A stretch of 64,000 nt of DNA from Muricea muricata (taxonomy: Eukaryota; Cnidaria; Anthozoa; Malacalcyonacea; Plexauridae). Location of the stretch: assembly GCA_963855995.1 (NCBI GenBank), contig OY979731.1, positions 1,637,001 through 1,701,000 of the forward strand, in the 5' to 3' direction. Positions 1-64,000 of this stretch are shown here, one piece after another. Both the position numbers and the translations under genes were made by a program. Position 1 is the stretch's first letter. Every line of letters starts with the position of its first letter. Below the pieces are notes generated by a model that saw nothing but the letters and a program-made list of their open reading frames with translations, had not been told where the DNA came from and searched no databases.

Positions 1-600
1 TTATATCAGTTCTCTGTTCTTCCTAGAGGTCCAGTAAGGAATCTCTTATTGATCCAGTGTTATTACAGGAGGAAACATAAACTAAACTAACTTTATTTAT
101 ACTGGATAGCTCTATCAGTTCTAAAGTGTTCTTCCTAGAGGTCCAGTAAGGATCATCTCTTATTGATCCAGTGTTATTACAGGAGGAAACATAAACTAAA
201 CTAACTTTATTTATACTGGATAGCTCTATCAGTTCCAAACTGTTCTTCCTAGAGGTCCAGTAAGGATCGTCTCTTATTGATCCAGTGTTACTACAGGAGG
301 AAACCTAAACTAAACGAACTTTATTGACACTGGATAGCTCTATCGGTTCTAAACTGTTCTTCCTAGAGGTCCAGTAAGGATCATCCCTTACTGATCCAGT
401 GTTACTACAGGAGGAAACCTAAACTAAACTAACTTTATTTATACTGGATAGCTCTATCAGTTCTAAACTGTTCTTCCTAGAGGTCCAGTAAGGATCATCT
501 CTTATTGATCCAGTGTTACTACAGAAGGAAACCTAAACTAAACTAACTTTATTTATACTGGATAGCTCTTTCAGTTTTAAAGTATTCTTCCTTGTGGTCC
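1..600 (-). repeat. 114-bp tandem repeat array, minus orientation (about 5 copies)
   Basis: Imperfect copies of a 114-bp unit. I take the forward strand as the one reading GTTAGTTTAGTTTAGG, then TTTCCTCCTGTAG, then ACTGGATCAATAAGAGATG, and ending CCAGTATAAATAAA. This array is in the reverse orientation and runs off the left edge. The unit is 38 codons long, so reading frames persist from copy to copy; two copies here have lost the usual stop and read through as one short ORF. No host function is evident. Confidence 0.9.
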
Positions 601-1112
601 TATAAGGTCAATTTTTATTGCATAACAAAACAACTGCACGTACGGCATAAATCAATCCCAGCTACGTGCGCTGAAAACGATGCGACATATACACCCCGTT
701 GCTCCAAAATACTGAAATCATAAAAAATTCGCCTAGCACAGACAAATGTTTGCTAAACAAGTATGTAAATTACACCATTGACTGGCAAATTCCTGCAATT
801 AAATGCCCAAAGGATGCTAGGAGTGTCTGAACAATGACGAATCGTCCAAGACCTCTTTGTTCTGAGCTAGTGTTGCATAAAAAAATGTTAGATAGCGGAT
901 TCTGTTTTGAATAATTTGTTCTTGAATACCATTGTTGTTGTATTGCCATTAACGCTTTTAATTTACAGAATTGTAAAGCATTTTTACGTTTGCTTTAGAG
1001 GCCACACATTTTTTTTGAAGAGGGATTCACCTACGAGGCTATTTAAGCGAGCCGCTGAGTGTAAATTGGTCAAATTAAGCTTCAAGTTGCCGCTGGTTCC
1101 ATCGCTAAAGTG

Positions 1113-1216
1113 ATGGCTCACTGTGCAAAGAATTTTGTGATCTTTATTTTGTATACATCAGTGTTTGTCGATGCTTATATATTACCGACGATATTTTGGG
1201 ACCCGCAATCACCCGT
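1113..1216 (+). CDS. Gene A exon 1, signal peptide and ephrin N-terminal motif
   Basis: This exon encodes 34 codons plus 2 nt and ends at a CCCGT|GTAAGTG donor. A hydrophobic stretch (VIFILYTSVFV) ending at Asp-Ala fits a cleaved signal peptide. The following FWDPQSP matches the equivalent first exons of gene B (VWDHYNP), gene C (IWDNVNT) and gene D (IWDIFNP). That shared motif, and the identical phase, is why this ATG was chosen. The exon sits between two 114-bp repeat arrays of opposite orientation. Confidence 0.8.
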
Positions 1217-4200
1217 GTAAGTGTCTTTTTCTTGTGCATGCTTTATATCAGCGGCTTGTTGTGCCACCGTGTTATCGTTGTTGTGTTGGTAACATAGAGT
1301 GGTTGATAGTGCCTGTGTCTTATATTTGCCTCTCAGGTACACATTGGTGCCGGGTCAATAAGACACAAACGCTGTAACTAGCTATCAAGTATAAATAACG
1401 TTAGTTTAGTTTAGGTTTCCTCCCGTAGTAACACTGGATCAATAAGAGATGATCCTTACTGGACCTCTAGGAAGAACAGTTTAGAACTGATAGAGCTATC
1501 CAGTATAAATAAAGTTAGTTTAGTTTAGGTTTCCTCCTGTAGTAACACTGGATGAATAAGAGATGATCCTTACTGGACCTCTAGGAAGAACAGTTTAGAA
1601 ATGATAGAGCTATCCAGTATAAATAAAGTTAGTTTAGTTTAGGTTTCCTCCTGTAGTAACACTAAGTCAATAAGTGATGATTCTTACTGGACCTCTTGGA
1701 AGAACAGTTTAGAACTGATAAATATGCAGAACTATTTATAGTTTAACTAACGTACCCATCTTTTGTATTTTATCCAGAGTATATAAGCCTGCTTCAGTTT
1801 ACGTTTCTTAATGCAAGCGCTATGCATTGCTACACGTTTTAACAAAAGCTATAGTTCCGGCGATCTCATGGACCAATATACGCTTGTTCCTTAAAATATA
1901 TTTCCGAAAACATTCGAACACAATATTTACAAGAGGCAACGACTTAACGGTCGGAAAAAACAGATTAATATATTTCACACGTTGAGATTACTAACGATAT
2001 ACCAGCAAACAGGGCTAGCAATATTTGACAGTAAAAATTAGAGCGACTCTAAAAAAGGGGACCTCCAGTAAGAACTGATAGAGCTAGCCAGTATAGATAT
2101 AGTTAATTTAATTCAGGTTTCCTTCTGCAGTAACACTGGAGCAATAAGAGATGATCCTTACTAAATGTGTAGAAAGAACAGTTAGATAGAACTGATAAAG
2201 TTGTCCAGCATAAATAAAGTTAGTTTAGTTTTACTGTGTATTCATAATTTTTAGACTTCGCGCAGAGCATTGGTCGAAAGTCGTTGGCGTAAAAATTTTC
2301 CAGACTTTGACTTTCTTGTGTCCGAATACTGAAATCAGCAATATTCCATTGGGGTCAACAAGCCGCAGAATATATTATAATCTATATGTCAGAGAACTTT
2401 ATCCTAACGACACGAATTTGGATTATGACACAATTTGTGACCCAAAACGTAAGTGACTTTTGTGGTATGGTATGGCATGGCATGGCATGGCATGGCATGG
2501 CATGGCATGGTATGGTATGGTATGGTATGGTATGGTATGGTATGGTATGGTATGGTATGGTATGGTATGGTATGGTATGGTATGGTATGGTATGGTATGG
2601 TATGGTATGGTATGGTATGGTATGGTATGGTATGGTATGGTATGGTATGGTATGGTATGGTATGGTATGGTATGGTATGGTATGGTATGGTATGGTATGG
2701 TGTGGTATGATGCGGTGTGGTTTGGTGTGGTGTAGTCCACTATAGTGTGACATCGAAAAGACAAAGACATATCTACAAGTAAACTTTCCTTTTCAGAATC
2801 CCACTACGTCCACTCCTGCAACCAAACATACAATTGGAAAATCAACTACAGAAAACTGTCAATCAATGTTATACAGGCGCATCAGGATGATCCTATATTT
2901 AAAGTTGGAATGGATTACATTTTCTTCTGTGAGTCATTGTCTTTTATTAACACTGGATCAATAAGAGATGATCTTTACTGGACCTCCAGGAAGAAGAGTT
3001 AAAACTGATAGAGCTATCCAGTATAAATAAAGTTTGTTTAGTTTAGCTTTCCTCCTGTAGTAACACTGGATCAATAAGAGATGATCTTTACTGGACCTCC
3101 AGGAAGAACAGTTTAGAACTGATAGAGCTATCCAGTATAAATAAAGTTAGTTTAGTTTAGGTTTCCTCCCGCAGTAACACTGGATCAATAAGAGATGATC
3201 CTTTAGACAGAACAGTTTACAATTGATAGGTAACTAAAGTTAATTTTGTCAACTTTAGCTACTTCCAATGGGTTGCAAAATTCATTATTAACGGGTTCAA
3301 CGAAATGCACTATGGTATTTCGGATTCATTTTTGTGAAGATGAAGAACACTGTCCTGTACCATTGTGCTCCACGTATGGCAGAGAAGAAGGTAAAACACT
3401 GAAATGTTGAGAATTAAAAAGTGGGATGTTTCAAGCGAGAGTTTGTATGAGAGTTTTCTCAACTCTCATGTCCTGGTCAAACGAGATCAAGAGTTGCACG
3501 AGAGTTGATCAGAGTTGACAAGCGAGAGTTTGTATGAGAGTTTTCTCAACTCCCATGTCCTGGTCAAACGAGAACAAGAGTTGCATGAGAGTTGATGAGA
3601 GTTGACAAGCGAGAGTTTGTATGAGAGTTTTCTCAACTCCCATGTGCTGGTCAAACGAGATCAAGAGTTTCATGAGAGTTGATGAGAGTTGACAAGCGAA
3701 AGTTTGTATGAGAGTTTTCTCAACTTTCATGTCCTGGTCAAACGAGAACAAGAGTTGCATGATATTTGATATTAACCACTACATGATGAATTATAACTAA
3801 TAATTTTAGCTTGTGTTCGCAAATCAAAGTCAAGCAATGCACCATGGGATGTCCGCGTGACAAATGCTGCGTCATCATCTGTCGCTGTATCCTGGCAACC
3901 GCCACTGAACACAGATAACGCAGTCGCACATTATTCCATTTGCTATCGCACCAACACATCTCAATCATGTGAAACTAAAATTGTCGAGGGCTACTCGAAC
4001 TTCACCATCTTGGAAAGTCTCAACGCTTCGACAGCATATTTCATTCGTGTGCGCGCGGTCACATGCAAAGGACCTGGAAACTATTCTGAGGAAATTTTGC
4101 ATAAAACTAGAGGTAAACAAATGATATTTTTGAAAATTTTAACCTTCTATCCCATATTCGGTTTTAAATTTTTCATCTTTCTGTCCTCACACCGGCAAAA

Positions 4201-7177
4201 CCATTGACAAGCTTGTCGACAGGTCGAGAAAATTTATTGACGACGTTTAACAAGCTTGGCGGGAAGGCCAAACCACATGGTTGTCCAAACAACACTAATA
4301 CAGTCATGATATCAACCTCGGGTGAAGTAGGATAATGTCTTCGAGCTTGCTGCAAGTTGTGAACAGCTTGAAACAAGCAACGCTAACACAACTCGCCAAC
4401 AGACTCGTTCACAGCACTTTTTACTGGTTTTGTTACGACGTGTGCGTTTTTGCTTGTAAATTTAACGTTGCCAGAATCGGTCAACCGAATTGAAAATAAG
4501 GACGCTAAACCGTAGGTACATCGGATCCCCTATCAATTGGGTATTAGTATACACTCGACCATAGACTATTACAAATCCAGAGTTTTGATTGGCTTCTCAA
4601 CCATGGACTATTCGTAATAGTCCATGGTTGAGAAAAACAACAAACCAAAGCTTCAAAATGGCGTCGCGTGATCTCGCGCGTATGTAAATACTTTATTCAG
4701 AGTGTACACTACAACAATTAGAGACAACTCGGCCTCGTTGACTATCCGCTCATAGACAACTCGACCTTGTTGTCTAATTGTTAAATAGCTTAGGTAAATC
4801 CGCACACCCAAAAACTACGAACAAAATAAGTAAAAAGAATTAGAAATGAATTCTGAGCATTGATCTTCTTTGTACACAGAACTGGTGATAACGGGCGCTC
4901 CAGAAAATGTTACATTTTCAAACGTCACTGTATCGTCTGTGACTGTCAGATGGAAAACTCCGGATGTCACTGTGGGAGATGTGATTTACTACAGACTGTG
5001 TGTTCGAGAGAAGCAGAATAGGAGCCCAGGGAGAGATTGTCGGTCAATGATAGTCGAGCCAACACAACTGTCGGCGGTTATCAGTGACCTCAAGGATAAT
5101 ACGTCGTATGGGATACGTGTTAGAGCTGAAAATTTTAAGAGGCCTGGGAACTATTGTGAGGAATTGATTATCAGGACTCTAGGTAGGATATTGCTTGGTC
5201 TTTGTCAGTTTAGAACTGACAAAGCTATCCAGTAGAGATAAAGTTAGTTTAGTTTAGGTTTCCTCCTGTAGTAACACTAGATCAATAAGAGATGATCCTT
5301 ACTGGACCTCTAGGAAGAACAGTTTAGAACTGATAGAGCTGTCTAGTAGAAATAAAGTTAGTTTAGTTTAGGTTTTCTCCTGTTCTAACACTGGATCAAT
5401 AAGAGATGATCCTTACTGGACCTTTAGGAAGAACAGTATAGAGATGATAGAGCTATCCAGTTTAAATAAAGTTAGTTTAGTTCAGGTTTCCTCCTGTAGT
5501 AACACTGGATCAATAAGAGATGATCCTTACTGGACCTCTAGGAAAAGCAGTTTAGAAATGGTAGAGCTATCCAGTTTAAATAAAGTTAGTTTTGTATAGG
5601 TTTCCTCCTGTAGTAACACTGGATCAATAAGAGATGATACTTACTGGACCTCCAGGAAGAACAGTTCAAAACTGATAGAGCTATCCAGTATAAATAAAGT
5701 TGGTTTAGTTTAGGTTTTATTCTTATTGTATTAATCATTGTTTATTTGTATCTAGCGATAGAAATACCAGTAGCAACTACAGAGTTGCCTCCCAGTTCAT
5801 CAACACTGCCAACTACATCAGAAAAAGGTAAGATATTCATCTATATGGAATTCTAGTAGTTTTTCAAGTAATGGCGTTAACTATTCCTATATAGGGGCCA
5901 GTCGTAGGCTATTTTAGGTTTCCTCGTGCACAAGAGATGATCCTTACTGGATCTCTAGGAAGAACAGTTTAGAACTGATAGAGCTATCCTGTATAAATAA
6001 AGTTAGTTTAGTTTAGGTTTGCTCCTGTAGTAACACTGGATCAATAAGAGACAATCCTGGATAATACTGGACCTCTAGAAACTACAGTATAAAACTGATA
6101 GAGCTAAATGATCACCCCGTATGAATACTGTTCATCTGCATTATTGCTGTTCTGTAATAATTTACTCCAGCTCAAAGATGTTATTCTTTATCCCCCCCAG
6201 GTCAGCCAACAGTGAATGCTCAACGTGGTTGCAGTGGATCTGCAATTGATTCTATGTCTATAATCGTTGGCATCGTAATTGGTAGTATATCAACCTTTGG
6301 AATCGCCGCTCTAGTTTGGCTGTTAAGATCCAAACGGGGGAAGGGCCTAGGTAAGTTGAAGTTATTTTAGATGGGGGGGGGGCGGGAAGGGGTTGACACA
6401 ATCGACAGAGCAAGCGCCTTTCATCTCTGAGATCGTGGGTTTGATCCTCACTTCAGACTTATGACAGTTACATGAGCTTTCTGCCGAAAGTTGTGGGTTT
6501 TCTCCAGGTACTCTGGTTTCCTCCCATGGGGAATGTTGACAAGGTGGGTTGAGATTAGCTCCTAACTGATCCTTCCATCGTAGCTGTGCTCCGTGATCAG
6601 ACATGAGTCGTAAGGTGGCTGTCAGAGGCGCCCTTAGAAAGCCTTCGACTGGATCATCTTAGACAACAAAAAACGTGCAAGTGGCAACAAGTCAGTTGAC
6701 GACAAACTTGTTATCAACAAGCCGATATCAGGATGCGTTCGCATGGCTTGCGACAGCTTGTTGACGACAAGTCTGCTGCAAGTTGTCAACAGGCTTCTGG
6801 CAAGTTAATTGTCAAAACTTGTTGTCCACGGGCTTGCTGCAAGTTGTTTCAACAAGTTGTAACAAGTTTGAAAATAACAAGTTGCAATGAGCCTGATTTT
6901 AACAGACTTGTTACAACTTGATGAAATTGAAAATTTTGTTACAACTTGTAGCAAGCCGATGAAATTGAAAACTTGTAACTTTTTCGTTTTTCGCTGTGTC
7001 GCTGTCAGCTGCAAGCAAAGATGATTTCCAAAAACGTTTCTTCTTATAGTTGGTACACCGAGGGTAAGAAACGCTACAAATAATGGCTTTCGATCCAGTG
7101 TGAGTGATGCGAACAAACTTGAGAAAAAGTACGGCAAGGACTCAACGGTGGAGCTGAATTCTGTCGCAACGAAATAA
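1113..7177 (+). CDS. Gene A: ephrin-domain / FN3 x2 single-pass membrane protein (9 exons)
   Basis: Proposed coding exons are 1113-1216, 2255-2448, 2797-2928, 3259-3390, 3810-4112, 4880-5182, 5756-5827, 6201-6350 and 7050-7177, which join to 505 codons plus a stop with no internal stop. Residues 1-21 form a signal peptide, followed by LPTIFWDPQSPV, which resembles the N-terminal YWNSSNP motif of ephrins. The ephrin-like domain runs to about residue 180, with cysteines at 57, 96, 107 and 160 in the four family positions. Two FN3 domains follow (about 188-390), then a Thr/Pro stalk, a membrane helix at about 434-455 and a tail of about 50 residues starting with basic RSKRGKG. Every intron begins GT and ends AG; the first is phase 2 and the rest phase 1. 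Unlike genes B-D, it lacks an extra Cys before the conserved Trp (LRAEHW). FN3 repeats are typical of Eph receptors rather than ephrins, so the domain order is unusual. Ligand function is inferred only. Confidence 0.85.
1392..1730 (+). repeat. 114-bp tandem repeat array, plus orientation (about 3 copies)
   Basis: Three copies of the 114-bp unit in intron 1 of gene A, opposite in orientation to the array at the left edge. A further degraded pair lies at 2064-2236, just before exon 2. Confidence 0.9.
2462..2715 (+). repeat. TATGG pentanucleotide microsatellite
   Basis: About 45 copies of GGTAT/GGCAT run almost without error, starting 14 bp after the exon 2 donor of gene A. Open frames on both strands here (Val-Trp-Tyr-Gly-Met or Ile-Pro-Tyr-His-Thr repeats) are artefacts of the repeat. 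Confidence 0.97.
2940..3235 (+). repeat. 114-bp repeat array in intron 3 of gene A
   Basis: About 2.6 copies in the same orientation as the gene, immediately after exon 3. Confidence 0.88.
3425..3765. repeat. AACTCTCAT / GAGAGTT tandem repeat
   Basis: Four copies of a unit of about 86 bp (AGCGAGAGTTTGTATGAGAG .. CTCAACTC .. CTGGTCAAACGAGA) in intron 4 of gene A. Related copies lie at 7335-7555, just after gene A, and at 38725-38850. The unit is rich in short inverted repeats of GAGAGTT/AACTCTC. Confidence 0.85.
3810..4112 (+). CDS. Gene A exon 5, fibronectin type III domain 1
   Basis: A 303-nt phase 1-1 exon encodes one complete FN3 domain. Seen are the strand B tryptophan (VAVSWQPP), the strand C tyrosine motif (HYSICYRT) and the strand F signature (STAYFIRVRAVT), followed by G-P-G-N-Y-S-E-E. 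A Cys pair (ICYR and QSCE) is shared in position with the next FN3 exon. Several N-x-S/T sites suggest extracellular glycosylation. The identical length of this exon and exon 6 indicates tandem exon duplication. Confidence 0.88.
4593..4634. repeat. Perfect short hairpin in intron 5 of gene A
   Basis: TTCTCAACCATGGACTATT is followed within 3 bases by its exact reverse complement. A related ATAGACTATTAC occurs 30 bp upstream, so this is probably the tip of a decayed foldback element rather than a functional RNA. Confidence 0.6.
4880..5182 (+). CDS. Gene A exon 6, fibronectin type III domain 2
   Basis: A second 303-nt phase 1-1 exon. It has VTVRWKTP, YYRLCVRE and TSYGIRVRAEN in the expected FN3 strand positions, then RPGNYCEE, which parallels GPGNYSEE of exon 5. 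The Cys pair (RLCV and RDCR) is in the same place as in the first FN3. It is followed at once by an intronic 114-bp repeat array. Confidence 0.88.
5205..5720 (+). repeat. 114-bp repeat array in intron 6 of gene A
   Basis: About 4.5 copies in gene orientation, starting 20 bp after the FN3-2 exon donor and ending 35 bp before exon 7. About 1.7 more copies lie in the next intron at 5910-6105. Confidence 0.9.
6201..6350 (+). CDS. Gene A exon 8, transmembrane segment
   Basis: A 150-nt phase 1-1 exon preceded by a strong C-rich acceptor (TATCCCCCCCAG). It encodes a short Cys-containing juxtamembrane part, a helix of about 22 hydrophobic residues (including SIIVGIVIG and FGIAALVWLL) and a basic stop-transfer run RSKRGKG. 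This fixes the topology as N-terminus outside. The final exon (7050-7177) adds the rest of a short tail, with no kinase or other recognisable domain, ending in NSVATK. Confidence 0.85.
6395..6665 (+). mobile_element. tRNA-derived SINE, family 1
   Basis: Carries CTGAGATCGTGGGTTTGATCCTCAC, where GGGTTTGATCC resembles a pol III B box, then a conserved body (GTGGGTTTTCTCCAGGTACT, GGGAATGTTGACAGG, CATCGTAGCTGTGCTCCGTG). Other copies are at 22695-22940, 30530-30750, 37590-38010 and 53660-53775, all in plus orientation. It sits in intron 8 of gene A. Confidence 0.7.
6665..6985. repeat. AACTTGT / ACAAGTT palindromic repeat family
   Basis: Dense short inverted motifs (CAAGTTGT, ACAACTTG, CAACAAGC). 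The same family occurs at 4195-4400, 10575-10925, 11610-11835 and in each unit of the 41-47 kb duplication (e.g. 42145-42330). It probably derives from a foldback transposon. It produces spurious open frames and encodes nothing recognisable. Confidence 0.75.
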
Positions 7178-7745
7178 CAGGTAGAAATTTGTAACAACTT
7201 TGGAACTGCCGGCGACAATTAGCGTACGTCTGCAAGTTTAGGGAATATTTTTTAAATTCTAGCAAGGAGAAGCAAAACCCATATCGGTATTCTGTTTATT
7301 CGTTTTCCAATAGTAGAAAAAAAAAATGAAATTTTGAACGAGAGTTGAAGAGAATCGAGAAGCGAGAGTTTGTGTAAGAGTTTTCTCTATTCTCGTGTCC
7401 TGGTCAAACGAGAACAAGAGTTGCATGAGAGTTGATAAAAGTTGACAAGCGTGAGTTTGTATGAGAGTTTTCTCAACTCTCATGTCCTGGTCAAACTAGA
7501 GTTTGTGAGAGTTGACACGCGACAGTCTTACGAGTTGAGCTCTCTAACGGTCACTGCGGAGATTAATATACTTGCCGATGCTCGTTAAGCAAATCGGCAG
7601 AAGAGCTCAAGAATTCATCGGACTTTTGGGATGAGAAATTTTGCATGAAAATTTCAACTTGTATTTATGACTAATTTAAAAAACATTTTGTAATATTTGT
7701 AAATTAAATATATAATATAGCATTTTTATGTACAGCAATTGAGCA

Positions 7746-7751
7746 AATAAA
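7746..7751 (+). promoter_or_regulatory. Candidate polyadenylation signal of gene A
   Basis: An AATAAA lies about 570 bp after the gene A stop codon, in AT-rich sequence that follows the last repeat copy. It is the first canonical hexamer I noticed in a suitable position. TTTATT at about 7783 is a possible signal for the converging gene B on the other strand. Transcript ends are not otherwise visible. Confidence 0.35.
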
Positions 7752-7779
7752 CATACGAGAAAGAAGCAAGTCTATCTTT

Positions 7780-9020
7780 TACTTTATTTTTCAAATTTTG
7801 CTTTGCAAATTTACAAATATTTTTAATATTAAATACAGAATTTACAAATGTGAAATTACTCTATAAACGAGACAGACTCGGTTGCAGTTGTGGTAATTAT
7901 TTAATAATTCCATCTAGAGGTAGAACAACTAACTATTGACTATTGTAGTGTTGCCAGTGTGCTACAAGCTGTCAAAAACTGCCTGGCAAATGTGTGCTTG
8001 TGTTTTAATATCATGTGTAATGCAAAATGTTTGTTCTCTGTTTGAATAACACGATAGGTGGAAATAATAATGATTTTAAAAGGATGTGGTAAGATATTGT
8101 CTTGGCTGAACGATAAGAAATTTTAAAGTCACTGTAACATCCTTTGCTAAATTTGTGATAACAGATCTAACCTCTGAAATATTGCATGTCAAACACGTAT
8201 TGTCATCTGTCATCTTTACCCATTGCAAGCAGGGTAAATTTATTTAGTTTCTTCAAGAAATAATTAGCAAATATACGTTCGAAGTTCCAACTGGATTTGT
8301 AGGCATATGTTTTTTGACAGAAATTGCAAAGTAGTAAATAAAATTTCATCGAGACTCAACTTATTGTCAGTAAAGTTTATACAATCTACCCTGTTTGTCA
8401 CGCCTTAAAATGGCTAGTCTCGTTTGTCCTTCAATGTTGAAAAAGAATGCATATCAAATCCAACAAAGTTTCTGAGCTAAAACAGTTCATATTTACAGGC
8501 CAGCCAACATTGCCAACCTCCCCGTTTTGTAAAAGTGTTTTGTCTGTTTTTTCCTTGCAGACACAGTGTAATATTTGATGAGATCGTTTGCTATAGATAT
8601 ATTCATAATCTCGTACCCATAAATTTATCCTATTATATATACTTATTTACAACTGTAAAACCAGTCAAAAATTGTTAAACTATGTTCGAGTTCTTCATGA
8701 TTTCCCATTGATTATGAGTATATATAATTCATGCGAATCTTCGCCTGCTAGATTCAGTTGTGTACATATTGTGCTTTGGCAGATGACGACGGTAAGTCTA
8801 CAAAAAAAACCGTCAAAAGGGGAAAGTTAATTTAATGTAACAAGATGGAATGTAATAAAATGTAATGGTAAAACAAATAAACAGAAAAGGTGGGAATATC
8901 GTTTATATTAACAATTAAATATAGGCATATATTTGATGTGATATAAGTTGATAATATGTAGTCATGTAGCTACTTAATTACAATGATAATTTCCTTACAT
9001 CATTGAAAATTCTGTTTCGT
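7780..9020. other. Convergent spacer between genes A and B
   Basis: AT-rich and largely free of the local repeat families. It probably contains the 3' untranslated regions of A (from the left) and B (from the right). I see no further coding exon, RNA gene or transposon here. Confidence 0.5.
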
Positions 9021-9023
9021 TAA

Positions 9024-9088
9024 TTAAGCAGGGCTGTCTCCGCGTTTCAAAGTGTTGGGTTGAAATCCTTGGTTGTTGATGCCGTTGG
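9024..9088 (-). CDS. Gene B last exon
   Basis: A good acceptor (GTTTCTGTGTATTCAG) is followed, in the required phase, by 20 codons (including NGINNQGFQ) and TAA. Its NN-x-GF resembles the NATNNGF stretch in the gene A tail. Using it requires the GTT|GTGAGA donor at 9561. If that donor is skipped, translation runs on into a 114-bp repeat and stops at about 9460. Confidence 0.65.
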
Positions 9089-12000
9089 CTGAATACACAG
9101 AAACAAACTGTTAGCTTATTTATAATTTATTAATGATTTATTCAGATAATCTTTTTAGTGCTAAACTGATCTTCCCGGAGGTCCAGTAAGGTTAATCTCT
9201 TATTGGTCCAGTGTTACTACAGGAGGAAACCTAAACTAAACTAACTTTATTGTACTGGATAGCTCTATCAGTTCTAAACTGCTCTTCCTAGAGGTCAAGT
9301 AAGGATCATCTCTTATTGATCCAGTGTGTTACAACAGGAGAAAACCTAAACTAAACTAACTTTATTTATACTGGATAGCTCTATCAGTTCTAAACTGTTC
9401 TTCCTAGAGGTCCAGTAAGGATCATCTCTTATTGACCCAGCGTTACTACAGGAGGAAACCTAAACTAAACTAACTTTATTTATACTGGATAGCTCTATCA
9501 ATTCTAAACTGTTCTTCCTAGAGGTCCAGTAAGATTCATCTCTCTGTATAGTGTTCTCACAACAGGCACCAGAGTCTACAAATGTGTCAATGATAAATTC
9601 GTATTTCGTACTTTCAGAGAGAGGAGGCTTCTTTGGAATTGCTCCAGCCTGTTTCTCTGATCCCAAATTGTTATTATCATGGCTTTTGGACTGACTTCCT
9701 TGTTTGTAATTGTCACCTGCTTCAATTGAAAATAAAAAAAGATAATGATCTGGTTTGATTATTGACTAATGATTTAAACTGGATAGCTTTATTAGTTCAA
9801 AAATCTGCCCCGTAAAGAGCATGTCCTATCGATCGAGTGCTACTATAGGAGGAAACCTAAACTAAACTAACTTTATTTATACTGGATAGCTCTATCAGTT
9901 CTAAACTGTTCTTCCCAGAGGTCCAGAGTAAGGATTATCTCTTATTGATCCAGTGTTACTACAGAAGGGACTATAGGAAAAACTAACGATGGTTATCTAA
10001 GATAAGTTAACGATATTTACTTTTTCTCTGTTTCTTTTGCGGCCGACAGATGAAAAAGTAGATGAGACACATGATAATTGCGATGAATAACATGACAAAA
10101 AATCCTGCAAGGAAACCATTTCTAAAGGAATCCCATTCCTCAGTTGAACCTTTTTGTTTGCTTGAATTTGCACTAAGTTGTGTAGTATTTGAACGTTTGG
10201 AAGGCGATGTAATTGTCCTCTTAGTTTGCTCTCCAGTTGAAATTCGAGCTGTTGTACTATTTGTTGTCGTGGACCTTCTACCAGTTTGGGTTCTGTCGGT
10301 TGCGTTTGTCGATTGTGTTGCTGTCGTTGTTGTGTTTGCTCTTGTCGGTGCTGTTGTTGTGGTCGCTCTTGTCGCTGCTGTTGTTGGACACGCGTCAGTT
10401 GGGGTACATGTCTCATAAAGGTTATTGCAATGTTGACCTTCAATAAATGTAAATCACAATTAGTCGAAACCGATCCAGTTTGCCCGTTAAAAGCAACTGT
10501 ATGATGACAGTGCGTCTTTGAGGCATTTGCAGTGTTTATAAAAACAGTACTCTCTATAGTGCAGGCGTGAAAATATCACAACTTGTAGCAAGTCAGTCAA
10601 CAAACAATAAAAAAGTTTCGGACAATTTGTTGACAGCTTCAACAAGCTTGACAGGAATATCAGACTTGTTGCAAGGTTGTCCTAACAACTCTGATACAGA
10701 CCTGTTGTAACAAGATTGTCACAAATTTGACAACACAATTAAGGCTGTAACAGTATTGTTATATCATGACTGTATCAGTCTTTTCGGGACAGCCTTGTAA
10801 CAAGTCTGATAGTCCCATCAAGCCAGTTGCAAGTTGTTAACAGCTTGTTCCAAACTTGCTCCAACAACTTGAAACAAGCAGGGCGAACAACTTGTCAACA
10901 GCTTGTGCATGGACACACTTGTTTGTTACAATTCGGGCGTTTATATATTCCTATGCTGCAAGACGTTGCATTTTTTTTCGTAAAAAGCAAATATAGATAA
11001 ACTTACAGTTTGTGTCAAGATTCTTCTTGTAAATCAAACTGTATTTTGTAGCGACATTCCAAGTAATTATTGCTACGAGACCCATTGCGCATTTCTTGTC
11101 ATGACTTCCAAGACTCGATTTCTTTCCGTCGTTGGCATTATCTGAGGGGGAATTTAAAAAAGAAATATCGAATACCAGTCTCGTCTGTTTTGAAAATCTC
11201 ACTGTTCTTCATGTCACCCAGTCATGATCCAGTGATCTCAAAATGTTCCATTGTCTTTTCATTGTTTCGAAAACCTCAAAAGACTCTTTTCCACTTATCG
11301 TGAATTCCAAATTGCTACCTCAATGCAATTGGTTTCATCTAATCACAATGCTTGTTGTTTTATTAATGGTGCAAGCACTCGCATTGACCTTGCGCACGGG
11401 TTCTGCGGCGGAAAAGATCCTTGAGTCTATTAGCTCTAGGTTTTTAAATATCTGACATAAAATGAAGAATGGAATAAGGTGCACTTACTGAACCATACAA
11501 CAATGTCGCCTTTCTTGTAACCGGTGTCTCGCGCAAATCGCATCTTCTTTCCCTGTCCATGGTTCCCATCTTTACACGTAAATATTTTTTCTATATAAGA
11601 AAAAACCCAACTTTTCAAACAAAAACCAACTTGTCGACAAGCTGCAAAAAACTTGTTAATTTCATCAAGTTACAATAGGTCTGCGGAAGCCGGGCTTGTT
11701 GTTATTTGATGAAATTAACACATTGGTTGTAACCTGTTTAACCAACTTGCAGCAAGCCCGTGGATAACAAGTTTTGACAATCAACTTGTAACAAGTCTGT
11801 TGACAACTTGAAACAGACTTGTCGCTGACATTCTGATAGGTGGTGTTACCAAGTAATTACTTACGAGCATCGTTGTGATTTGGGTCACAGAATTCTCCGC
11901 TTTTCATTTGCTCTTTTAGCTCGTCCAGTGTCCCAGTCCACTTTCTCTGAAACATATTCACATTCATGCGATCGTTGGGTCTTGACTGGTCGTCCATTAA

Positions 12001-15000
12001 AGCAACATTCATATATGGCGTTGGACAAACGAAAACGAAACGATCGTAAATTTCCAGGTATGTTACTGGATTGAACCAGTTAGACTTGCAAGATAACCTA
12101 AGAATGAAATACAGAAGCTTATTAACTTCTTAATTACACTGTATAATTGCTTTCTAATTATCTTTGTGAGTGGGACTCTAATACCAAATTAAACTTTCCA
12201 AATTACATCACATGCCGTAAAATCTCATACAAATAAAGGTAAACCAGTAACCAGCACTCGTGATTGTAACAGAAATATAACCACGAGTATTCGTAACTGC
12301 TGTATATACAGCTCATCTTCATGATCCATTTCACAAGTCGTTCGAAATGCGTTCGTGATTATGTAGTTTGTGATGAACTTCAATTTTAGCTTTTAAAGTT
12401 TTGTACAACTTTGTTTTGACCCTTCAAACAATCAATAGACTTTTTGCAGTTCCTAATTTGAAAGTGACTAATAGGAGATATATTTGAGGAAATATATTTG
12501 ACACCCCCCCGCGACCATACCGAAACTATAGCGTGAGCTAAAATAAGTAAAAAAATGTTTAATTTTTAAGTGTTTGTTGGTACTCGGGAAAGTCAATGTT
12601 AGTAGAATGCTTTGTTACAGACCCGCCTTTATATCCTGTTGTTTGCGTAATGTTTAAACTAAGTGCTTTTTTAACGAAGAATTTAGGGACTGGATGTTGA
12701 AATAATTCTTTGTCACTTTCAAATATCTCACATTACCTCTGCATGATCTAACCATGCTTAACTCATCAGTGAGTTCTGTATAACATCAGATCACTTTAAG
12801 ATAGCTCACATTCAAGAACATGTACTACCTCTGCATGATATAACCGTGCTTAACTCAGCAGTGAGTTCTGTACAACATCAGATGGGATTACTAAGGGAAC
12901 AACTAGTTCCGAAATATTTTAACGATATATCATTAATCTTATAATAAATCATTTTATAAAAAAAGAACGGCCATTAACTGTTCAAAAATCGCTTAGTTGA
13001 CAATTAACAAATTTTACTGCCTCTGTTACTTGCCATAGGCGGTGAAAGAAATTAAGGAAATTCTTTAAAAAGGAGCTTTTTTGCAAAATTCTGTCTTTGT
13101 CGACATTTTTATCTGCTTAATGGTTCTTTGATATAGAAATTGTCGTTGTGACGTTGTACGAACTCAGCAACGAACGTCATCAAGTGAGCTTTTGGCTTCT
13201 TGTTTGTTGTGGAAATGTAAAAGACAATATTTAATGCCCATTTGAATCGTCAATTAGTACTCTTTGAAAGCCTTAATCGTAATATGCTAGAGCTTTGTAT
13301 TTGGCAGTTGAAATATATTGCTCTTCAACTGTTCTATGATTTTACTACATCATGTTCTTTAATTATACTCTTCTTAAAGCCCAGTTTTCATTTGGTCGTA
13401 ATTGTCGTAGCAAAGTCACTCTCGACGATGTGATATAGTCCAGATCTACCTTTTCTTTTGTGGACTGTATTCAAATTAGTCATATTATGTGTAGATCGGC
13501 GTAGATACTCTATCACATCGATCACTTTGATATATTCACGACAATCACGACTAAACGCAATCTAGCTCTTACTGCTTGGCAAGCCTGTGTGTCTGACGAT
13601 ACTAAAGAACTGCACTCAGTTTCGAAATATCACATACTCGAACCGACTTGACCGCGTAGCTCAGTTGGCAGAACATTGCGCTAGCATTCCAAAGGTCGTA
13701 GGTTCGATTTCCACCTTGGTCAGACATATTTTTCAGCTTGCCCGGTGTGGATATAGACTCAGAGCAACACCACAAAACTCATTTTCACCAAGATACAACA
13801 ACAATCATGACTAAGCCCACGTGTTTGAAGAAACGTTGTGGCGAAATATTGGCATAGTTTGAGTGTCAGTTTGTGGCCACTTTGGGCCGATTTAGGCTAT
13901 ATCAACGGAAACTGTGCATCAACTATGTTTGGTAATCTGGCGCTGTTTTGATGATTCAATATTTCCAGTCGATGCACGCCTGCACGCTCCATGGTTAAAC
14001 TCCTTTTTTTTACTTTCCGAGTGTTTTATTGACTTAGTTTAATATACTTAATGCGCTTAAATTTTATATGCAAGGGCTTGGTTCTTACATTGTTCCTTAA
14101 ACGACTCCTCTCTTATATTACCCTTAAAGCACTTTACTTAACACGTTAACTTAACTTAAGTTAAAAATACTAGCTTTCTGGCCTTCGAAGTCCTTAACCT
14201 TGGCCACAATTGGCGGCGATCTGTCTCATGTTTTTTGAGTACTTCGTACTACGATAAATTATTGACTTATTGTAGAATCCTACCTGCACTAGACCAACGT
14301 TTGAGATATCTTTTTAGGCAGTTCAGGCACAAACCACGACAGCTTATTGTAGAATACTACCTACACTAGACCACCACGTTTGAGATATCTTTTTCAGGTA
14401 GTTCAGACACAAACCACGACAGCTTATTGTAGAATACTACCTACACTAGACCACCACGTTTGAGATATCTTTTTCAGGTAGTTCAGGCACAAACCACGAC
14501 AGCTTATTGTAGAATACTACCTACACTAGACCACCAGGTTTGAGACATTTTTTTCAGGTAGTTCAGACAGAAGCCACGACAGGTTATTATATATATATAA
14601 TACTTCCAACACCTGTCACTAGACCACCACAATTGTGATAATGTGATATCTTTTTCAGCTAGTTTACATGCGTACATGTGTGTATCTTTTTTTTTTTGCG
14701 CCTCAGGAATAACAATTTCCTTGAAGTGGTAACACGTGACAAGAACTAACATGGCGGACTTTTTAAAACCAAAAGTTTAGTGAATGTATTTCGAGTTTAT
14801 TAAAGTGTCATTATCCCTCCTCGTTTTATACAGAAAGTACATGGAATTGAAGAGCAACACCTGAAGGGTAAGTGTTGTTATTTTTGCGTGTTTTGCTTTC
14901 GGTTTTGCGTTTTAAAAATCGGGTTGAAGCTAATACAATTGTGATTTGTGCATGATGGCTTGTACTTTGCATGTCGTGTGTATTTACAGTTAGAAAGTGG

Positions 15001-18000
15001 CTTTAAACCGTTGAGATTTTAACTAACTAAAAATATAAATTTAGTAGCAAGCAAATATAAACATGTATATTAAAGAGTTATAAAAGTTCAATAATACTTA
15101 GTTGCCAAATTCATGTGTTGTGATTCGTGTGTAATGGCGCTGATTAGTGTACACTGTACACTTTATTTAGTAATAAAAATGCTTTCACAAAACCATGAAA
15201 TATATCTATGCAATTTATCCTTTTCTTACAAATGTTTTCTTTTACCTGATGCCTCTTACCTACAGGTGGCAGGGGGGGGGGGTAACATTGAAAGCATTCC
15301 CCCCCCCCCAACTTGACGTGGCATTTTTTTAATGGTTGCCAATTGATATCGGATACTCATGAAATATTAGTTCTTTGTTGGTCTTTGTGGTGGAGTAGCT
15401 TTCTAGTCACCACATCAAGTGTTTTTCAAAACATATTTTACCAAGGGGTACTTTTTATGCTAATTGTAGAACGCACCCGAACTAAGGAAGAATTTATATT
15501 TTAGTGCTATTCAATTCATAGCTGTGACTGTATTTACGAGTTAAAATGTGTAATGTTTTTACGACTTTGTTAATTGGCCAACATAATCGCTCTTGTTTAG
15601 ATCTGGAATGTATATATATAGATTTTGATGAGTTTCAGTTATGCTATTTCAAAGAGATGTTTATTAAAGTGTGCCAGCTTTAATTTTGTTTGTAAAAATA
15701 GTGGCAACAGTTGTATTATTTTGCACTTTTGCCGTTGGCAAAGACTGCTAACTGCTGGGAAATATTGAAAATTGCTTCGAGAGGTCTAAATTGAAACCGT
15801 TGTGCCAAAGGATATTAATCACTTTGCCATAGCTTCAATATGGTTAAGGGAAGGAAACGTGAACCAAATATGGCTAGGAATATCATGGAACACTACATTT
15901 ACAATATCAGCAAATCTGTTTTTTCAAGTGTTTAGAGTAAAGAGATATTGATCTTGTGTCCATCTTTAATCATGTTTGGGAAAAAGGATGTAGCTAGGAG
16001 TTGATGCACTGCTATATGTTGCTTAGAAACCTATAAAATGATGTCATATGCAATTTTAAGACTGAAATAATGGACAATTCTGTATAATGGTTTTTGTATA
16101 GTATTAAACTTGGCAAAGTAAATAAGACTTTACAATAATTGCACAATGATATGATTGAAATGTGGCAATTATAAATTAGTTCATAAGTAGATTTAGAAAG
16201 CTCCCAATTCGCACATGATATCATCTGGAGTCTCAAGACTTGTTATTCAAAGGCAATTTCTTTTATAGAGTCTTTTCTTTCGGTAGCTTTTGTCTAGTAT
16301 TAATTAAACTCAGCAAAGTAGATAAAAATTTACAATATTTGGGCAATGACGTGACACAAATTGTTGCAATTATAAACTGAAACAGAATTTGTGACACTAA
16401 TTGTTCACTGTTTGACACTAAATTTAGCCATCAGCAGTTGTAGCCAATCAGCGACCGGTATCATGCATACATTATGACGAACTTTACAAGCTAATTAAAC
16501 ATTCAAAATGGCTGCTGCTCGACATAGGAATAAATTTTGGTTTTTTTTTAACATTTAAGACCCAAAATATGTTTGAATCAACACAAAATGCGTTGGATTA
16601 GGGCGCCTTCTTCACGTGGTATTTCGTTTAAAGCATGAATATTTTCCACATTTGTGCATGAATTTGCAAAAACCCTTAAGACTTGAGGACTTGCGATGAC
16701 CGGACGTTAAATATTTACCACGAAGGTTTAGTTTGGTGCGACTAAATTGACAAAGTTAAGCACTTTTCGTGTCATAGCAAGCTTAAAGTTTGAAGAAAAC
16801 ATGCTTTTATTATGATTGCTGCGACCAGAATGTAACGAAAAAAAATGATCGAAACTCGAAAAAAAATCTATTTTAAGCATACGATTTTATATTAAGGGCG
16901 GACTCAACCTGACTTGTTCAGCATCAGTATTCCGTAAGCCTTTAGACTGGCTTTTAACAGCTTAATAGGTTATTATGGATTTTAGACAATTAATAAGCAT
17001 GGATAAAAGTTAAATCTATTAAAACTATGCTTCTTAATCAGTTCAAAAGTTATTTCTTTTGAAGTTCACAGCCAAAAACGAACAACCTGTTCTGGCCTGA
17101 TGAAAACAGTATTCAATGTTTTGTTGCCAACATTGTTCAATGCTGTCAGCAATGTTGTTCGACATTGTTACACCTGATTGCAGGCTAGTTCAGGCTCATA
17201 ATATGTAGTTGAAAACATTGAACAATGTGGGCAGCAAAACATTGTTCCCGCCTCTTTTCATCAGGCCCGAACAGGTTGTTCGTTTTTGGCTGTGTTTGAC
17301 ACGCATAATAAGGGCAAGAGGTCGAGGCAATTCAATTTTCTATCAGGAGGTGGTCAAAGGTTTCTTAAAGTCTCGACATGACCTCCTAGACATTCTAGGC
17401 TTCCTAGATATTCAGTTTTTCATCTGTAGTCGGCACGACTATCGGTTGCAACTACATGTAAAGATGACACTATAGCTATATAATATACTGTTAAAGTCCC
17501 CGAACATCTATCGAGGAATGAGATAACATGTGTAGAATATAGCCATTCAAATTACAGCATTTGCAATAATATACCCGCATGATTCTATCAACAATGTTCA
17601 GCTAATGGTATTAGTGTATTATACATTATTTTCAAATGGTTTAATATATTTAATGCATGTGTGCAATAAAGAGAATCAGCTAGAATCGTATTAAGTACTG
17701 CATAGACTGTAGACCTACGATAGCCCATGGGTATTCTTCTTCTCTTTCTTCTCTCACAAGTATTTCTAGCCCTTAGTGCAATTTTATATATTTGACAAAT
17801 CTTGAATTATAAAAACAACAATTTGCGTCAATAATTTTTGCCCATAGCGAGATCTTTTATCAGAAAAATACCTTCCTGGACGCCTACTGTCTTTGATAAC
17901 ATTATAACAATATTTGACGATTTAAATCACAAAACATTTAAACTTCCGGAACGTTCAAGCGTTCAGAGTTCGTCGAAATAGAACTTAAACCTGAAAGTTT

Positions 18001-21000
18001 TACAGTTCAAATTTTGACCGAATTTCAGACAATCTCCAGTAAACTTGATCTTTACTCGAAACACCAAGTGCAACTATTCCAATTAATAACTATTGATTAA
18101 TACGCAATCCTTTATTTTCCAATAGACGTTTTGAAATAAATGTTTAATGTCTGTAGACCTTTACAAGTAATATTTAAACATTCAGTGCATGAACGCTTGC
18201 ATTATATGCTAGTATATATTGAAAAGATGTGTGTAAAACAGGTGTAATTTTAATATTAAGCATGCAACTGCTTCCTTCAATTCACAATAGATTACACAAG
18301 GAAGTATTTTATAGTTTCTATAAACAGTTCTTCCCGTCACTTTTTAAAGGCTGATTTAAAGGGAATATTTTTTTAAGTGTTGACTGACAAGGTTTATAAT
18401 GCGATTCATATTTCTTTCAACTCTTTATGCCAAAGCGTTCAATATGCACTTTAAAATCACCGGGGATTTGATCGGGTACTTGGCTTCCTGCTTGAGATTA
18501 ATGCGATATTGGACTTGTTTTTGATGTGCATAAAGACATCTTATAGCACTAATAGATTGTAGTTATTCAGTGTGATGGTTATCTGATTCGCACTTAATCT
18601 CTAGGACTCAAGAACAGTTTAGAAATAGAGCTATGCAGTATGAATAAGGTTAGTTTAGTTTAGGTTTCCTCCTGTCGCAGAATCAATCAGAAACTATCTT
18701 AACTTGAGCTCCTGGAAGAACAGTCCAGAACTGACATAGAACTATTCAAATGATCTAACAGCCTTAAAATAACTTTAACCTTCTCACCACAAGCGATATG
18801 AGCTAATGTATAGAGATATATCACAATTACGAATGCTTCAGTGCAGATCTTATCTTTAATGCAGTGTGTACATTGTCTTGCAGATTAAAAACATATCGTA
18901 AATATGCACAGCACTGAAAGTGAAACAAGGAAATGTTAAGGTGCATAATCAACCCTTTTAACAACCCCTTGCGCCAGCTGCCCAACACCAAAACGTGAGC
19001 TCTCGTGCAAATATCGTATAGCTCAGGGTATGGTTGTCAGGTAAACACCAGCACAAAAACCTCCTTGATATTATGAGATGAAAGACTTTTGACTTTATAG
19101 AGACCCTGATATAATTCATGCATGGTAAACCATAGTGATTTAGTCTCCAACCATTTACAGCAGCCTTAGACTAAGGCTTAGTCAAAATAAAAGGCATATA
19201 TTGGGAACACGTACGACGACTTTATCAAGTGCTGCACCTGTTGGAGGGCACGCTTTTAATAAATTTGATTGACTATTTTAAGATGCACGTACTTACAAAC
19301 CTATGCAACTTCGGGAAACGTGCAGCTGTAGTTAGCTCGCAATATATATGTGACCTTTGTTTATGGCTACTCAAAATCCGTTTAGCTTAAACGAATGCTT
19401 AAGTTATATCTAAATCGCAAACACTAGAACCATATAGGATTCCAACTTCATTTGTGATTTTAACTTTCGGTTTTTATTTAACAGTAGGAAATATTTTCAA
19501 AGTGTGTCCATTAAAAGCTGCGTGCATTAACACTAAATACGTATTATATATATAGTGTTCTTTTCAGGTTGAAATATTCCAATTTAGTGAATTCAATGAA
19601 TAGCCAGCGTAGAGTTGTTTGATATTCCATGCAGACTTACCCACCGTTTAAACTAAACGTGCTTTGAAGAGCCGGCTTCTGTGCTTCATATGTAACTACT
19701 AATTTACTAGACGTTAACTGAGTGTGACACGCTTAATAGTCTGAAGTATGTGACATGTGTTTAACTATTTCTTCTTTTAATCTTTACCTTGTGCATGTCA
19801 TAGCTATATTAAAATGCGTTTTGCCAGTGGATATATTGCATTGAGTGGAAAGGCCATTTAAATTTCCATAAAGGGAAGCCTTCTTTGGGGGTAAATATTA
19901 AATGAAAATTATATAAGTTTTGCTGTGTTTCTTTCGGTTTCGTCTTCGTATGCAACTTTAAACGAAAATTAATGCTTCTGGGCTCATGTATAACCTGGCG
20001 CGAATTCATACGATCAATACTGGCAGTATTGATCGCCGCAACCAGCTTACACAACAAACGTATAAGACATTATAAACAACGACATTGTCAAAACAAGAAT
20101 ATTTTGAAATATTTTGAAATATTCACTCGTTGCTTTCGTGCAAGTTCTTGCAATAATTGATGTAGTCGTACCGCACACAATCACCAAGGGCACAATTTTG
20201 CCAAAACACCCGCTAAATTGGTAAAATAAACTTAATTTAAATTCACCGCAAAGGGCAAGTCAAAGACAAAGTCCCTGGCCCAAACTGCCTACTCTATAAT
20301 CCCCCCAACCTCTCTTCGGTGGTTTTTAAGTTCGCCGGTATATGGATAACTATACGCTTCTGAAATATTAAGTTCTCGTTGTGTTCGAATGGTTTATAGT
20401 TTAAAAAACAATGTTACGGTTGAAAACGTGACTTTATCAACATGATGGTCACTGTATCTATTCAAATTCAAATAACGAGTGACGCAGCACACTTTAGGTT
20501 GTCGAAATATATACTCATTCTCTAGGCGTGATACAGTTTTGCTATATAGCGTAACATTTTGAAGTACAAGTCCATTTAAAACATTGAATATAGGTCCAGT
20601 ATAGGTGATAGTAATCTACAATAGTTCGGTAGGGTTTGTGTTTAAACTATCGGCTGAAAAGGTATGTCTGACGTAGGGTATAGGAAGCATTTTACAATAA
20701 GCTGTCCTGGTTTGCGTCTGAAAGATATCTCAAATGTGATGATCTAGTGTAGGTAGTTTTCTAAAATACCAAACTGTCTCTTTAACCTGCCCGAAAAACA
20801 GCAGAGCTTATAGAGACGTGGCTTTACCTGAAACAATTTAAAAATTTCATTTATGTCAGACAGAAACCGGGACAGCTTATTGTAGAATACTATCTACACT
20901 GAAGCACCGCGTTTGAGATATCTTTTCAAGTAGTTTAGACACAAACCACGACAGCTAATTATAGTTTTTTCGCCGCGATATAGAACGCATTTGAAATAAG

Positions 21001-21175
21001 CTTCATTGTGTGTGCTTTGACTGGCTGTATATTGCTCTAGATACGCTAACACATCAACGTGTACTCACATTGGATTGTAATGATCCCAAACAATGCTCGG
21101 CAGATATCTCGTGGCATACCCCTCTTGATGAAACGTTAAAAGAAATAGGACGGCGCTCAAGAAACTCGACGGCAT
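9024..21175 (-). CDS. Gene B: ephrin-domain membrane protein with Thr-rich stalk (7 exons)
   Basis: Proposed exons in transcript order are 21175-21069, 12097-11865, 11590-11489, 11141-11007, 10437-10021, 9716-9561 and 9088-9024, giving 404 codons plus a stop. The signal peptide covers residues 1-21, then comes LPSIVWDHYNPM. Family cysteines are C60 (VFVCPTP), C106 (EFCDPN), C119 (FTCKDG) and C165 (KKCAMG); an extra Cys at 39 precedes the conserved Asn-Trp. A Cys cluster (QHC..YETC..DAC) follows the domain. Then comes a Thr/Ser-rich stalk of about 85 residues, likely heavily O-glycosylated, a membrane helix at about 301-323 and the basic CRPQKKQRK. The tail includes PKKPPLSES and ends NTLKRGDSPA. 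An upstream in-frame ATG at 21253 is possible, but the start at 21175 gives the same 35-codon first exon as gene C. Intron 1 is about 9 kb and full of repeats. The gene converges on gene A. Receptor-ligand function is inferred from the family only. Confidence 0.85.
9150..9545 (-). repeat. 114-bp repeat array in intron 6 of gene B
   Basis: About 3.5 copies in the gene's own orientation, between exons 6 and 7. About 1.7 more copies lie at 9775-9970 in intron 5. One copy abuts the end of exon 6 and keeps its reading frame open. Confidence 0.88.
10021..10437 (-). CDS. Gene B exon 5, Thr-rich stalk and transmembrane helix
   Basis: A 417-nt phase 1-1 exon. In the frame set by the flanking exons it reads a Cys cluster, then repeated Thr-Thr/Ser runs (e.g. 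ATRATTTTAPTRANTTTTAT), then a hydrophobic segment containing FFVMLFIAIIMCLIYFF and a basic stop-transfer sequence. Other frames of the same DNA look Gln-rich or Val-rich, but these are artefacts of the CAACAACGA-like codon run. The acceptor (TTTATTGAAG|G) is weak; it was placed by phase and by homology to the Cys-rich exon borders of genes A and C. Confidence 0.82.
12730..12890. repeat. 92-bp satellite, short copy
   Basis: About 1.7 copies of a 92-bp unit (CATGATCTAACCATGCTTAA, GTGAGTTCTGTA, ACATCAGATCACTTTAAGAT) in intron 1 of gene B. A longer array of the same unit lies at 53030-53505. Confidence 0.85.
13390..13560 (-). pseudogene. Degenerate KRKGRPRLY-type coding fragment, copy 1
   Basis: The minus strand reads HKRKGRSGLYHIVESDFATT and then stops. 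Two related copies occur at 25850-26020 (-) and 58265-58410 (+). GRPR followed by a Val-x-x-Asp-Phe/Leu stretch recalls the C-terminal end of some non-LTR retrotransposon polyproteins; that assignment is a guess. This copy is clearly broken. Confidence 0.45.
13650..13800 (+). mobile_element. tRNA-derived SINE (tRNA-Ala-like head)
   Basis: Begins GACCGCGTAGCTCAGTTGGC (A-box-like) and has GGTCGTAGGTTCGATTTCC (B box), ending CTTGGTC, which pairs with the first GACC. A non-tRNA body follows (CAGCTTGCCCGGTGTGGATA). The stems are imperfect, so this is a SINE or tRNA pseudogene rather than a working tRNA. It lies in intron 1 of gene B. Confidence 0.7.
14262..14640. repeat. 80-bp tandem repeat
   Basis: Nearly five copies of an 80-bp unit (GACAGCTTATTGTAGAATAC, ACACTAGACCACCACGTTTG, AGATATCTTTTTCAGGTAG). 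Diverged single copies recur at 20695-20955 in the same intron of gene B. Confidence 0.88.
14880..20690. other. Inner part of gene B intron 1
   Basis: Mostly unique AT-rich sequence. It contains a G11/C11 run pair at 15272-15309, a MITE at about 17068-17300 and one 114-bp repeat remnant pair at 18600-18745. No exon with convincing splice sites and coding character was found. Confidence 0.5.
17068..17300. mobile_element. MITE, ACAGC-AAAAACGAACAACC family, copy 1
   Basis: Inverted ends of about 40 bp (CAGCCAAAAACGAACAACCT and its complement) enclose a core of CAATGTTGTTCAACATTGTT-like palindromes. The better-preserved copy is at 25529-25770; diverged copies are at 27945-28130 and 59265-59440. 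No transposase is present. Confidence 0.75.
21069..21175 (-). CDS. Gene B exon 1, signal peptide and ephrin N-terminal motif
   Basis: Thirty-five codons plus 2 nt end at an AAT|GTGAGTAC donor. A hydrophobic core (FLSAVLFLLTF) is followed by Gly-Tyr-Ala, then ATRYLPSIVWDHYNPM, which aligns with gene C (ATRFLPSVIWDNVN). In-frame ATGs also occur at 21184 and 21253. Confidence 0.8.
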
Positions 21176-21579
21176 CTTCAACATTTTTTTTAATCTTCCG
21201 TCTCGACCAGCTGCCTTAATCGCTGTTTGTTGATAGAAACACTTTGTGCTCAACCGTTCGAACTCAACGCCTTATTGAATCGATTTCGCTGTGTGATGTT
21301 GCTCGGATGGGTAGTTGTGTTTCTTGTGATTGAAAAGTCCTCGTTGACTTGAAGTAATTAAAATCTTAGTGTCAACTTCTTTGACGTCCGCTCTTGTCCA
21401 AGTGTTTATTTTGTGCGTCGTTCGGGTGACCTGCTGTTGTACTTAATGAACAAGTATTTGCATTTGACAGGGGGGTGGGGTGCGTGGGCCTTCTTGGGGA
21501 AGCGATAGATAGAGTATTTGAGTATTGTTCAAATTTTGTAGAGAGGGCTGTAAGTTATTTCCCAGAAGTCCGTCATTTA

Positions 21580-21945
21580 TACTATAGATAACTCTATCAG
21601 TTCTAAACTGTTCTTCCTGGAGGTCCAGTAAGGATCATCTCTTATTGATCCAGTGCTACTGCAGAAGGAAACCTAAACTAAACTAACTTTATTTATACTG
21701 GATAGTTCTATCAGTTCCAAGCCGTTCTTCCTAGAGGTCCAGTAAGGATCATCTTTTATTGATCCAGTGTTACTACAGGAGGAAACCTAAACTAAACTAA
21801 CTTTATTTATACTGGATAACTCTATCAGCTCTAAACTGTTCTTCCAAAAGGTCCAGTAAGGATCATCTCTTATTGATCCAGTGTTACTACAAGAGGAAAC
21901 CTAAATCAAACTGATTTTGTTTATACTGCGGATAGCTCTCCGGCC
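21580..21945 (-). repeat. 114-bp repeat array upstream of gene B
   Basis: About three copies, beginning roughly 400 bp upstream of the gene B start codon. Further arrays follow at 23010-23410 and 24225-24455, all in minus orientation. Confidence 0.88.
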
Positions 21946-22249
21946 CCTGGGTTAAACCCAGACCCTTTTTAAGCGGGGAATATATTGATAGTCTAAATGC
22001 ACTTCCTAATATCTCATCGCCTGCATCTTCACTACTTCACATGACAGCTCACAAGTGCAATTGAATTAGCATTGGCTTGCTTGCTCGTGACACCGCGAAC
22101 ATATTAGATCTTCATTAAACATCCTCTCACATGCAACCCAGCTACTTTCTTTGTATTTCTAAGATTTCATTATTTTCTATTATTAACATAAACTTTAACG
22201 AGCGCAGCTCCACTGTTGGCAAGAGCTACTCAAATACAATATCTAAATA

Positions 22250-22680
22250 TATTTCTTTATCTCGAACTAACGTTGCCTGTGTCGGTATGGTGCAGTGAAA
22301 AGCACACAAAAACATAGGATCTTTGACTACCTGAAATTAACGATATCAACGGAACTCGACGTTTTAAACGAAGGCTATTTACTAAGCTCCCGTCGAAGGA
22401 CTTTCGTCCAAAACGTCGATTTTTTGTTCGTATTGTTAAGTCGGTAAAATATTTTGTACGGTTCTTTATGGACATCAGAGTTTCCATGGAGAGGACATAC
22501 CAAGGAACCTTCTTCGTATTGTCTCGTATTGTGTTGAAAGCTACAAAGAAATCCTTTTTGCTTGTGGCGAAAGGTCGGGACGTCACGATTCTTTACAATA
22601 TAAAATGTTCTTACGAGAGGTGGCGTTCGTCTAGGCCTTTGTACGCCTACGGGTATTGCTAATGGCAAGGACAATTATCT
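22250..22680. other. Unassigned stretch with overlapping open frames
   Basis: Open frames of 64-109 codons overlap on both strands, but none has a recognisable motif, a splice context or repetition elsewhere in the window. It may be chance or a decayed mobile element. Confidence 0.25.
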
Positions 22681-24479
22681 AGGGAAATTTTGCGTCATAT
22701 AGCAAGCGCTTTCTGTCTAGCACGAGATCGTATGTTAGGTCCTCATTACAGACTCGTGAAAAGAATTAGTCGATGCTCTAAGTCTCGGGTTTCCTCCCAC
22801 AGGGAATGTTGACAGGGTGGGTTAAGATTAGCTCCTAACTGATCCTTCCATCGTAGTTGTGCTCCGTGATCAGACATGAGTCCTGAGGTGGCTGTCAGGG
22901 GCGTCCATGTAGAAAGCTTTCAGCTGGTCAGGTTCAGCTGCAGCTGTCCTTTGTGATTAAGCTTGTTCTCAGCAAATTTTTGTTTTGTCATAGCTACTCT
23001 ATACCAGTTCTAATGTGTTTTTGCTAGAGATCCAGTAGCGATAACCTCTAGCTTATTTATCAGTCTAATATTCTACAAGAGGAAACCTAAACTAAACTAA
23101 CTTTATTTATACTGGATAGCTCTATCAGCTCTAAACTGTTCTTCCTAGAGGACCAGTAAGAATCATCTCTTATTGATCCAGTGTCACTACAGGAGGAAGC
23201 CTAAACTAAACTAACTTTATTTATGCTGGATAACTCTATCAGTTTTAAGCTGTTCTTCCTAGAGGTCCAGTAAGGATCACCTTTTATTCATCCAGTGTTA
23301 CTACAGGAGGAAACCTAAACTAAACTAACTTCATTGATACTATAGATAGCTCTAGTAGATAGATCAGTTCAAAACTGTTCTTCCTAGAGGACCAGTAAGG
23401 ATCATATCTTATCAAATCCAAAACGTATCCGCTTAGTTGCTTAGCAAGGAAGTAGCTGACGTTCTTTAATATCTTTTTTTTCTCGCTGAACATTGCGTCA
23501 TAAAAAGCTTTGACTCAGTAATGGTACGTGGCATCTGACATCTACGTATTCAATTGCAACGTTCTTTGAAGTGTATGAAAACACTTAACTTAGGTATAAA
23601 AATATAAAGTTTATTTCCTGAAACATGACAAGGAAACATGAAGTTGGTTGAAATGCACGTCTTACAACAATTGCCTCAAAATTTATGTAAATATTCAAAC
23701 AGAGCTTGCTAGTTCTCCCACCAGGAACTGATTTATATAACTTTCAGGTGAAGGAAAAGTCTGCTTTGACCAAATTTTAATGGTTTACTTAAACGGCAAA
23801 GTAAAAGAATTGCTTGAAATTTTTACTTATAGGTAAAAGAAAAGTATCGGAAAGGTATTCTTAAGTGAAAGCACTGCTGTGATAAAATTTAGTAGAACAT
23901 TTATTTGGCCGTAAGTAAACCAGAGGTAACAGCCTGAGCCATAGCCTGGCTGAGCCAAGCACAGTCTCACTAGTCTGCTCACCGCTCACTTCGCTTTGAG
24001 AATAACTTTGAACTTTTTTTACTTCGTTAAAGTATAACGCAAATCACGAAGCACAGATCCATGCAGTCGAATTTGTCAACATCGATACAGGGAACTAAGC
24101 ACGTAACTTTCAAGGGTGTCTGCCGTCACGCTTTAAGGTGTTGCCATCTTAAGTATTTTTTTACATTATTTGTTTTGATTTGTCTTACTGTGACTTACAT
24201 GACGTTAGGTAAGCTACAGGAGATCTAATCTAAACTAACGTTGATTATTTATAGTAGATATCTCTATCAGTTCTAAATTGTTCTTCTTAGATGTCCAGTG
24301 AGGATCATCTTTTATTGATCCAGTGTTAACTACAGGCGGAAACCTAAACTAAACTTTATTTATACTGGATAGCTCTATCAGTTCTAAGCTGTTCTTCCTA
24401 CAGGTCTAGTAAGGATAATCTCTCATTGATCCAGTGTTATTACCGAAGGAAGCCAAACCAATAATTCCAGGAAAAATCC

Positions 24480-25500
24480 TAAGGTGCCACATTTTTCTCA
24501 CGTGAATTATAAATCAACAACCCATCGAGTCTGGAGGATATCTGTCCACAATATTTCTGTCTTGCCCACTTATGAAGACAACCCTTTTTCACCAATTGAC
24601 TTTTTTTAGATTTTTTGTCAAACGGGAAATTAAGTCGGTAAAAAAACACACAGCAAAAAACAATGCTGGAGGATGATGTGCACACATTCCTGTCCGGAGG
24701 TGGTTACATAATAAATCATAGAACTACAGATACATTAATATTTTGCTGCGCCCTTTCTGAGCAGACAGGATGTGTGTTCAGAAAGACAATAGACCATTTT
24801 TTTTATTTGTCGGTTGTGGGTGGACAATATACTATATTCCATTGCGTCTATTGAACTGTTCAATTTGATAAATAATACAGACTATTTAAGGAGGTTTTAT
24901 GAATGTTTTCAATTGTGAATTTTAAATTTTATTCAAGTATTCATAGGAAGTTGAATATTTTTAATTGCAATATATTAAAATATTGCTTTTATTGATAGGA
25001 AGGAACGGTAGTGCTTAGCTTCAAAGCGTGTCCATAAAGAATATATATCTCTTTTGTTAAAGAAACATTCATCCTTTATTGTACATACAGAAACACGAGA
25101 TTCAATGTTTTTGTTCGTCTTATAGTAATATAGATATTAGTCATTTTGTCTTTAATCTCACAGTCTCGTAAAAAAAACGAAATGTCTCTTAGCTAATTAT
25201 ATTAGTTATTGGCCCTTCATTCGATGTTGGATGATTTCCAAAGGCTAAATCTCGCGTGGAAATCATACAAATGTCAAAATCGAAGCCGGAACCAGTCGGA
25301 AAAAAATCATCAGCCATGGGGTGCTGACATTTTTTGCAGCGACAAAAGTTGAATAGTGTAGTGCTTGGAGAAATTGATCTTTGTGTTTATTGCATTTGCG
25401 GCCAAGATTGAGTTGACTTCGTGAGCACCATGTGATTACAAAACTTTACCACATTGTGGACTGATCACATGAATTTCAGATGTGATCTCGGAATTTGTCA
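24480..25500. other. Spacer with no recognised content
   Basis: AT-rich intergenic sequence between genes B and C. I see no repeat family member, RNA gene or coding exon in it. Confidence 0.45.
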
Positions 25501-25528
25501 TGTGAAGTTGGTGTAAGGGCATTGATGT

Positions 25529-25770
25529 ACACAGCAAAAAAACGCACAACCTGTTCGGGCCTGATGAAAACAGCATTGAACAGTGTTTTGCTGCCCACAT
25601 TGTTCAATGTTGTCAACAATATTGTTCAGCATTGTTGAGCCTGAATTAGCCGCAATCAGGTGTAACAATGTTGAACAATATTGTTGACAACCTTGAACAA
25701 TGTGGGCAGCAAAACATTGTTCATTGCTGTTTTCATCAGGCCAGAACAGGTTGTTCGTTTTTTGCTGTGT
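25529..25770. mobile_element. MITE, ACAGC-AAAAACGAACAACC family, copy 2
   Basis: Terminal inverted repeats of about 40 bp read ACACAGCAAAAAAACGCACA on the left and complement GTTCGTTTTTTGCTGTGT on the right. The inner TGCCCACATTGTTCAA / GTTCAATGTGGGCAGC palindrome extends the arms to nearly the whole element. It is non-autonomous; the superfamily is not clear. Confidence 0.82.
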
Positions 25771-25849
25771 AAGCGCTTGCGATTTGTACATAACTGAACA
25801 TGGACTGACCACACTGAAGAGAAGAAATGGTTTGGAAACTCATTAAAGT

Positions 25850-26020
25850 CTAGTTTCCATTTGGTCGTAACTGTCCCAGCAAAGTCATTCTCAACGATGT
25901 TATATAATCTAGGTCTACCTTTTCTTTTGTAGGCTGGATTCAAATTAGTCATATTAAGTGTAGATCGGCGTACATACTCTGTCACATTGGCCACTTTGAT
26001 GTACTCACGTCTAAATGGAA
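25850..26020 (-). pseudogene. KRKGRPRLY-type coding fragment, copy 2
   Basis: The minus strand reads YKRKGRPRLYNIVENDFAGT, then VTTKWKLD, preceded by VTEYVRRST. It is the best-preserved of three copies in the window. Probably the end of a retrotransposon-type ORF; identity uncertain. Confidence 0.45.
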
Positions 26021-26319
26021 ATTAAGCTTTTTGTCCTGGTTTATGCAGAAATAAGGTAACTAACCAGTACCAACCTTTCAGGAGACTTAGCCGTCTGCGC
26101 ACGACATGAAAAGTGTATTATCATCTAATTATATAGTACATCGTTTCGGCCTCAGACCAGACCGTCACAAGAAAGTTAATCGGAAATTTTCTATTAGAGA
26201 TAACACAGATAGTTGTATATTGCAAGTGCAGGGTATCAGTACAAGCGAGTTAAAAAAGGGTAAAAAAACTGCCGCTTCAGTATCGAGCAAGTAATTTTCT
26301 GAGTCGAACCTACGCCCAG

Positions 26320-26665
26320 TCCCCTACCTCCGTAGCTCATGTGTAGTGCAGCACCGGCCGGCATGGTGATGGCTAAAGGGGATGGACGAGAGGTAGGTTT
26401 TCAAGATGGCGGCTGTTTTTCAAGATTCTTAAAACGAAAACGAAAACGAATCAACAACCAGACATTTATAGCATTCCTAAATTGTGGTTAGGTTTAGGGT
26501 TAGGGTTAGGGTTAGGGCAAGCATTAGGAATGTTATAAATGTCTGGTTGTTGATTCGTTCTCGTTTTAAGAATCTTGAAAAACAGCCGCCATCTTGAAAA
26601 CCTACCTCTCGTCCATCCCCTTTAGCCATGACCCGGCCGGCATCGCAAAAGCATGGGTTCGAATG
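26320..26665 (+). mobile_element. tRNA-like SINE interrupted by a foldback element
   Basis: Reading across the insertion restores a tRNA-like head: GTAGCTCATGTGTAGTGCAG (A-box region), CCGGCCGGCAT (middle) and GCATGGGTTCGAATGCCGG (B box). The foldback at 26365-26631 sits inside the middle part, and CCGGCCGGCAT is present on both sides of it. Confidence 0.65.
26365..26631. mobile_element. Foldback MITE with (TTAGGG)n loop
   Basis: Two arms of about 110 bp (from ATGGCTAAAGGGGATGGACG to ACATTTATAGCATTCCTAA and its complement) enclose a 40-bp loop of GGTTTAGGGTTAGGG-type telomere-like repeats. An 11-bp direct repeat (CCGGCCGGCAT) flanks it as a target duplication. Long arms plus a 9-11 bp duplication suit a Mutator-like or foldback element; no transposase is present. 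Confidence 0.85.
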
Positions 26666-28243
26666 CCGGATGATCTGCATAATGAAATTAGCTATGACTA
26701 AAATAAGTGTAAATGGTTAGTGTGTCTCAATCTAGAATAGATATAAAACGTATTTACAAATCCAAACCATGAACAGTTGAAAAGAATTGTGTTTTAGTAG
26801 TTGAGCATCACATTACTGGAAATACATTAGCCAAAAATTTTGCGTCATCTGTCTCAATAATAATTGTTTACCGAACAGGAATTCACGGAAATAGCCTGAG
26901 ACTTTCGTGGGCTATGTTATTGCATGCAAGTGTTTTTCTTCAAGGAACCAGAAGTACTCAGAATAAAAACCCTTCGGAGCCACTTGGGGATAATTCCTCT
27001 CATGTCACTTTAAAGTGAAAAAAACCCAACGCCCGCACAAATCGTGGTCAAAAAATCAGCGTAGTCTGTTACTCAAATTAAGGCTATGTGTTAACTGTCA
27101 AAAAGCCTCTTAAATCAAGTTATAGTCTTAATTTAAAAGGTGCCCCCAGCCTAATCATAATGATGATGAATTTTTCTCGACTGTTCTCGGCTTGAATTTC
27201 GACATATATGATTTCCACTCAAGATTAAGATATATTCACCATTTGGAAACAGTTTATAGTAAAGTGTTTTTGTCAGAGTCTTATTTAGTTCACCGTTCCA
27301 TAGCTTTTACGTGTATAATAGTTAGGGACTTGTCAGAAATTGACAATGGGGAAGGGGAGAGGAGGTGAAAACAGGAGAAAGGTAATTAATTTTTGAGATC
27401 CTAAAAATGGAGCAATGGGCTGCTTGAAGGGATTAGGAGGGTTGCTCATTTATGCAATTTATGCTTGAGCTCGTATAGTTGTTTGTACGCGGTACAGTTA
27501 TATTCAAAACAGATATTAAGGAAAAATTATGTAAGCTGTATTTTGGTCAACTCTTCCTTTATGAGGGTCTTAAAAGTTTATGATACTTCCAATGCTTCCA
27601 CCCCCTTCCTTCCTGTTAATTTCCGATAAGTCTCTTATTGTTTAAACTGTTATTTTGAAATAGTTAAGACTGGATAGATCTTTCAGTTTGAATAGATTTT
27701 GATCCTTTAGGCCCTAGTGTCACATGGTACAATTTTTCTTGCAACTTGCAACGCAATTCTACTCTTGCGAGATGTAAAATTGGCAAATCCAAGCCTCAAT
27801 CACAGTTTGCTAATATATTTTAAACATACCAAACATTTGTCACGAATTTACATCTCTTAGAGCAGAAATGCGTTGCAAGAAAAATTGCACCGTGTGACAA
27901 GGGCCTTAGATCATGGTGTTTTTCAATCTATAACACATCACAAAGTAAACAAATTGTTGCAATTTTGTTAAAAACAGGATTAAACAATGATTTGGTCGAT
28001 ATTGTCAACAATATCGTTCAGCATTGTTACACACTTGATTCAGGCTCGACAATATTGTTCAATATTGTAGACAAATGTCAACAATGTTCACAGCAAAATT
28101 TTGTTGAACTCTGTGACACCGTGATTTTAAAGTTTTCGTACGAGTGGAACACTGGTGTTTACCTAATATTTATATATGGAGCAAAACAAGCTTTGAACAA
28201 CATCGTGGAGTGTTTTTAATTGTTTCGTCATTTTGTTTTTCAG

Positions 28244-28329
28244 AATATAGTTAACGACGTTCTTAAAAATTTCCATTCTCGAGTCTCGGAAACAATATTG
28301 CTCTCTGATGTGGTTTATGAGATCATTAG
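28244..28329 (+). CDS. Isolated candidate exon, function unknown
   Basis: TTGTTTTTCAG precedes and AG|GTAAGTAATC follows an 86-bp segment open in only one frame, reading NIVNDVLKNFHSRVSE and then TILLSDVVYEII, an amphipathic helix-like peptide. No partner exon on the plus strand could be linked in phase. It could be a fragment of a separate gene, a non-coding RNA exon or chance. Confidence 0.3.
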
Positions 28330-28509
28330 GTAAGTAATCAATCTTTGTAATTACTAATTAGTATGTGGGAACTTCCGAACTCGACGAACTAATTAATCTT
28401 AGAGGTGCAATAATTATGGTATAGTTGGTATAGTGTATTTCATTTGTATGACCAGGTCACTCGTTCCGGTAATGGAAATTTGTCCGATTATGGTATGGTC
28501 TCCATCACA

Positions 28510-28995
28510 AATTAGACCTCTTCAAAGAACAGTTTAGAACTGATAGAGCTATCCAGTATAAATAAAGTTAGTTTAGTTTAGGTTTTCTCATGTAGTAACA
28601 CTGGATCAATAAGAGATGTTCCTTGCTGGACCTCTAGGAAGAACAGTTTAGAACTGATAGAGCTATTCAGTATAAATAAAGTTAGTGTAGTTTAGGTTTC
28701 CTCATGTAGTAAAACTGGATCAATAAGAGATGATCCTTACTGGACCTCTAGAAAGAACAGTTTAGAACTGATAGAGCTATCGAGAATAAATAAAGTTAGT
28801 TTAGTTTAGGTTTCCTCCTGTAGTAACTCTGAATCAATAAGAGATGATCCTTACTAGACCTCTAGGAAGAACAGTTTAGAACTGACGAAGCTATCCAGTA
28901 TAAAAAAATTAGTTTAGTTTAGGTTTTCTCCTGTAGTAACTCTGAATCAATAAGAGATGATCCTTACTAGACCTCTAGAAAGAACAGTTTAGAGC
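28510..28995 (+). repeat. 114-bp repeat array between genes B and C
   Basis: About 4.3 copies in plus orientation, following the isolated candidate exon by 180 bp. Confidence 0.88.
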
Positions 28996-29468
28996 TGTCT
29001 AAATTTTTTGTCATTTAGTACAAATCTTTATTTTATGATCATTCAAACTTACAACATAATAAATTATTATATAATTTACACATTATAAATAAAAATCTAT
29101 TACTTAATTACATTTACACATGCCTTATATGTACATTCTAATCTACATCGGCGCTTAAAGCTCATTTACAAACACTGTATAACAGGCATATTATGATTTT
29201 ATATTTTAAGATCACGCTGATAAGTATTTTACTTAGTCGTATGTTAAATATATCCATATATACTATATTAATTATTTACTTTTTAAAATCTGTCCGTTGA
29301 ACATCAATATAAAACAGGGTAACTGACTGTTAAGATGAAAATCGGTTGTTGATTAAGACCTCGTTTACACAGTACCAGAACCAAATGGTCATGGGATGTG
29401 GTATTTACTCACCACTTTTTTATGATTAGTTGTTAATATTAAGTTCTGTTATATAACCATAAATTTAA

Positions 29469-29976
29469 AGGGAAATGGCAACAAAAATTTTTATCGTCTT
29501 ATTTGAAATAGACTTCAAAACAATATATAGAAGTCTATTACATAATTTTAATATCTGCCTTATTTGGTGAGATATTTTGACTTGAAATTTTTAATTGTCC
29601 GCCATCTTGGATATTAGTGGATATGCGTGATACGTCACAACTGGGGTCCCGCAAATTTTTTTCTTACGACACAATAATTATTCTTCTCCAATAACCACAC
29701 ACATGGTAAGTGTTTCGGATTTCAGCACGGATTGAAAAGGTTTCACAAATATTTTATTGGTGGTAGGTATTTAGGAGAAGCTATGAATGGCTTATCCCTG
29801 TTGTGACGTCACCAAAACATTCTTAAAAATTATTCCAAGACGGCCGACAGTTCGATTATTTCGGTGACAATATCTCCCGAAGTAAAACAGATATAAACAT
29901 TTTGTAATAGACTTCTATATATTATTTTAGAGTCTCTTTCAAATGAGAAAATAAAATTTTTTGTTGCCATTTCCCT
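29469..29976. mobile_element. MITE with 100-bp inverted arms flanked by TTAA
   Basis: Arms begin AGGGAAATGGCAACAAAAA and stay matched for about 100 bp (through TATAGAAGTCTATTAC). Both ends abut TTAA, the target duplicated by piggyBac-type elements. The core has no open frame. Superfamily assignment rests on TTAA alone. Confidence 0.75.
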
Positions 29977-30470
29977 TTAAAAGCTACACTCATCTTAAAA
30001 CTGGGCAACGTGATATCGTGACCATACGTATCCGATACCGTGTGAACGGAGTCTAAATTTCTTAAATTTATACTTACTGAACTTTGTACTAAATTTTGGG
30101 TATACTTTTTGACTGACTATCTGTCTATACTACTATCGTATCAAGTTTTGTTGCAAATGATTAGTAAAAATTATCTTGATTATTATTGGTTAAAAAACAC
30201 GTGACCAGCACGTGCTAGCAGTCTGGCATGGCCACCGTGAATACTTGTAAAAACCTTGATATATCCCCGGTTTATGTATGGTCTCTTTTCCCAGGACTCA
30301 AATGCCTGGTTCATGGTCACTATTTCCGGGATGTGAATTCGCGGCTAATGGTCACCATATTCGGGATTTAAACCCCTTTTGATCCCTATCCCTGGGATTT
30401 ATTCACCCGGTTGATGGTCATTATCTACGGGATGTACACCCTCGGCTGCAGATCGGTATTTCTTTCACAA

Positions 30471-33400
30471 TCACACATTGCCTGCAATTGAATAAAAAAT
30501 TATAACTTTGTAAAGTAGGGACAAGGACTTTGGCTCTTAGAGCAAGCGGCTTTCAGCTCTGAGATCGTGGGTTTGATCCTCACTTCAGACTAATGACACT
30601 TATGTGAAAAGAGTTAGTCAACGCTTTGTTGAAAGTCGTGGGTTTTCTCCAGGTACTCTGGTTTCCTCCCACAGGGAATGTTGACAGGGTGGGTTGAGAT
30701 TAGCTCCTGACTGATCCTTCCATCGTAGCTGTGCTCCGTGATCCAACATGTTCCCCCTCTCCCCCTAAACTTGCTAGTACTTACGTTCTGCATGAACATT
30801 ATCTGGTGTCACAAGTTCCTGCTCCGTGTGATAGTGATAGCCATTGCTACTTCTGTACCTATTTTCTATACGAAAAGAAAAGGACAACTTTACAACATGG
30901 TTTGATCCACGCTTCAGACTCAGGACATTTATGTGAAAAGGGTTGCTATCACTCTTACTATTCCTATTACTTTTACTTTCACCATTACTTTCACTATTAC
31001 TTTTATTAAATACTTTCACTATTACTTTCGCTATTAGTTTCACTATTATTTTACCTGCTACTTTCACTATTACTTTTACTTTCACTATTACTATTATTTT
31101 CACTATTAATTTCACTTTCGCTATTACGTTTACTATTACTTTTACTTTTACTTTTACTTTCACTATTACTATTACTTTCACTATTAATTTCACTTTCACT
31201 ATTGCTACTATTTTCACTATTAATTTCACTTTCACTATTACTATTACTTTCACCATTAATTTCGCTTTCACTATTACTATTACTATTACTTTCACTACTA
31301 CTTTCACTATTACTTTTACTTCCACTATTACTATTACTTTCACCATTAATTTCACTTTCACTATTACTATTACTATTACTTTCACTACTACTTTCACTAT
31401 TACTTTTACTTTCACTATTACTATTACTTTCACTATTACTATTACTATTAATTTCACTTTCACTATTACTTTCACTATTACTATTACTTTCACTATTACT
31501 ATTACTTTCATTATTACTTTTACTTGCACTAATACTTTTACTATTACTATTACTTTCACTATTGCTTTTACTATTGCCATTATTATTAATATGGCCATTA
31601 CCATTGCATTACTATTACAATTACTTTTACTCTAACCAGGTGATATACCTTTTTTCATGGCTCTTCTCGAAAGCAATTGGAAAAACAACACGGTACAGAT
31701 AACGCCAAATATAAATGTTGCTACCATGATTATGATGAATATTGGAACGGATAGGAAGTTGTCTTCTGTGCCTGACGGCTCTGTAGAAATGTAGAATGCT
31801 CAGGTTAGATTGAAGGATGCTCTATGCTCTCAACTAAACTAACTTTATTAATACTGGGTAGCTCTTTCAGTTCTAAACTGTTCTTCCTAGGAGTCCAGTA
31901 AGGATCATCTCTTATTGATCCAGTGTTACTACAGGAGGAAACTAAAACTAAACTAACTTTATTAATACTGGAGAGTTGTATCAGTTCTAAACTGTTCTTC
32001 CTAGGGGTCCAGTAAGGATCATCTCTTATTGATCTAGTGTTACTACAGGAGGAAACCTAAACTAGACAAACTTTATTTATACTGGATAGCTCTATGAGCT
32101 CTAAACTCCCACCTTCAGATCTCCTCGTTGTCGTTGTTTCGACATTTCGTAACCCAGTGTGATTTATTCCTTTACTCGTAATACGTTTTTCACCTGTGGA
32201 CGTCTTTGTTGGCTTTGTTGTGGTAGAAGCTAGGGTAGAGGTCATCTTCTCTGTCGTCTTCTCTGTTGTTGTGGGTGATTTGGTTGTGGTGGGTGGCGGG
32301 ATAGAGGGGCTGGTCTTCAATGCTGTTGGAATGGATGCGGTTGTCACAGGTTCAAGTGTTGGTTTCGCAAAAATGTCGCATTTGCATTTTCTTGGTACCA
32401 CTGTAAAATTAACGACTACGTTGAAGGGATGTATTAATCATCTTTAGCTGAATTATGAAGGAAACTGCTCAACCTGACTAGGATCAAACTGACGATCTCA
32501 GAGGCAAAAGGCGGTTACTCTAGTGATTAAGCACTCCCCCCGGAGTTAATGAGATTGATTAGGTTATATACAATGTTAATACCCAGGCGGCCCAGGGGGT
32601 GATAAAACTAATCTAGGAGAGGCTTGGTGAGCCCATTTGAAAGAACATGTTGGAGGAGATACGTTTACGCCCAGAATTCACGGTTTGAGATCCTTATATT
32701 TTACCTTTAATTTTACCACATATTCCTGATGAGCCTTTTTGCAACGAGATTATTATTAGAAAATCAACCTTAAACACACCTTGCTTGCTGTACGTCACAT
32801 CAAATTCTTGCTCTTCTCTCGCTACTGTATGTGCTGCAAAAAACATGGTGCATTTTGCTTCTTTGCTGTCAAGAGATGAGGTCAGACCATTTCCGTTGCC
32901 TAAAAAATTGATTTTGAATATTGCTAAGGAACATACATTATGGCTCAGTTTTAATACAAGTTCAAGTTTGTATGTTCTGAACAGTTCTTCCTAGAGGTCC
33001 AGTGAGGATCATCTCTTATTGGTCCAGTGCTACTACAGGGGGAAACCTCAATTAAACTAACTTTATTTATACTGGACAGCTTTATCAGTTCTAAACTGTT
33101 CTTCCTAGAGGTGCAGTAAGGATCATCTCTTATTGATCCAGTGTTACTACAGGAGGAAACCTAAACTAAACTAACTTTATTTACACTGGACAGTTCTATT
33201 AGTTCTAAACTGTTCTTCCTAGAGGTCCAGTAAGGATCATCTCTTATTGATCCAGTGTTACTACAGGAGGAAACCTGAACTAAACTAACTTTATTTACAC
33301 TGGACAGTTCTATTAGTTCTAAACTGTTCTTCCTAGAGGTCCAGTAAGGATCATCTCTTATTGATCCAGTGTTACCACAGGAGGAAACCTAAACTAAACT

Positions 33401-36400
33401 AACTTTATTTATACTGGATAGCTCTATCAGTTCTGAACTGTTCTCCCAAGAGGTCCAGTAAGGATCATCTCTTATTGATCCAGTGTTACTACAGGAGGAA
33501 ACCTAAACTAAACTAAACTAACTTTATTTATACTGTATAGCTTTATCAGTTCTAAACTGTTCTTCCTAGAGGTCCAGTAAGGATCATCTCTTATCGATCC
33601 AGTGTTACTACAGGAGGAAACCTAAACTAAACCAACTTTATTTATACTATTAAGTTAGCTCTATCAGCTCTAAACTGTTCTTCTTAGAGGTTCTATCAGC
33701 TTTAAGCTGTTCTCACAACAAAGTTTTACCGTAAAGCATCGTATATACTTACTATAAAACACGTATATTTTATCCTTTTCATATTTCTCGTATCTTGCTC
33801 TGCTTTGATCGAACACAAAATGAGTAAACTTCACAGGAAAAGAATCGTAATGTCCATTTCGACACGTGTGCAGCGTGACTGAATCTAGTGAATAGAAAAA
33901 AATTATTTGGCATATTAGAGATAAATACATGGCTATCAGATATAGCTAAACTTTGTTTAGTTTAGGTTTCCTCCTGTAGGAACACTGGATCAATAAGAGA
34001 TGATCCTTACTGGACCTCTAGGAAGAACAGTTTAGAACTGATAGAGCTATCCAGTATAAATAAAGTTAGTTTAGTTTAGGTTTCCTCCTGTAGTAACACT
34101 GGATCAATAAGAGATGATCCTTACTGGACCTCTAGGAAGAACAGTTTAGAACTGATAGAGCTATCCAGTATAAATAAAGTTAGTTTAGTTTAGGTTTCCT
34201 CCTGTAGTAACACTGGATCAATAAGAGATGATCCTTACTGGACCTCTAGGAAGAACAATTTATAACTGATAGAGCTATCCAGTATGAATAAAGTTAGTTT
34301 AGTTTAGGTTTTCCCTGTAGTAACACTGGATCAATAAGATATGATCCTTACCGGACGTCTAGGAAGAACAGTTTAAAACTGATAAAGCTATCTAGTATGA
34401 ATATAGTTAGTTTAGTTTAGGTTTCCTCCTGTAGTAACACTGGATCAATACGAGACGATCCTTACTGGACCTCTAGGAAGAACATTTTAGATAGAGGAAT
34501 CCAGTATAAATAAAGTTAGTTTAGTTTAGCTTTGGATCAGTGAGAGATGATCCTTACTGGAGAGCAGCTTTGAATTCATAGAATTATGTACAATGTAAAA
34601 TTTCTTTCAATGACAATACCTTGATGGGAAGCGTTACAAAATGAATGTATGGAACCATTACTGATACTTTGTTGTAATTCTGCGACACTGCCTGGCCATT
34701 CTCTTCTAAACAGATTAAAGTTCATGCTCTCACCCACTCTCGTTTGGTAGTTGACTTGCTTCACTATTAACTTTGACGTAGGACACACAAAATCTAGAAT
34801 ATCATGTATGTCTATACGAGGAACGACCAGCCAATTGCGAGGACAGCATAACCTGAAAGAAGAGAGAGTAGAGAAATTTAGATAGGGACTACAGTGAAAC
34901 TTGATAGCAATATCTAAATTGACTTTACTTAGTATATATATTTTATATAAACTAACTTTATTTAGTAGAGTCATGATAGTGTACTACTCCAAATGCTGTT
35001 ATTTGATTGGCTACTCTGCTCGCTATCTATGCCTCAATATTAAAACGCTGTTTAAAGATCAATTTTCTTAAATGTGTAAAATGTCATGTTGGATTTCTGA
35101 ATCTGCTTAAACAATTCGCGTTTCGCCCTCATCAACCATCACTTCATAGAAATCTCGAGTTCGTAATTTAATTGTTTAAAATTATAGTGAATACTAGCTC
35201 TTTCCGTTTTAACCTGTTCTTCCTAACGATCCAGTAAGGATCATGTCTTATTTATTGAGGGGTACTACAGGAGAAAACGTAAACTAAACTAACTTTATTT
35301 ATACTGGATAGCTTGTCTTTGATTCATTGTATTTTTTCTAGATATGCTAAGTTGCATTTCTGTTTAGTGTGAAAGGCATTTGACATTTCTTAAAATAAAC
35401 TTTTGACACTATCTCAAAATAACTGAGAGCTGAACCAGATATATTTACTCTCTTATAAACAATAGTTATATTTATGAATGGCTTTGAATCTTTTTGTTAT
35501 GTAGTTTGTCAAGCAGTTGAAATATGACGCTATTTTGTATTAGAAGACTGTAGCTAGATTTACTTGCAAATCAGGTAAAAATCTATTTTCTTAAAACATC
35601 TTACATGCAACTCCAACATGTATCGCATGTATTGAGAAGGATAATCGAATTTTGAGCGCTCTCTTAATAAAAAAATTTAGTTTAGGTAGACAATTAATAA
35701 ATCTTACTCGCAAAGTCTATTGTTTCTGATGACAAGTGATCGATTGATTGATGGAATGTCGCTTTCTATTTGCTGTCTTGATAATGCTCAGGGGTAAAAA
35801 TAGGTGATTTCGGCAGGCAATTTATCATATTTTTTTTACTTGTACTTGCTCAATTTTTCTTTAAATTTCATAAAATGGTAATATTCAAAAGCTAAAAACC
35901 TGGTCTTACGAAGAAATAAAGGTAAAATAGACAAATGCGGTGAAGTTTGTATATGACATAAGCATCGACATAAGCACAAGCATAAGAAGACTACGAGCGT
36001 AAGCTATGGTAGAACAAAAGAAAATTCCAAAGAAAATTCTTTCCGCTTTGTCTTCGTAAACCTCTGAGGAAAAGTTATGCTTTGTTATCTTGCTTATTCA
36101 TATTAATCTGACGCTGCAGAGAACAATAAAAAATTCGTTGTCTCGAGCGGGATTCGAACTCTCATCTTCGGGTTTCTAGACCGCCGCTTTACCAATTGTA
36201 TTGTACTTCTTTCGCCATAGAATCTTTCATAGGGCACGTGTAAAGCTTAGTTTAGGTCATTGCATAGCTCTACTGGTTGTCTTCATAATTGCAAAAGTTT
36301 TATTCTCCTACCGTTCGTATGTCCAGAGACATTGTTGTCATGGATAAGGTGTGGAGTTTATGCAAATGAACTTGTAATTAGAATTGAGTTCAAACGGGAA

Positions 36401-39400
36401 ACATGATTTCTATGTTCAGATAAACTTTGACGAAACACTTTTTGAAATTCAGAGAAAAGTGCTATAGAGCTGTGCAATGACCTAAAATGAAGCTCAAACA
36501 TTCACTATACAACATTTTATGGCGGAGAGATAAGATTTCTAATGAAATCTGACTATCGAGCCACTTTTAAGTGCACAAAATATTTTTGTGACGACTTAAC
36601 GCTTGTCTTTGAGGATGCGCAGTCTGAAGATGGTTCTGAAATAGAATTGAAACACTGCGCGTTCTCAAAGACAAGCGTTAAGTCGTCACGAAAATATTTC
36701 GTGCACTTAAATTCGATAAGACTCGACATGAGCTATCGAGCCAACTGGGATATGTAGAGCGGCGGTCTAGAAACCCGAAGATGCGAGTTCGAATGCCGCT
36801 CGAGACAACAAATTTTTCCGGCGTTGTTCTCTGCAGTGTCAGATTAGTATGAATCTAGTAATCATATCTCTGAGGATGGTTCTGAAATATATTGCATATT
36901 GTTATGTTGTTTATGTCGCTTTAAACGAATGCGATACTGTAATTAGGCATGGTACTGATCTTGTGTACAAATTGTGGGCTTGAATACGAGTTGCGTTGGC
37001 GCGTTGGCGTCTGTTTGACAAGTTTTGATAAAGTGCCGTGTAAGTGCTTCGGACTATCTTGTCGTTATTTTGTGGCCACATTTTATTGTAGTCGTCTAGA
37101 CTACCGCTGAGCAACATTGTACATGCTTAATTAACCATACATCCCGATAAGTGAAGATGTTGATCACCCGGTGTTGCTAGAAAGCCTGCCGTTTTCGGTA
37201 TATATTGGCTTAAGTTTGTTTTGAGCACAACATGAATGTAAAAAGGACGCGGCGAAGTTGATATATTTAATTTTTACCTATTGTTTGGATTTAGACCAGT
37301 TTAAGTGGTCATATTTTGAGTTTTGAGAATAGATTTAAAGGCTAAATCTTAAAATCTACGTGTGTTCATCGATGCTCTCCAAGTGATGTTGATATTTGGG
37401 ATTTGTATTCAATTGATGATCGTTTGATGTCCCCATAGGAACTCGAGATTTCCCATGTGAGTTTTGCACAAGCTATTGCTTTCAGATTTCAAAGAGCGTT
37501 TGAATTTTATGTTGATCTGACTTGAAGATGTGAAATTTTGCCGATATTCTTCTACTATCGATTGTGCAATGTCTCTTTCGTATTTTGCCTTGATCCTCAC
37601 TTCAGACTCATGACACTCATGTAAAAAGAGTTAGCCAAGAAACGACGACAAACTGACAACTTAAGGAAGTACATAATAAAACAAATTCCAAAAATAGACA
37701 TCTTATATTCCTGATATTCAAGAAAAAACAAGAAAACAACGGAGTTGGTGATACTTTGTCTTTATTCCAAAGGCATTGTCCAAACCTTTGGTTTGAGAGT
37801 CAACGTACTGCCGAAAGTCGTGGGTTTTCTCCAAGGACTCTGGTTTCCTCTCACAGGGAATGTTGACAGGCTGGGTTGAGATTAGCTCCTAACTCATCCT
37901 TCCATCGTAGCTGTGCTCCGTGATCAAACATAAGTCATAAGGTGGCTGTCAGATGCGTCCTTAGAAAGCCTTCGACTGGATCAGGTTGAGCTGCGTCCTT
38001 CGTAATTCAGCTTAGCTCTCAGTAAGGATAATTAGCAAATCACTATATCACAGACATGCGCAGTAAGGTGGATCTTAGAGGCATCGTTAGGGAACCTTCC
38101 ACTGGACCAGATTGAGTTGCGTCCTTCGTGGAGCCCGGTTCAAGCTTGTCTTAAGAATTGGAGATTTTCTCCCCAGTCTCGCGTATGTGAATGAATGAAT
38201 AGGTAGACAAACTGAAGTATGAAACAAATACTGGATTGCCTTTGCAATGGTTTAGAATTCACTCAATGGCACATCGACCAGAAGAAATCATCTCCCATTC
38301 TTACGACAAAGTGAATCAGCCTTAATCGAGAATGAATGATGATTAACATACTCCCACGTCTTCGCAAGATGCCATTAATACATTCTTCGTTATTTTTAAA
38401 GCTCGAGGACAAAGAGGATAATTTTTGTGTCGTAATATGTTACCCATTAGGGAGGCATTTAAAAATGTGCTGACCAATGATGTTAAACACCTTTGTCAAG
38501 AGACATTGCTGAAATGATTCGCAACGCTGTTCGCTACCTCAGGAATGAGAAGAGCGCAATTTTGGGAGAAAAATGCACTAAATACTGTTTTGCGGTTAAA
38601 ATTGTAGGCTAGATGACAGTTATAATAAGCGAACTATATTTGATGAACTATATTTAAACTTTTTTCTCTATTCTGAAGCTTCCTGAATCTTTAGAATCGT
38701 ATCTCTTGGTCAAAACCTCGCTTTTTATAACTCTCATCAACTCTCATGCAACTCTTGTTCTCGTTTGGCCAGGACATGAAAGTTGAGAAAACTCTCATCA
38801 TACAAACTCTCGCCTATCAACTCTCATCAACTCTCATGCAATTCTTGCTCTAATCTAACAAACGTCTAGTTCCTAACTATAAAATCACTATCTTTTTTGT
38901 GTCTTTTTATAGAGTTTAGTTAATGTATTTTTAATAAAGCTTTGTATACACGCATTTCAATTTAGCTTTTCAGACAATGCTTATGACAACATGCAGTGAA
39001 TACTAAAAATAGTTCTTATTCAAAACAGAAAAAAACACCTTTTCTTTTGCGAACGCTGGCTGTTTTTTCAGGGGCCCCATTGATAGAAGGGGCTACCCTG
39101 TTGAAATAAAATTCTATCTATCTTTCTATCTAGCTGCACTTAGATCGAGTTGTAAAAGTGAAAAAGGATTCCACGGTGCAGTGTTCCCAGCGTTTTAAAC
39201 AAGAGCTGAACAATGGACATTGCTTACTATCCAGAAAATAAACTTGGATGTGTGATTCCATTCGCTCGCTAATCGGCCTACATTTCAAAAGCTTTTAAAT
39301 TCCATTTATAAGCGATCTGTTCGACTGTCAGCTTTGTCACGTTCTAGATAAGTTCTGATACGGTATATGTCTGGCTTCGACAACTATCTATACATCTCAT

Positions 39401-40992
39401 TTCGAAAGTGAGAGTTGGCCAACTCTTTGGACAGAAAACCACCTGTATCGATGTCAACCAAATTTGGTGTGGTCGTGTGCATGAGTGTTTAGGCTAAGTA
39501 CGGCAACCGCAGTCACCAAGACTCGCCTGTGACCCCGTATTTATTTCCATAGTATCTATCGATGCCTTAAACTGGACCTAGACTGTTCCAAATATTTCCA
39601 GACCTTCCAGCAAACATTTTTTGTCGTGTCTGCAAAATCTTCGAAGAAATTATAGGCCAAAATGAAACAGAAATATACGTGGAACACTGATCTTCTAGAC
39701 ACTTGATTGGATTAAATTTGACATTTAACTGCATAAAGAATCTCATTGTGCTTTCTAGAAGATCTATGCACGAGATATAAGGCAAATTTGCACACACATT
39801 GAAAGATTCTGTTATCAGAATGTTACGTGAGTGAATTTAACGGTTTCATAACTTATGTGTTCGCCGATCTAGTTGCGTCGAAGATGTTTGACTAATTCTT
39901 CAACACTAAGCATTGTTCACACAAACTTTGCCGTCATCAAACCGTCTTGTCATCGTTGACTGTCGATCAACGGTTCAATTTAGATAAAATCTGTAAATTT
40001 TCGGATGCAACGCGATGTTCGTCAGTTGAGAGGGTACATGGTTTGAATTATCAGGTATTGCTTCCAGCTGTCGCTTCTTTGTTCTGAGATATCGTAAGGG
40101 ATCAAAATATCGCTTAACATTTTAAGGATATTTCTGCAGTTAATGTCAAAGCTGCGCAAACATTTCCTAATATATGTGTTGAGGAAATATGTGCTTTTGA
40201 TTTAGGTTGCTACGGACACTATTGAACTGCGTTAAGGCCGTGAATACATGAACCGTTGAAACAATGACAATTTAACTGATTTCGAAACATTTCTACAAGT
40301 GTACGACTTTTATTGTATGGTTGGGTATATTCGTTGATTTTCCAGAGCTTAACAATATCGATTCCTGAGCACTGAAGTGTGTCTCATTCACGTCAAATTG
40401 CCCTTTCCGTTTAAACATCTTTGTTCTTCTCGCTTGCCTTAAATTGTCAAACATCTTCACACACGAGAATCCATTAAATGAAGTGCATTTAAAAACTTAA
40501 TTTAGCAAACCGTTTCAGATTTTAAGGCAGCGATAATTCACAATAAAAGAATTCGATCGTTATGATGTAAAATCCTAATTTGCATCGACTTATAGTCCTC
40601 TCTTCGTTGTCCAGTCCTCATCGCCGGAGAAACAATGTCTATGCTATAACAGCATTGAAAGTAAAGCTTCTCTATGTAACACATAAATTAGTATATAACA
40701 ATTAGATGTTGTGGTTTGCCACTTTCAGGATCAAAAAGCATTAAACTATTGTCAGAACTACTTCAATATTATGACCGATGTAAATGCAGGAAACGTGTTC
40801 CTAGATCTTCAGCCACGAAGCACAGCAGTTTATCCTAGAATACTGAAGCAAATTTTAGGCACAAACACTTATATAAAGTACTTACAAGGTGTTCACGTTG
40901 TCCCATATTACTGAAGGTAGAAATCTTGTCGCCGAGACAGAATACCACAGAGCCGAGAACAACACAACGCGAAGTGAAAGGTAACAAGTCAT
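30471..40992 (-). CDS. Gene C: ephrin-domain membrane protein with Thr/Pro-rich stalk (7-8 exons)
   Basis: Proposed exons are 40992-40886, 34852-34620, 33884-33753, 32899-32780, 32400-32113, 31780-31649 and 30865-30785, then a tentative last exon 30481-30471. The signal peptide covers residues 1-21, followed by ATRFLPSVIWDNVN. Ephrin-type cysteines are C59 (FVCPTS), C108 (SFCNAS), C121 (HTCRNG) and C174 (AKCTMF); the extra pair CC is at 38-39. Exon 3 carries KFTHFVFDQ and DKIYVFY, matching the KFxxF..YYYI stretch of ephrins. Exon 5 is a Thr/Pro/Lys stalk starting RKCKCDIF. Exon 6 holds the membrane helix (about 307-329) and LLSRRAMKK. Exon 2 is exactly the length of gene B exon 2 (233 nt). 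The donor of exon 4 (GTGTGT) is weak. The C-terminus is the least certain part; the tentative last exon adds only two codons before TGA. Confidence 0.8.
30530..30750 (+). mobile_element. tRNA-derived SINE, family 1, copy at the gene C 3' end
   Basis: CTGAGATCGTGGGTTTGATC with the same downstream body as the 6.4-kb copy. It lies between the two last proposed exons of gene C. A fragment of the same family (GTTTGATCCACGCTTCAGAC) is at 30898. Confidence 0.7.
30785..30865 (-). CDS. Gene C exon 7, cytoplasmic tail
   Basis: An 81-nt phase 1-1 exon with a strong acceptor (TTTTCTTTTCGTATAG) and donor (AAC|GTAAGTAC). It encodes an Asn/Tyr/His-rich tail piece with SSNGYHYHTEQE, which has several tyrosines that could be phosphorylated. 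SINE-like sequence flanks it on both sides. Confidence 0.65.
30950..31620. repeat. TTTCACTATTAC microsatellite
   Basis: About 650 bp of imperfect TTTCAC/TATTAC/TTTTAC units filling intron 6 of gene C. Long open frames on either strand (Thr-Phe-Thr-Ile or Lys-Val-Ile-Val repeats) are artefacts. Confidence 0.95.
31649..31780 (-). CDS. Gene C exon 6, transmembrane helix
   Basis: A 132-nt phase 1-1 exon bounded by TTTCTACAG and AAAG|GTATAT. It encodes a Gly/Glu/Asp juxtamembrane piece, a hydrophobic helix (IFIIIMVATFIFGVICTVLF) and SRRAMKK on the cytoplasmic side. The intron after it is filled by a long TTTCACTATTAC microsatellite. Confidence 0.82.
31830..32105 (-). repeat. 114-bp repeat array in intron 5 of gene C
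   Basis: About 2.4 copies in gene orientation, directly adjoining the exon 5 donor. If that donor were not used, the open frame would continue into the repeat and end at its stop. Confidence 0.88.
32975..33705 (-). repeat. 114-bp repeat array in intron 3 of gene C
   Basis: About 6.4 well-preserved copies in gene orientation, ending about 50 bp after exon 3. Together with the opposite array at 33945-34565 it encloses exon 3. Confidence 0.92.
33945..34565 (+). repeat. 114-bp repeat array in intron 2 of gene C, opposite orientation
   Basis: About 5.4 copies antisense to gene C, starting about 60 bp upstream of exon 3. Copies 2-4 are nearly identical to one another. One further copy, in minus orientation, is at 35190-35315. 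Confidence 0.92.
35320..36090. other. Inner part of gene C intron 1
   Basis: AT-rich sequence with no recognised repeat, RNA gene or coding exon. Confidence 0.45.
36097..36855. mobile_element. Foldback element with tRNA-like arms and nested hairpins
   Basis: The outer arms (36097-36195 and 36757-36855) are inverted copies of a tRNA-like segment: GCGGCGGTCTAGAAACCC, then GAGTTCGAATCCCGCTCGAG with a B-box-like core. Inside lie a second inverted pair (TTTAGGTCATTGCATAGCTC at 36252 and its complement ending near 36488) and a third, a 60-bp hairpin (36567-36626 and 36652-36712, CGACTTAACGCTTGTCTTTG). It lies in intron 1 of gene C. Confidence 0.75.
37590..38150 (+). mobile_element. tRNA-derived SINE family 1, interrupted and partly doubled
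   Basis: A SINE body split by an insertion of about 160 bp (37640-37800), followed by a partial second copy (GTAAGGTGGATCTTAGAGGC to GTTGCGTCCTTCGTGG) at 38030-38150. Confidence 0.6.
38860..40880. other. 5' part of gene C intron 1
   Basis: Largely unique AT-rich sequence with no element I can name. It may contain regulatory sequence for gene C, but nothing visible supports this. Confidence 0.4.
40886..40992 (-). CDS. Gene C exon 1, signal peptide and ephrin N-terminal motif
   Basis: The exon is 107 nt, the same length as gene B exon 1 from its preferred ATG. It has a Leu/Val-rich signal peptide ending Val-Ser-Ala, then TRFLPSVIWDNVNTL and a TT|GTAAGTAC donor. It lies 6 kb upstream of exon 2 and only about 430 bp from the tandem 2.4-kb duplication, so the duplication may border the promoter. 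Confidence 0.8.
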
Positions 40993-43400
40993 CTTCGTTG
41001 AGTCACCTGTCGCAATGAAAATTTTCTTTCAGTTTATTGCGCGAGTCTTGTCTCTATGACAGTCTTTTAACAATGACGATCTGAAGCCAATGTAAATTCT
41101 TATATCATTAGCAAAGTTATTTCAGTTAATTTATTCATGTATGTAAAGTGGAGCTTCCTACTGGAGATTCCTTTTAGATCTTTCCGCAAATTGGGAACGG
41201 CTAGTGGAGTAACTCACGCGATCCTCACGAAGTTGTGAAGAAGATGTTGTTTAAAAGTTGGCAGAGGACGGCGTTTGTGGCTGAATTTTGCTTAAAAAGT
41301 GATCGTATTCTTGAGTCATTACATCATGCTGTTTCTTAATGTGGGTGGAGAATGCTTCAATCACAAAGTAAACATGAGGTGGTAATAGCATGAAAACAAT
41401 CAAGGTTGAGTGCGTGTATAATTGGCTGTGAAAAGAAGAACTGTGTACAGTGAAGATCAATACGATGATGTATTTTGGAGAATAATTGATGTGACAGGTT
41501 TTCAACGCGAAATAGATAAACTGTACTTGCAACAAGCTGATGGTTGTCAGAGCCTCATATATAACTTCTCCCATTCATTGCTTGACGTTTCTGTCATATT
41601 ATCAAAATTAGTTTCACTTCCCATTCTTTGTAGAAAGTTTCTGTTTTATATTAAACGCAGTCATCTCTCAGCTTCTGTCATTTTAATAATGATTTCGAAA
41701 GAATTATTACCATGAAAAGCCAAGTTGTTTTTTATGCTCGCTACTACACCGAGTCAAAACACTTATTGCTTTTGTAGAGCTAGGTTTAGCCGAACTTTAT
41801 GCAAGAGCAGTTTGCAGCGATTCCTTCGCTTACTTGTTAGCAATTGCTAAAATTTGAAAAATCTTACCCGTTGCTATATTTGGTTGTTCGGGGCTTGCTC
41901 GAAAATCGCAGCATTTTTAATTGCGGTCAGTGCACTTTTTCTAGGAGTGAGCAAACAAAGAGTGACTTTATTTCTAGACGTTTCGAGAGGGTTTTTTTGG
42001 TTGCTAGGCTGTTTTGCATGCTTGCAGAAAATTCGACTGGACAGAGTTTATAGTATGCAAGCCTGATGCGGGATGTAAACGCCGAAGGAATTACATAAGA
42101 ATGGTTTTAGGCTTCATCAAGTTGCATCTCGAGTCTGTAAAAAAAACAGATATTTGCAGACTTGCTGCGAGTTGTTGAAACAACTTGCAATCAAGCTTGC
42201 GGTTTAACAAGTCTTGACAATAAACCTGCATCAAGCCTGTTGACAACTTGCAATCGTCTTGTTATCATCAAGCCAGAGCAAGCGATGCCAACGCATCCTC
42301 ATATCGGCTTGATGATGCTCCAGCGTAATTAGCGAGAGGATTAATAATTCGCTATGCACGCTTCTGTATTCCTTTCAACTTATCCGGAAGCTACTTGCAC
42401 GAGCCATTGTGGAACACAGACAGACAATGCTAGGAACACAAAGGTAACTGTGTACAGTAAAGATCAATACGATGATGTATTTTGGAGGATAATTGATGTG
42501 ACAGGTTTTCAACACGAAATAGATAAACTGTACCTGTCAACAAGCTGATGGTTGTCAGAGCCTCATAACTTCTCCCATTCATTGCTTGACGTTTCTGTCA
42601 TATATTATCAAAATTAGTTTCGCTTCCCATTCCTTGTTGAAAGTGTCACGTATTCTCTTTATTCACTATACCTACGCGAGGTAGGAGATCTTTACAATTT
42701 TATTCTACAGTCTCTATAACTCAAGTTCTTCTTCGTTTCTCTTGTCCTGTGTAGTCTTGTCTTGTCTTGTCTTGTCTTCTCGAGCGGAGTTTTCACTTCC
42801 TTTTCGCTACTCTGCAGCTACTGTTGAGATTCAACATTCGTTGTGCACATGTACGAAAAGGTGGGCAGATGTTAGCTAAACCAATCAGATTTCAGATAGT
42901 TGATTTCTGAAATTTCGTACCAGCTCTCTCCTTCTGTTTGTTTAAGGCGTTGTCGCACTGTCTTAGTCAACTATATGCTCGGTCAATATGATTTAAAAAA
43001 TGTTCAAAACTTAACTTATTTCGTTTACTTCTTTAGTAAAACTTAATATCTCTATATATATGAACTTAACTTCAATGTTTGACTTTTACTTTCCTACAAT
43101 TTTACAATACTACATTTTATGACGTAACACTTTTATTACCTGACCGCGCGAAATACCTATCCAAATGATTGACGGCAAAGCCCCAAACCTGTGCACGTGT
43201 AAGTACAAAGTTTGAGTTACATTGGAATTTTCCTTATTTACAACAAAACAATATTTCCATTTCCCTTCTATCAAACTTTGATCAGTTCAACAAGTATCGT
43301 TACGTATACTGTGACGCTAACGGAAGAGATGACTGACATGTTTGTGCAAGATACCAATTTAATTTCTCAAAAATTGACCAGTTTAAGTATCAGTACTGAT

Positions 43401-43850
43401 CATAGAGATTATAAATAACACTAGAGGAGGCATCGTAATCTTTTTCACTGAAAAAAAAAAGGGAACGCGTTTTTTGGGGGGCAAATTCAAGTCCCGGATG
43501 CAGGGCCAGGCGCTGATTGGCTGAGCTAATGCTTCCTTAGCAACCACCTTAGCAACAGCAGAAATGTGCATGAAATGTTTTCCTCATCGTTGTTGAGGTC
43601 GTTTTGCCGGTTTTGTGGGCAAAATAGTACTTTTTCAATTGTTTTTATTATTGTAGACAATCTGAAATGATATGTTCAATGTTTTTACGAGGAAAAACAT
43701 TTCAAAAAGCAGAAAAACTCGTCTAAGACGACTTTTTTGCCTGTGACATCGTGAATGAGTGAACATCCGGGACTTGAATTTGCCCCCCAATAGCCGCGCT
43801 CCCAAATTTTACCCTCGATGTCCGCTCTAGTGTTATTTATAATCTCTATG
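43401..43850. mobile_element. hAT-like MITE in duplication unit 1
   Basis: Inverted ends CATAGAGATTATAAATAACA with further arm matches inward (GGCAAATTCAAGTCCCGGAT and its complement). The flanks GTACTGAT and GCACTGAT look like an 8-bp target duplication, as made by hAT elements. The second copy (45809-46257) arose with the duplication, not by fresh insertion. Confidence 0.78.
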
Positions 43851-45808
43851 GCACTGATACTGTGACGCTAAAGGGAGAGATAACTGGCATGTTTGCGCAA
43901 GATACCAATTTAATTTCCTTTATGTACTTGCAAAATCAAACATGCCCATCATCTTTCCTGCTGACGTATGTAGCGTTTATCTTGCCTAGGGCAACTAAAC
44001 TTGAGTATTTTACTACATTAATTTACTGCTTGGTAACAAAAGTTTCTGTTTTAGATTAAACTCGGTCATCTCTCAGCTTCTTCCGTCATTTTAATAATGA
44101 TTTCGAAAGAATTATTACCATGAAAAGCCAAGTTGTTTTTTATGCTCGCTAGTACACCGAGTCAAAATACTTATTGCTTTTGTAGAGCTAGGTTTAGCCG
44201 AACTTTATGCAAGAGCAGTTTGCAGCGATTCCTTCGCTTAACTGTTAGCAATTGCTAAAATTTGAAAAATCTTACCCGTTGCTATATTTGGTTGTTCGGG
44301 GCTTGCTCGAAAATCGCAGCATTTTTAATTGCGGTCAGTGCACTTTTTCTAGGAGTGAGCAAACAAAGAGTGACTTTATTTCTAGACGTTTCGAGAGGGT
44401 TTTTTTGGTTGCTAGGCTGTTTTGCATGCTTGCAGAAAATTCGACTGGACAGAGTTTATAGTATGCAAGCCTGATGCGGGATGTAAACGCCGAAGGAATT
44501 ACATAAGAATGGTTTTAGGCTTCATCAAGTTGCATCTCGAGTCTGTAAAAAAAACAGATATTTGCAGACTTGCTGCGAGTTGTTGAAACAACTTGCAATC
44601 AAGCTTGCGGTTTAACAAGTCTTGACAATAAACTTGCATCAAGCCTGTTGACAACTTGCAATCGTCTTGTTATCATCAAGCCGGAGCAAGCGATGCAAAC
44701 GCATCCTGATATCGGCTTGATGATGCTCCAGCGTAATTAGCGAGAGGATTAATAATTCGCTATGCACGCTTCTGTATTCCTTTCAACTTATCCGGAAGCT
44801 ACTTGCACGAGCCATTGTGGAACACAGACAGACAATGCTAGGAACACAAAGGTAACTGTGTACAGTAAAGATTAATACGATGATGTATTTTGGAGGATAA
44901 TTGATGTGACAGGTTTTCAACACGAAATAGATAAACTGTACCTGTCAACAAGCTGATGGTTGTCAGAGCCTCATAACTTCTCCCATTCATTGCTTGACGT
45001 TTCTGTCATATATTATCAAAATTAGTTTCGCTTCCCATTCCTTGTTGAAAGTGTCACGTATTCTCTTTATTCACTATACCTACGCGAGGTAGGAGATCTT
45101 TACAATTTTATCCTACAGTCTCTATAACTCAAGTTCTTCTTCGTTTCTCTTGTCCTGTGTAGTCTTGTCTTGTCTTGTCTTGTCTTCTCGAGCGGAGTTT
45201 TCACTTCCTTTTCGCTACTCTGCAGCTACTGTTGAGATTCAACATTCGTTGTGCACGTGTACGAAAAGGTGGGCAGATGTTAGCTAAACCAATCAGATTT
45301 CAGATAGTTGATTTCTGAAATTTCGTACCAGCTCTCTCCTTCTGTTTGTTTAAGGCGTTGTCGCACTGTCTTAGTCAACTATATGCTCGGTCAATATGAT
45401 TTAAAAAATGTTCAAAACTTAACTTATTTCGTTTACTTCTTTAGTAAAACTTAATATCTCTATATATATGAACTTAACTTCAATGTTTGACTTTTACTTT
45501 CCTACAATTTTACAATACTACATTTTATGACGTAACACTTTTATTACCTGACCGCGCGAAATACCTATCCAAATGATTGACGGCAAAGCCCCAAACCTGT
45601 GCACGTGTAAGTACAAAGTTTGAGTTACATTGGAATTTTCCTTATTTACAACAAAACAATATTTCCATTTCCCTTCTATCAAACTTTGATCAGTTCAACA
45701 AGTATCGTTACGTATACTGTGACGCTAACGGAAGAGATGACTGACATGTTTGTGCAAGATACCAATTTAATTTCTCAAAAATTGACCAGTTTAAGTATCA
45801 GTACTGAT

Positions 45809-46257
45809 CATAGAGATTATAAATAACACTAGAGGAGGCATCGTAATCTTTTTCACTGAAAAAAAAAGGGAACGCGTTTTTTGGGGGGCAAATTCAAGTC
45901 CCGGATGCAGGGCCAGGCGCTGATTGGCTGAGCTAATGCTTCCTTAGCAACCACCTTAGCAACAGCAGAAATGTGCATGAAATGTTTTCCTCATCATTGT
46001 TGAGGTCGTTTTGCCGGTTTTGTGGGCAAAATAGTACTTTTTCAATTGTTTTTATTATTTTAGACAATCTGAAATGATGTTTTCAATATTTTTACGAGGA
46101 AAAACATTTCAAAAAGCAGAAAAACTCGTCTAAAATGACTTTTTTGCCTGGGACATCGTGAATGAGTGAACATCCGGGACTTGAATTTGCCACCCAATAG
46201 CCGCGTTCCCTTTTTTTGCCTTCGATGTCCCCTCTAGTGTTATCTATAATCTCTATG
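45809..46257. mobile_element. hAT-like MITE in duplication unit 2
   Basis: The same element and flanks as 43401-43850, with a few substitutions. A strongly shortened relative with both ends but almost no core lies at 51920-51977. Confidence 0.78.
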
Positions 46258-47399
46258 GCACTGATAGTGACGCTAACGGGAAAGATAACTGGCATGTTTG
46301 CGCAAGATACCAATTTAATTTCCTTTATGTACTTGCAAAATCAAACATGCCCATCATCTTTCCTGCTGACGTATGTAGCGTTTATCTTGCCTAGGGCAAC
46401 TAAACTTGAGTATTTTACTACATTAATTTACTGCTTGGTAACAAAAGTTTCTGTTTTACATTAAACTCGGTCATCTCTCAGCTTCTTCCGTCATTTTAAC
46501 AATGATTTCGAAAGAATTATTACCATGAAAAGCCAAGTTGTTTTTTATGCTCGCTACTACACCGGGTCAAAACACTTATTGCTTTTGTAGAGCTAGGTTT
46601 AGCCGAACTTTATTCAAGAGCAGTTTGCGGCTATTCCTTAGCTTAATTGTTAGCAATTGCTAAAATTTGAAAAATCTTACCCGTTGCTATATTTGGTTGT
46701 TCGGGGCTTGGTCGAAAACCGCAGCATTTTTATTTGCGGTCAGTGCACTTTTTCTAGGAGTGAGCAAACAAAGAGTGGCTTTATTTCTAGACGTTTCGAG
46801 AGGGTTTTTTGGTTGCTAGGCTGTTTTGCATGCTTGCAGAAAATTCGACTGGACAGAGTTTATAGTATGCAAGCCTGATGCGGGATGTAAATGGCGAAGG
46901 AATTACATAGGAATGGCTTTAGCCTTCATCAAGTTGCATCAAGTCTGTAAAAACCCCAGATATTCGCAGACTTGCTGCGAGTTGTTGAAACAACTTGCAA
47001 TCAAGCTTGCGGTTTAACAAGTCTTGACAATAAACTTGCATCAAGCCTGTTGACAACTTGCAGCAGACTTGTTATCATCAAGCCGGAGCAAGCGATGCGA
47101 ATGCATCCTCATATCGGCTTGACGATGCTCCAGCGTAATTAGCGAGGAGATGAAGGAAGATTGACATGATATGGACATGTAATGAGAAGAAATAAATAAA
47201 TGAATGAATGAAGCTTTATTTACCACACATATAAAAGTATATACAAATCAATATTTAAAAGAAATATAAATGTGGAGAGGGGATCTCTAGAAGCAAAAGC
47301 TTTTAAACGAGATCACCTCGTATTTATATCATACAAAACATATTGATATTTAATTAAACAAAATGAAGTTAGGAACATATAATAGCTTTAGATCATATA

Positions 47400-47555
47400 C
47401 ATAATACATTTGGAATCGCTTATTCGTTGAGTAAAAAACGATGAAGAAATTTTTTAAACAAACTTAGACTGTAAATACGCTTCATTGTTGACGGTAATGA
47501 ATTCCAAATTTTTGGGCCTTGATAAAGAATCGTAAATTGCTTTATAAAATGAAGA
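47400..47555 (-). pseudogene. Non-LTR retrotransposon reverse transcriptase C-terminal fragment
   Basis: The minus strand reads YQGPKIWNSLPSTMKRIYS, then LFKKFLHRFLL and a stop. QGPKIWNSLP with a downstream FKKxL is the usual end of CR1/L2-like reverse transcriptase ORFs. Nothing upstream is intact, so it is a 5'-truncated insertion. Confidence 0.75.
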
Positions 47556-47869
47556 AGAACTGGTCAGAGACATTATAGAATGAAGACATCTGAAGATGTA
47601 GTGTAGTAGGCATTATAGAGAAGAGGAAGAAAGATTGAGATGATATGGGGGCATGTAATAAGAAGAAATAAAGGACTGATCACAGACATTATTAAATGAA
47701 GAGATCACAAGAAGTGGAGCAGCAGGCATTGTAGAGAAGATGAAGAAAGGAAAATTGAGTTGTCCTTGTGGAATAAGAGATCAAAACACGAGGATAAAGT
47801 TGAAGACATTGCATATTAATCTCGACTGGAAATCATACACATTCACAAGTCATAGACAAGGTCATTGAA

Positions 47870-48127
47870 GCAAGCTTGAAGCACAGAATAGACATAAACA
47901 GAAGGGCCACTCAGCAGTGCAACATGTCTCCCTATTTTTATGCAATTGACTGGCCAGAATAATGGCGGAACAGCCTGTTCAGCGTTCCTATTGGCCAGAA
48001 AAGGCAATTGACTGGCTAGAACCTGCATAATGAACATGCGTAATGCAACATGCGTGGAGACACAAACTTCAAAGGTTCCGACTCGAGCGGCCCTTCTGTT
48101 TACTTCTATTCTGTGCTTGAAGTATCG
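47870..48127. mobile_element. MITE with CTTGAAGCACAGAATAGA ends
   Basis: Inverted ends of about 40 bp (AGCACAGAATAGACATAAAC..AGAAGGGCC and complement), with an inner ATTGACTGGCCAGAA / TTCTGGCCAAT-type pair. No coding content. Confidence 0.7.
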
Positions 48128-48129
48128 AC

Positions 48130-49320
48130 AGCTAACAAGAAAAAAAGAATCGCAAAATCCAAAAATTGGAAAAAAAAGTTGATGTACTTGCTTCGCAACG
48201 TAAAACTTGTGAAGAAGTGGACTTAGTCGCGCGAACTAACAGATAATTCTTGGGCTATTTTATAACAGGTGTGATTAAAGGACTCGAAGCGAATTTTTAA
48301 TTTTCACCTGCTTCGTAATTATGCGATGCGTTCAGCAAGGAGATATGAACAGAGAATTTACGATCACGCGAAAGCTAGACGACAAAGTGATCCTTCATGC
48401 AAGACAAACGCAGTAACTAATTTGTAGTTTGAGCAATTATCGCCAAACTAAACCTTTGGAAAGCTTGTTGTGACGTCTTGCACACGGGGTCGTGTCGTTA
48501 TTCCGAGCGTTTTCACATGAACCAAAATGAAATAACTATGAAAAACGACTATCAACAACAAGCGTTTTCAACAAGCGTTTTGTAACGAACGCGTGGATCA
48601 TTTATTTCATTAAGTGAATTTCAAGTTTGTATGCTTATCGTGTAAAGGACACCGCGTTCAATAATGTAAACTGTTTCTAATGACACTGAGGCACCTCTTC
48701 CATAGATCACACCGCTATTTTGGCCGGATGTATATAGGGTTATAGCTTAATAGCAAACGTATGCTATATTTGGAGATGATCACAGTTTGTTTAAGACTTA
48801 TCGCATGCAGATGGCTTTGCCGTTTGCCAATTATTACTGGGGTAAATGGCAGTCCTACAGGCACAACAAGCTTGAATATATAGTGCCTTATTATAAAATG
48901 TGTTTGGGCAAAATGATTTATTAATTAATATTGTTAGTGTTGTGCACAGACATTGACAGTATGTGAGTAATAGTTTTTATGACTAAGAATAGCATTCATT
49001 AACATAATCAGGTAGTTTATTACTTATCTAGGTGGACATCACTTGGAGAATATTGCTCAATATAGCTATATAAAGCTATTTCAATAAAGGTTGTCCTTTC
49101 AAAAGCGTAAACTGTATAAGCGCGCAAGAGATAACGGGTTATTGCTTATTTTCATCTCCAAAGTCAAAATTATTTCTCCAAAATGGCACCAAGGGATCAT
49201 AAGAGACTTATGACGGCAAATTTACTTGCTACAGGGCCTAAATAAACAATAGTCCATCACCCCTTGCGGGCTCATAGTCCACAGTTTACGGCTTTTGGAA
49301 AGACAACCTAGACTGAAATA
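48130..49320. other. Spacer without recognised content
   Basis: AT-rich sequence between a MITE and a retrotransposon tail. No exon, RNA gene or repeat family was recognised. Confidence 0.4.
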
Positions 49321-49369
49321 GCTTGGTAGATTATAATCTACCTTACAGTGCAAATCCCAAATACTTGGC

Positions 49370-49663
49370 GATCTCTCATGGATACCTATTGAAGGCACTT
49401 TAAAAAGAAGGGAGATTATCATGTCATTTAAAGCTCTAACAGATACGCTTCCTACTTATCTTCAAGAATTATTTATTAAATGCAGTAATGATATTTATTA
49501 CCTCAGGAGTAATAATTCTAAATTAGCTCGGCCAAAGCCAAAAACTAACTTTCTTAAAGGAAGCTTTTCGTATAAGGCAGCACAAGGGTGGAACGAATTA
49601 CCAAATAGCATAACGGAGAACTTTGACGAACTCTCCTTGTCTGCGTTCAAGCGACGAATCTAA
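49370..49663 (+). pseudogene. Non-LTR retrotransposon reverse transcriptase C-terminal fragment
   Basis: Reads WIPIEGTLKRREIIMSFKAL, then DTLPTYLQELF and SFSYKAAQGWNELPNSI, and stops at TAA after LSAFKRRI. This W-x-P..K-x-R..FKALxxxxPxYL..GWNxLP pattern is the C-terminus of CR1/L2-type reverse transcriptases. Sequence upstream of about 49370 is frameshifted, so the element is truncated. Confidence 0.78.
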
Positions 49664-50039
49664 TATCTAGTACTTCCATTATTATTGTATTTTGTATTTT
49701 ATTATAGTATAGTTACACGGCCCTTTGAAAATCAGATTGTAAATATTTTACTGAATAGGCTACCGTGTTTTGTCAACAAAAGGCTCTTTGCGTCTGTTTT
49801 AATAAAATGTGTCGACGCATTCATTACACGCCTATTATATTCTTAAGAATTTTTTTTAAGTAAATATTCTCACGTAATTTTATAAAGTACCGATGCAATT
49901 GGCCTGACGTTAAATTGCACTTATTTTTTTTAAAAGCAATTTATAAAATTCTTAAATTCTCACGCAATTTAATATCTCAATAATGAAACAATACACAATT
50001 CTTAGGATAGACTAAATTGTGCTTCAGGCAACATGAAGA

Positions 50040-50170
50040 AAAGTTTTCGTCACAGCTAAAAAGAGCATTTTAAAATGAGTACAACTGTAAACTTCGGTGG
50101 CGAAATGTTTCAGATAACGGAAAGTATAGCCGTATGAAGACTGCGAAGTTTGTAATTCTACCACATTCGT
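50040..50170. repeat. Diverged solo arm of the 57.2-kb foldback
   Basis: Contains AGAGCATTTTAAAATG, GAAAGTATAGCCGTATGAAG and TGCGAAGTTTGTAATTCTA in the same order as one arm of the foldback at 57195-57585, but without a partner arm. Confidence 0.4.
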
Positions 50171-50541
50171 GAATTCGTCTCAAATCTGGTTGGCTCACCC
50201 GTGCGTAATACAAATATACAAAAAAAATGCAAAAACTAATGATTTAATTTGACGGTAAAGCATTTGACGGAAGATTAACACGATACGAAAAGTCCCGTGT
50301 AATTCATATTCTTATTATTAATATTTTGACAGAGATGCCCAGTTCCGCAAAGCTGGTTTCAAATGAGGCTCTGTATTAAATAATATTACAAATCACAATT
50401 TCAAAAGACAAATTACATTGAATACAAAATACGATTATAAATTACTGTTACAAGAGTCAAGACATTACAAGTAATACAGAAGGGCAAATGGAAATAATAA
50501 TGAACATACATGGAAGGCTTAACGTTGGAAAAATGATTTAA

Positions 50542-50787
50542 AGAGGGGTTACAGTCCGTAATGTAAACAAACGCTTTGTTTACATTTTGAAATTCTATAT
50601 TCGTAAAATATGACTTACTAAATGAATATCTGACACTTTTCTGGTTTGCTATGCTTATACATGAATGTAAACCAGAGTTTCAATTCAAAAGGAGTTCGAA
50701 AAATGTTAAATTTGGACAATGTTTATATTTGGTAGCCCACCTTTGTTATGAGCAGAACCGATGCGCAGAACGGACTGTAACCCCTCT
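50542..50787. mobile_element. MITE with AGAGGGGTTACAGTCCGT ends flanked by TTAA
   Basis: Short inverted ends (AGAGGGGTTACAGTCCGT and its exact complement) abut TTAA on both sides. The core (246 bp in all) has no open frame. piggyBac-like by target site only. Confidence 0.75.
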
Positions 50788-50799
50788 TTAAGAGCCTTT

Positions 50800-51910
50800 C
50801 ATGAAAAGCTGACGTATTGCGTACCTTTGTACTTAACGAATTCCAAGTTTTAGCTCCGTTGTATCGGAAAGAAGACTGATATTTAGATGCTCTGGCAGGA
50901 AGGTAGACGGAGCAGATCTCTATGTCTAGTGTTGTAGTCTAGAGTATGTAATTTAGTAAATCTGCGTAAAGATGTCACATTTCAAATTTTGCCTGCAGCT
51001 CATTAACAGAAAGAATTAATTGAACAGACGAAGCGCCTTTCAAACAAAGAATTTTCTTGCGGAAAACAAAACTATGAATAGGTCTTCTCAAGTACTGCCC
51101 AGTACGTCGTCAAACTAAGAATTACCACGTCCCTTGAGCGACGAAAAAGCATGCTACGACGTAAGACGGGTTAATGGCGACAAAACGTTTTTCAAGTCAC
51201 TAAAGGGTTGCAAAAAGCGTTCAAACTTCCTCCTGGCAAAATTTTCACAGTTTGCATGAACCTTCCTCGAAATGTTGTAAAGTTGTCCTTTCCAAACTGA
51301 CGATGAGAATGAAGCTTCATCACTATTTTTTCAGGAAGAAGGCATGATTTCTGGAATAGATCATCATTTATTATTTTTTTGTTATTTTAGTGTTTAGCCT
51401 TAGGATACATTATGTAGTGTGTTGACACTAAACCCTCCTTACTGACTGCCCATTTTTCAAACGTTCCTCACAACGTAATACTCGCATACCCGTGGCTTTT
51501 TGCAACTCTGAGTCACCAACACAAGCTTTAAACGGTTATTAGATTAATCAAATTCCAAGAAGCTTCTTCCTACAGCAATCTCTCCCTACAGAGATACTTA
51601 TGAGTTGCGTCATTTGCATGTCGAATAAAGTTGAATCTCTCGAGAAAGAAGAAAGCTAGAATTGCATTATAAAGAAGTTGTTGTTGTCATCTCGGAGGTT
51701 TATTTGCAATGCAATCAATGGTCAGCTAACATGTCATGAGACACGCTTACACTTTAACAGCATTTCCAGGTCATAACAACATCCATATACAAGTCTTTGT
51801 TCCTACCTCCGCTTCACACCACCTTACGTAGGTTTGCGATTTTAATTGTCTCGTATCCATGGTGATATTATAAACACAGTGAAAGTTACGTCAGCGGAAG
51901 TGTTACTGCG
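50800..51910. other. Spacer without recognised content
   Basis: No exon, RNA gene or member of the local repeat families was recognised here. Confidence 0.4.
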
Positions 51911-51999
51911 CCTCAAATCACAGAGATGACAAATAACACTAGAGGGAGCCCCTCTGGTTTTATTTATAATCTCTATGCTGCAACTTACAAAGCAGTTTC

Positions 52000-53020
52000 T
52001 TGTTTTTCTTTGTAATAAAATTTCGTCTTCGTTGGCCTTGCTCTTATATAGACAATAACTTGTGCTTTCAGACTTTTCCTTGAGTGTCCCACATTCATCT
52101 CTGCACGTAAACCCGTCACTTAGATAACATATAACAATGTAAAATTGTGATGATGCAGCATAATATTTTTAGTCGGCATGCTTCAAGTAATGCCTTCATT
52201 CCATTAGTTTTTGTGCATTGAAGAAGACGAAACACTTCTAATTTCAATGCTGCATATTTCACATTCAGTACTGCATAAATACTGCACATAAATACTGCAC
52301 AAAGTGTGCAATACTGCACGATGAAATAACAAGAAGACGTGACGGCAGACTGCTTTCTGATTCTTTGAGTAGTTAAAGAAATTTAGGTTCCTTTTATACC
52401 AATAGCAGAGCAAAGAGAAGATAACACCTGCAGAGAACTATTCAGGACGAACACTTGCGATATATTGATGTGAAAAACTGTTATAAAATCTTGCCTTTAT
52501 CTGCGTGAAATTAATGTAATGTGAATTTATACAAGTTATATATTAAATCTAAAATACCTATACATATTTTACAATTTCGTTTTGAAAAAATAAAGAAACA
52601 TTGTTTCCTAACCCTGTTTTCTTAAGGTGGACAAACCAGAAAACATAAAGTTTCGTGGTCTTGTTTCATGACGGTGGACAAACCAGGAAACATTGTTTCT
52701 TCGAATGTAAAATCTGTTCTTATTGACCCATGATTTAAATAGTTCTTCATTAGTTAGTAAAAGTATCACTTTTCATTATTAAATTATGTCAAAAGCTATA
52801 GCTACCCACTATGTATCTGTTTAAGTTTTAAGTTTCCTCTCAAAACGTGAATGGATTTGTATCAGTCTTTATCCGATCTTTTTTAAAAAGCTACGACATT
52901 TCTAGCTTGGTTAATCCTGGATTTGTTTATTGCTGTGCTTTATTTTCTGTCTGTTCCTTGGTGAATGACACTGAAAAAGATGATTCGGGTAAATTATTTC
53001 TGTATTAAAACGCTCTGCTA
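52000..53020. other. Spacer with only small local repeats
   Basis: Contains a short duplicated GGTGGACAAACCAGAAAACA motif (52627 and 52674) and several ACTGCACA-type words near 52265-52315. No coding exon was recognised downstream of the gene D stop. Confidence 0.4.
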
Positions 53021-53029
53021 CTTCTGTAT

Positions 53030-53505
53030 CCATGCTTAACTCAACAGTGAGTTCTATACATCAGATCACTTCAAGATTGCTCACATTCAAGAACATGTAC
53101 TACTATCTAACCATGCTTAACTCTGCAATGAGTTCTGTACAACATCAGATCACTTTAAGATAGCTCGCATTCAAGAACATGTACTACTTCTGCATGATCT
53201 AACCATGCTTAACTAAGCAGTGAGTTCTGTACAACATCAGATCACTTTAAGATAGCTCTCATTCAGGAACATGTACTACCTCTGCATGATCTAACCATGC
53301 TTAACTCAGCAGTGAGTTCTATACAACATCAGATCACTTTAAGATAGCTCACATTCAAGAACATGTACTACCTCTGCATGATCTAACTATACTTAACTCA
53401 GCAATGAGTTCTGTACAACATCAGATCACTTTAAGATAGCTCACATTCAAGAACATGTACTAACTCTGCATGATCTAACCATGCTTAACTCTGCAATGAG
53501 TTGAC
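53030..53505. repeat. 92-bp satellite array (about 5 copies)
   Basis: Five copies of the unit also seen at 12730-12890, spaced 92 bp apart apart from deletions in the first copies. It lies just downstream of the gene D stop codon. Confidence 0.9.
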
Positions 53506-53521
53506 TACCTGCAAACAAAAG

Positions 53522-53580
53522 CTATGTTGCCGTCTTCGTTCTCGGTTTGAGTTTAATTGGCGGAAGGCGTCTAGATCTCT
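53522..53580 (-). CDS. Gene D last exon
   Basis: An excellent acceptor (TTTTATATTTTCCCCCAG) leads, in the phase left by exon 16 (53850-53791), into RSRRLPPIKLKPRTKTAT and TAG. The basic, proline-containing end is unlike the tails of genes A-C. Confidence 0.65.
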
Positions 53581-56500
53581 CTGGGGGAAAATATAAAATT
53601 TACCTCGCATAAAATTAGACTGAAAATGTCAGTGCTTAATGTAATAGGAAGCATCTTCGATTGTTAGGATCAGCTCCTAACTGATCCTTCCATCGTAGCT
53701 TTGCGTCGTGATCAGACATGAGACTTAAGTCTGCTGTCAGAGGCGTCCTTAGAAAGTCTTCGACTGGTCTTTAGATGCTACATAACTTACCACTTGTCTC
53801 ACCAACTGAAGGTAATCTTCCAGTGCTGCTTGTACGACTTGCGACAAAACCTTTGGAAATGAAGAAATAACCAAAAAAAGCTGAATATGTTTCTAAACCG
53901 CTCTTCCCAGAGGTCCAGTAAAGATCATCCCTTATTAGTTCAGTGTTACTACAGGAAAAAAACCCTAAACTAAACTAACTTTATTTATACTGCCAGGATA
54001 GCTCTATCAGTTCTAAACTGTTCTTCCAACAGGTCTAGTAAGGATTATCTCTTACTGATCCAGTGTTACTACAGGAGGAAACTTAAACTAAACTAACTTT
54101 ATTTATACTGGATAGCTCTATCAGTTCTAAACTGTTCTTCCTAGAGGTACAGTAAGGATCATCTCTTATTGATCCAGTGTTACTACAGAAGGAAACCTAA
54201 ACTAGACTAACTTTATTTATACTGGATAGCTCTATCAGTTCTAAACTGTTCTTCCTAGAGGTCCAGTAAGGAACATCTCTTACTGATCCAGTTTTTACTA
54301 CAGGAGATTTAGTTCTAAATGTTTCTTTAATAGTTCATACCATTGGATGCATCACAAGGTGGAGTTGTTGGTGTAGGAGATGTTAGTGCAAAACCTTGAT
54401 TAGGAAGGTGATTTTTCTTCAGGTAAGGAAACTTAAACTAAACTAACTTTATACTTGATACCTCTGTCAGTTCTATACTGTTCTTCCCAGAGATCCAGTA
54501 AGGATTATCTCTTATTGATCCAGTGTTATTACAGGAGGAAAGTTAAACTAAACTAACTTTATTTATACTAAATAGCTCTGTCAGTTGTAAACTGTTCTTC
54601 CTGGAGGTCCAGTAAGGAACATCTCTTATTGATCCAGTGTTACTACAGGAGATTCAGTTCTACATGTTTCTTTAATGGTTCATACCATTGGATGCATCAT
54701 AAGGTGGATCTGTTGGTGTAGGAGATGTTGATGCAAAAGCTTGATTAGAGAAACCTGAATGATAAGATAATTTGTTAGTGTGAATCCAGTTCGTAGACTT
54801 CTAGGTTTTCTTTAATAGATGTACACATCCTTACCAGCAGTAGTAGATTTACAAGGCGGTGTAATTTCGTTTTGGGGGGGTTTGTTATTCAACATCATCT
54901 TGTCTGTGTAAGAGATAAAACGTTAAGGTGATTTTTCTTCAGGTAAGGAAACTTAAACTAAACTAACTTTATACTTGATACCTCTGTCAGTTCTATACTG
55001 TTCTTCCCAGAGATCCAGTAAGGATTATCTCTTATTGATCCAGTGTTATTACAGGAGGAAAGTTAAACTAAACTAACTTTATTTATACTAAATAGCTCTG
55101 TCAGTTCTAAACTGTTCTTCCTGGAGGTCCAGTAAGGAACATCTCTTATTGATCCAGTGTTACTACAGGAGATTCAGTTCTACATGTTTCTTTAATGGTT
55201 CATACCATTGGATGCATCATAAGGTGGAGCTGTTGGTGTAGGAGATGTTGATGCAAAAGCTTGATTAGAAAAACCTGAATGATAAGATAATTTGTTAGTG
55301 TGAATCCAGTTCGTAGACTTCTAGGTTTTCTTTAATAGATGTACACATCCTTACCAGCAGTAGTAGATTTACAAGGCGGTGTAATTTCGTTTTGGGGGGG
55401 TTTGCTATTCAACATCATCTTGTCTGTGTAAGAGATAAAACGATAAGGTGATTTTTATACTTGATAGCTCTGTCAGTTCTAAACTGTTCTTCCCAGAGAT
55501 CCAGTAAGGATCATCACTTATTGATCCACTCTTACTACAGGAGGAAAGTTAAACTAAACTAACGTTATTTATACTAGATAGCTCTATCAGTTCTGAACTG
55601 TTCTTCCCAGAGGTCCAGTTAGGACCACCTCTTATTGATCCAACATTGCATTTTCTTGTTTCTGATTACCATGGTTAACTATTTTGCGCGTATTATTTGC
55701 AAGTGAAGTGAGCGATGTCATTTCAATAACACGTTCACATTGTAATACAATGGAAACGAATTGCAAGTAACGATTTATCTGTACCTTTTTTTTTTGAACA
55801 AATCCACACGATTATCACCAACTCAATGAGCGCTATAACAGTCGCAGCCACAAACAAGCCGACCCAGGGAGATATGGGGCCCGGTGTTTCACCGCTTCTT
55901 CCTGGATATAAAGTAAGTTAAGCAATCAGGACAGCAATTGATGTCGTGATTTGCGAATCACAAGCATGTTTACAGACAACTGGCAATAAGAATTGCGTTT
56001 AGTATGAAGACAATATTTCAAGTAAGAATATCAATCTTTACCTCCTGCACGTGGACTTGATTTAGTGTTGTCTGAAAATTGGAATGACGTTTAATAATAC
56101 GAGCTGCATTTAGATTTTAGATAGCTATCTTGATATTAAAAGAGACCTTATAGTAAAGAAAAAATGTGATGCGAGCAGTTCCTATAGCATTATTACAGAA
56201 AATAAAAATATGTGGTTTTTAAACATTTGTACATACTTGCTTTATCCGTAGTGCTTGAGGTGGAAGGTCTAGTCCCTGAGGAAACAACTAGAATAAAACA
56301 GTTAAATAATGTACCTCAGAACCAAATTATTAATCTGAATTAGAAAATGTTTCTTTCAATAACAACGTTGACATACTGATATATCTTCTGCACGTAATTT
56401 CTAAATTAGAGTGCACCGAGGCACTTAGAGGTTTCCCAGTTAGAACTCCAATAGCATTATTACAGGAAATAAAAATTATGTGGTTTTTAATATTTGTACC

Positions 56501-59500
56501 TGTCTTAATCGTAGTTATTGTGCTGGAATGTGTAGTCTCTAAGGAAAAAAGTAGAAACACAGTTAAATAATATACCTTTCAGCCAAAGAAACTAATTAAT
56601 CGGAATCGGAACATTTTTCTTTCAATAACAACGTTGATATACACTGACATATCTTCTGCACGTAATGACAAAACTAGAATGAAGCGCGTCACTTGAAGAC
56701 ACAATTAGAACTTCGGTTTCCTCGTTAGAACAACAACAGAATTATTACAGAAAATAAAAATTATGTGTTTTTTTGATAATCGTACCTGTTTTATCCGTAG
56801 TTCTTTCGCTGGAAGGTGGAGTCCCTGAGGAAATAACCAGAAACGCAGTTAAATAATGTACCTTTTAGCCACAGAACCTGATTAATCTGAATCAGAACAT
56901 TTTCCTTTCAATTACAACGTTCACATAATGACATACTGTATCTTCTAAACGTAATTACTAAATTAGAATGCAGCGAGTCACTTACAATCACAATCAGAAC
57001 TTCGCCTTCCTGGTTAGAATATTTTACAATAGCTAGAATCACAATAACAATATATCCGCCTTCTACTGTATGCGCACACGAGGTCGTTTTTGAGCGTTTT
57101 CACAGCAGTCAAAATGAAAACGATATGAACTACAAAAAAATCTCATCGTTTAGTTTTTGTCCTTAGACGAGATTTATCCTGGTTTTCATTCAATGGACCA
57201 ATCCCACTATTAGACAAACTTTTGAATTCGCGGAATCGATTAGCACAGCTGGAAAGAGCATCCTAAATTTCATACAATTGTCAAGTTTGGTTGCAAAATA
57301 TTCTAAAATGTGGAAAATATAGCCCTGTAAAGTTTGCGAATTTTGTATACTTTTGTATTACGAACGGAAAAGCGTTACCACTATGAGGGAATGTGGTAAC
57401 GCTTTTCCCCGCGTAATACAAAAGTATACAAAATTCGCAAACTTTACATTACTGTATTTTCGACATTTTACAATATTTTACAACCAAAGTTCACAATTTC
57501 ACTAAATTTAGGAAGCTCTTTCAAATCGTGCTAAAATTGTTTTCAAATTTAAAAGTTTATCAAGTTGGAGAATGGTCCATTATGTTAACAAGTCGGGGGC
57601 TTTTTGAAATAATTCGGAATGAAAACGTTCCGAAACGCCAACGTGCGAGCGTTGTCTAAACTAGAATAATTTGTCTCACAATTACATGAAAATAATTTGG
57701 AATCATGCGCAGTGAGGAAGTTCGATTGCTTTCTAATTGATAATTATAAAGTATATGCTTAATTACAATCCCAACCACAATTTTGATTTGTATAAGTAAG
57801 GTCTGCAATACCAGCGGCCGCGTAGTATAAAAATATTTTAAATTTTAACCTGGTTTAGGCGTTGTTGTGGAGGCAAGGCCATTGCCTAAAGAATAGAATG
57901 AAAATTAATTTTTTACTTAGACAGTAATTAATCACAATTAGAATTTCTCTACCAATTACAACGTCAATAATTAGAATCACAATTGCAATGCCATATCTGT
58001 ACCTTAGGATCGTCTGGAAATAATTGGAATTAAGCCCACTGACAAAACGTGCCTTTTCATTACTACTTACAAAGTTGATGTTTAATTTAGAATCCCAATT
58101 AGAAGACTGGTTTTGTAATTAGAATAATTTTTATACTTCCTCACCACATTTACAATCTTCCTCGATATTGCCACAATTTCCTGTTGAAAAAATAATCGAA
58201 AATTACTTTGTTTACGTTTAAGCCTAGCCGCGAATGTCATGAATATATGAAAGAACCGATGTGATAGACAGCACACACAGATCTACACTTACAGTAACAT
58301 AACTAGTTTGAATACTGCCCACAAAAGAAAAGGTAGACCTAGACTATATCACATCGTCCAAAATGACTTTGGTACGACAGTTACGACCAAATGTAAACTG
58401 GACTCTACTTCGTTATATTTTTGTTATACTTCGGCAAAGTAAAGTTATCCTCAAAGCGAAGTGAGCGGTGAACAGACTGGTGAGACTGGGCTTAGTTCAG
58501 CCAGGTTATCGATTACGGGCCAGTTGTGCAAAAGCCAGTTAGCTTAACCCTGGGTTAACGTAAAATTCCTTTTCAAACTTTCCAGTAGCCTGTTGATAGT
58601 ATTGCAAGATATTTCTTTAGAAATCTTGTTTTGATCAATGGTAGTTTTGCTTTGTAAAGTTTCAAAATAAACGGATATGTAGAAATACAGAAACTGGAAC
58701 ATTGGGTTAAACTTTAACCCGGAGCGAAAACTGCGATTTCGACGAGCAATTTTTATCTGATTGTGCTCAATTTTTCTTTCAAATTTTACAATAAATGCTC
58801 GGTCTTTCGTACTGTGAAAGAATTATTTCTGTATGGTATATTTTGAGCGTCCTAGAGTATCCCAAATACGACAATGTTTTTTTATATACCCTGTATTATG
58901 CAGCTCTGCTGACCAGCTTTCGTAAAACGGTGGTAATTCGGTCTTACTCTTACCTGGCTTTGGTTTGATACATTTACCATAAGACATGTCGTATGCCTTT
59001 TTTTCGCTTGAAGTAACATTTACGATAAAAACCATGGTACATTTCCTCCTGTCGCTGTCCACCTCACTTTGTTTTCCTTGTAGCGTATTGGCTGCGGCAA
59101 AGGGTTCATTAAACAAGTAATCAATGCGAGTTAATGAATTACTATTGCCTTTCAAGTCTTTAGCGCTTTTCCGCCAATAATTTTTTTGTCTGCGAATACC
59201 GATACATTGCAATCATGTGTGTTACTGGCTAGCAAAAAGTTGCAGTAAATAAGAGCGTTCCTTCCTCCGCATCAAGTTGTTGCAATATTGCCGGCTGAGC
59301 AGCATTGCAACAATATGGTTATGATGATTGAAAAACATTGTTGAATCATCGGTATTGCTCGTTGCTGTTTGAACAACATTGTTCAATGCTGCTGTTATCA
59401 ACCCTGAACAGGTTGTATATACGTTTTTACGCGTGTGCTTATTAAATACTATAAAGTAGCTTTGGGGAATGTTACGATCCTAATTAACGATCCCACGAAC

Positions 59501-62500
59501 GTGGAAATCTGTATGTTTGTCTTGTAACATGCCCTCTAAACTGTTATGGAAAAATGCGTGCTGTTATTAGTTGAATTTGTAGTTTTTGTATTCATTTGTA
59601 AATCACAAATGAAAATAATAGCCCCAAAACAGCATCACGTAAGTTCGAGCTAGAATCCAAAAAGTAACCCAAAACCGGGAATATAAACAATAGTAATAAA
59701 AATGCAATGTAAAGCAAGGCAGGGACTTAATCACAGGAGATAGACTATTCTGTATTAAAACTTACAAAATATAACAGCTAGGTTTCCTTTTTCAAAATCT
59801 TCATCACTATGGATCCTAATTTTGTAGTTTTTAGTCGCATCGCCCTGCTCGCATTTGTATAGATGTTCTGAAATTTAAAATTGCGAGGTACAATTACGTG
59901 GTGGTGATGATGATCATATGAGTCACAATTTAGGGGTTGTTACTATTTTTAGATTCTCAGAATTCGGATTAGGGTTAGGATAGGGGTAGAATTACGGTTA
60001 GGACTCGGTTAAAGGTTAGGATTGGGATTTAGATTATGGTTAGATTTAGTGTTTGGATTGGCATTAAGATTAGGATTTTGGTTAGGATTATAATGCAAAA
60101 AGTCTAAAAATAGAAACAACCCCTAAAACGTGACATGCATAATGATAATGATGATAGTGATGTAAACCATAGACAATCTAAGGAATGGACTGGAAACGCA
60201 AGCTAAAGTTTACGCGACATCCGTGGTACGCTTTACTTTGGAACCCTGTAACTTCCCTTTAAATACATTTCAGGACTTCGTATTTACATATTTTAAACAA
60301 GAACAGAAATGTGAATGCAACTATCGACTTTTAAAACTTTTCAGAGAGATAAACGAGGCGGAAAATCACCATTTAATGTTTCCGTAAACCTTTTTCAACA
60401 ACAACAATGGCGACATTTCTGCAATCAAAAAGAATGCAAACATTCAGCGTTGGGTTTTAGCTTTGTTATATCCATAAAGAATTTTAAAAGTCGATAGTTC
60501 CATAGAGATTGCCGTTCTTGTTTAAAATATGTAAATAGAAAGTCCTGAAGTATATTTAAAGTGAAGTTACAGGGTTCCAAAGTATAGCATATCAGGCCGT
60601 ATCACGGATGTTGCGTCAGCAACATTGATACTTTAGCTTGCGTTTCCAGTCCATCTGTTGATTGTCTATGTGTAAACAAAGCCTCACTTACTTGACTGGC
60701 TTGGGTCACAAAAGGAACCATTGTTGAGTGACTGCTGCAATTCTTTCAATTCTTCCTCTGAATGAGTGGTTGCATTAAATACCCTCATGTACATTTTATA
60801 ATACACACTTGCTTTCGAGACATCATGAGTTCTGTATGCAGAGACGATATATGGTTTGGGACAAAGTAGCTCAATACGATCATATATATCCAGTTGTGGA
60901 ATATTGTTCATCCAGTTGCATTTGCATTTTAACCTTTAATGGTAAGGCATTTGTGAGTTTTACTGTTAGTAGTGATGATGATGATATTGATGATGATGAT
61001 GATGATGATGATATGGATCATGGATGATGATGTAATATTGATGATAATGATGATGATATTGATATTGATGATGATGTTGATGATGATGATGTTGATGATG
61101 ATGATGTTGATGATGATGATGTTGATGATGATGTTAATTATGATGATGATATTGATGATGATGATATTGATGTTAATGATGATGATGATATTGATGATGA
61201 TATTGATGATGATGTTGATGATGATGATGTTGATGATGATGATATTGATGATGATGATATTGATGATGTCAATGATGATGATGATATTGATGGTGATGAT
61301 GATGACATTGATGATAATGTTAATTATGATGATGATATTGATGATGAACCTATATCTTTCGTGCCCTTTTAACCGCACTTCAATGATTCTTTGCTATGGG
61401 ACATAATAAAAGTGTGCGACAACACCTTAAAAAAAAACAAACAGACCCCTCTACAAGGAATATTACTATTGAATATATTTAATTACTCACGCCCTGATCG
61501 TGATCTGAATGAAATTACAATAATGGCAATCAACATAACTAATATTGTGTCACGTAGAGTTGCATCGCCCACTCAGGAGACATATGTTATATTTCTGACT
61601 GCTTGCAAACAAACTTACATTCGACCACATCAGATGTGTCCTAAAAGCCGCCATCTTATTATATACCGTAGTATTGAAAACAAAGATACAAAATACAACA
61701 TATTGTCTAAAATATTACGAAAAACAAATGTAATGAACAATTCAACATGGGAGTGAACAATTCAGTAGTGTACAAAGTAAATATGATGATAATTGCATAG
61801 CAACAGTAAATTAATCTTGATTTTGAAAAACATTTGTACACACAATTATTAACATGGGTACCATCCGAAACCCCCTAGAAGAGCGTTTTCAAATTCATTT
61901 TCACCGTGAATGTATTAAACCTTGCAGCCACTATATCGTATCGTGCATTGTGCTATTTTTTTCGATATTGCTCAACTAAACTATGCGTTTACTTGTATTG
62001 GCCTAGACAAACACGGAAATATGACACGAGTTTTGTTCTAAAATTTAAGCCCATGTAAATAATAAATTCTACCATATTTTACACAATGAGGCTTTACCAA
62101 AGCAATTTGCTTTCATTTTCAGCAATTCTGAGAATGTTGGCTCGTTACATTCTAAATTCGCGAACAATAATATGTTTTTCTCACGAAGTTCGAGTCTAGA
62201 ATACTCTCGCTGTTTTTTTTTTATGATAGCTTACGGGATCATGTTACATGGCATAAAGATTATTTAGTCAAAACAACAAAGAATCATTCCGGTTTCTCTA
62301 ATCTTTCAGGATTGCACTATTATCAATCTTAGTTAATAATCGTTACTCAGTTAAGTATAAATTTAGGTAGATTGACTTGAATCATACCCGGCAGGTTGGG
62401 AAGCAAATTAATTTGTTACAAAACTGTCGCAGAGAGAACAGAAAGGCGTAAAAGCATTATTGAACTCGCGAGAGATAAAAAGTGACTTCAAACATTTCAG

Positions 62501-63066
62501 TTTTACCAGTTATTCAACAATCATGCACCTACAACGAGCCCCATTTCAGTTTTTGTCTTTCCCACAAAGGTAGAGATTTTATTCTATAGCCGTATTTTCC
62601 CTGAAGGAGGAATATTTTGTGTAGCACATAAATTCATTTAGGTAAACACGAAACCGGTAGTTTAATATAACATGGTGTCAGCTTGGCTAGGCAAACGTTC
62701 ACACATGATCATCAACAATTCATCGAAGTCAAAGACGCGTTCGAATTGCTGCTCTTTCCAATATATTTCATAATTCGAATCCATAATTCGCATAGCATTG
62801 ACTAATTCGCCTTTCTAGCTACACAATACGGCAACTGTAAGAAAATCGAACGTTGCTACATTTCCAAACAGCAGAAGTGAGTCGTAGCAACAAAAATCAC
62901 CCATTGTTTAGCAGGTATCGACTGCCTGTACTTACATCGGGTTAAATATGTCCCATATTATCGATGGTTGCCAGCGCGTAGCCGCTTGTACGTTGTCCCA
63001 TCTCAAGACGATTATAATAAAGAACAAAGAAGCGAGAATAATACGTTTCAGCAACGAACAATGCAT
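53522..63066 (-). CDS. Gene D: ephrin-domain membrane protein with mini-exon stalk and repeated tail (17 exons)
   Basis: Proposed exons are 63066-62936, 60933-60692, 59867-59766, about 59148-58954, 57885-57850, 56824-56786, 56538-56500, 56275-56237, 56071-56042, 55901-55785, 55423-55355, 55259-55206, 54903-54835, 54739-54686, 54394-54341, 53850-53791 and 53580-53522, which join to 462 codons plus a stop. The signal peptide is about 28 residues, then WQPSIIWDIFNPM. Ephrin cysteines are C68 (LLCPKP), C119 (SFCDPS), C130 (YKCEQG) and C195 (RKCTMV), with extra C47 and C49 before Asn-Trp. Exon 4 is longer (195 nt) than in the other genes and its acceptor (TTGAAAG|GC) is weak, placed by homology. 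The Thr/Ser stalk is split over five tiny exons. The membrane helix is at about 297-319, followed by CSKKK. The Pro/Thr-rich tail contains a duplicated exon pair and ends in basic KPRTKTAT. All introns are phase 1 except the first. Confidence 0.82.
53890..54310 (-). repeat. 114-bp repeat array in intron 15 of gene D
   Basis: About 3.7 copies in gene orientation between exons 16 and 15. Similar short arrays at 54430-54655, 54950-55175 and 55455-55645 lie in the neighbouring introns and were copied along with the tail exons. Confidence 0.88.
54341..55423 (-). CDS. Gene D duplicated cytoplasmic-tail exons 11-15
   Basis: Exon 11 (55423-55355) and exon 13 (54903-54835) are near-identical 69-nt exons encoding a Lys/Pro-rich piece (SKPPQNEITPPCKSTTA or the N-K variant). 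Exon 12 (55259-55206), exon 14 (54739-54686) and exon 15 (54394-54341) are 54-nt exons encoding FASTSPTPTAPPYDASN and its DPPYD and TPPCD variants. Exon pair 11-12 is repeated as 13-14 by a 519-bp tandem duplication. All borders are phase 1, so copies add 41 residues each in frame. Confidence 0.72.
54405..55445. repeat. 519-bp tandem duplication inside gene D
   Basis: Two near-identical 519-bp units (about 54405-54923 and 54924-55442), each with a pair of 114-bp repeat copies and two tail exons (54 and 69 nt). A third truncated start is at 55443. Confidence 0.88.
55785..55901 (-). CDS. Gene D exon 10, transmembrane helix
   Basis: A 117-nt phase 1-1 exon. It encodes GETPGPISPW, a hydrophobic segment (VGLFVAATVIALIELVIIVW) with one buried Glu, and ICSKKK as the stop-transfer signal. 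The A10 run at the 3' border encodes the lysines and is followed by a GTACAG donor. Confidence 0.82.
56042..57885 (-). CDS. Gene D stalk mini-exons 5-9
   Basis: Five very short symmetric phase-1 exons: 57885-57850 (36 nt), 56824-56786, 56538-56500 and 56275-56237 (39 nt each) and 56071-56042 (30 nt). The 39-nt exons encode TPPSSERTTDKT, TTHSSTITTIKT and TRPSTSSTTDKA, clearly variants of one 13-residue module. The surrounding intron sequence repeats with a spacing of about 265-290 bp, so exon and intron were duplicated together. Any of the exons can be skipped without losing frame, so stalk length could vary by splicing. Confidence 0.75.
57195..57585. mobile_element. Foldback element with near-perfect inner arms
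   Basis: Inverted arms of about 185 bp. The inner part (GCGAATTTTGTATACTTTTG, then GTATTACG..GGAAAAGCGTTACCA) is almost identical to its complement; the outer part is more diverged, ending AATGGACCA / TGGTCCATT. It lies in intron 5 of gene D, upstream of the stalk mini-exon repeats. Confidence 0.82.
58265..58410 (+). pseudogene. KRKGRPRLY-type coding fragment, copy 3
   Basis: The plus strand reads HKRKGRPRLYHIVQNDFGTT and VTTKCKLDS, matching the 25.85-kb copy, and is preceded by a diverged N-terminal part. It is followed at 58425-58520 by a repeat (CAAAGCGAAGTGAGCGGTGA) that also occurs in inverse orientation at 23950-24010. Confidence 0.45.
59923..60133. mobile_element. Foldback with degenerate TTAGGATT loop
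   Basis: Ends of about 30 bp (TTTAGGGGTTGTTACTATTT and the complement of AAATAGAAACAACCCCTAAA) enclose about 130 bp of GGTTAGGATT/GGGTTAGG-like repeats. It is in intron 2 of gene D, next to another MITE. Confidence 0.7.
60172..60669. mobile_element. MITE with 170-bp inverted arms in gene D intron 2
   Basis: Outer ends CATAGACAATC .. GGACTGGAAACGCAAGCTAA and their complement; arms also match over TTTAAACAAGAAC and GCAACTATCGACTTTTAAAA. The only open frame (60 codons) lies in the loop and is not recognisable. The right end is about 23 bp from gene D exon 2. Confidence 0.78.
60970..61355. repeat. GAT trinucleotide microsatellite
   Basis: About 385 bp of GATGAT with interspersed TTGAT units in intron 1 of gene D, starting about 40 bp from the exon 2 acceptor. 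Met-Met-Leu or Ile-Ile-Asn open frames here are artefacts. Confidence 0.96.
61360..62930. other. Remaining intron 1 of gene D
   Basis: AT-rich and mostly unique. A 121-codon open frame at 61391-61756 (+) lacks recognisable motifs and splice or initiation context, so I leave it uncalled. Confidence 0.4.
62936..63066 (-). CDS. Gene D exon 1, signal peptide and ephrin N-terminal motif
   Basis: Forty-three codons plus 2 nt end at an AT|GTAAGTAC donor. A long hydrophobic core (IILASLFFIIIVL) precedes a likely cleavage after Val-Gln-Ala. WQPSIIWDIFNPM then aligns with exon 1 of genes A-C. Together with the same phase-2 border this identifies the start of gene D. Confidence 0.8.
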
Positions 63067-63429
63067 TACAAACTGCTTTCAAGTTTTCGTGATTGCAGGA
63101 ACGATTAACTTCGATGAATCACACTTCAGAATTCGGTCTTCAGTAGCGAAAAACACTCGCAATATTCAACGCAAGCACGTAGTTTGAAGTCCACCGTCAC
63201 AGCAACTAACAAGGGATTGACTCTGATATCTGACACCTGACGGTTTCATTTCCGTCAAAAAGGTAAACGACACGCTATTCTGGGATATGTTGCATCCCGC
63301 TCACATACATTTACGGGGGGAGGGGGGGGGGATGATAAGTTTTGATAAGTTTGAAGTAAGTAAGTTTTGATAAGTTTTTAAGTTTTTTAGTTTTGATAAG
63401 TTTGATAATACTGTGGCGATAGAACTGCC

Positions 63430-63640
63430 GGGCGGAAATCGAATTCGCAGAATAAATATCAAAGCCCAACATAGTATTTAATATTGCATGCTAATGTATC
63501 TTGTATTTAGTCTGAAGATGTCTTATGTTAAGACGAAACGTCACTTTTAATAAACATATATAACCTTATGAAACTGGTCTATTTATGGCTCTACTAAAAG
63601 CACTATGTTGGGCTTTGATATTTATTCTGCAAATAAGTTT
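63430..63640. mobile_element. Small foldback with hammerhead-like core
   Basis: A 30-bp inverted pair (GCAGAATAAATATCAAAGCC and complement at 63600-63632) encloses GTCTGAAGATGTCTTATG and TTAAGACGAAACGTC. CTGAAGA, a 5-bp stem and GAAAC follow the layout of a hammerhead ribozyme core, a feature of some Penelope-like and other retroelements. TAAGTTTTGA simple repeats flank both sides (63334-63420, 63633-63672). Confidence 0.5.
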
Positions 63641-64000
63641 GATAAGTTTTGATAAGTGTGATAAGTTTTTGTTTTTTTTAACATGCCATGAGCATTGCCT
63701 AGACTAGAGAAGGTCAAATACTTCGGCCAATTAAGTTTTGCTGGGAGTCGAGGACTCAGTTTCGTGACATTTTTGGCAAAAAACTCAAAAGTTCGGGGCG
63801 TGATGTTATTATCCGGGATGCTTTACGCTCCGCCTTCTTTCCGCTGTAGTATTTGAAACCATTTCAAGTTGGTCATCTACAAATTTCCGTCATACGATAT
63901 ATGACCTGCCATGCACTTAGAATCGTATTGTTTCATTGCTCTGTTTGATCAAGTGGAATTTATACAAGATAAAGTAAATATCAACCAAATATCGTATTGA

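Follow-up and report, generated by a model that had tools for sequence, protein, structure and literature searches.

A divergent clade of predicted transmembrane ephrins in an octocoral genome, with predicted FN3 fusions and short-loop members

Our analysis of a 64,000-nucleotide stretch of an octocoral genome (the window, C16:1637001-1701000, in an assembly of 453 Mb and 74 contigs) leads us to conclude, with a probability of roughly 0.78, that its four genes A, B, C and D, together with the outlying genes E and G, represent a divergent octocoral clade of transmembrane ephrins, which are ligands of cell-contact signalling, that this clade includes fusions with fibronectin type III (FN3) domains as well as members with a short docking loop, and that these members play the roles proposed below. 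The ephrin descent of the domain is supported by profile comparisons and above all by gene structure, and the architecture of the members was read from gene models that we rebuilt from splice sites (Table 1).

Gene A comprises nine exons on the + strand between 1113 and 7177, and the other three genes lie on the - strand, B with five exons (start at 21175), C with eight (start at 40992), and D with 17 (start at 63066) and an open frame of 447 residues plus stop. A candidate tail exon of B near 9715 runs into a repeat array. All four have canonical GT/AG introns; the first is in phase 2 and the following ones are in phase 1, as the first-pass annotation of this DNA had described, and the WD-x-x-N-P-like end of exon 1 that it had noticed was found again as WDPQSP in A, WDHYNP in B, WDNVNT in C, and WDIFNP in D. 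Also the repeated exon lengths hold, with 107 nt for exon 1 and 233 nt for exon 2 of B and C, 102 nt for exon 3 of B and D, and 132 nt for exon 3 of A and C. The cysteine positions that it gave are exact for A (57/96/107/160), B (60/106/119/165), and C (59/108/121/174), but in D, where 68/119/130/195 had been obtained with that annotation's exon 4, 176 is the better position for the fourth cysteine. This is because the acceptor at 59091, which lies 57 bases further in, is preceded by 64% pyrimidines versus 32% for the earlier acceptor, and yields a 138-nt exon with an 'SNT' start that matches the paralogue G. The correction removes 18 net residues from D (466 to 448 letters, the latter including the stop). 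The annotation did not include the FN3 domains of A, the short loop of B and D, the tandem Eph array, or the FN3-less receptors that are described below.

Table 1. Exons of the four genes rebuilt in the window (positions within the window; signal peptides were called by eye, membrane segments are predicted).
Feature	Position	Strand	Content
Gene A exon 1	1113..1216	+	Signal peptide, ends ...LPTIFWDPQSP; donor gtaagt, phase 2
Gene A exon 2	2255..2448	+	Ephrin domain, Cys1 and Cys2
Gene A exon 3	2797..2928	+	Cys3 and G-H loop of ordinary length; 132 nt
Gene A exon 4	3259..3390	+	Cys4
Gene A exon 5	3810..4112	+	FN3 domain 1, symmetrical 1-1 exon, 303 nt; Pfam fn3 54 bits
Gene A exon 6	4880..5182	+	FN3 domain 2, 303 nt; Pfam fn3 48.7 bits
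Gene A exon 7	5756..5827	+	Thr/Pro-rich linker
Gene A exon 8	6201..6350	+	Transmembrane segment
Gene A exon 9	7050..7177	+	Cytoplasmic tail, reaches stop codon
Gene B exon 1	21069..21175	-	Signal peptide, ATRYLPSIVWDHYNPM; 107 nt
Gene B exon 2	11865..12097	-	Ephrin domain, Cys1 and Cys2, extra Cys ahead of NW; 233 nt
Gene B exon 3	11489..11590	-	Cys3, shortened G-H loop; 102 nt
Gene B exon 4	11007..11141	-	Cys4
Gene B exon 5	10021..10437	-	Cys-rich start, Thr-rich stalk, transmembrane segment
Gene C exon 1	40886..40992	-	Signal peptide, ATRFLPSVIWDNVNTL; 107 nt
Gene C exon 2	34620..34852	-	Ephrin domain, Cys1 and Cys2; 233 nt
Gene C exon 3	33753..33884	-	Cys3, G-H loop of ordinary length; 132 nt
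Gene C exon 4	32780..32899	-	Cys4
Gene C exon 5	32194..32400	-	Cys-rich start and Thr/Pro stalk
Gene C exon 6	31649..31780	-	Transmembrane segment
Gene C exon 7	30785..30865	-	Cytoplasmic tail, 3 tyrosines
Gene C exon 8	30471..30481	-	Final codons (...ERNV), stop
Gene D exon 1	62936..63066	-	Signal peptide, ATRWQPSIIWDIFNPM
Gene D exon 2	60692..60933	-	Ephrin domain, Cys1 and Cys2
Gene D exon 3	59766..59867	-	Cys3, shortened G-H loop; 102 nt
Gene D exon 4, corrected acceptor	58954..59091	-	Cys4; 138 nt
Gene D exons 5-10	56042..58180	-	Six stalk mini-exons, 30-39 nt each
Gene D mini-exons 5-7	58180-58145, 57885-57850, 56824-56786	-	
Gene D mini-exons 8-10	56538-56500, 56275-56237, 56071-56042	-	
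Gene D exon 11	55785..55901	-	Transmembrane segment
Gene D exons 12-17	53522..55423	-	Cytoplasmic tail, stop at 53522

A–E and G all contain, in the right order, the four cysteines that pair into two disulphides in the ephrin domain. The exon-1 tryptophan, which represents the conserved W25 close to the interface (PMC6485061), is present in A–E, F, and G. Hydropathy gives one C-terminal hydrophobic segment for each of A–E, and we regard these five as genes with intact reading frames and a single predicted membrane-spanning segment each. Thr/Pro-rich stalks take the place of the FN3 domains of A and E in genes B, C, and D, and the tail of D contains a duplicated 69+69-nt exon pair (135/138 bases identical) with a PPY motif in each pair. 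Because every intron after the first is in phase 1, FN3, stalk, and tail exons could be added or duplicated without a break of the frame. The genes themselves probably arose through local duplication.

With the Pfam Ephrin profile (PF00812, cut-off 25 bits), the spliced gene E was matched with 45.4 bits (E=1e-11, over 7-136 of 140), and A was marginal, with 26 bits over 7-131 as an isolated domain and 22.4 bits as a full protein, but B, C, and D stayed below the cut-off on their own (joined domains: C 11.6 bits, B and D no match). When single exons were searched with Pfam, none of A–E gave an Ephrin match, and the number of ephrins in cnidarians may therefore have been underestimated. The hhalign comparisons remained almost unchanged with the corrected exon 4 of D. 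Jointly, A and E matched six exons of ordinary ephrins from this genome (E=2e-8; the lowest value in 20 column shuffles was E=0.015), and the alignment of B, C, and D to A and E gave E=3e-18 (6e-18 with the corrected D; none of five column shuffles fell below 0.08). Against the six ordinary ephrins, all five genes together reached 95% probability (E=2.9e-8), whereas the match of B, C, and D together was weak (30% probability, E=5e-4), and singly they gave 7%, 2%, and 6%, respectively. As these three are weak alone, it is through A, E, and the common intron positions that we assign them to the ephrins.

It is this gene structure that provides the best single argument for ephrin identity. In all six ordinary ephrin loci (L001–L006), the domain exon starts at the same place as exon 2 of A–E, with a phase-2-compatible acceptor (seen from the acceptor side only), and all six have a phase-1 donor just after YYFI, as at the end of exon 3 of A–E. 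An additional phase-1 intron between Cys2 and Cys3 is present in A–E and absent from all six ordinary loci. In a maximum-likelihood tree, A–E and G are split from the six ordinary ephrins at 99/99; this tree, like the D–G comparison, the exon-4 profile, and the underlying alignments, contains D with its earlier exon 4 and thus an excess of 18 residues. Within the clade, identity to A or to E is 25-40%. A profile of A–D found no match in the PDB, and an ordinary ephrin exon of this genome reached ephrin-B2 there at E=0.014 only. It could be argued that the domain is a cupredoxin-like surface module of non-ephrin origin that merely resembles an ephrin and was co-opted for another adhesion task, since B, C, and D are under the Pfam cut-off and closely related monodomain cupredoxins are mentioned in the literature (PMC6485061). 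We regard this as very improbable, as gene E matches the Pfam Ephrin profile, as both domain-bounding intron positions are common to the six ordinary loci, and as the four cysteines and the tryptophan are in place. The divergent ephrin family that the first-pass annotation had postulated is thus supported by Pfam (E and marginally A, but not B, C, or D on their own), by hhalign, and by the shared intron positions, and the sequence data identify the domain as ephrin-descended and A–E with G as one divergent clade of predicted transmembrane ephrins.

The gene model of A is an ephrin–FN3–transmembrane fusion in which two predicted FN3 domains lie next to the membrane segment. The nearest PDB matches of these FN3 domains were titin, receptor phosphatases, and others, and Eph FN3 domains were present among the matches, though not first. 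That A is really two genes, one with the ephrin exons and another with the FN3/membrane exons, is very unlikely, as both sets of exons share one strand, one phase, and canonical splice sites, as inspection by eye revealed no start or signal exon in the interval from exon 4 to the first FN3 exon, and as no other membrane anchor of the ephrin part was seen. The two-gene reading was rejected because the adjoining gene E repeats the order: in its spliced model, the ephrin domain is followed by a short Pro/Thr linker, then by a single FN3 domain (38.2 bits) and the membrane helix, and gene E likewise is an ephrin–FN3–transmembrane fusion as modelled, with one FN3. The FN3 exons are 1-1 in phase and therefore insertable without a frame shift. 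Our searches of openly licensed papers gave no report of an ephrin–FN3 fusion.

A second peculiarity concerns the G-H loop, which is described as crucial for receptor recognition and as fairly conserved in length (PMC6485061). The distance from Cys3 to the loop-end residue is +25 in B, D, and G, versus +31 to +33 in A, C, and E, +30 to +36 in the six ordinary octocoral ephrins, and +31 in ephrin-B2. The G-H loop region of B, D, and G is thus at least five residues shorter than in seven ordinary ephrins, where the measure includes strands as well as the loop and we infer the site of the residue loss. The conserved ephrin positions comprise, besides the four cysteines, the aromatic residues W25, F120, Y126, and Y127 (PMC6485061). 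Of the tyrosine pair at the loop end, A (YI), E (YM), and C (YV) have kept one each, and B (VV), D (AV), and G (TV) have none. We class the members of the clade as ephrin paralogues by descent and as putative Eph ligands. A report of a short-loop ephrin subfamily was not found in our searches of openly licensed papers either.

Gene G on contig C3, whose exons 3 and 4 and nearly all of exon 2 (a few initial bases excepted) were read, is D-like and permitted an estimate of selection. Over 151 codons of exons 2-4, D (with its earlier exon 4) and G share 61% identity, with a dN of 0.272, a dS of 0.712, and hence a dN/dS of about 0.38, which indicates that both, taken as whole genes, are under purifying selection. 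The term 'fast-evolving' that had been applied to the family holds only in the sense of divergence, given the 25-40% identity mentioned above. Pseudogenes were considered as well and ruled out by the open frames, by the D–G ratio, and by the finding that no orphan ephrin exon scored above the inclusion threshold in 264 kb.

The expectation that the family continues past the window proved correct, as E lies on the - strand about 8 kb to the left, and F and G were found on other contigs. An HMM of the four second exons, searched against 6,349 ORFs (at least 25 residues) in 264 kb, recovered the four training exons and gene E (E=6e-12), with the next match at E=0.18. Searches extending 100 kb to each side of the window gave E as the sole further clade member and none on the right. 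In the whole genome, a 26-base exon-1 pattern gave nine matches (two for the reversed control), which were A–E, two family-like ones (F on C2, G on C3), and two with upstream stops. Gene F is a partial member represented by exon 1, and the clade size of at least seven (A–G) is a lower bound. Two candidates were set aside, an exon-4 match at window position 7338-7442 (E=0.019, under the inclusion threshold) and an exon-1 match at C16:1713764-1713868 (E=0.0035) that had no WD motif on reading. A genome-wide exon-4 pattern was uninformative (24 matches versus 62 for the reversed control). Contig C16, which makes up 2.6% of the genome, also harbours four of the six ordinary ephrin loci; if independent loci were scattered at random, P would be about 6e-6. 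Among the six, one locus on C16 and one on C1 are copies with 96% identity. As to the mitochondrial contig C74 (19,292 bp), its gene order fits the octocoral order, and it contains a MutS gene (MutS_V), by which we assign the genome to an octocoral. A mitochondrial MutS is described as an atypical feature of octocoral mitochondria (PMC3166940).

The genome also contains an expanded set of candidate receptors. The Ephrin_lbd profile found 13 exons above the cut-off, all on the - strand of C5 and within 350 kb, and we conclude that at least 13 predicted Eph ligand-binding exons form one tandem array. One Eph gene, L031, was read from the ligand-binding exon (Ephrin_lbd 38.3 bits) through the kinase pieces, three of four of which were above the tyrosine-kinase cut-off, with Ephrin_CRD (21.9 bits) and Ephrin_rec_like (17.6 bits) both under theirs. 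For a second one, L045, whose ligand-binding exon is in L008, the reading began at the cysteine-rich exons and took in the membrane exon. A Pro/Thr stalk and a membrane helix come within about 300 bases after the last cysteine-rich frame in both genes, and no FN3 was found between the cysteine-rich and membrane exons; these are the two receptors of 13 that were readable to the membrane, they look alike by eye, and the result for L045 comes from a home-made FN3 profile only. Pfam found no FN3 in seven ORFs of L031, nor did the home-made profile in seven Eph loci (best E=0.29), and the Eph region in L046 contained no recognisable exon.

Based on this anatomy, we propose different roles for the members. 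E, A, and C, whose loop is not shortened, are most likely ligands of the arrayed Eph receptors on cells in contact, and the FN3 domains of A and E would serve as a spacer to raise the ephrin domain off the membrane, which may compensate for the lack of FN3 in the receptors. B, D, and G most likely function without the usual Eph docking and may be weak or decoy ligands, modulators, or ligands of other partners. It is also conceivable that an ordinary cnidarian expansion was followed by neutral drift, with FN3 domains, stalk exons, and the short loop as incidental features of redundant class-B-type ligands at tissue boundaries. Large lineage-specific expansions of transmembrane ephrins have indeed been published for cnidarians (PMC6485061, PMC6993872), and phase-1 exons make insertions easy; however, a short loop is shared by B, D, and G, which lie on two contigs and of which D and G as wholes show purifying selection, and FN3 domains occur in two adjoining genes, A and E. 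We therefore consider drift unlikely, if a serious possibility. Expansion is seen on the ligand side as well as on the receptor side, and the divergent ligands could also form, with the tandemly arrayed Eph genes, a recognition system for self/non-self discrimination or colony contact under diversifying selection, and cell-segregation roles of Eph/ephrin have been proposed in a text that mentions allograft boundaries of sponges (PMC6993872). Such a system is improbable in our view, as D and G are under purifying selection and no paper on ephrin in cnidarian allorecognition was found by title. A further-reaching version of our own interpretation, in which the Eph/ephrin system was re-engineered by moving the FN3 spacer from receptor to ligand, with a co-expanded, matched recognition repertoire and short-loop ephrins as non-docking regulators, we put forward as a rather improbable idea. 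If the preferred reading of a divergent ephrin clade with these roles is true, the FN3-fused ligand, the FN3-less receptors, and the short-loop ephrins would be natural variants in which intermembrane spacing and docking could be studied apart from each other.

In comparison with known systems, an Ephrin domain in a coral setting is also known from the ephrin-B2-like genes of the coral symbiont Endozoicomonas montiporae, which differ in being bacterial genes (PMC4781883) and for which a transfer from coral has been suggested (PMC6993872). Our own search of bacterial genomes with one peptide pattern matched 22 stretches, none of which was confirmed, and missed the published ones too. The Eph genes of this genome resemble Eph receptors in the ligand-binding domain, the cysteine-rich exons, the membrane helix, and the kinase. 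The Ephrin domain is described as specific to ephrins (PMC6993872). The overall Eph architecture is described as unchanged within Metazoa (PMC6993872), or as conserved except for FN3 number, length of the cysteine region, and loss of SAM (PMC6485061), and compared with this published architecture the two receptors that we could read carry a Pro/Thr stalk, and we found no FN3 in them. An FN3 ahead of the membrane helix, a feature of the Eph ectodomain, is found here in A and E, which differ from Eph receptors by having the ligand domain and by gene models that lack a kinase. There is also a close likeness to cnidarian transmembrane (class B-type) ephrins, whose expansion with transmembrane anchors has already been published (PMC6485061, PMC6993872). 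The clade shares with them the signal peptide, the four-cysteine ephrin domain, the exon-1 tryptophan, the single membrane helix, and the lineage-specific expansion. The ephrin-B end motif was not seen by eye in the tails of the clade, and what sets the clade apart from its cnidarian relatives is the additional intra-domain intron, the FN3 fusions of A and E, and the short loop of B, D, and G.

Ephrin genes are concentrated on contig C16, which at 11.6 Mb makes up 2.6% of the genome and carries four of the six ordinary, non-divergent ephrin loci together with five divergent ephrin genes (A to D in the window, and E to its left).

Arrays of a 114-bp tandem unit recur many times in the window in both orientations, many of them are housed in the introns of the ephrin-like genes, and open frames run through stretches of these arrays. 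Just upstream of exon 1 of gene C, a segment of about 2.4 kb lies in tandem, in which one 300-base stretch occurs three times, with spacings of 2408 and 2405 and an identity of 96-98%. In gene D, a pair of cytoplasmic-tail exons is duplicated with 135 of 138 bases identical, and the duplication doubles a PPY motif. By eye, an additional partial copy of this exon pair was seen near 54.36 kb. A 92-bp tandem unit follows the gene D stop, and, also by eye, it resembles a sequence in intron 1 of gene B (window ~12720-12880). This long first intron also contains a predicted tRNA-Ala (AGC), which may be a SINE.

Repeats, duplications and other features in the window and on other contigs of the assembly
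Feature	Contig or window	Position	Locus
114-bp unit arrays	window	14-607, 1380-1720, 2948-3205, 5206-5717, 9157-9543, 21587-21928, 23073-23412, 28513-28997, 31832-32107, 32974-33691, 33932-34533, 53891-54748, 54946-55171	
Exon-4 profile match	window, + strand	7338-7442	
Predicted tRNA-Ala (AGC)	window	13649-13723	
2.4-kb tandem segment	window	41672-46784	
92-bp tandem unit	window	53030-53502	
Gene D tail exon pair, duplicated	window	54686-55423	
Exon-1 pattern matches	C3	11281972; 11335243	L036; L037
Eph ligand-binding exons	C5	15066329-15409348	L007-L010, L031, L045
COX1-like stretch	C1	38414782-38416095	L033

Directly after gene A, the exon-4 profile gave a sub-threshold match (E=0.019) that could be a remnant or due to chance. 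Two near-identical matches to the exon-1 pattern on C3, with about 53 kb between them, have stops upstream and were not read as ephrin exons; they perhaps represent a duplicated segment. A second COX1-like stretch, on C1, contains one TAA and may be mitochondrial DNA that was copied into the nucleus.

On the receptor side, at least 13 exons encoding Eph ligand-binding domains form one tandem array on a single strand of C5. No fibronectin type III (FN3) domain was found in the two arrayed Eph receptors that were readable to the membrane, and both of these have a Pro/Thr stalk.
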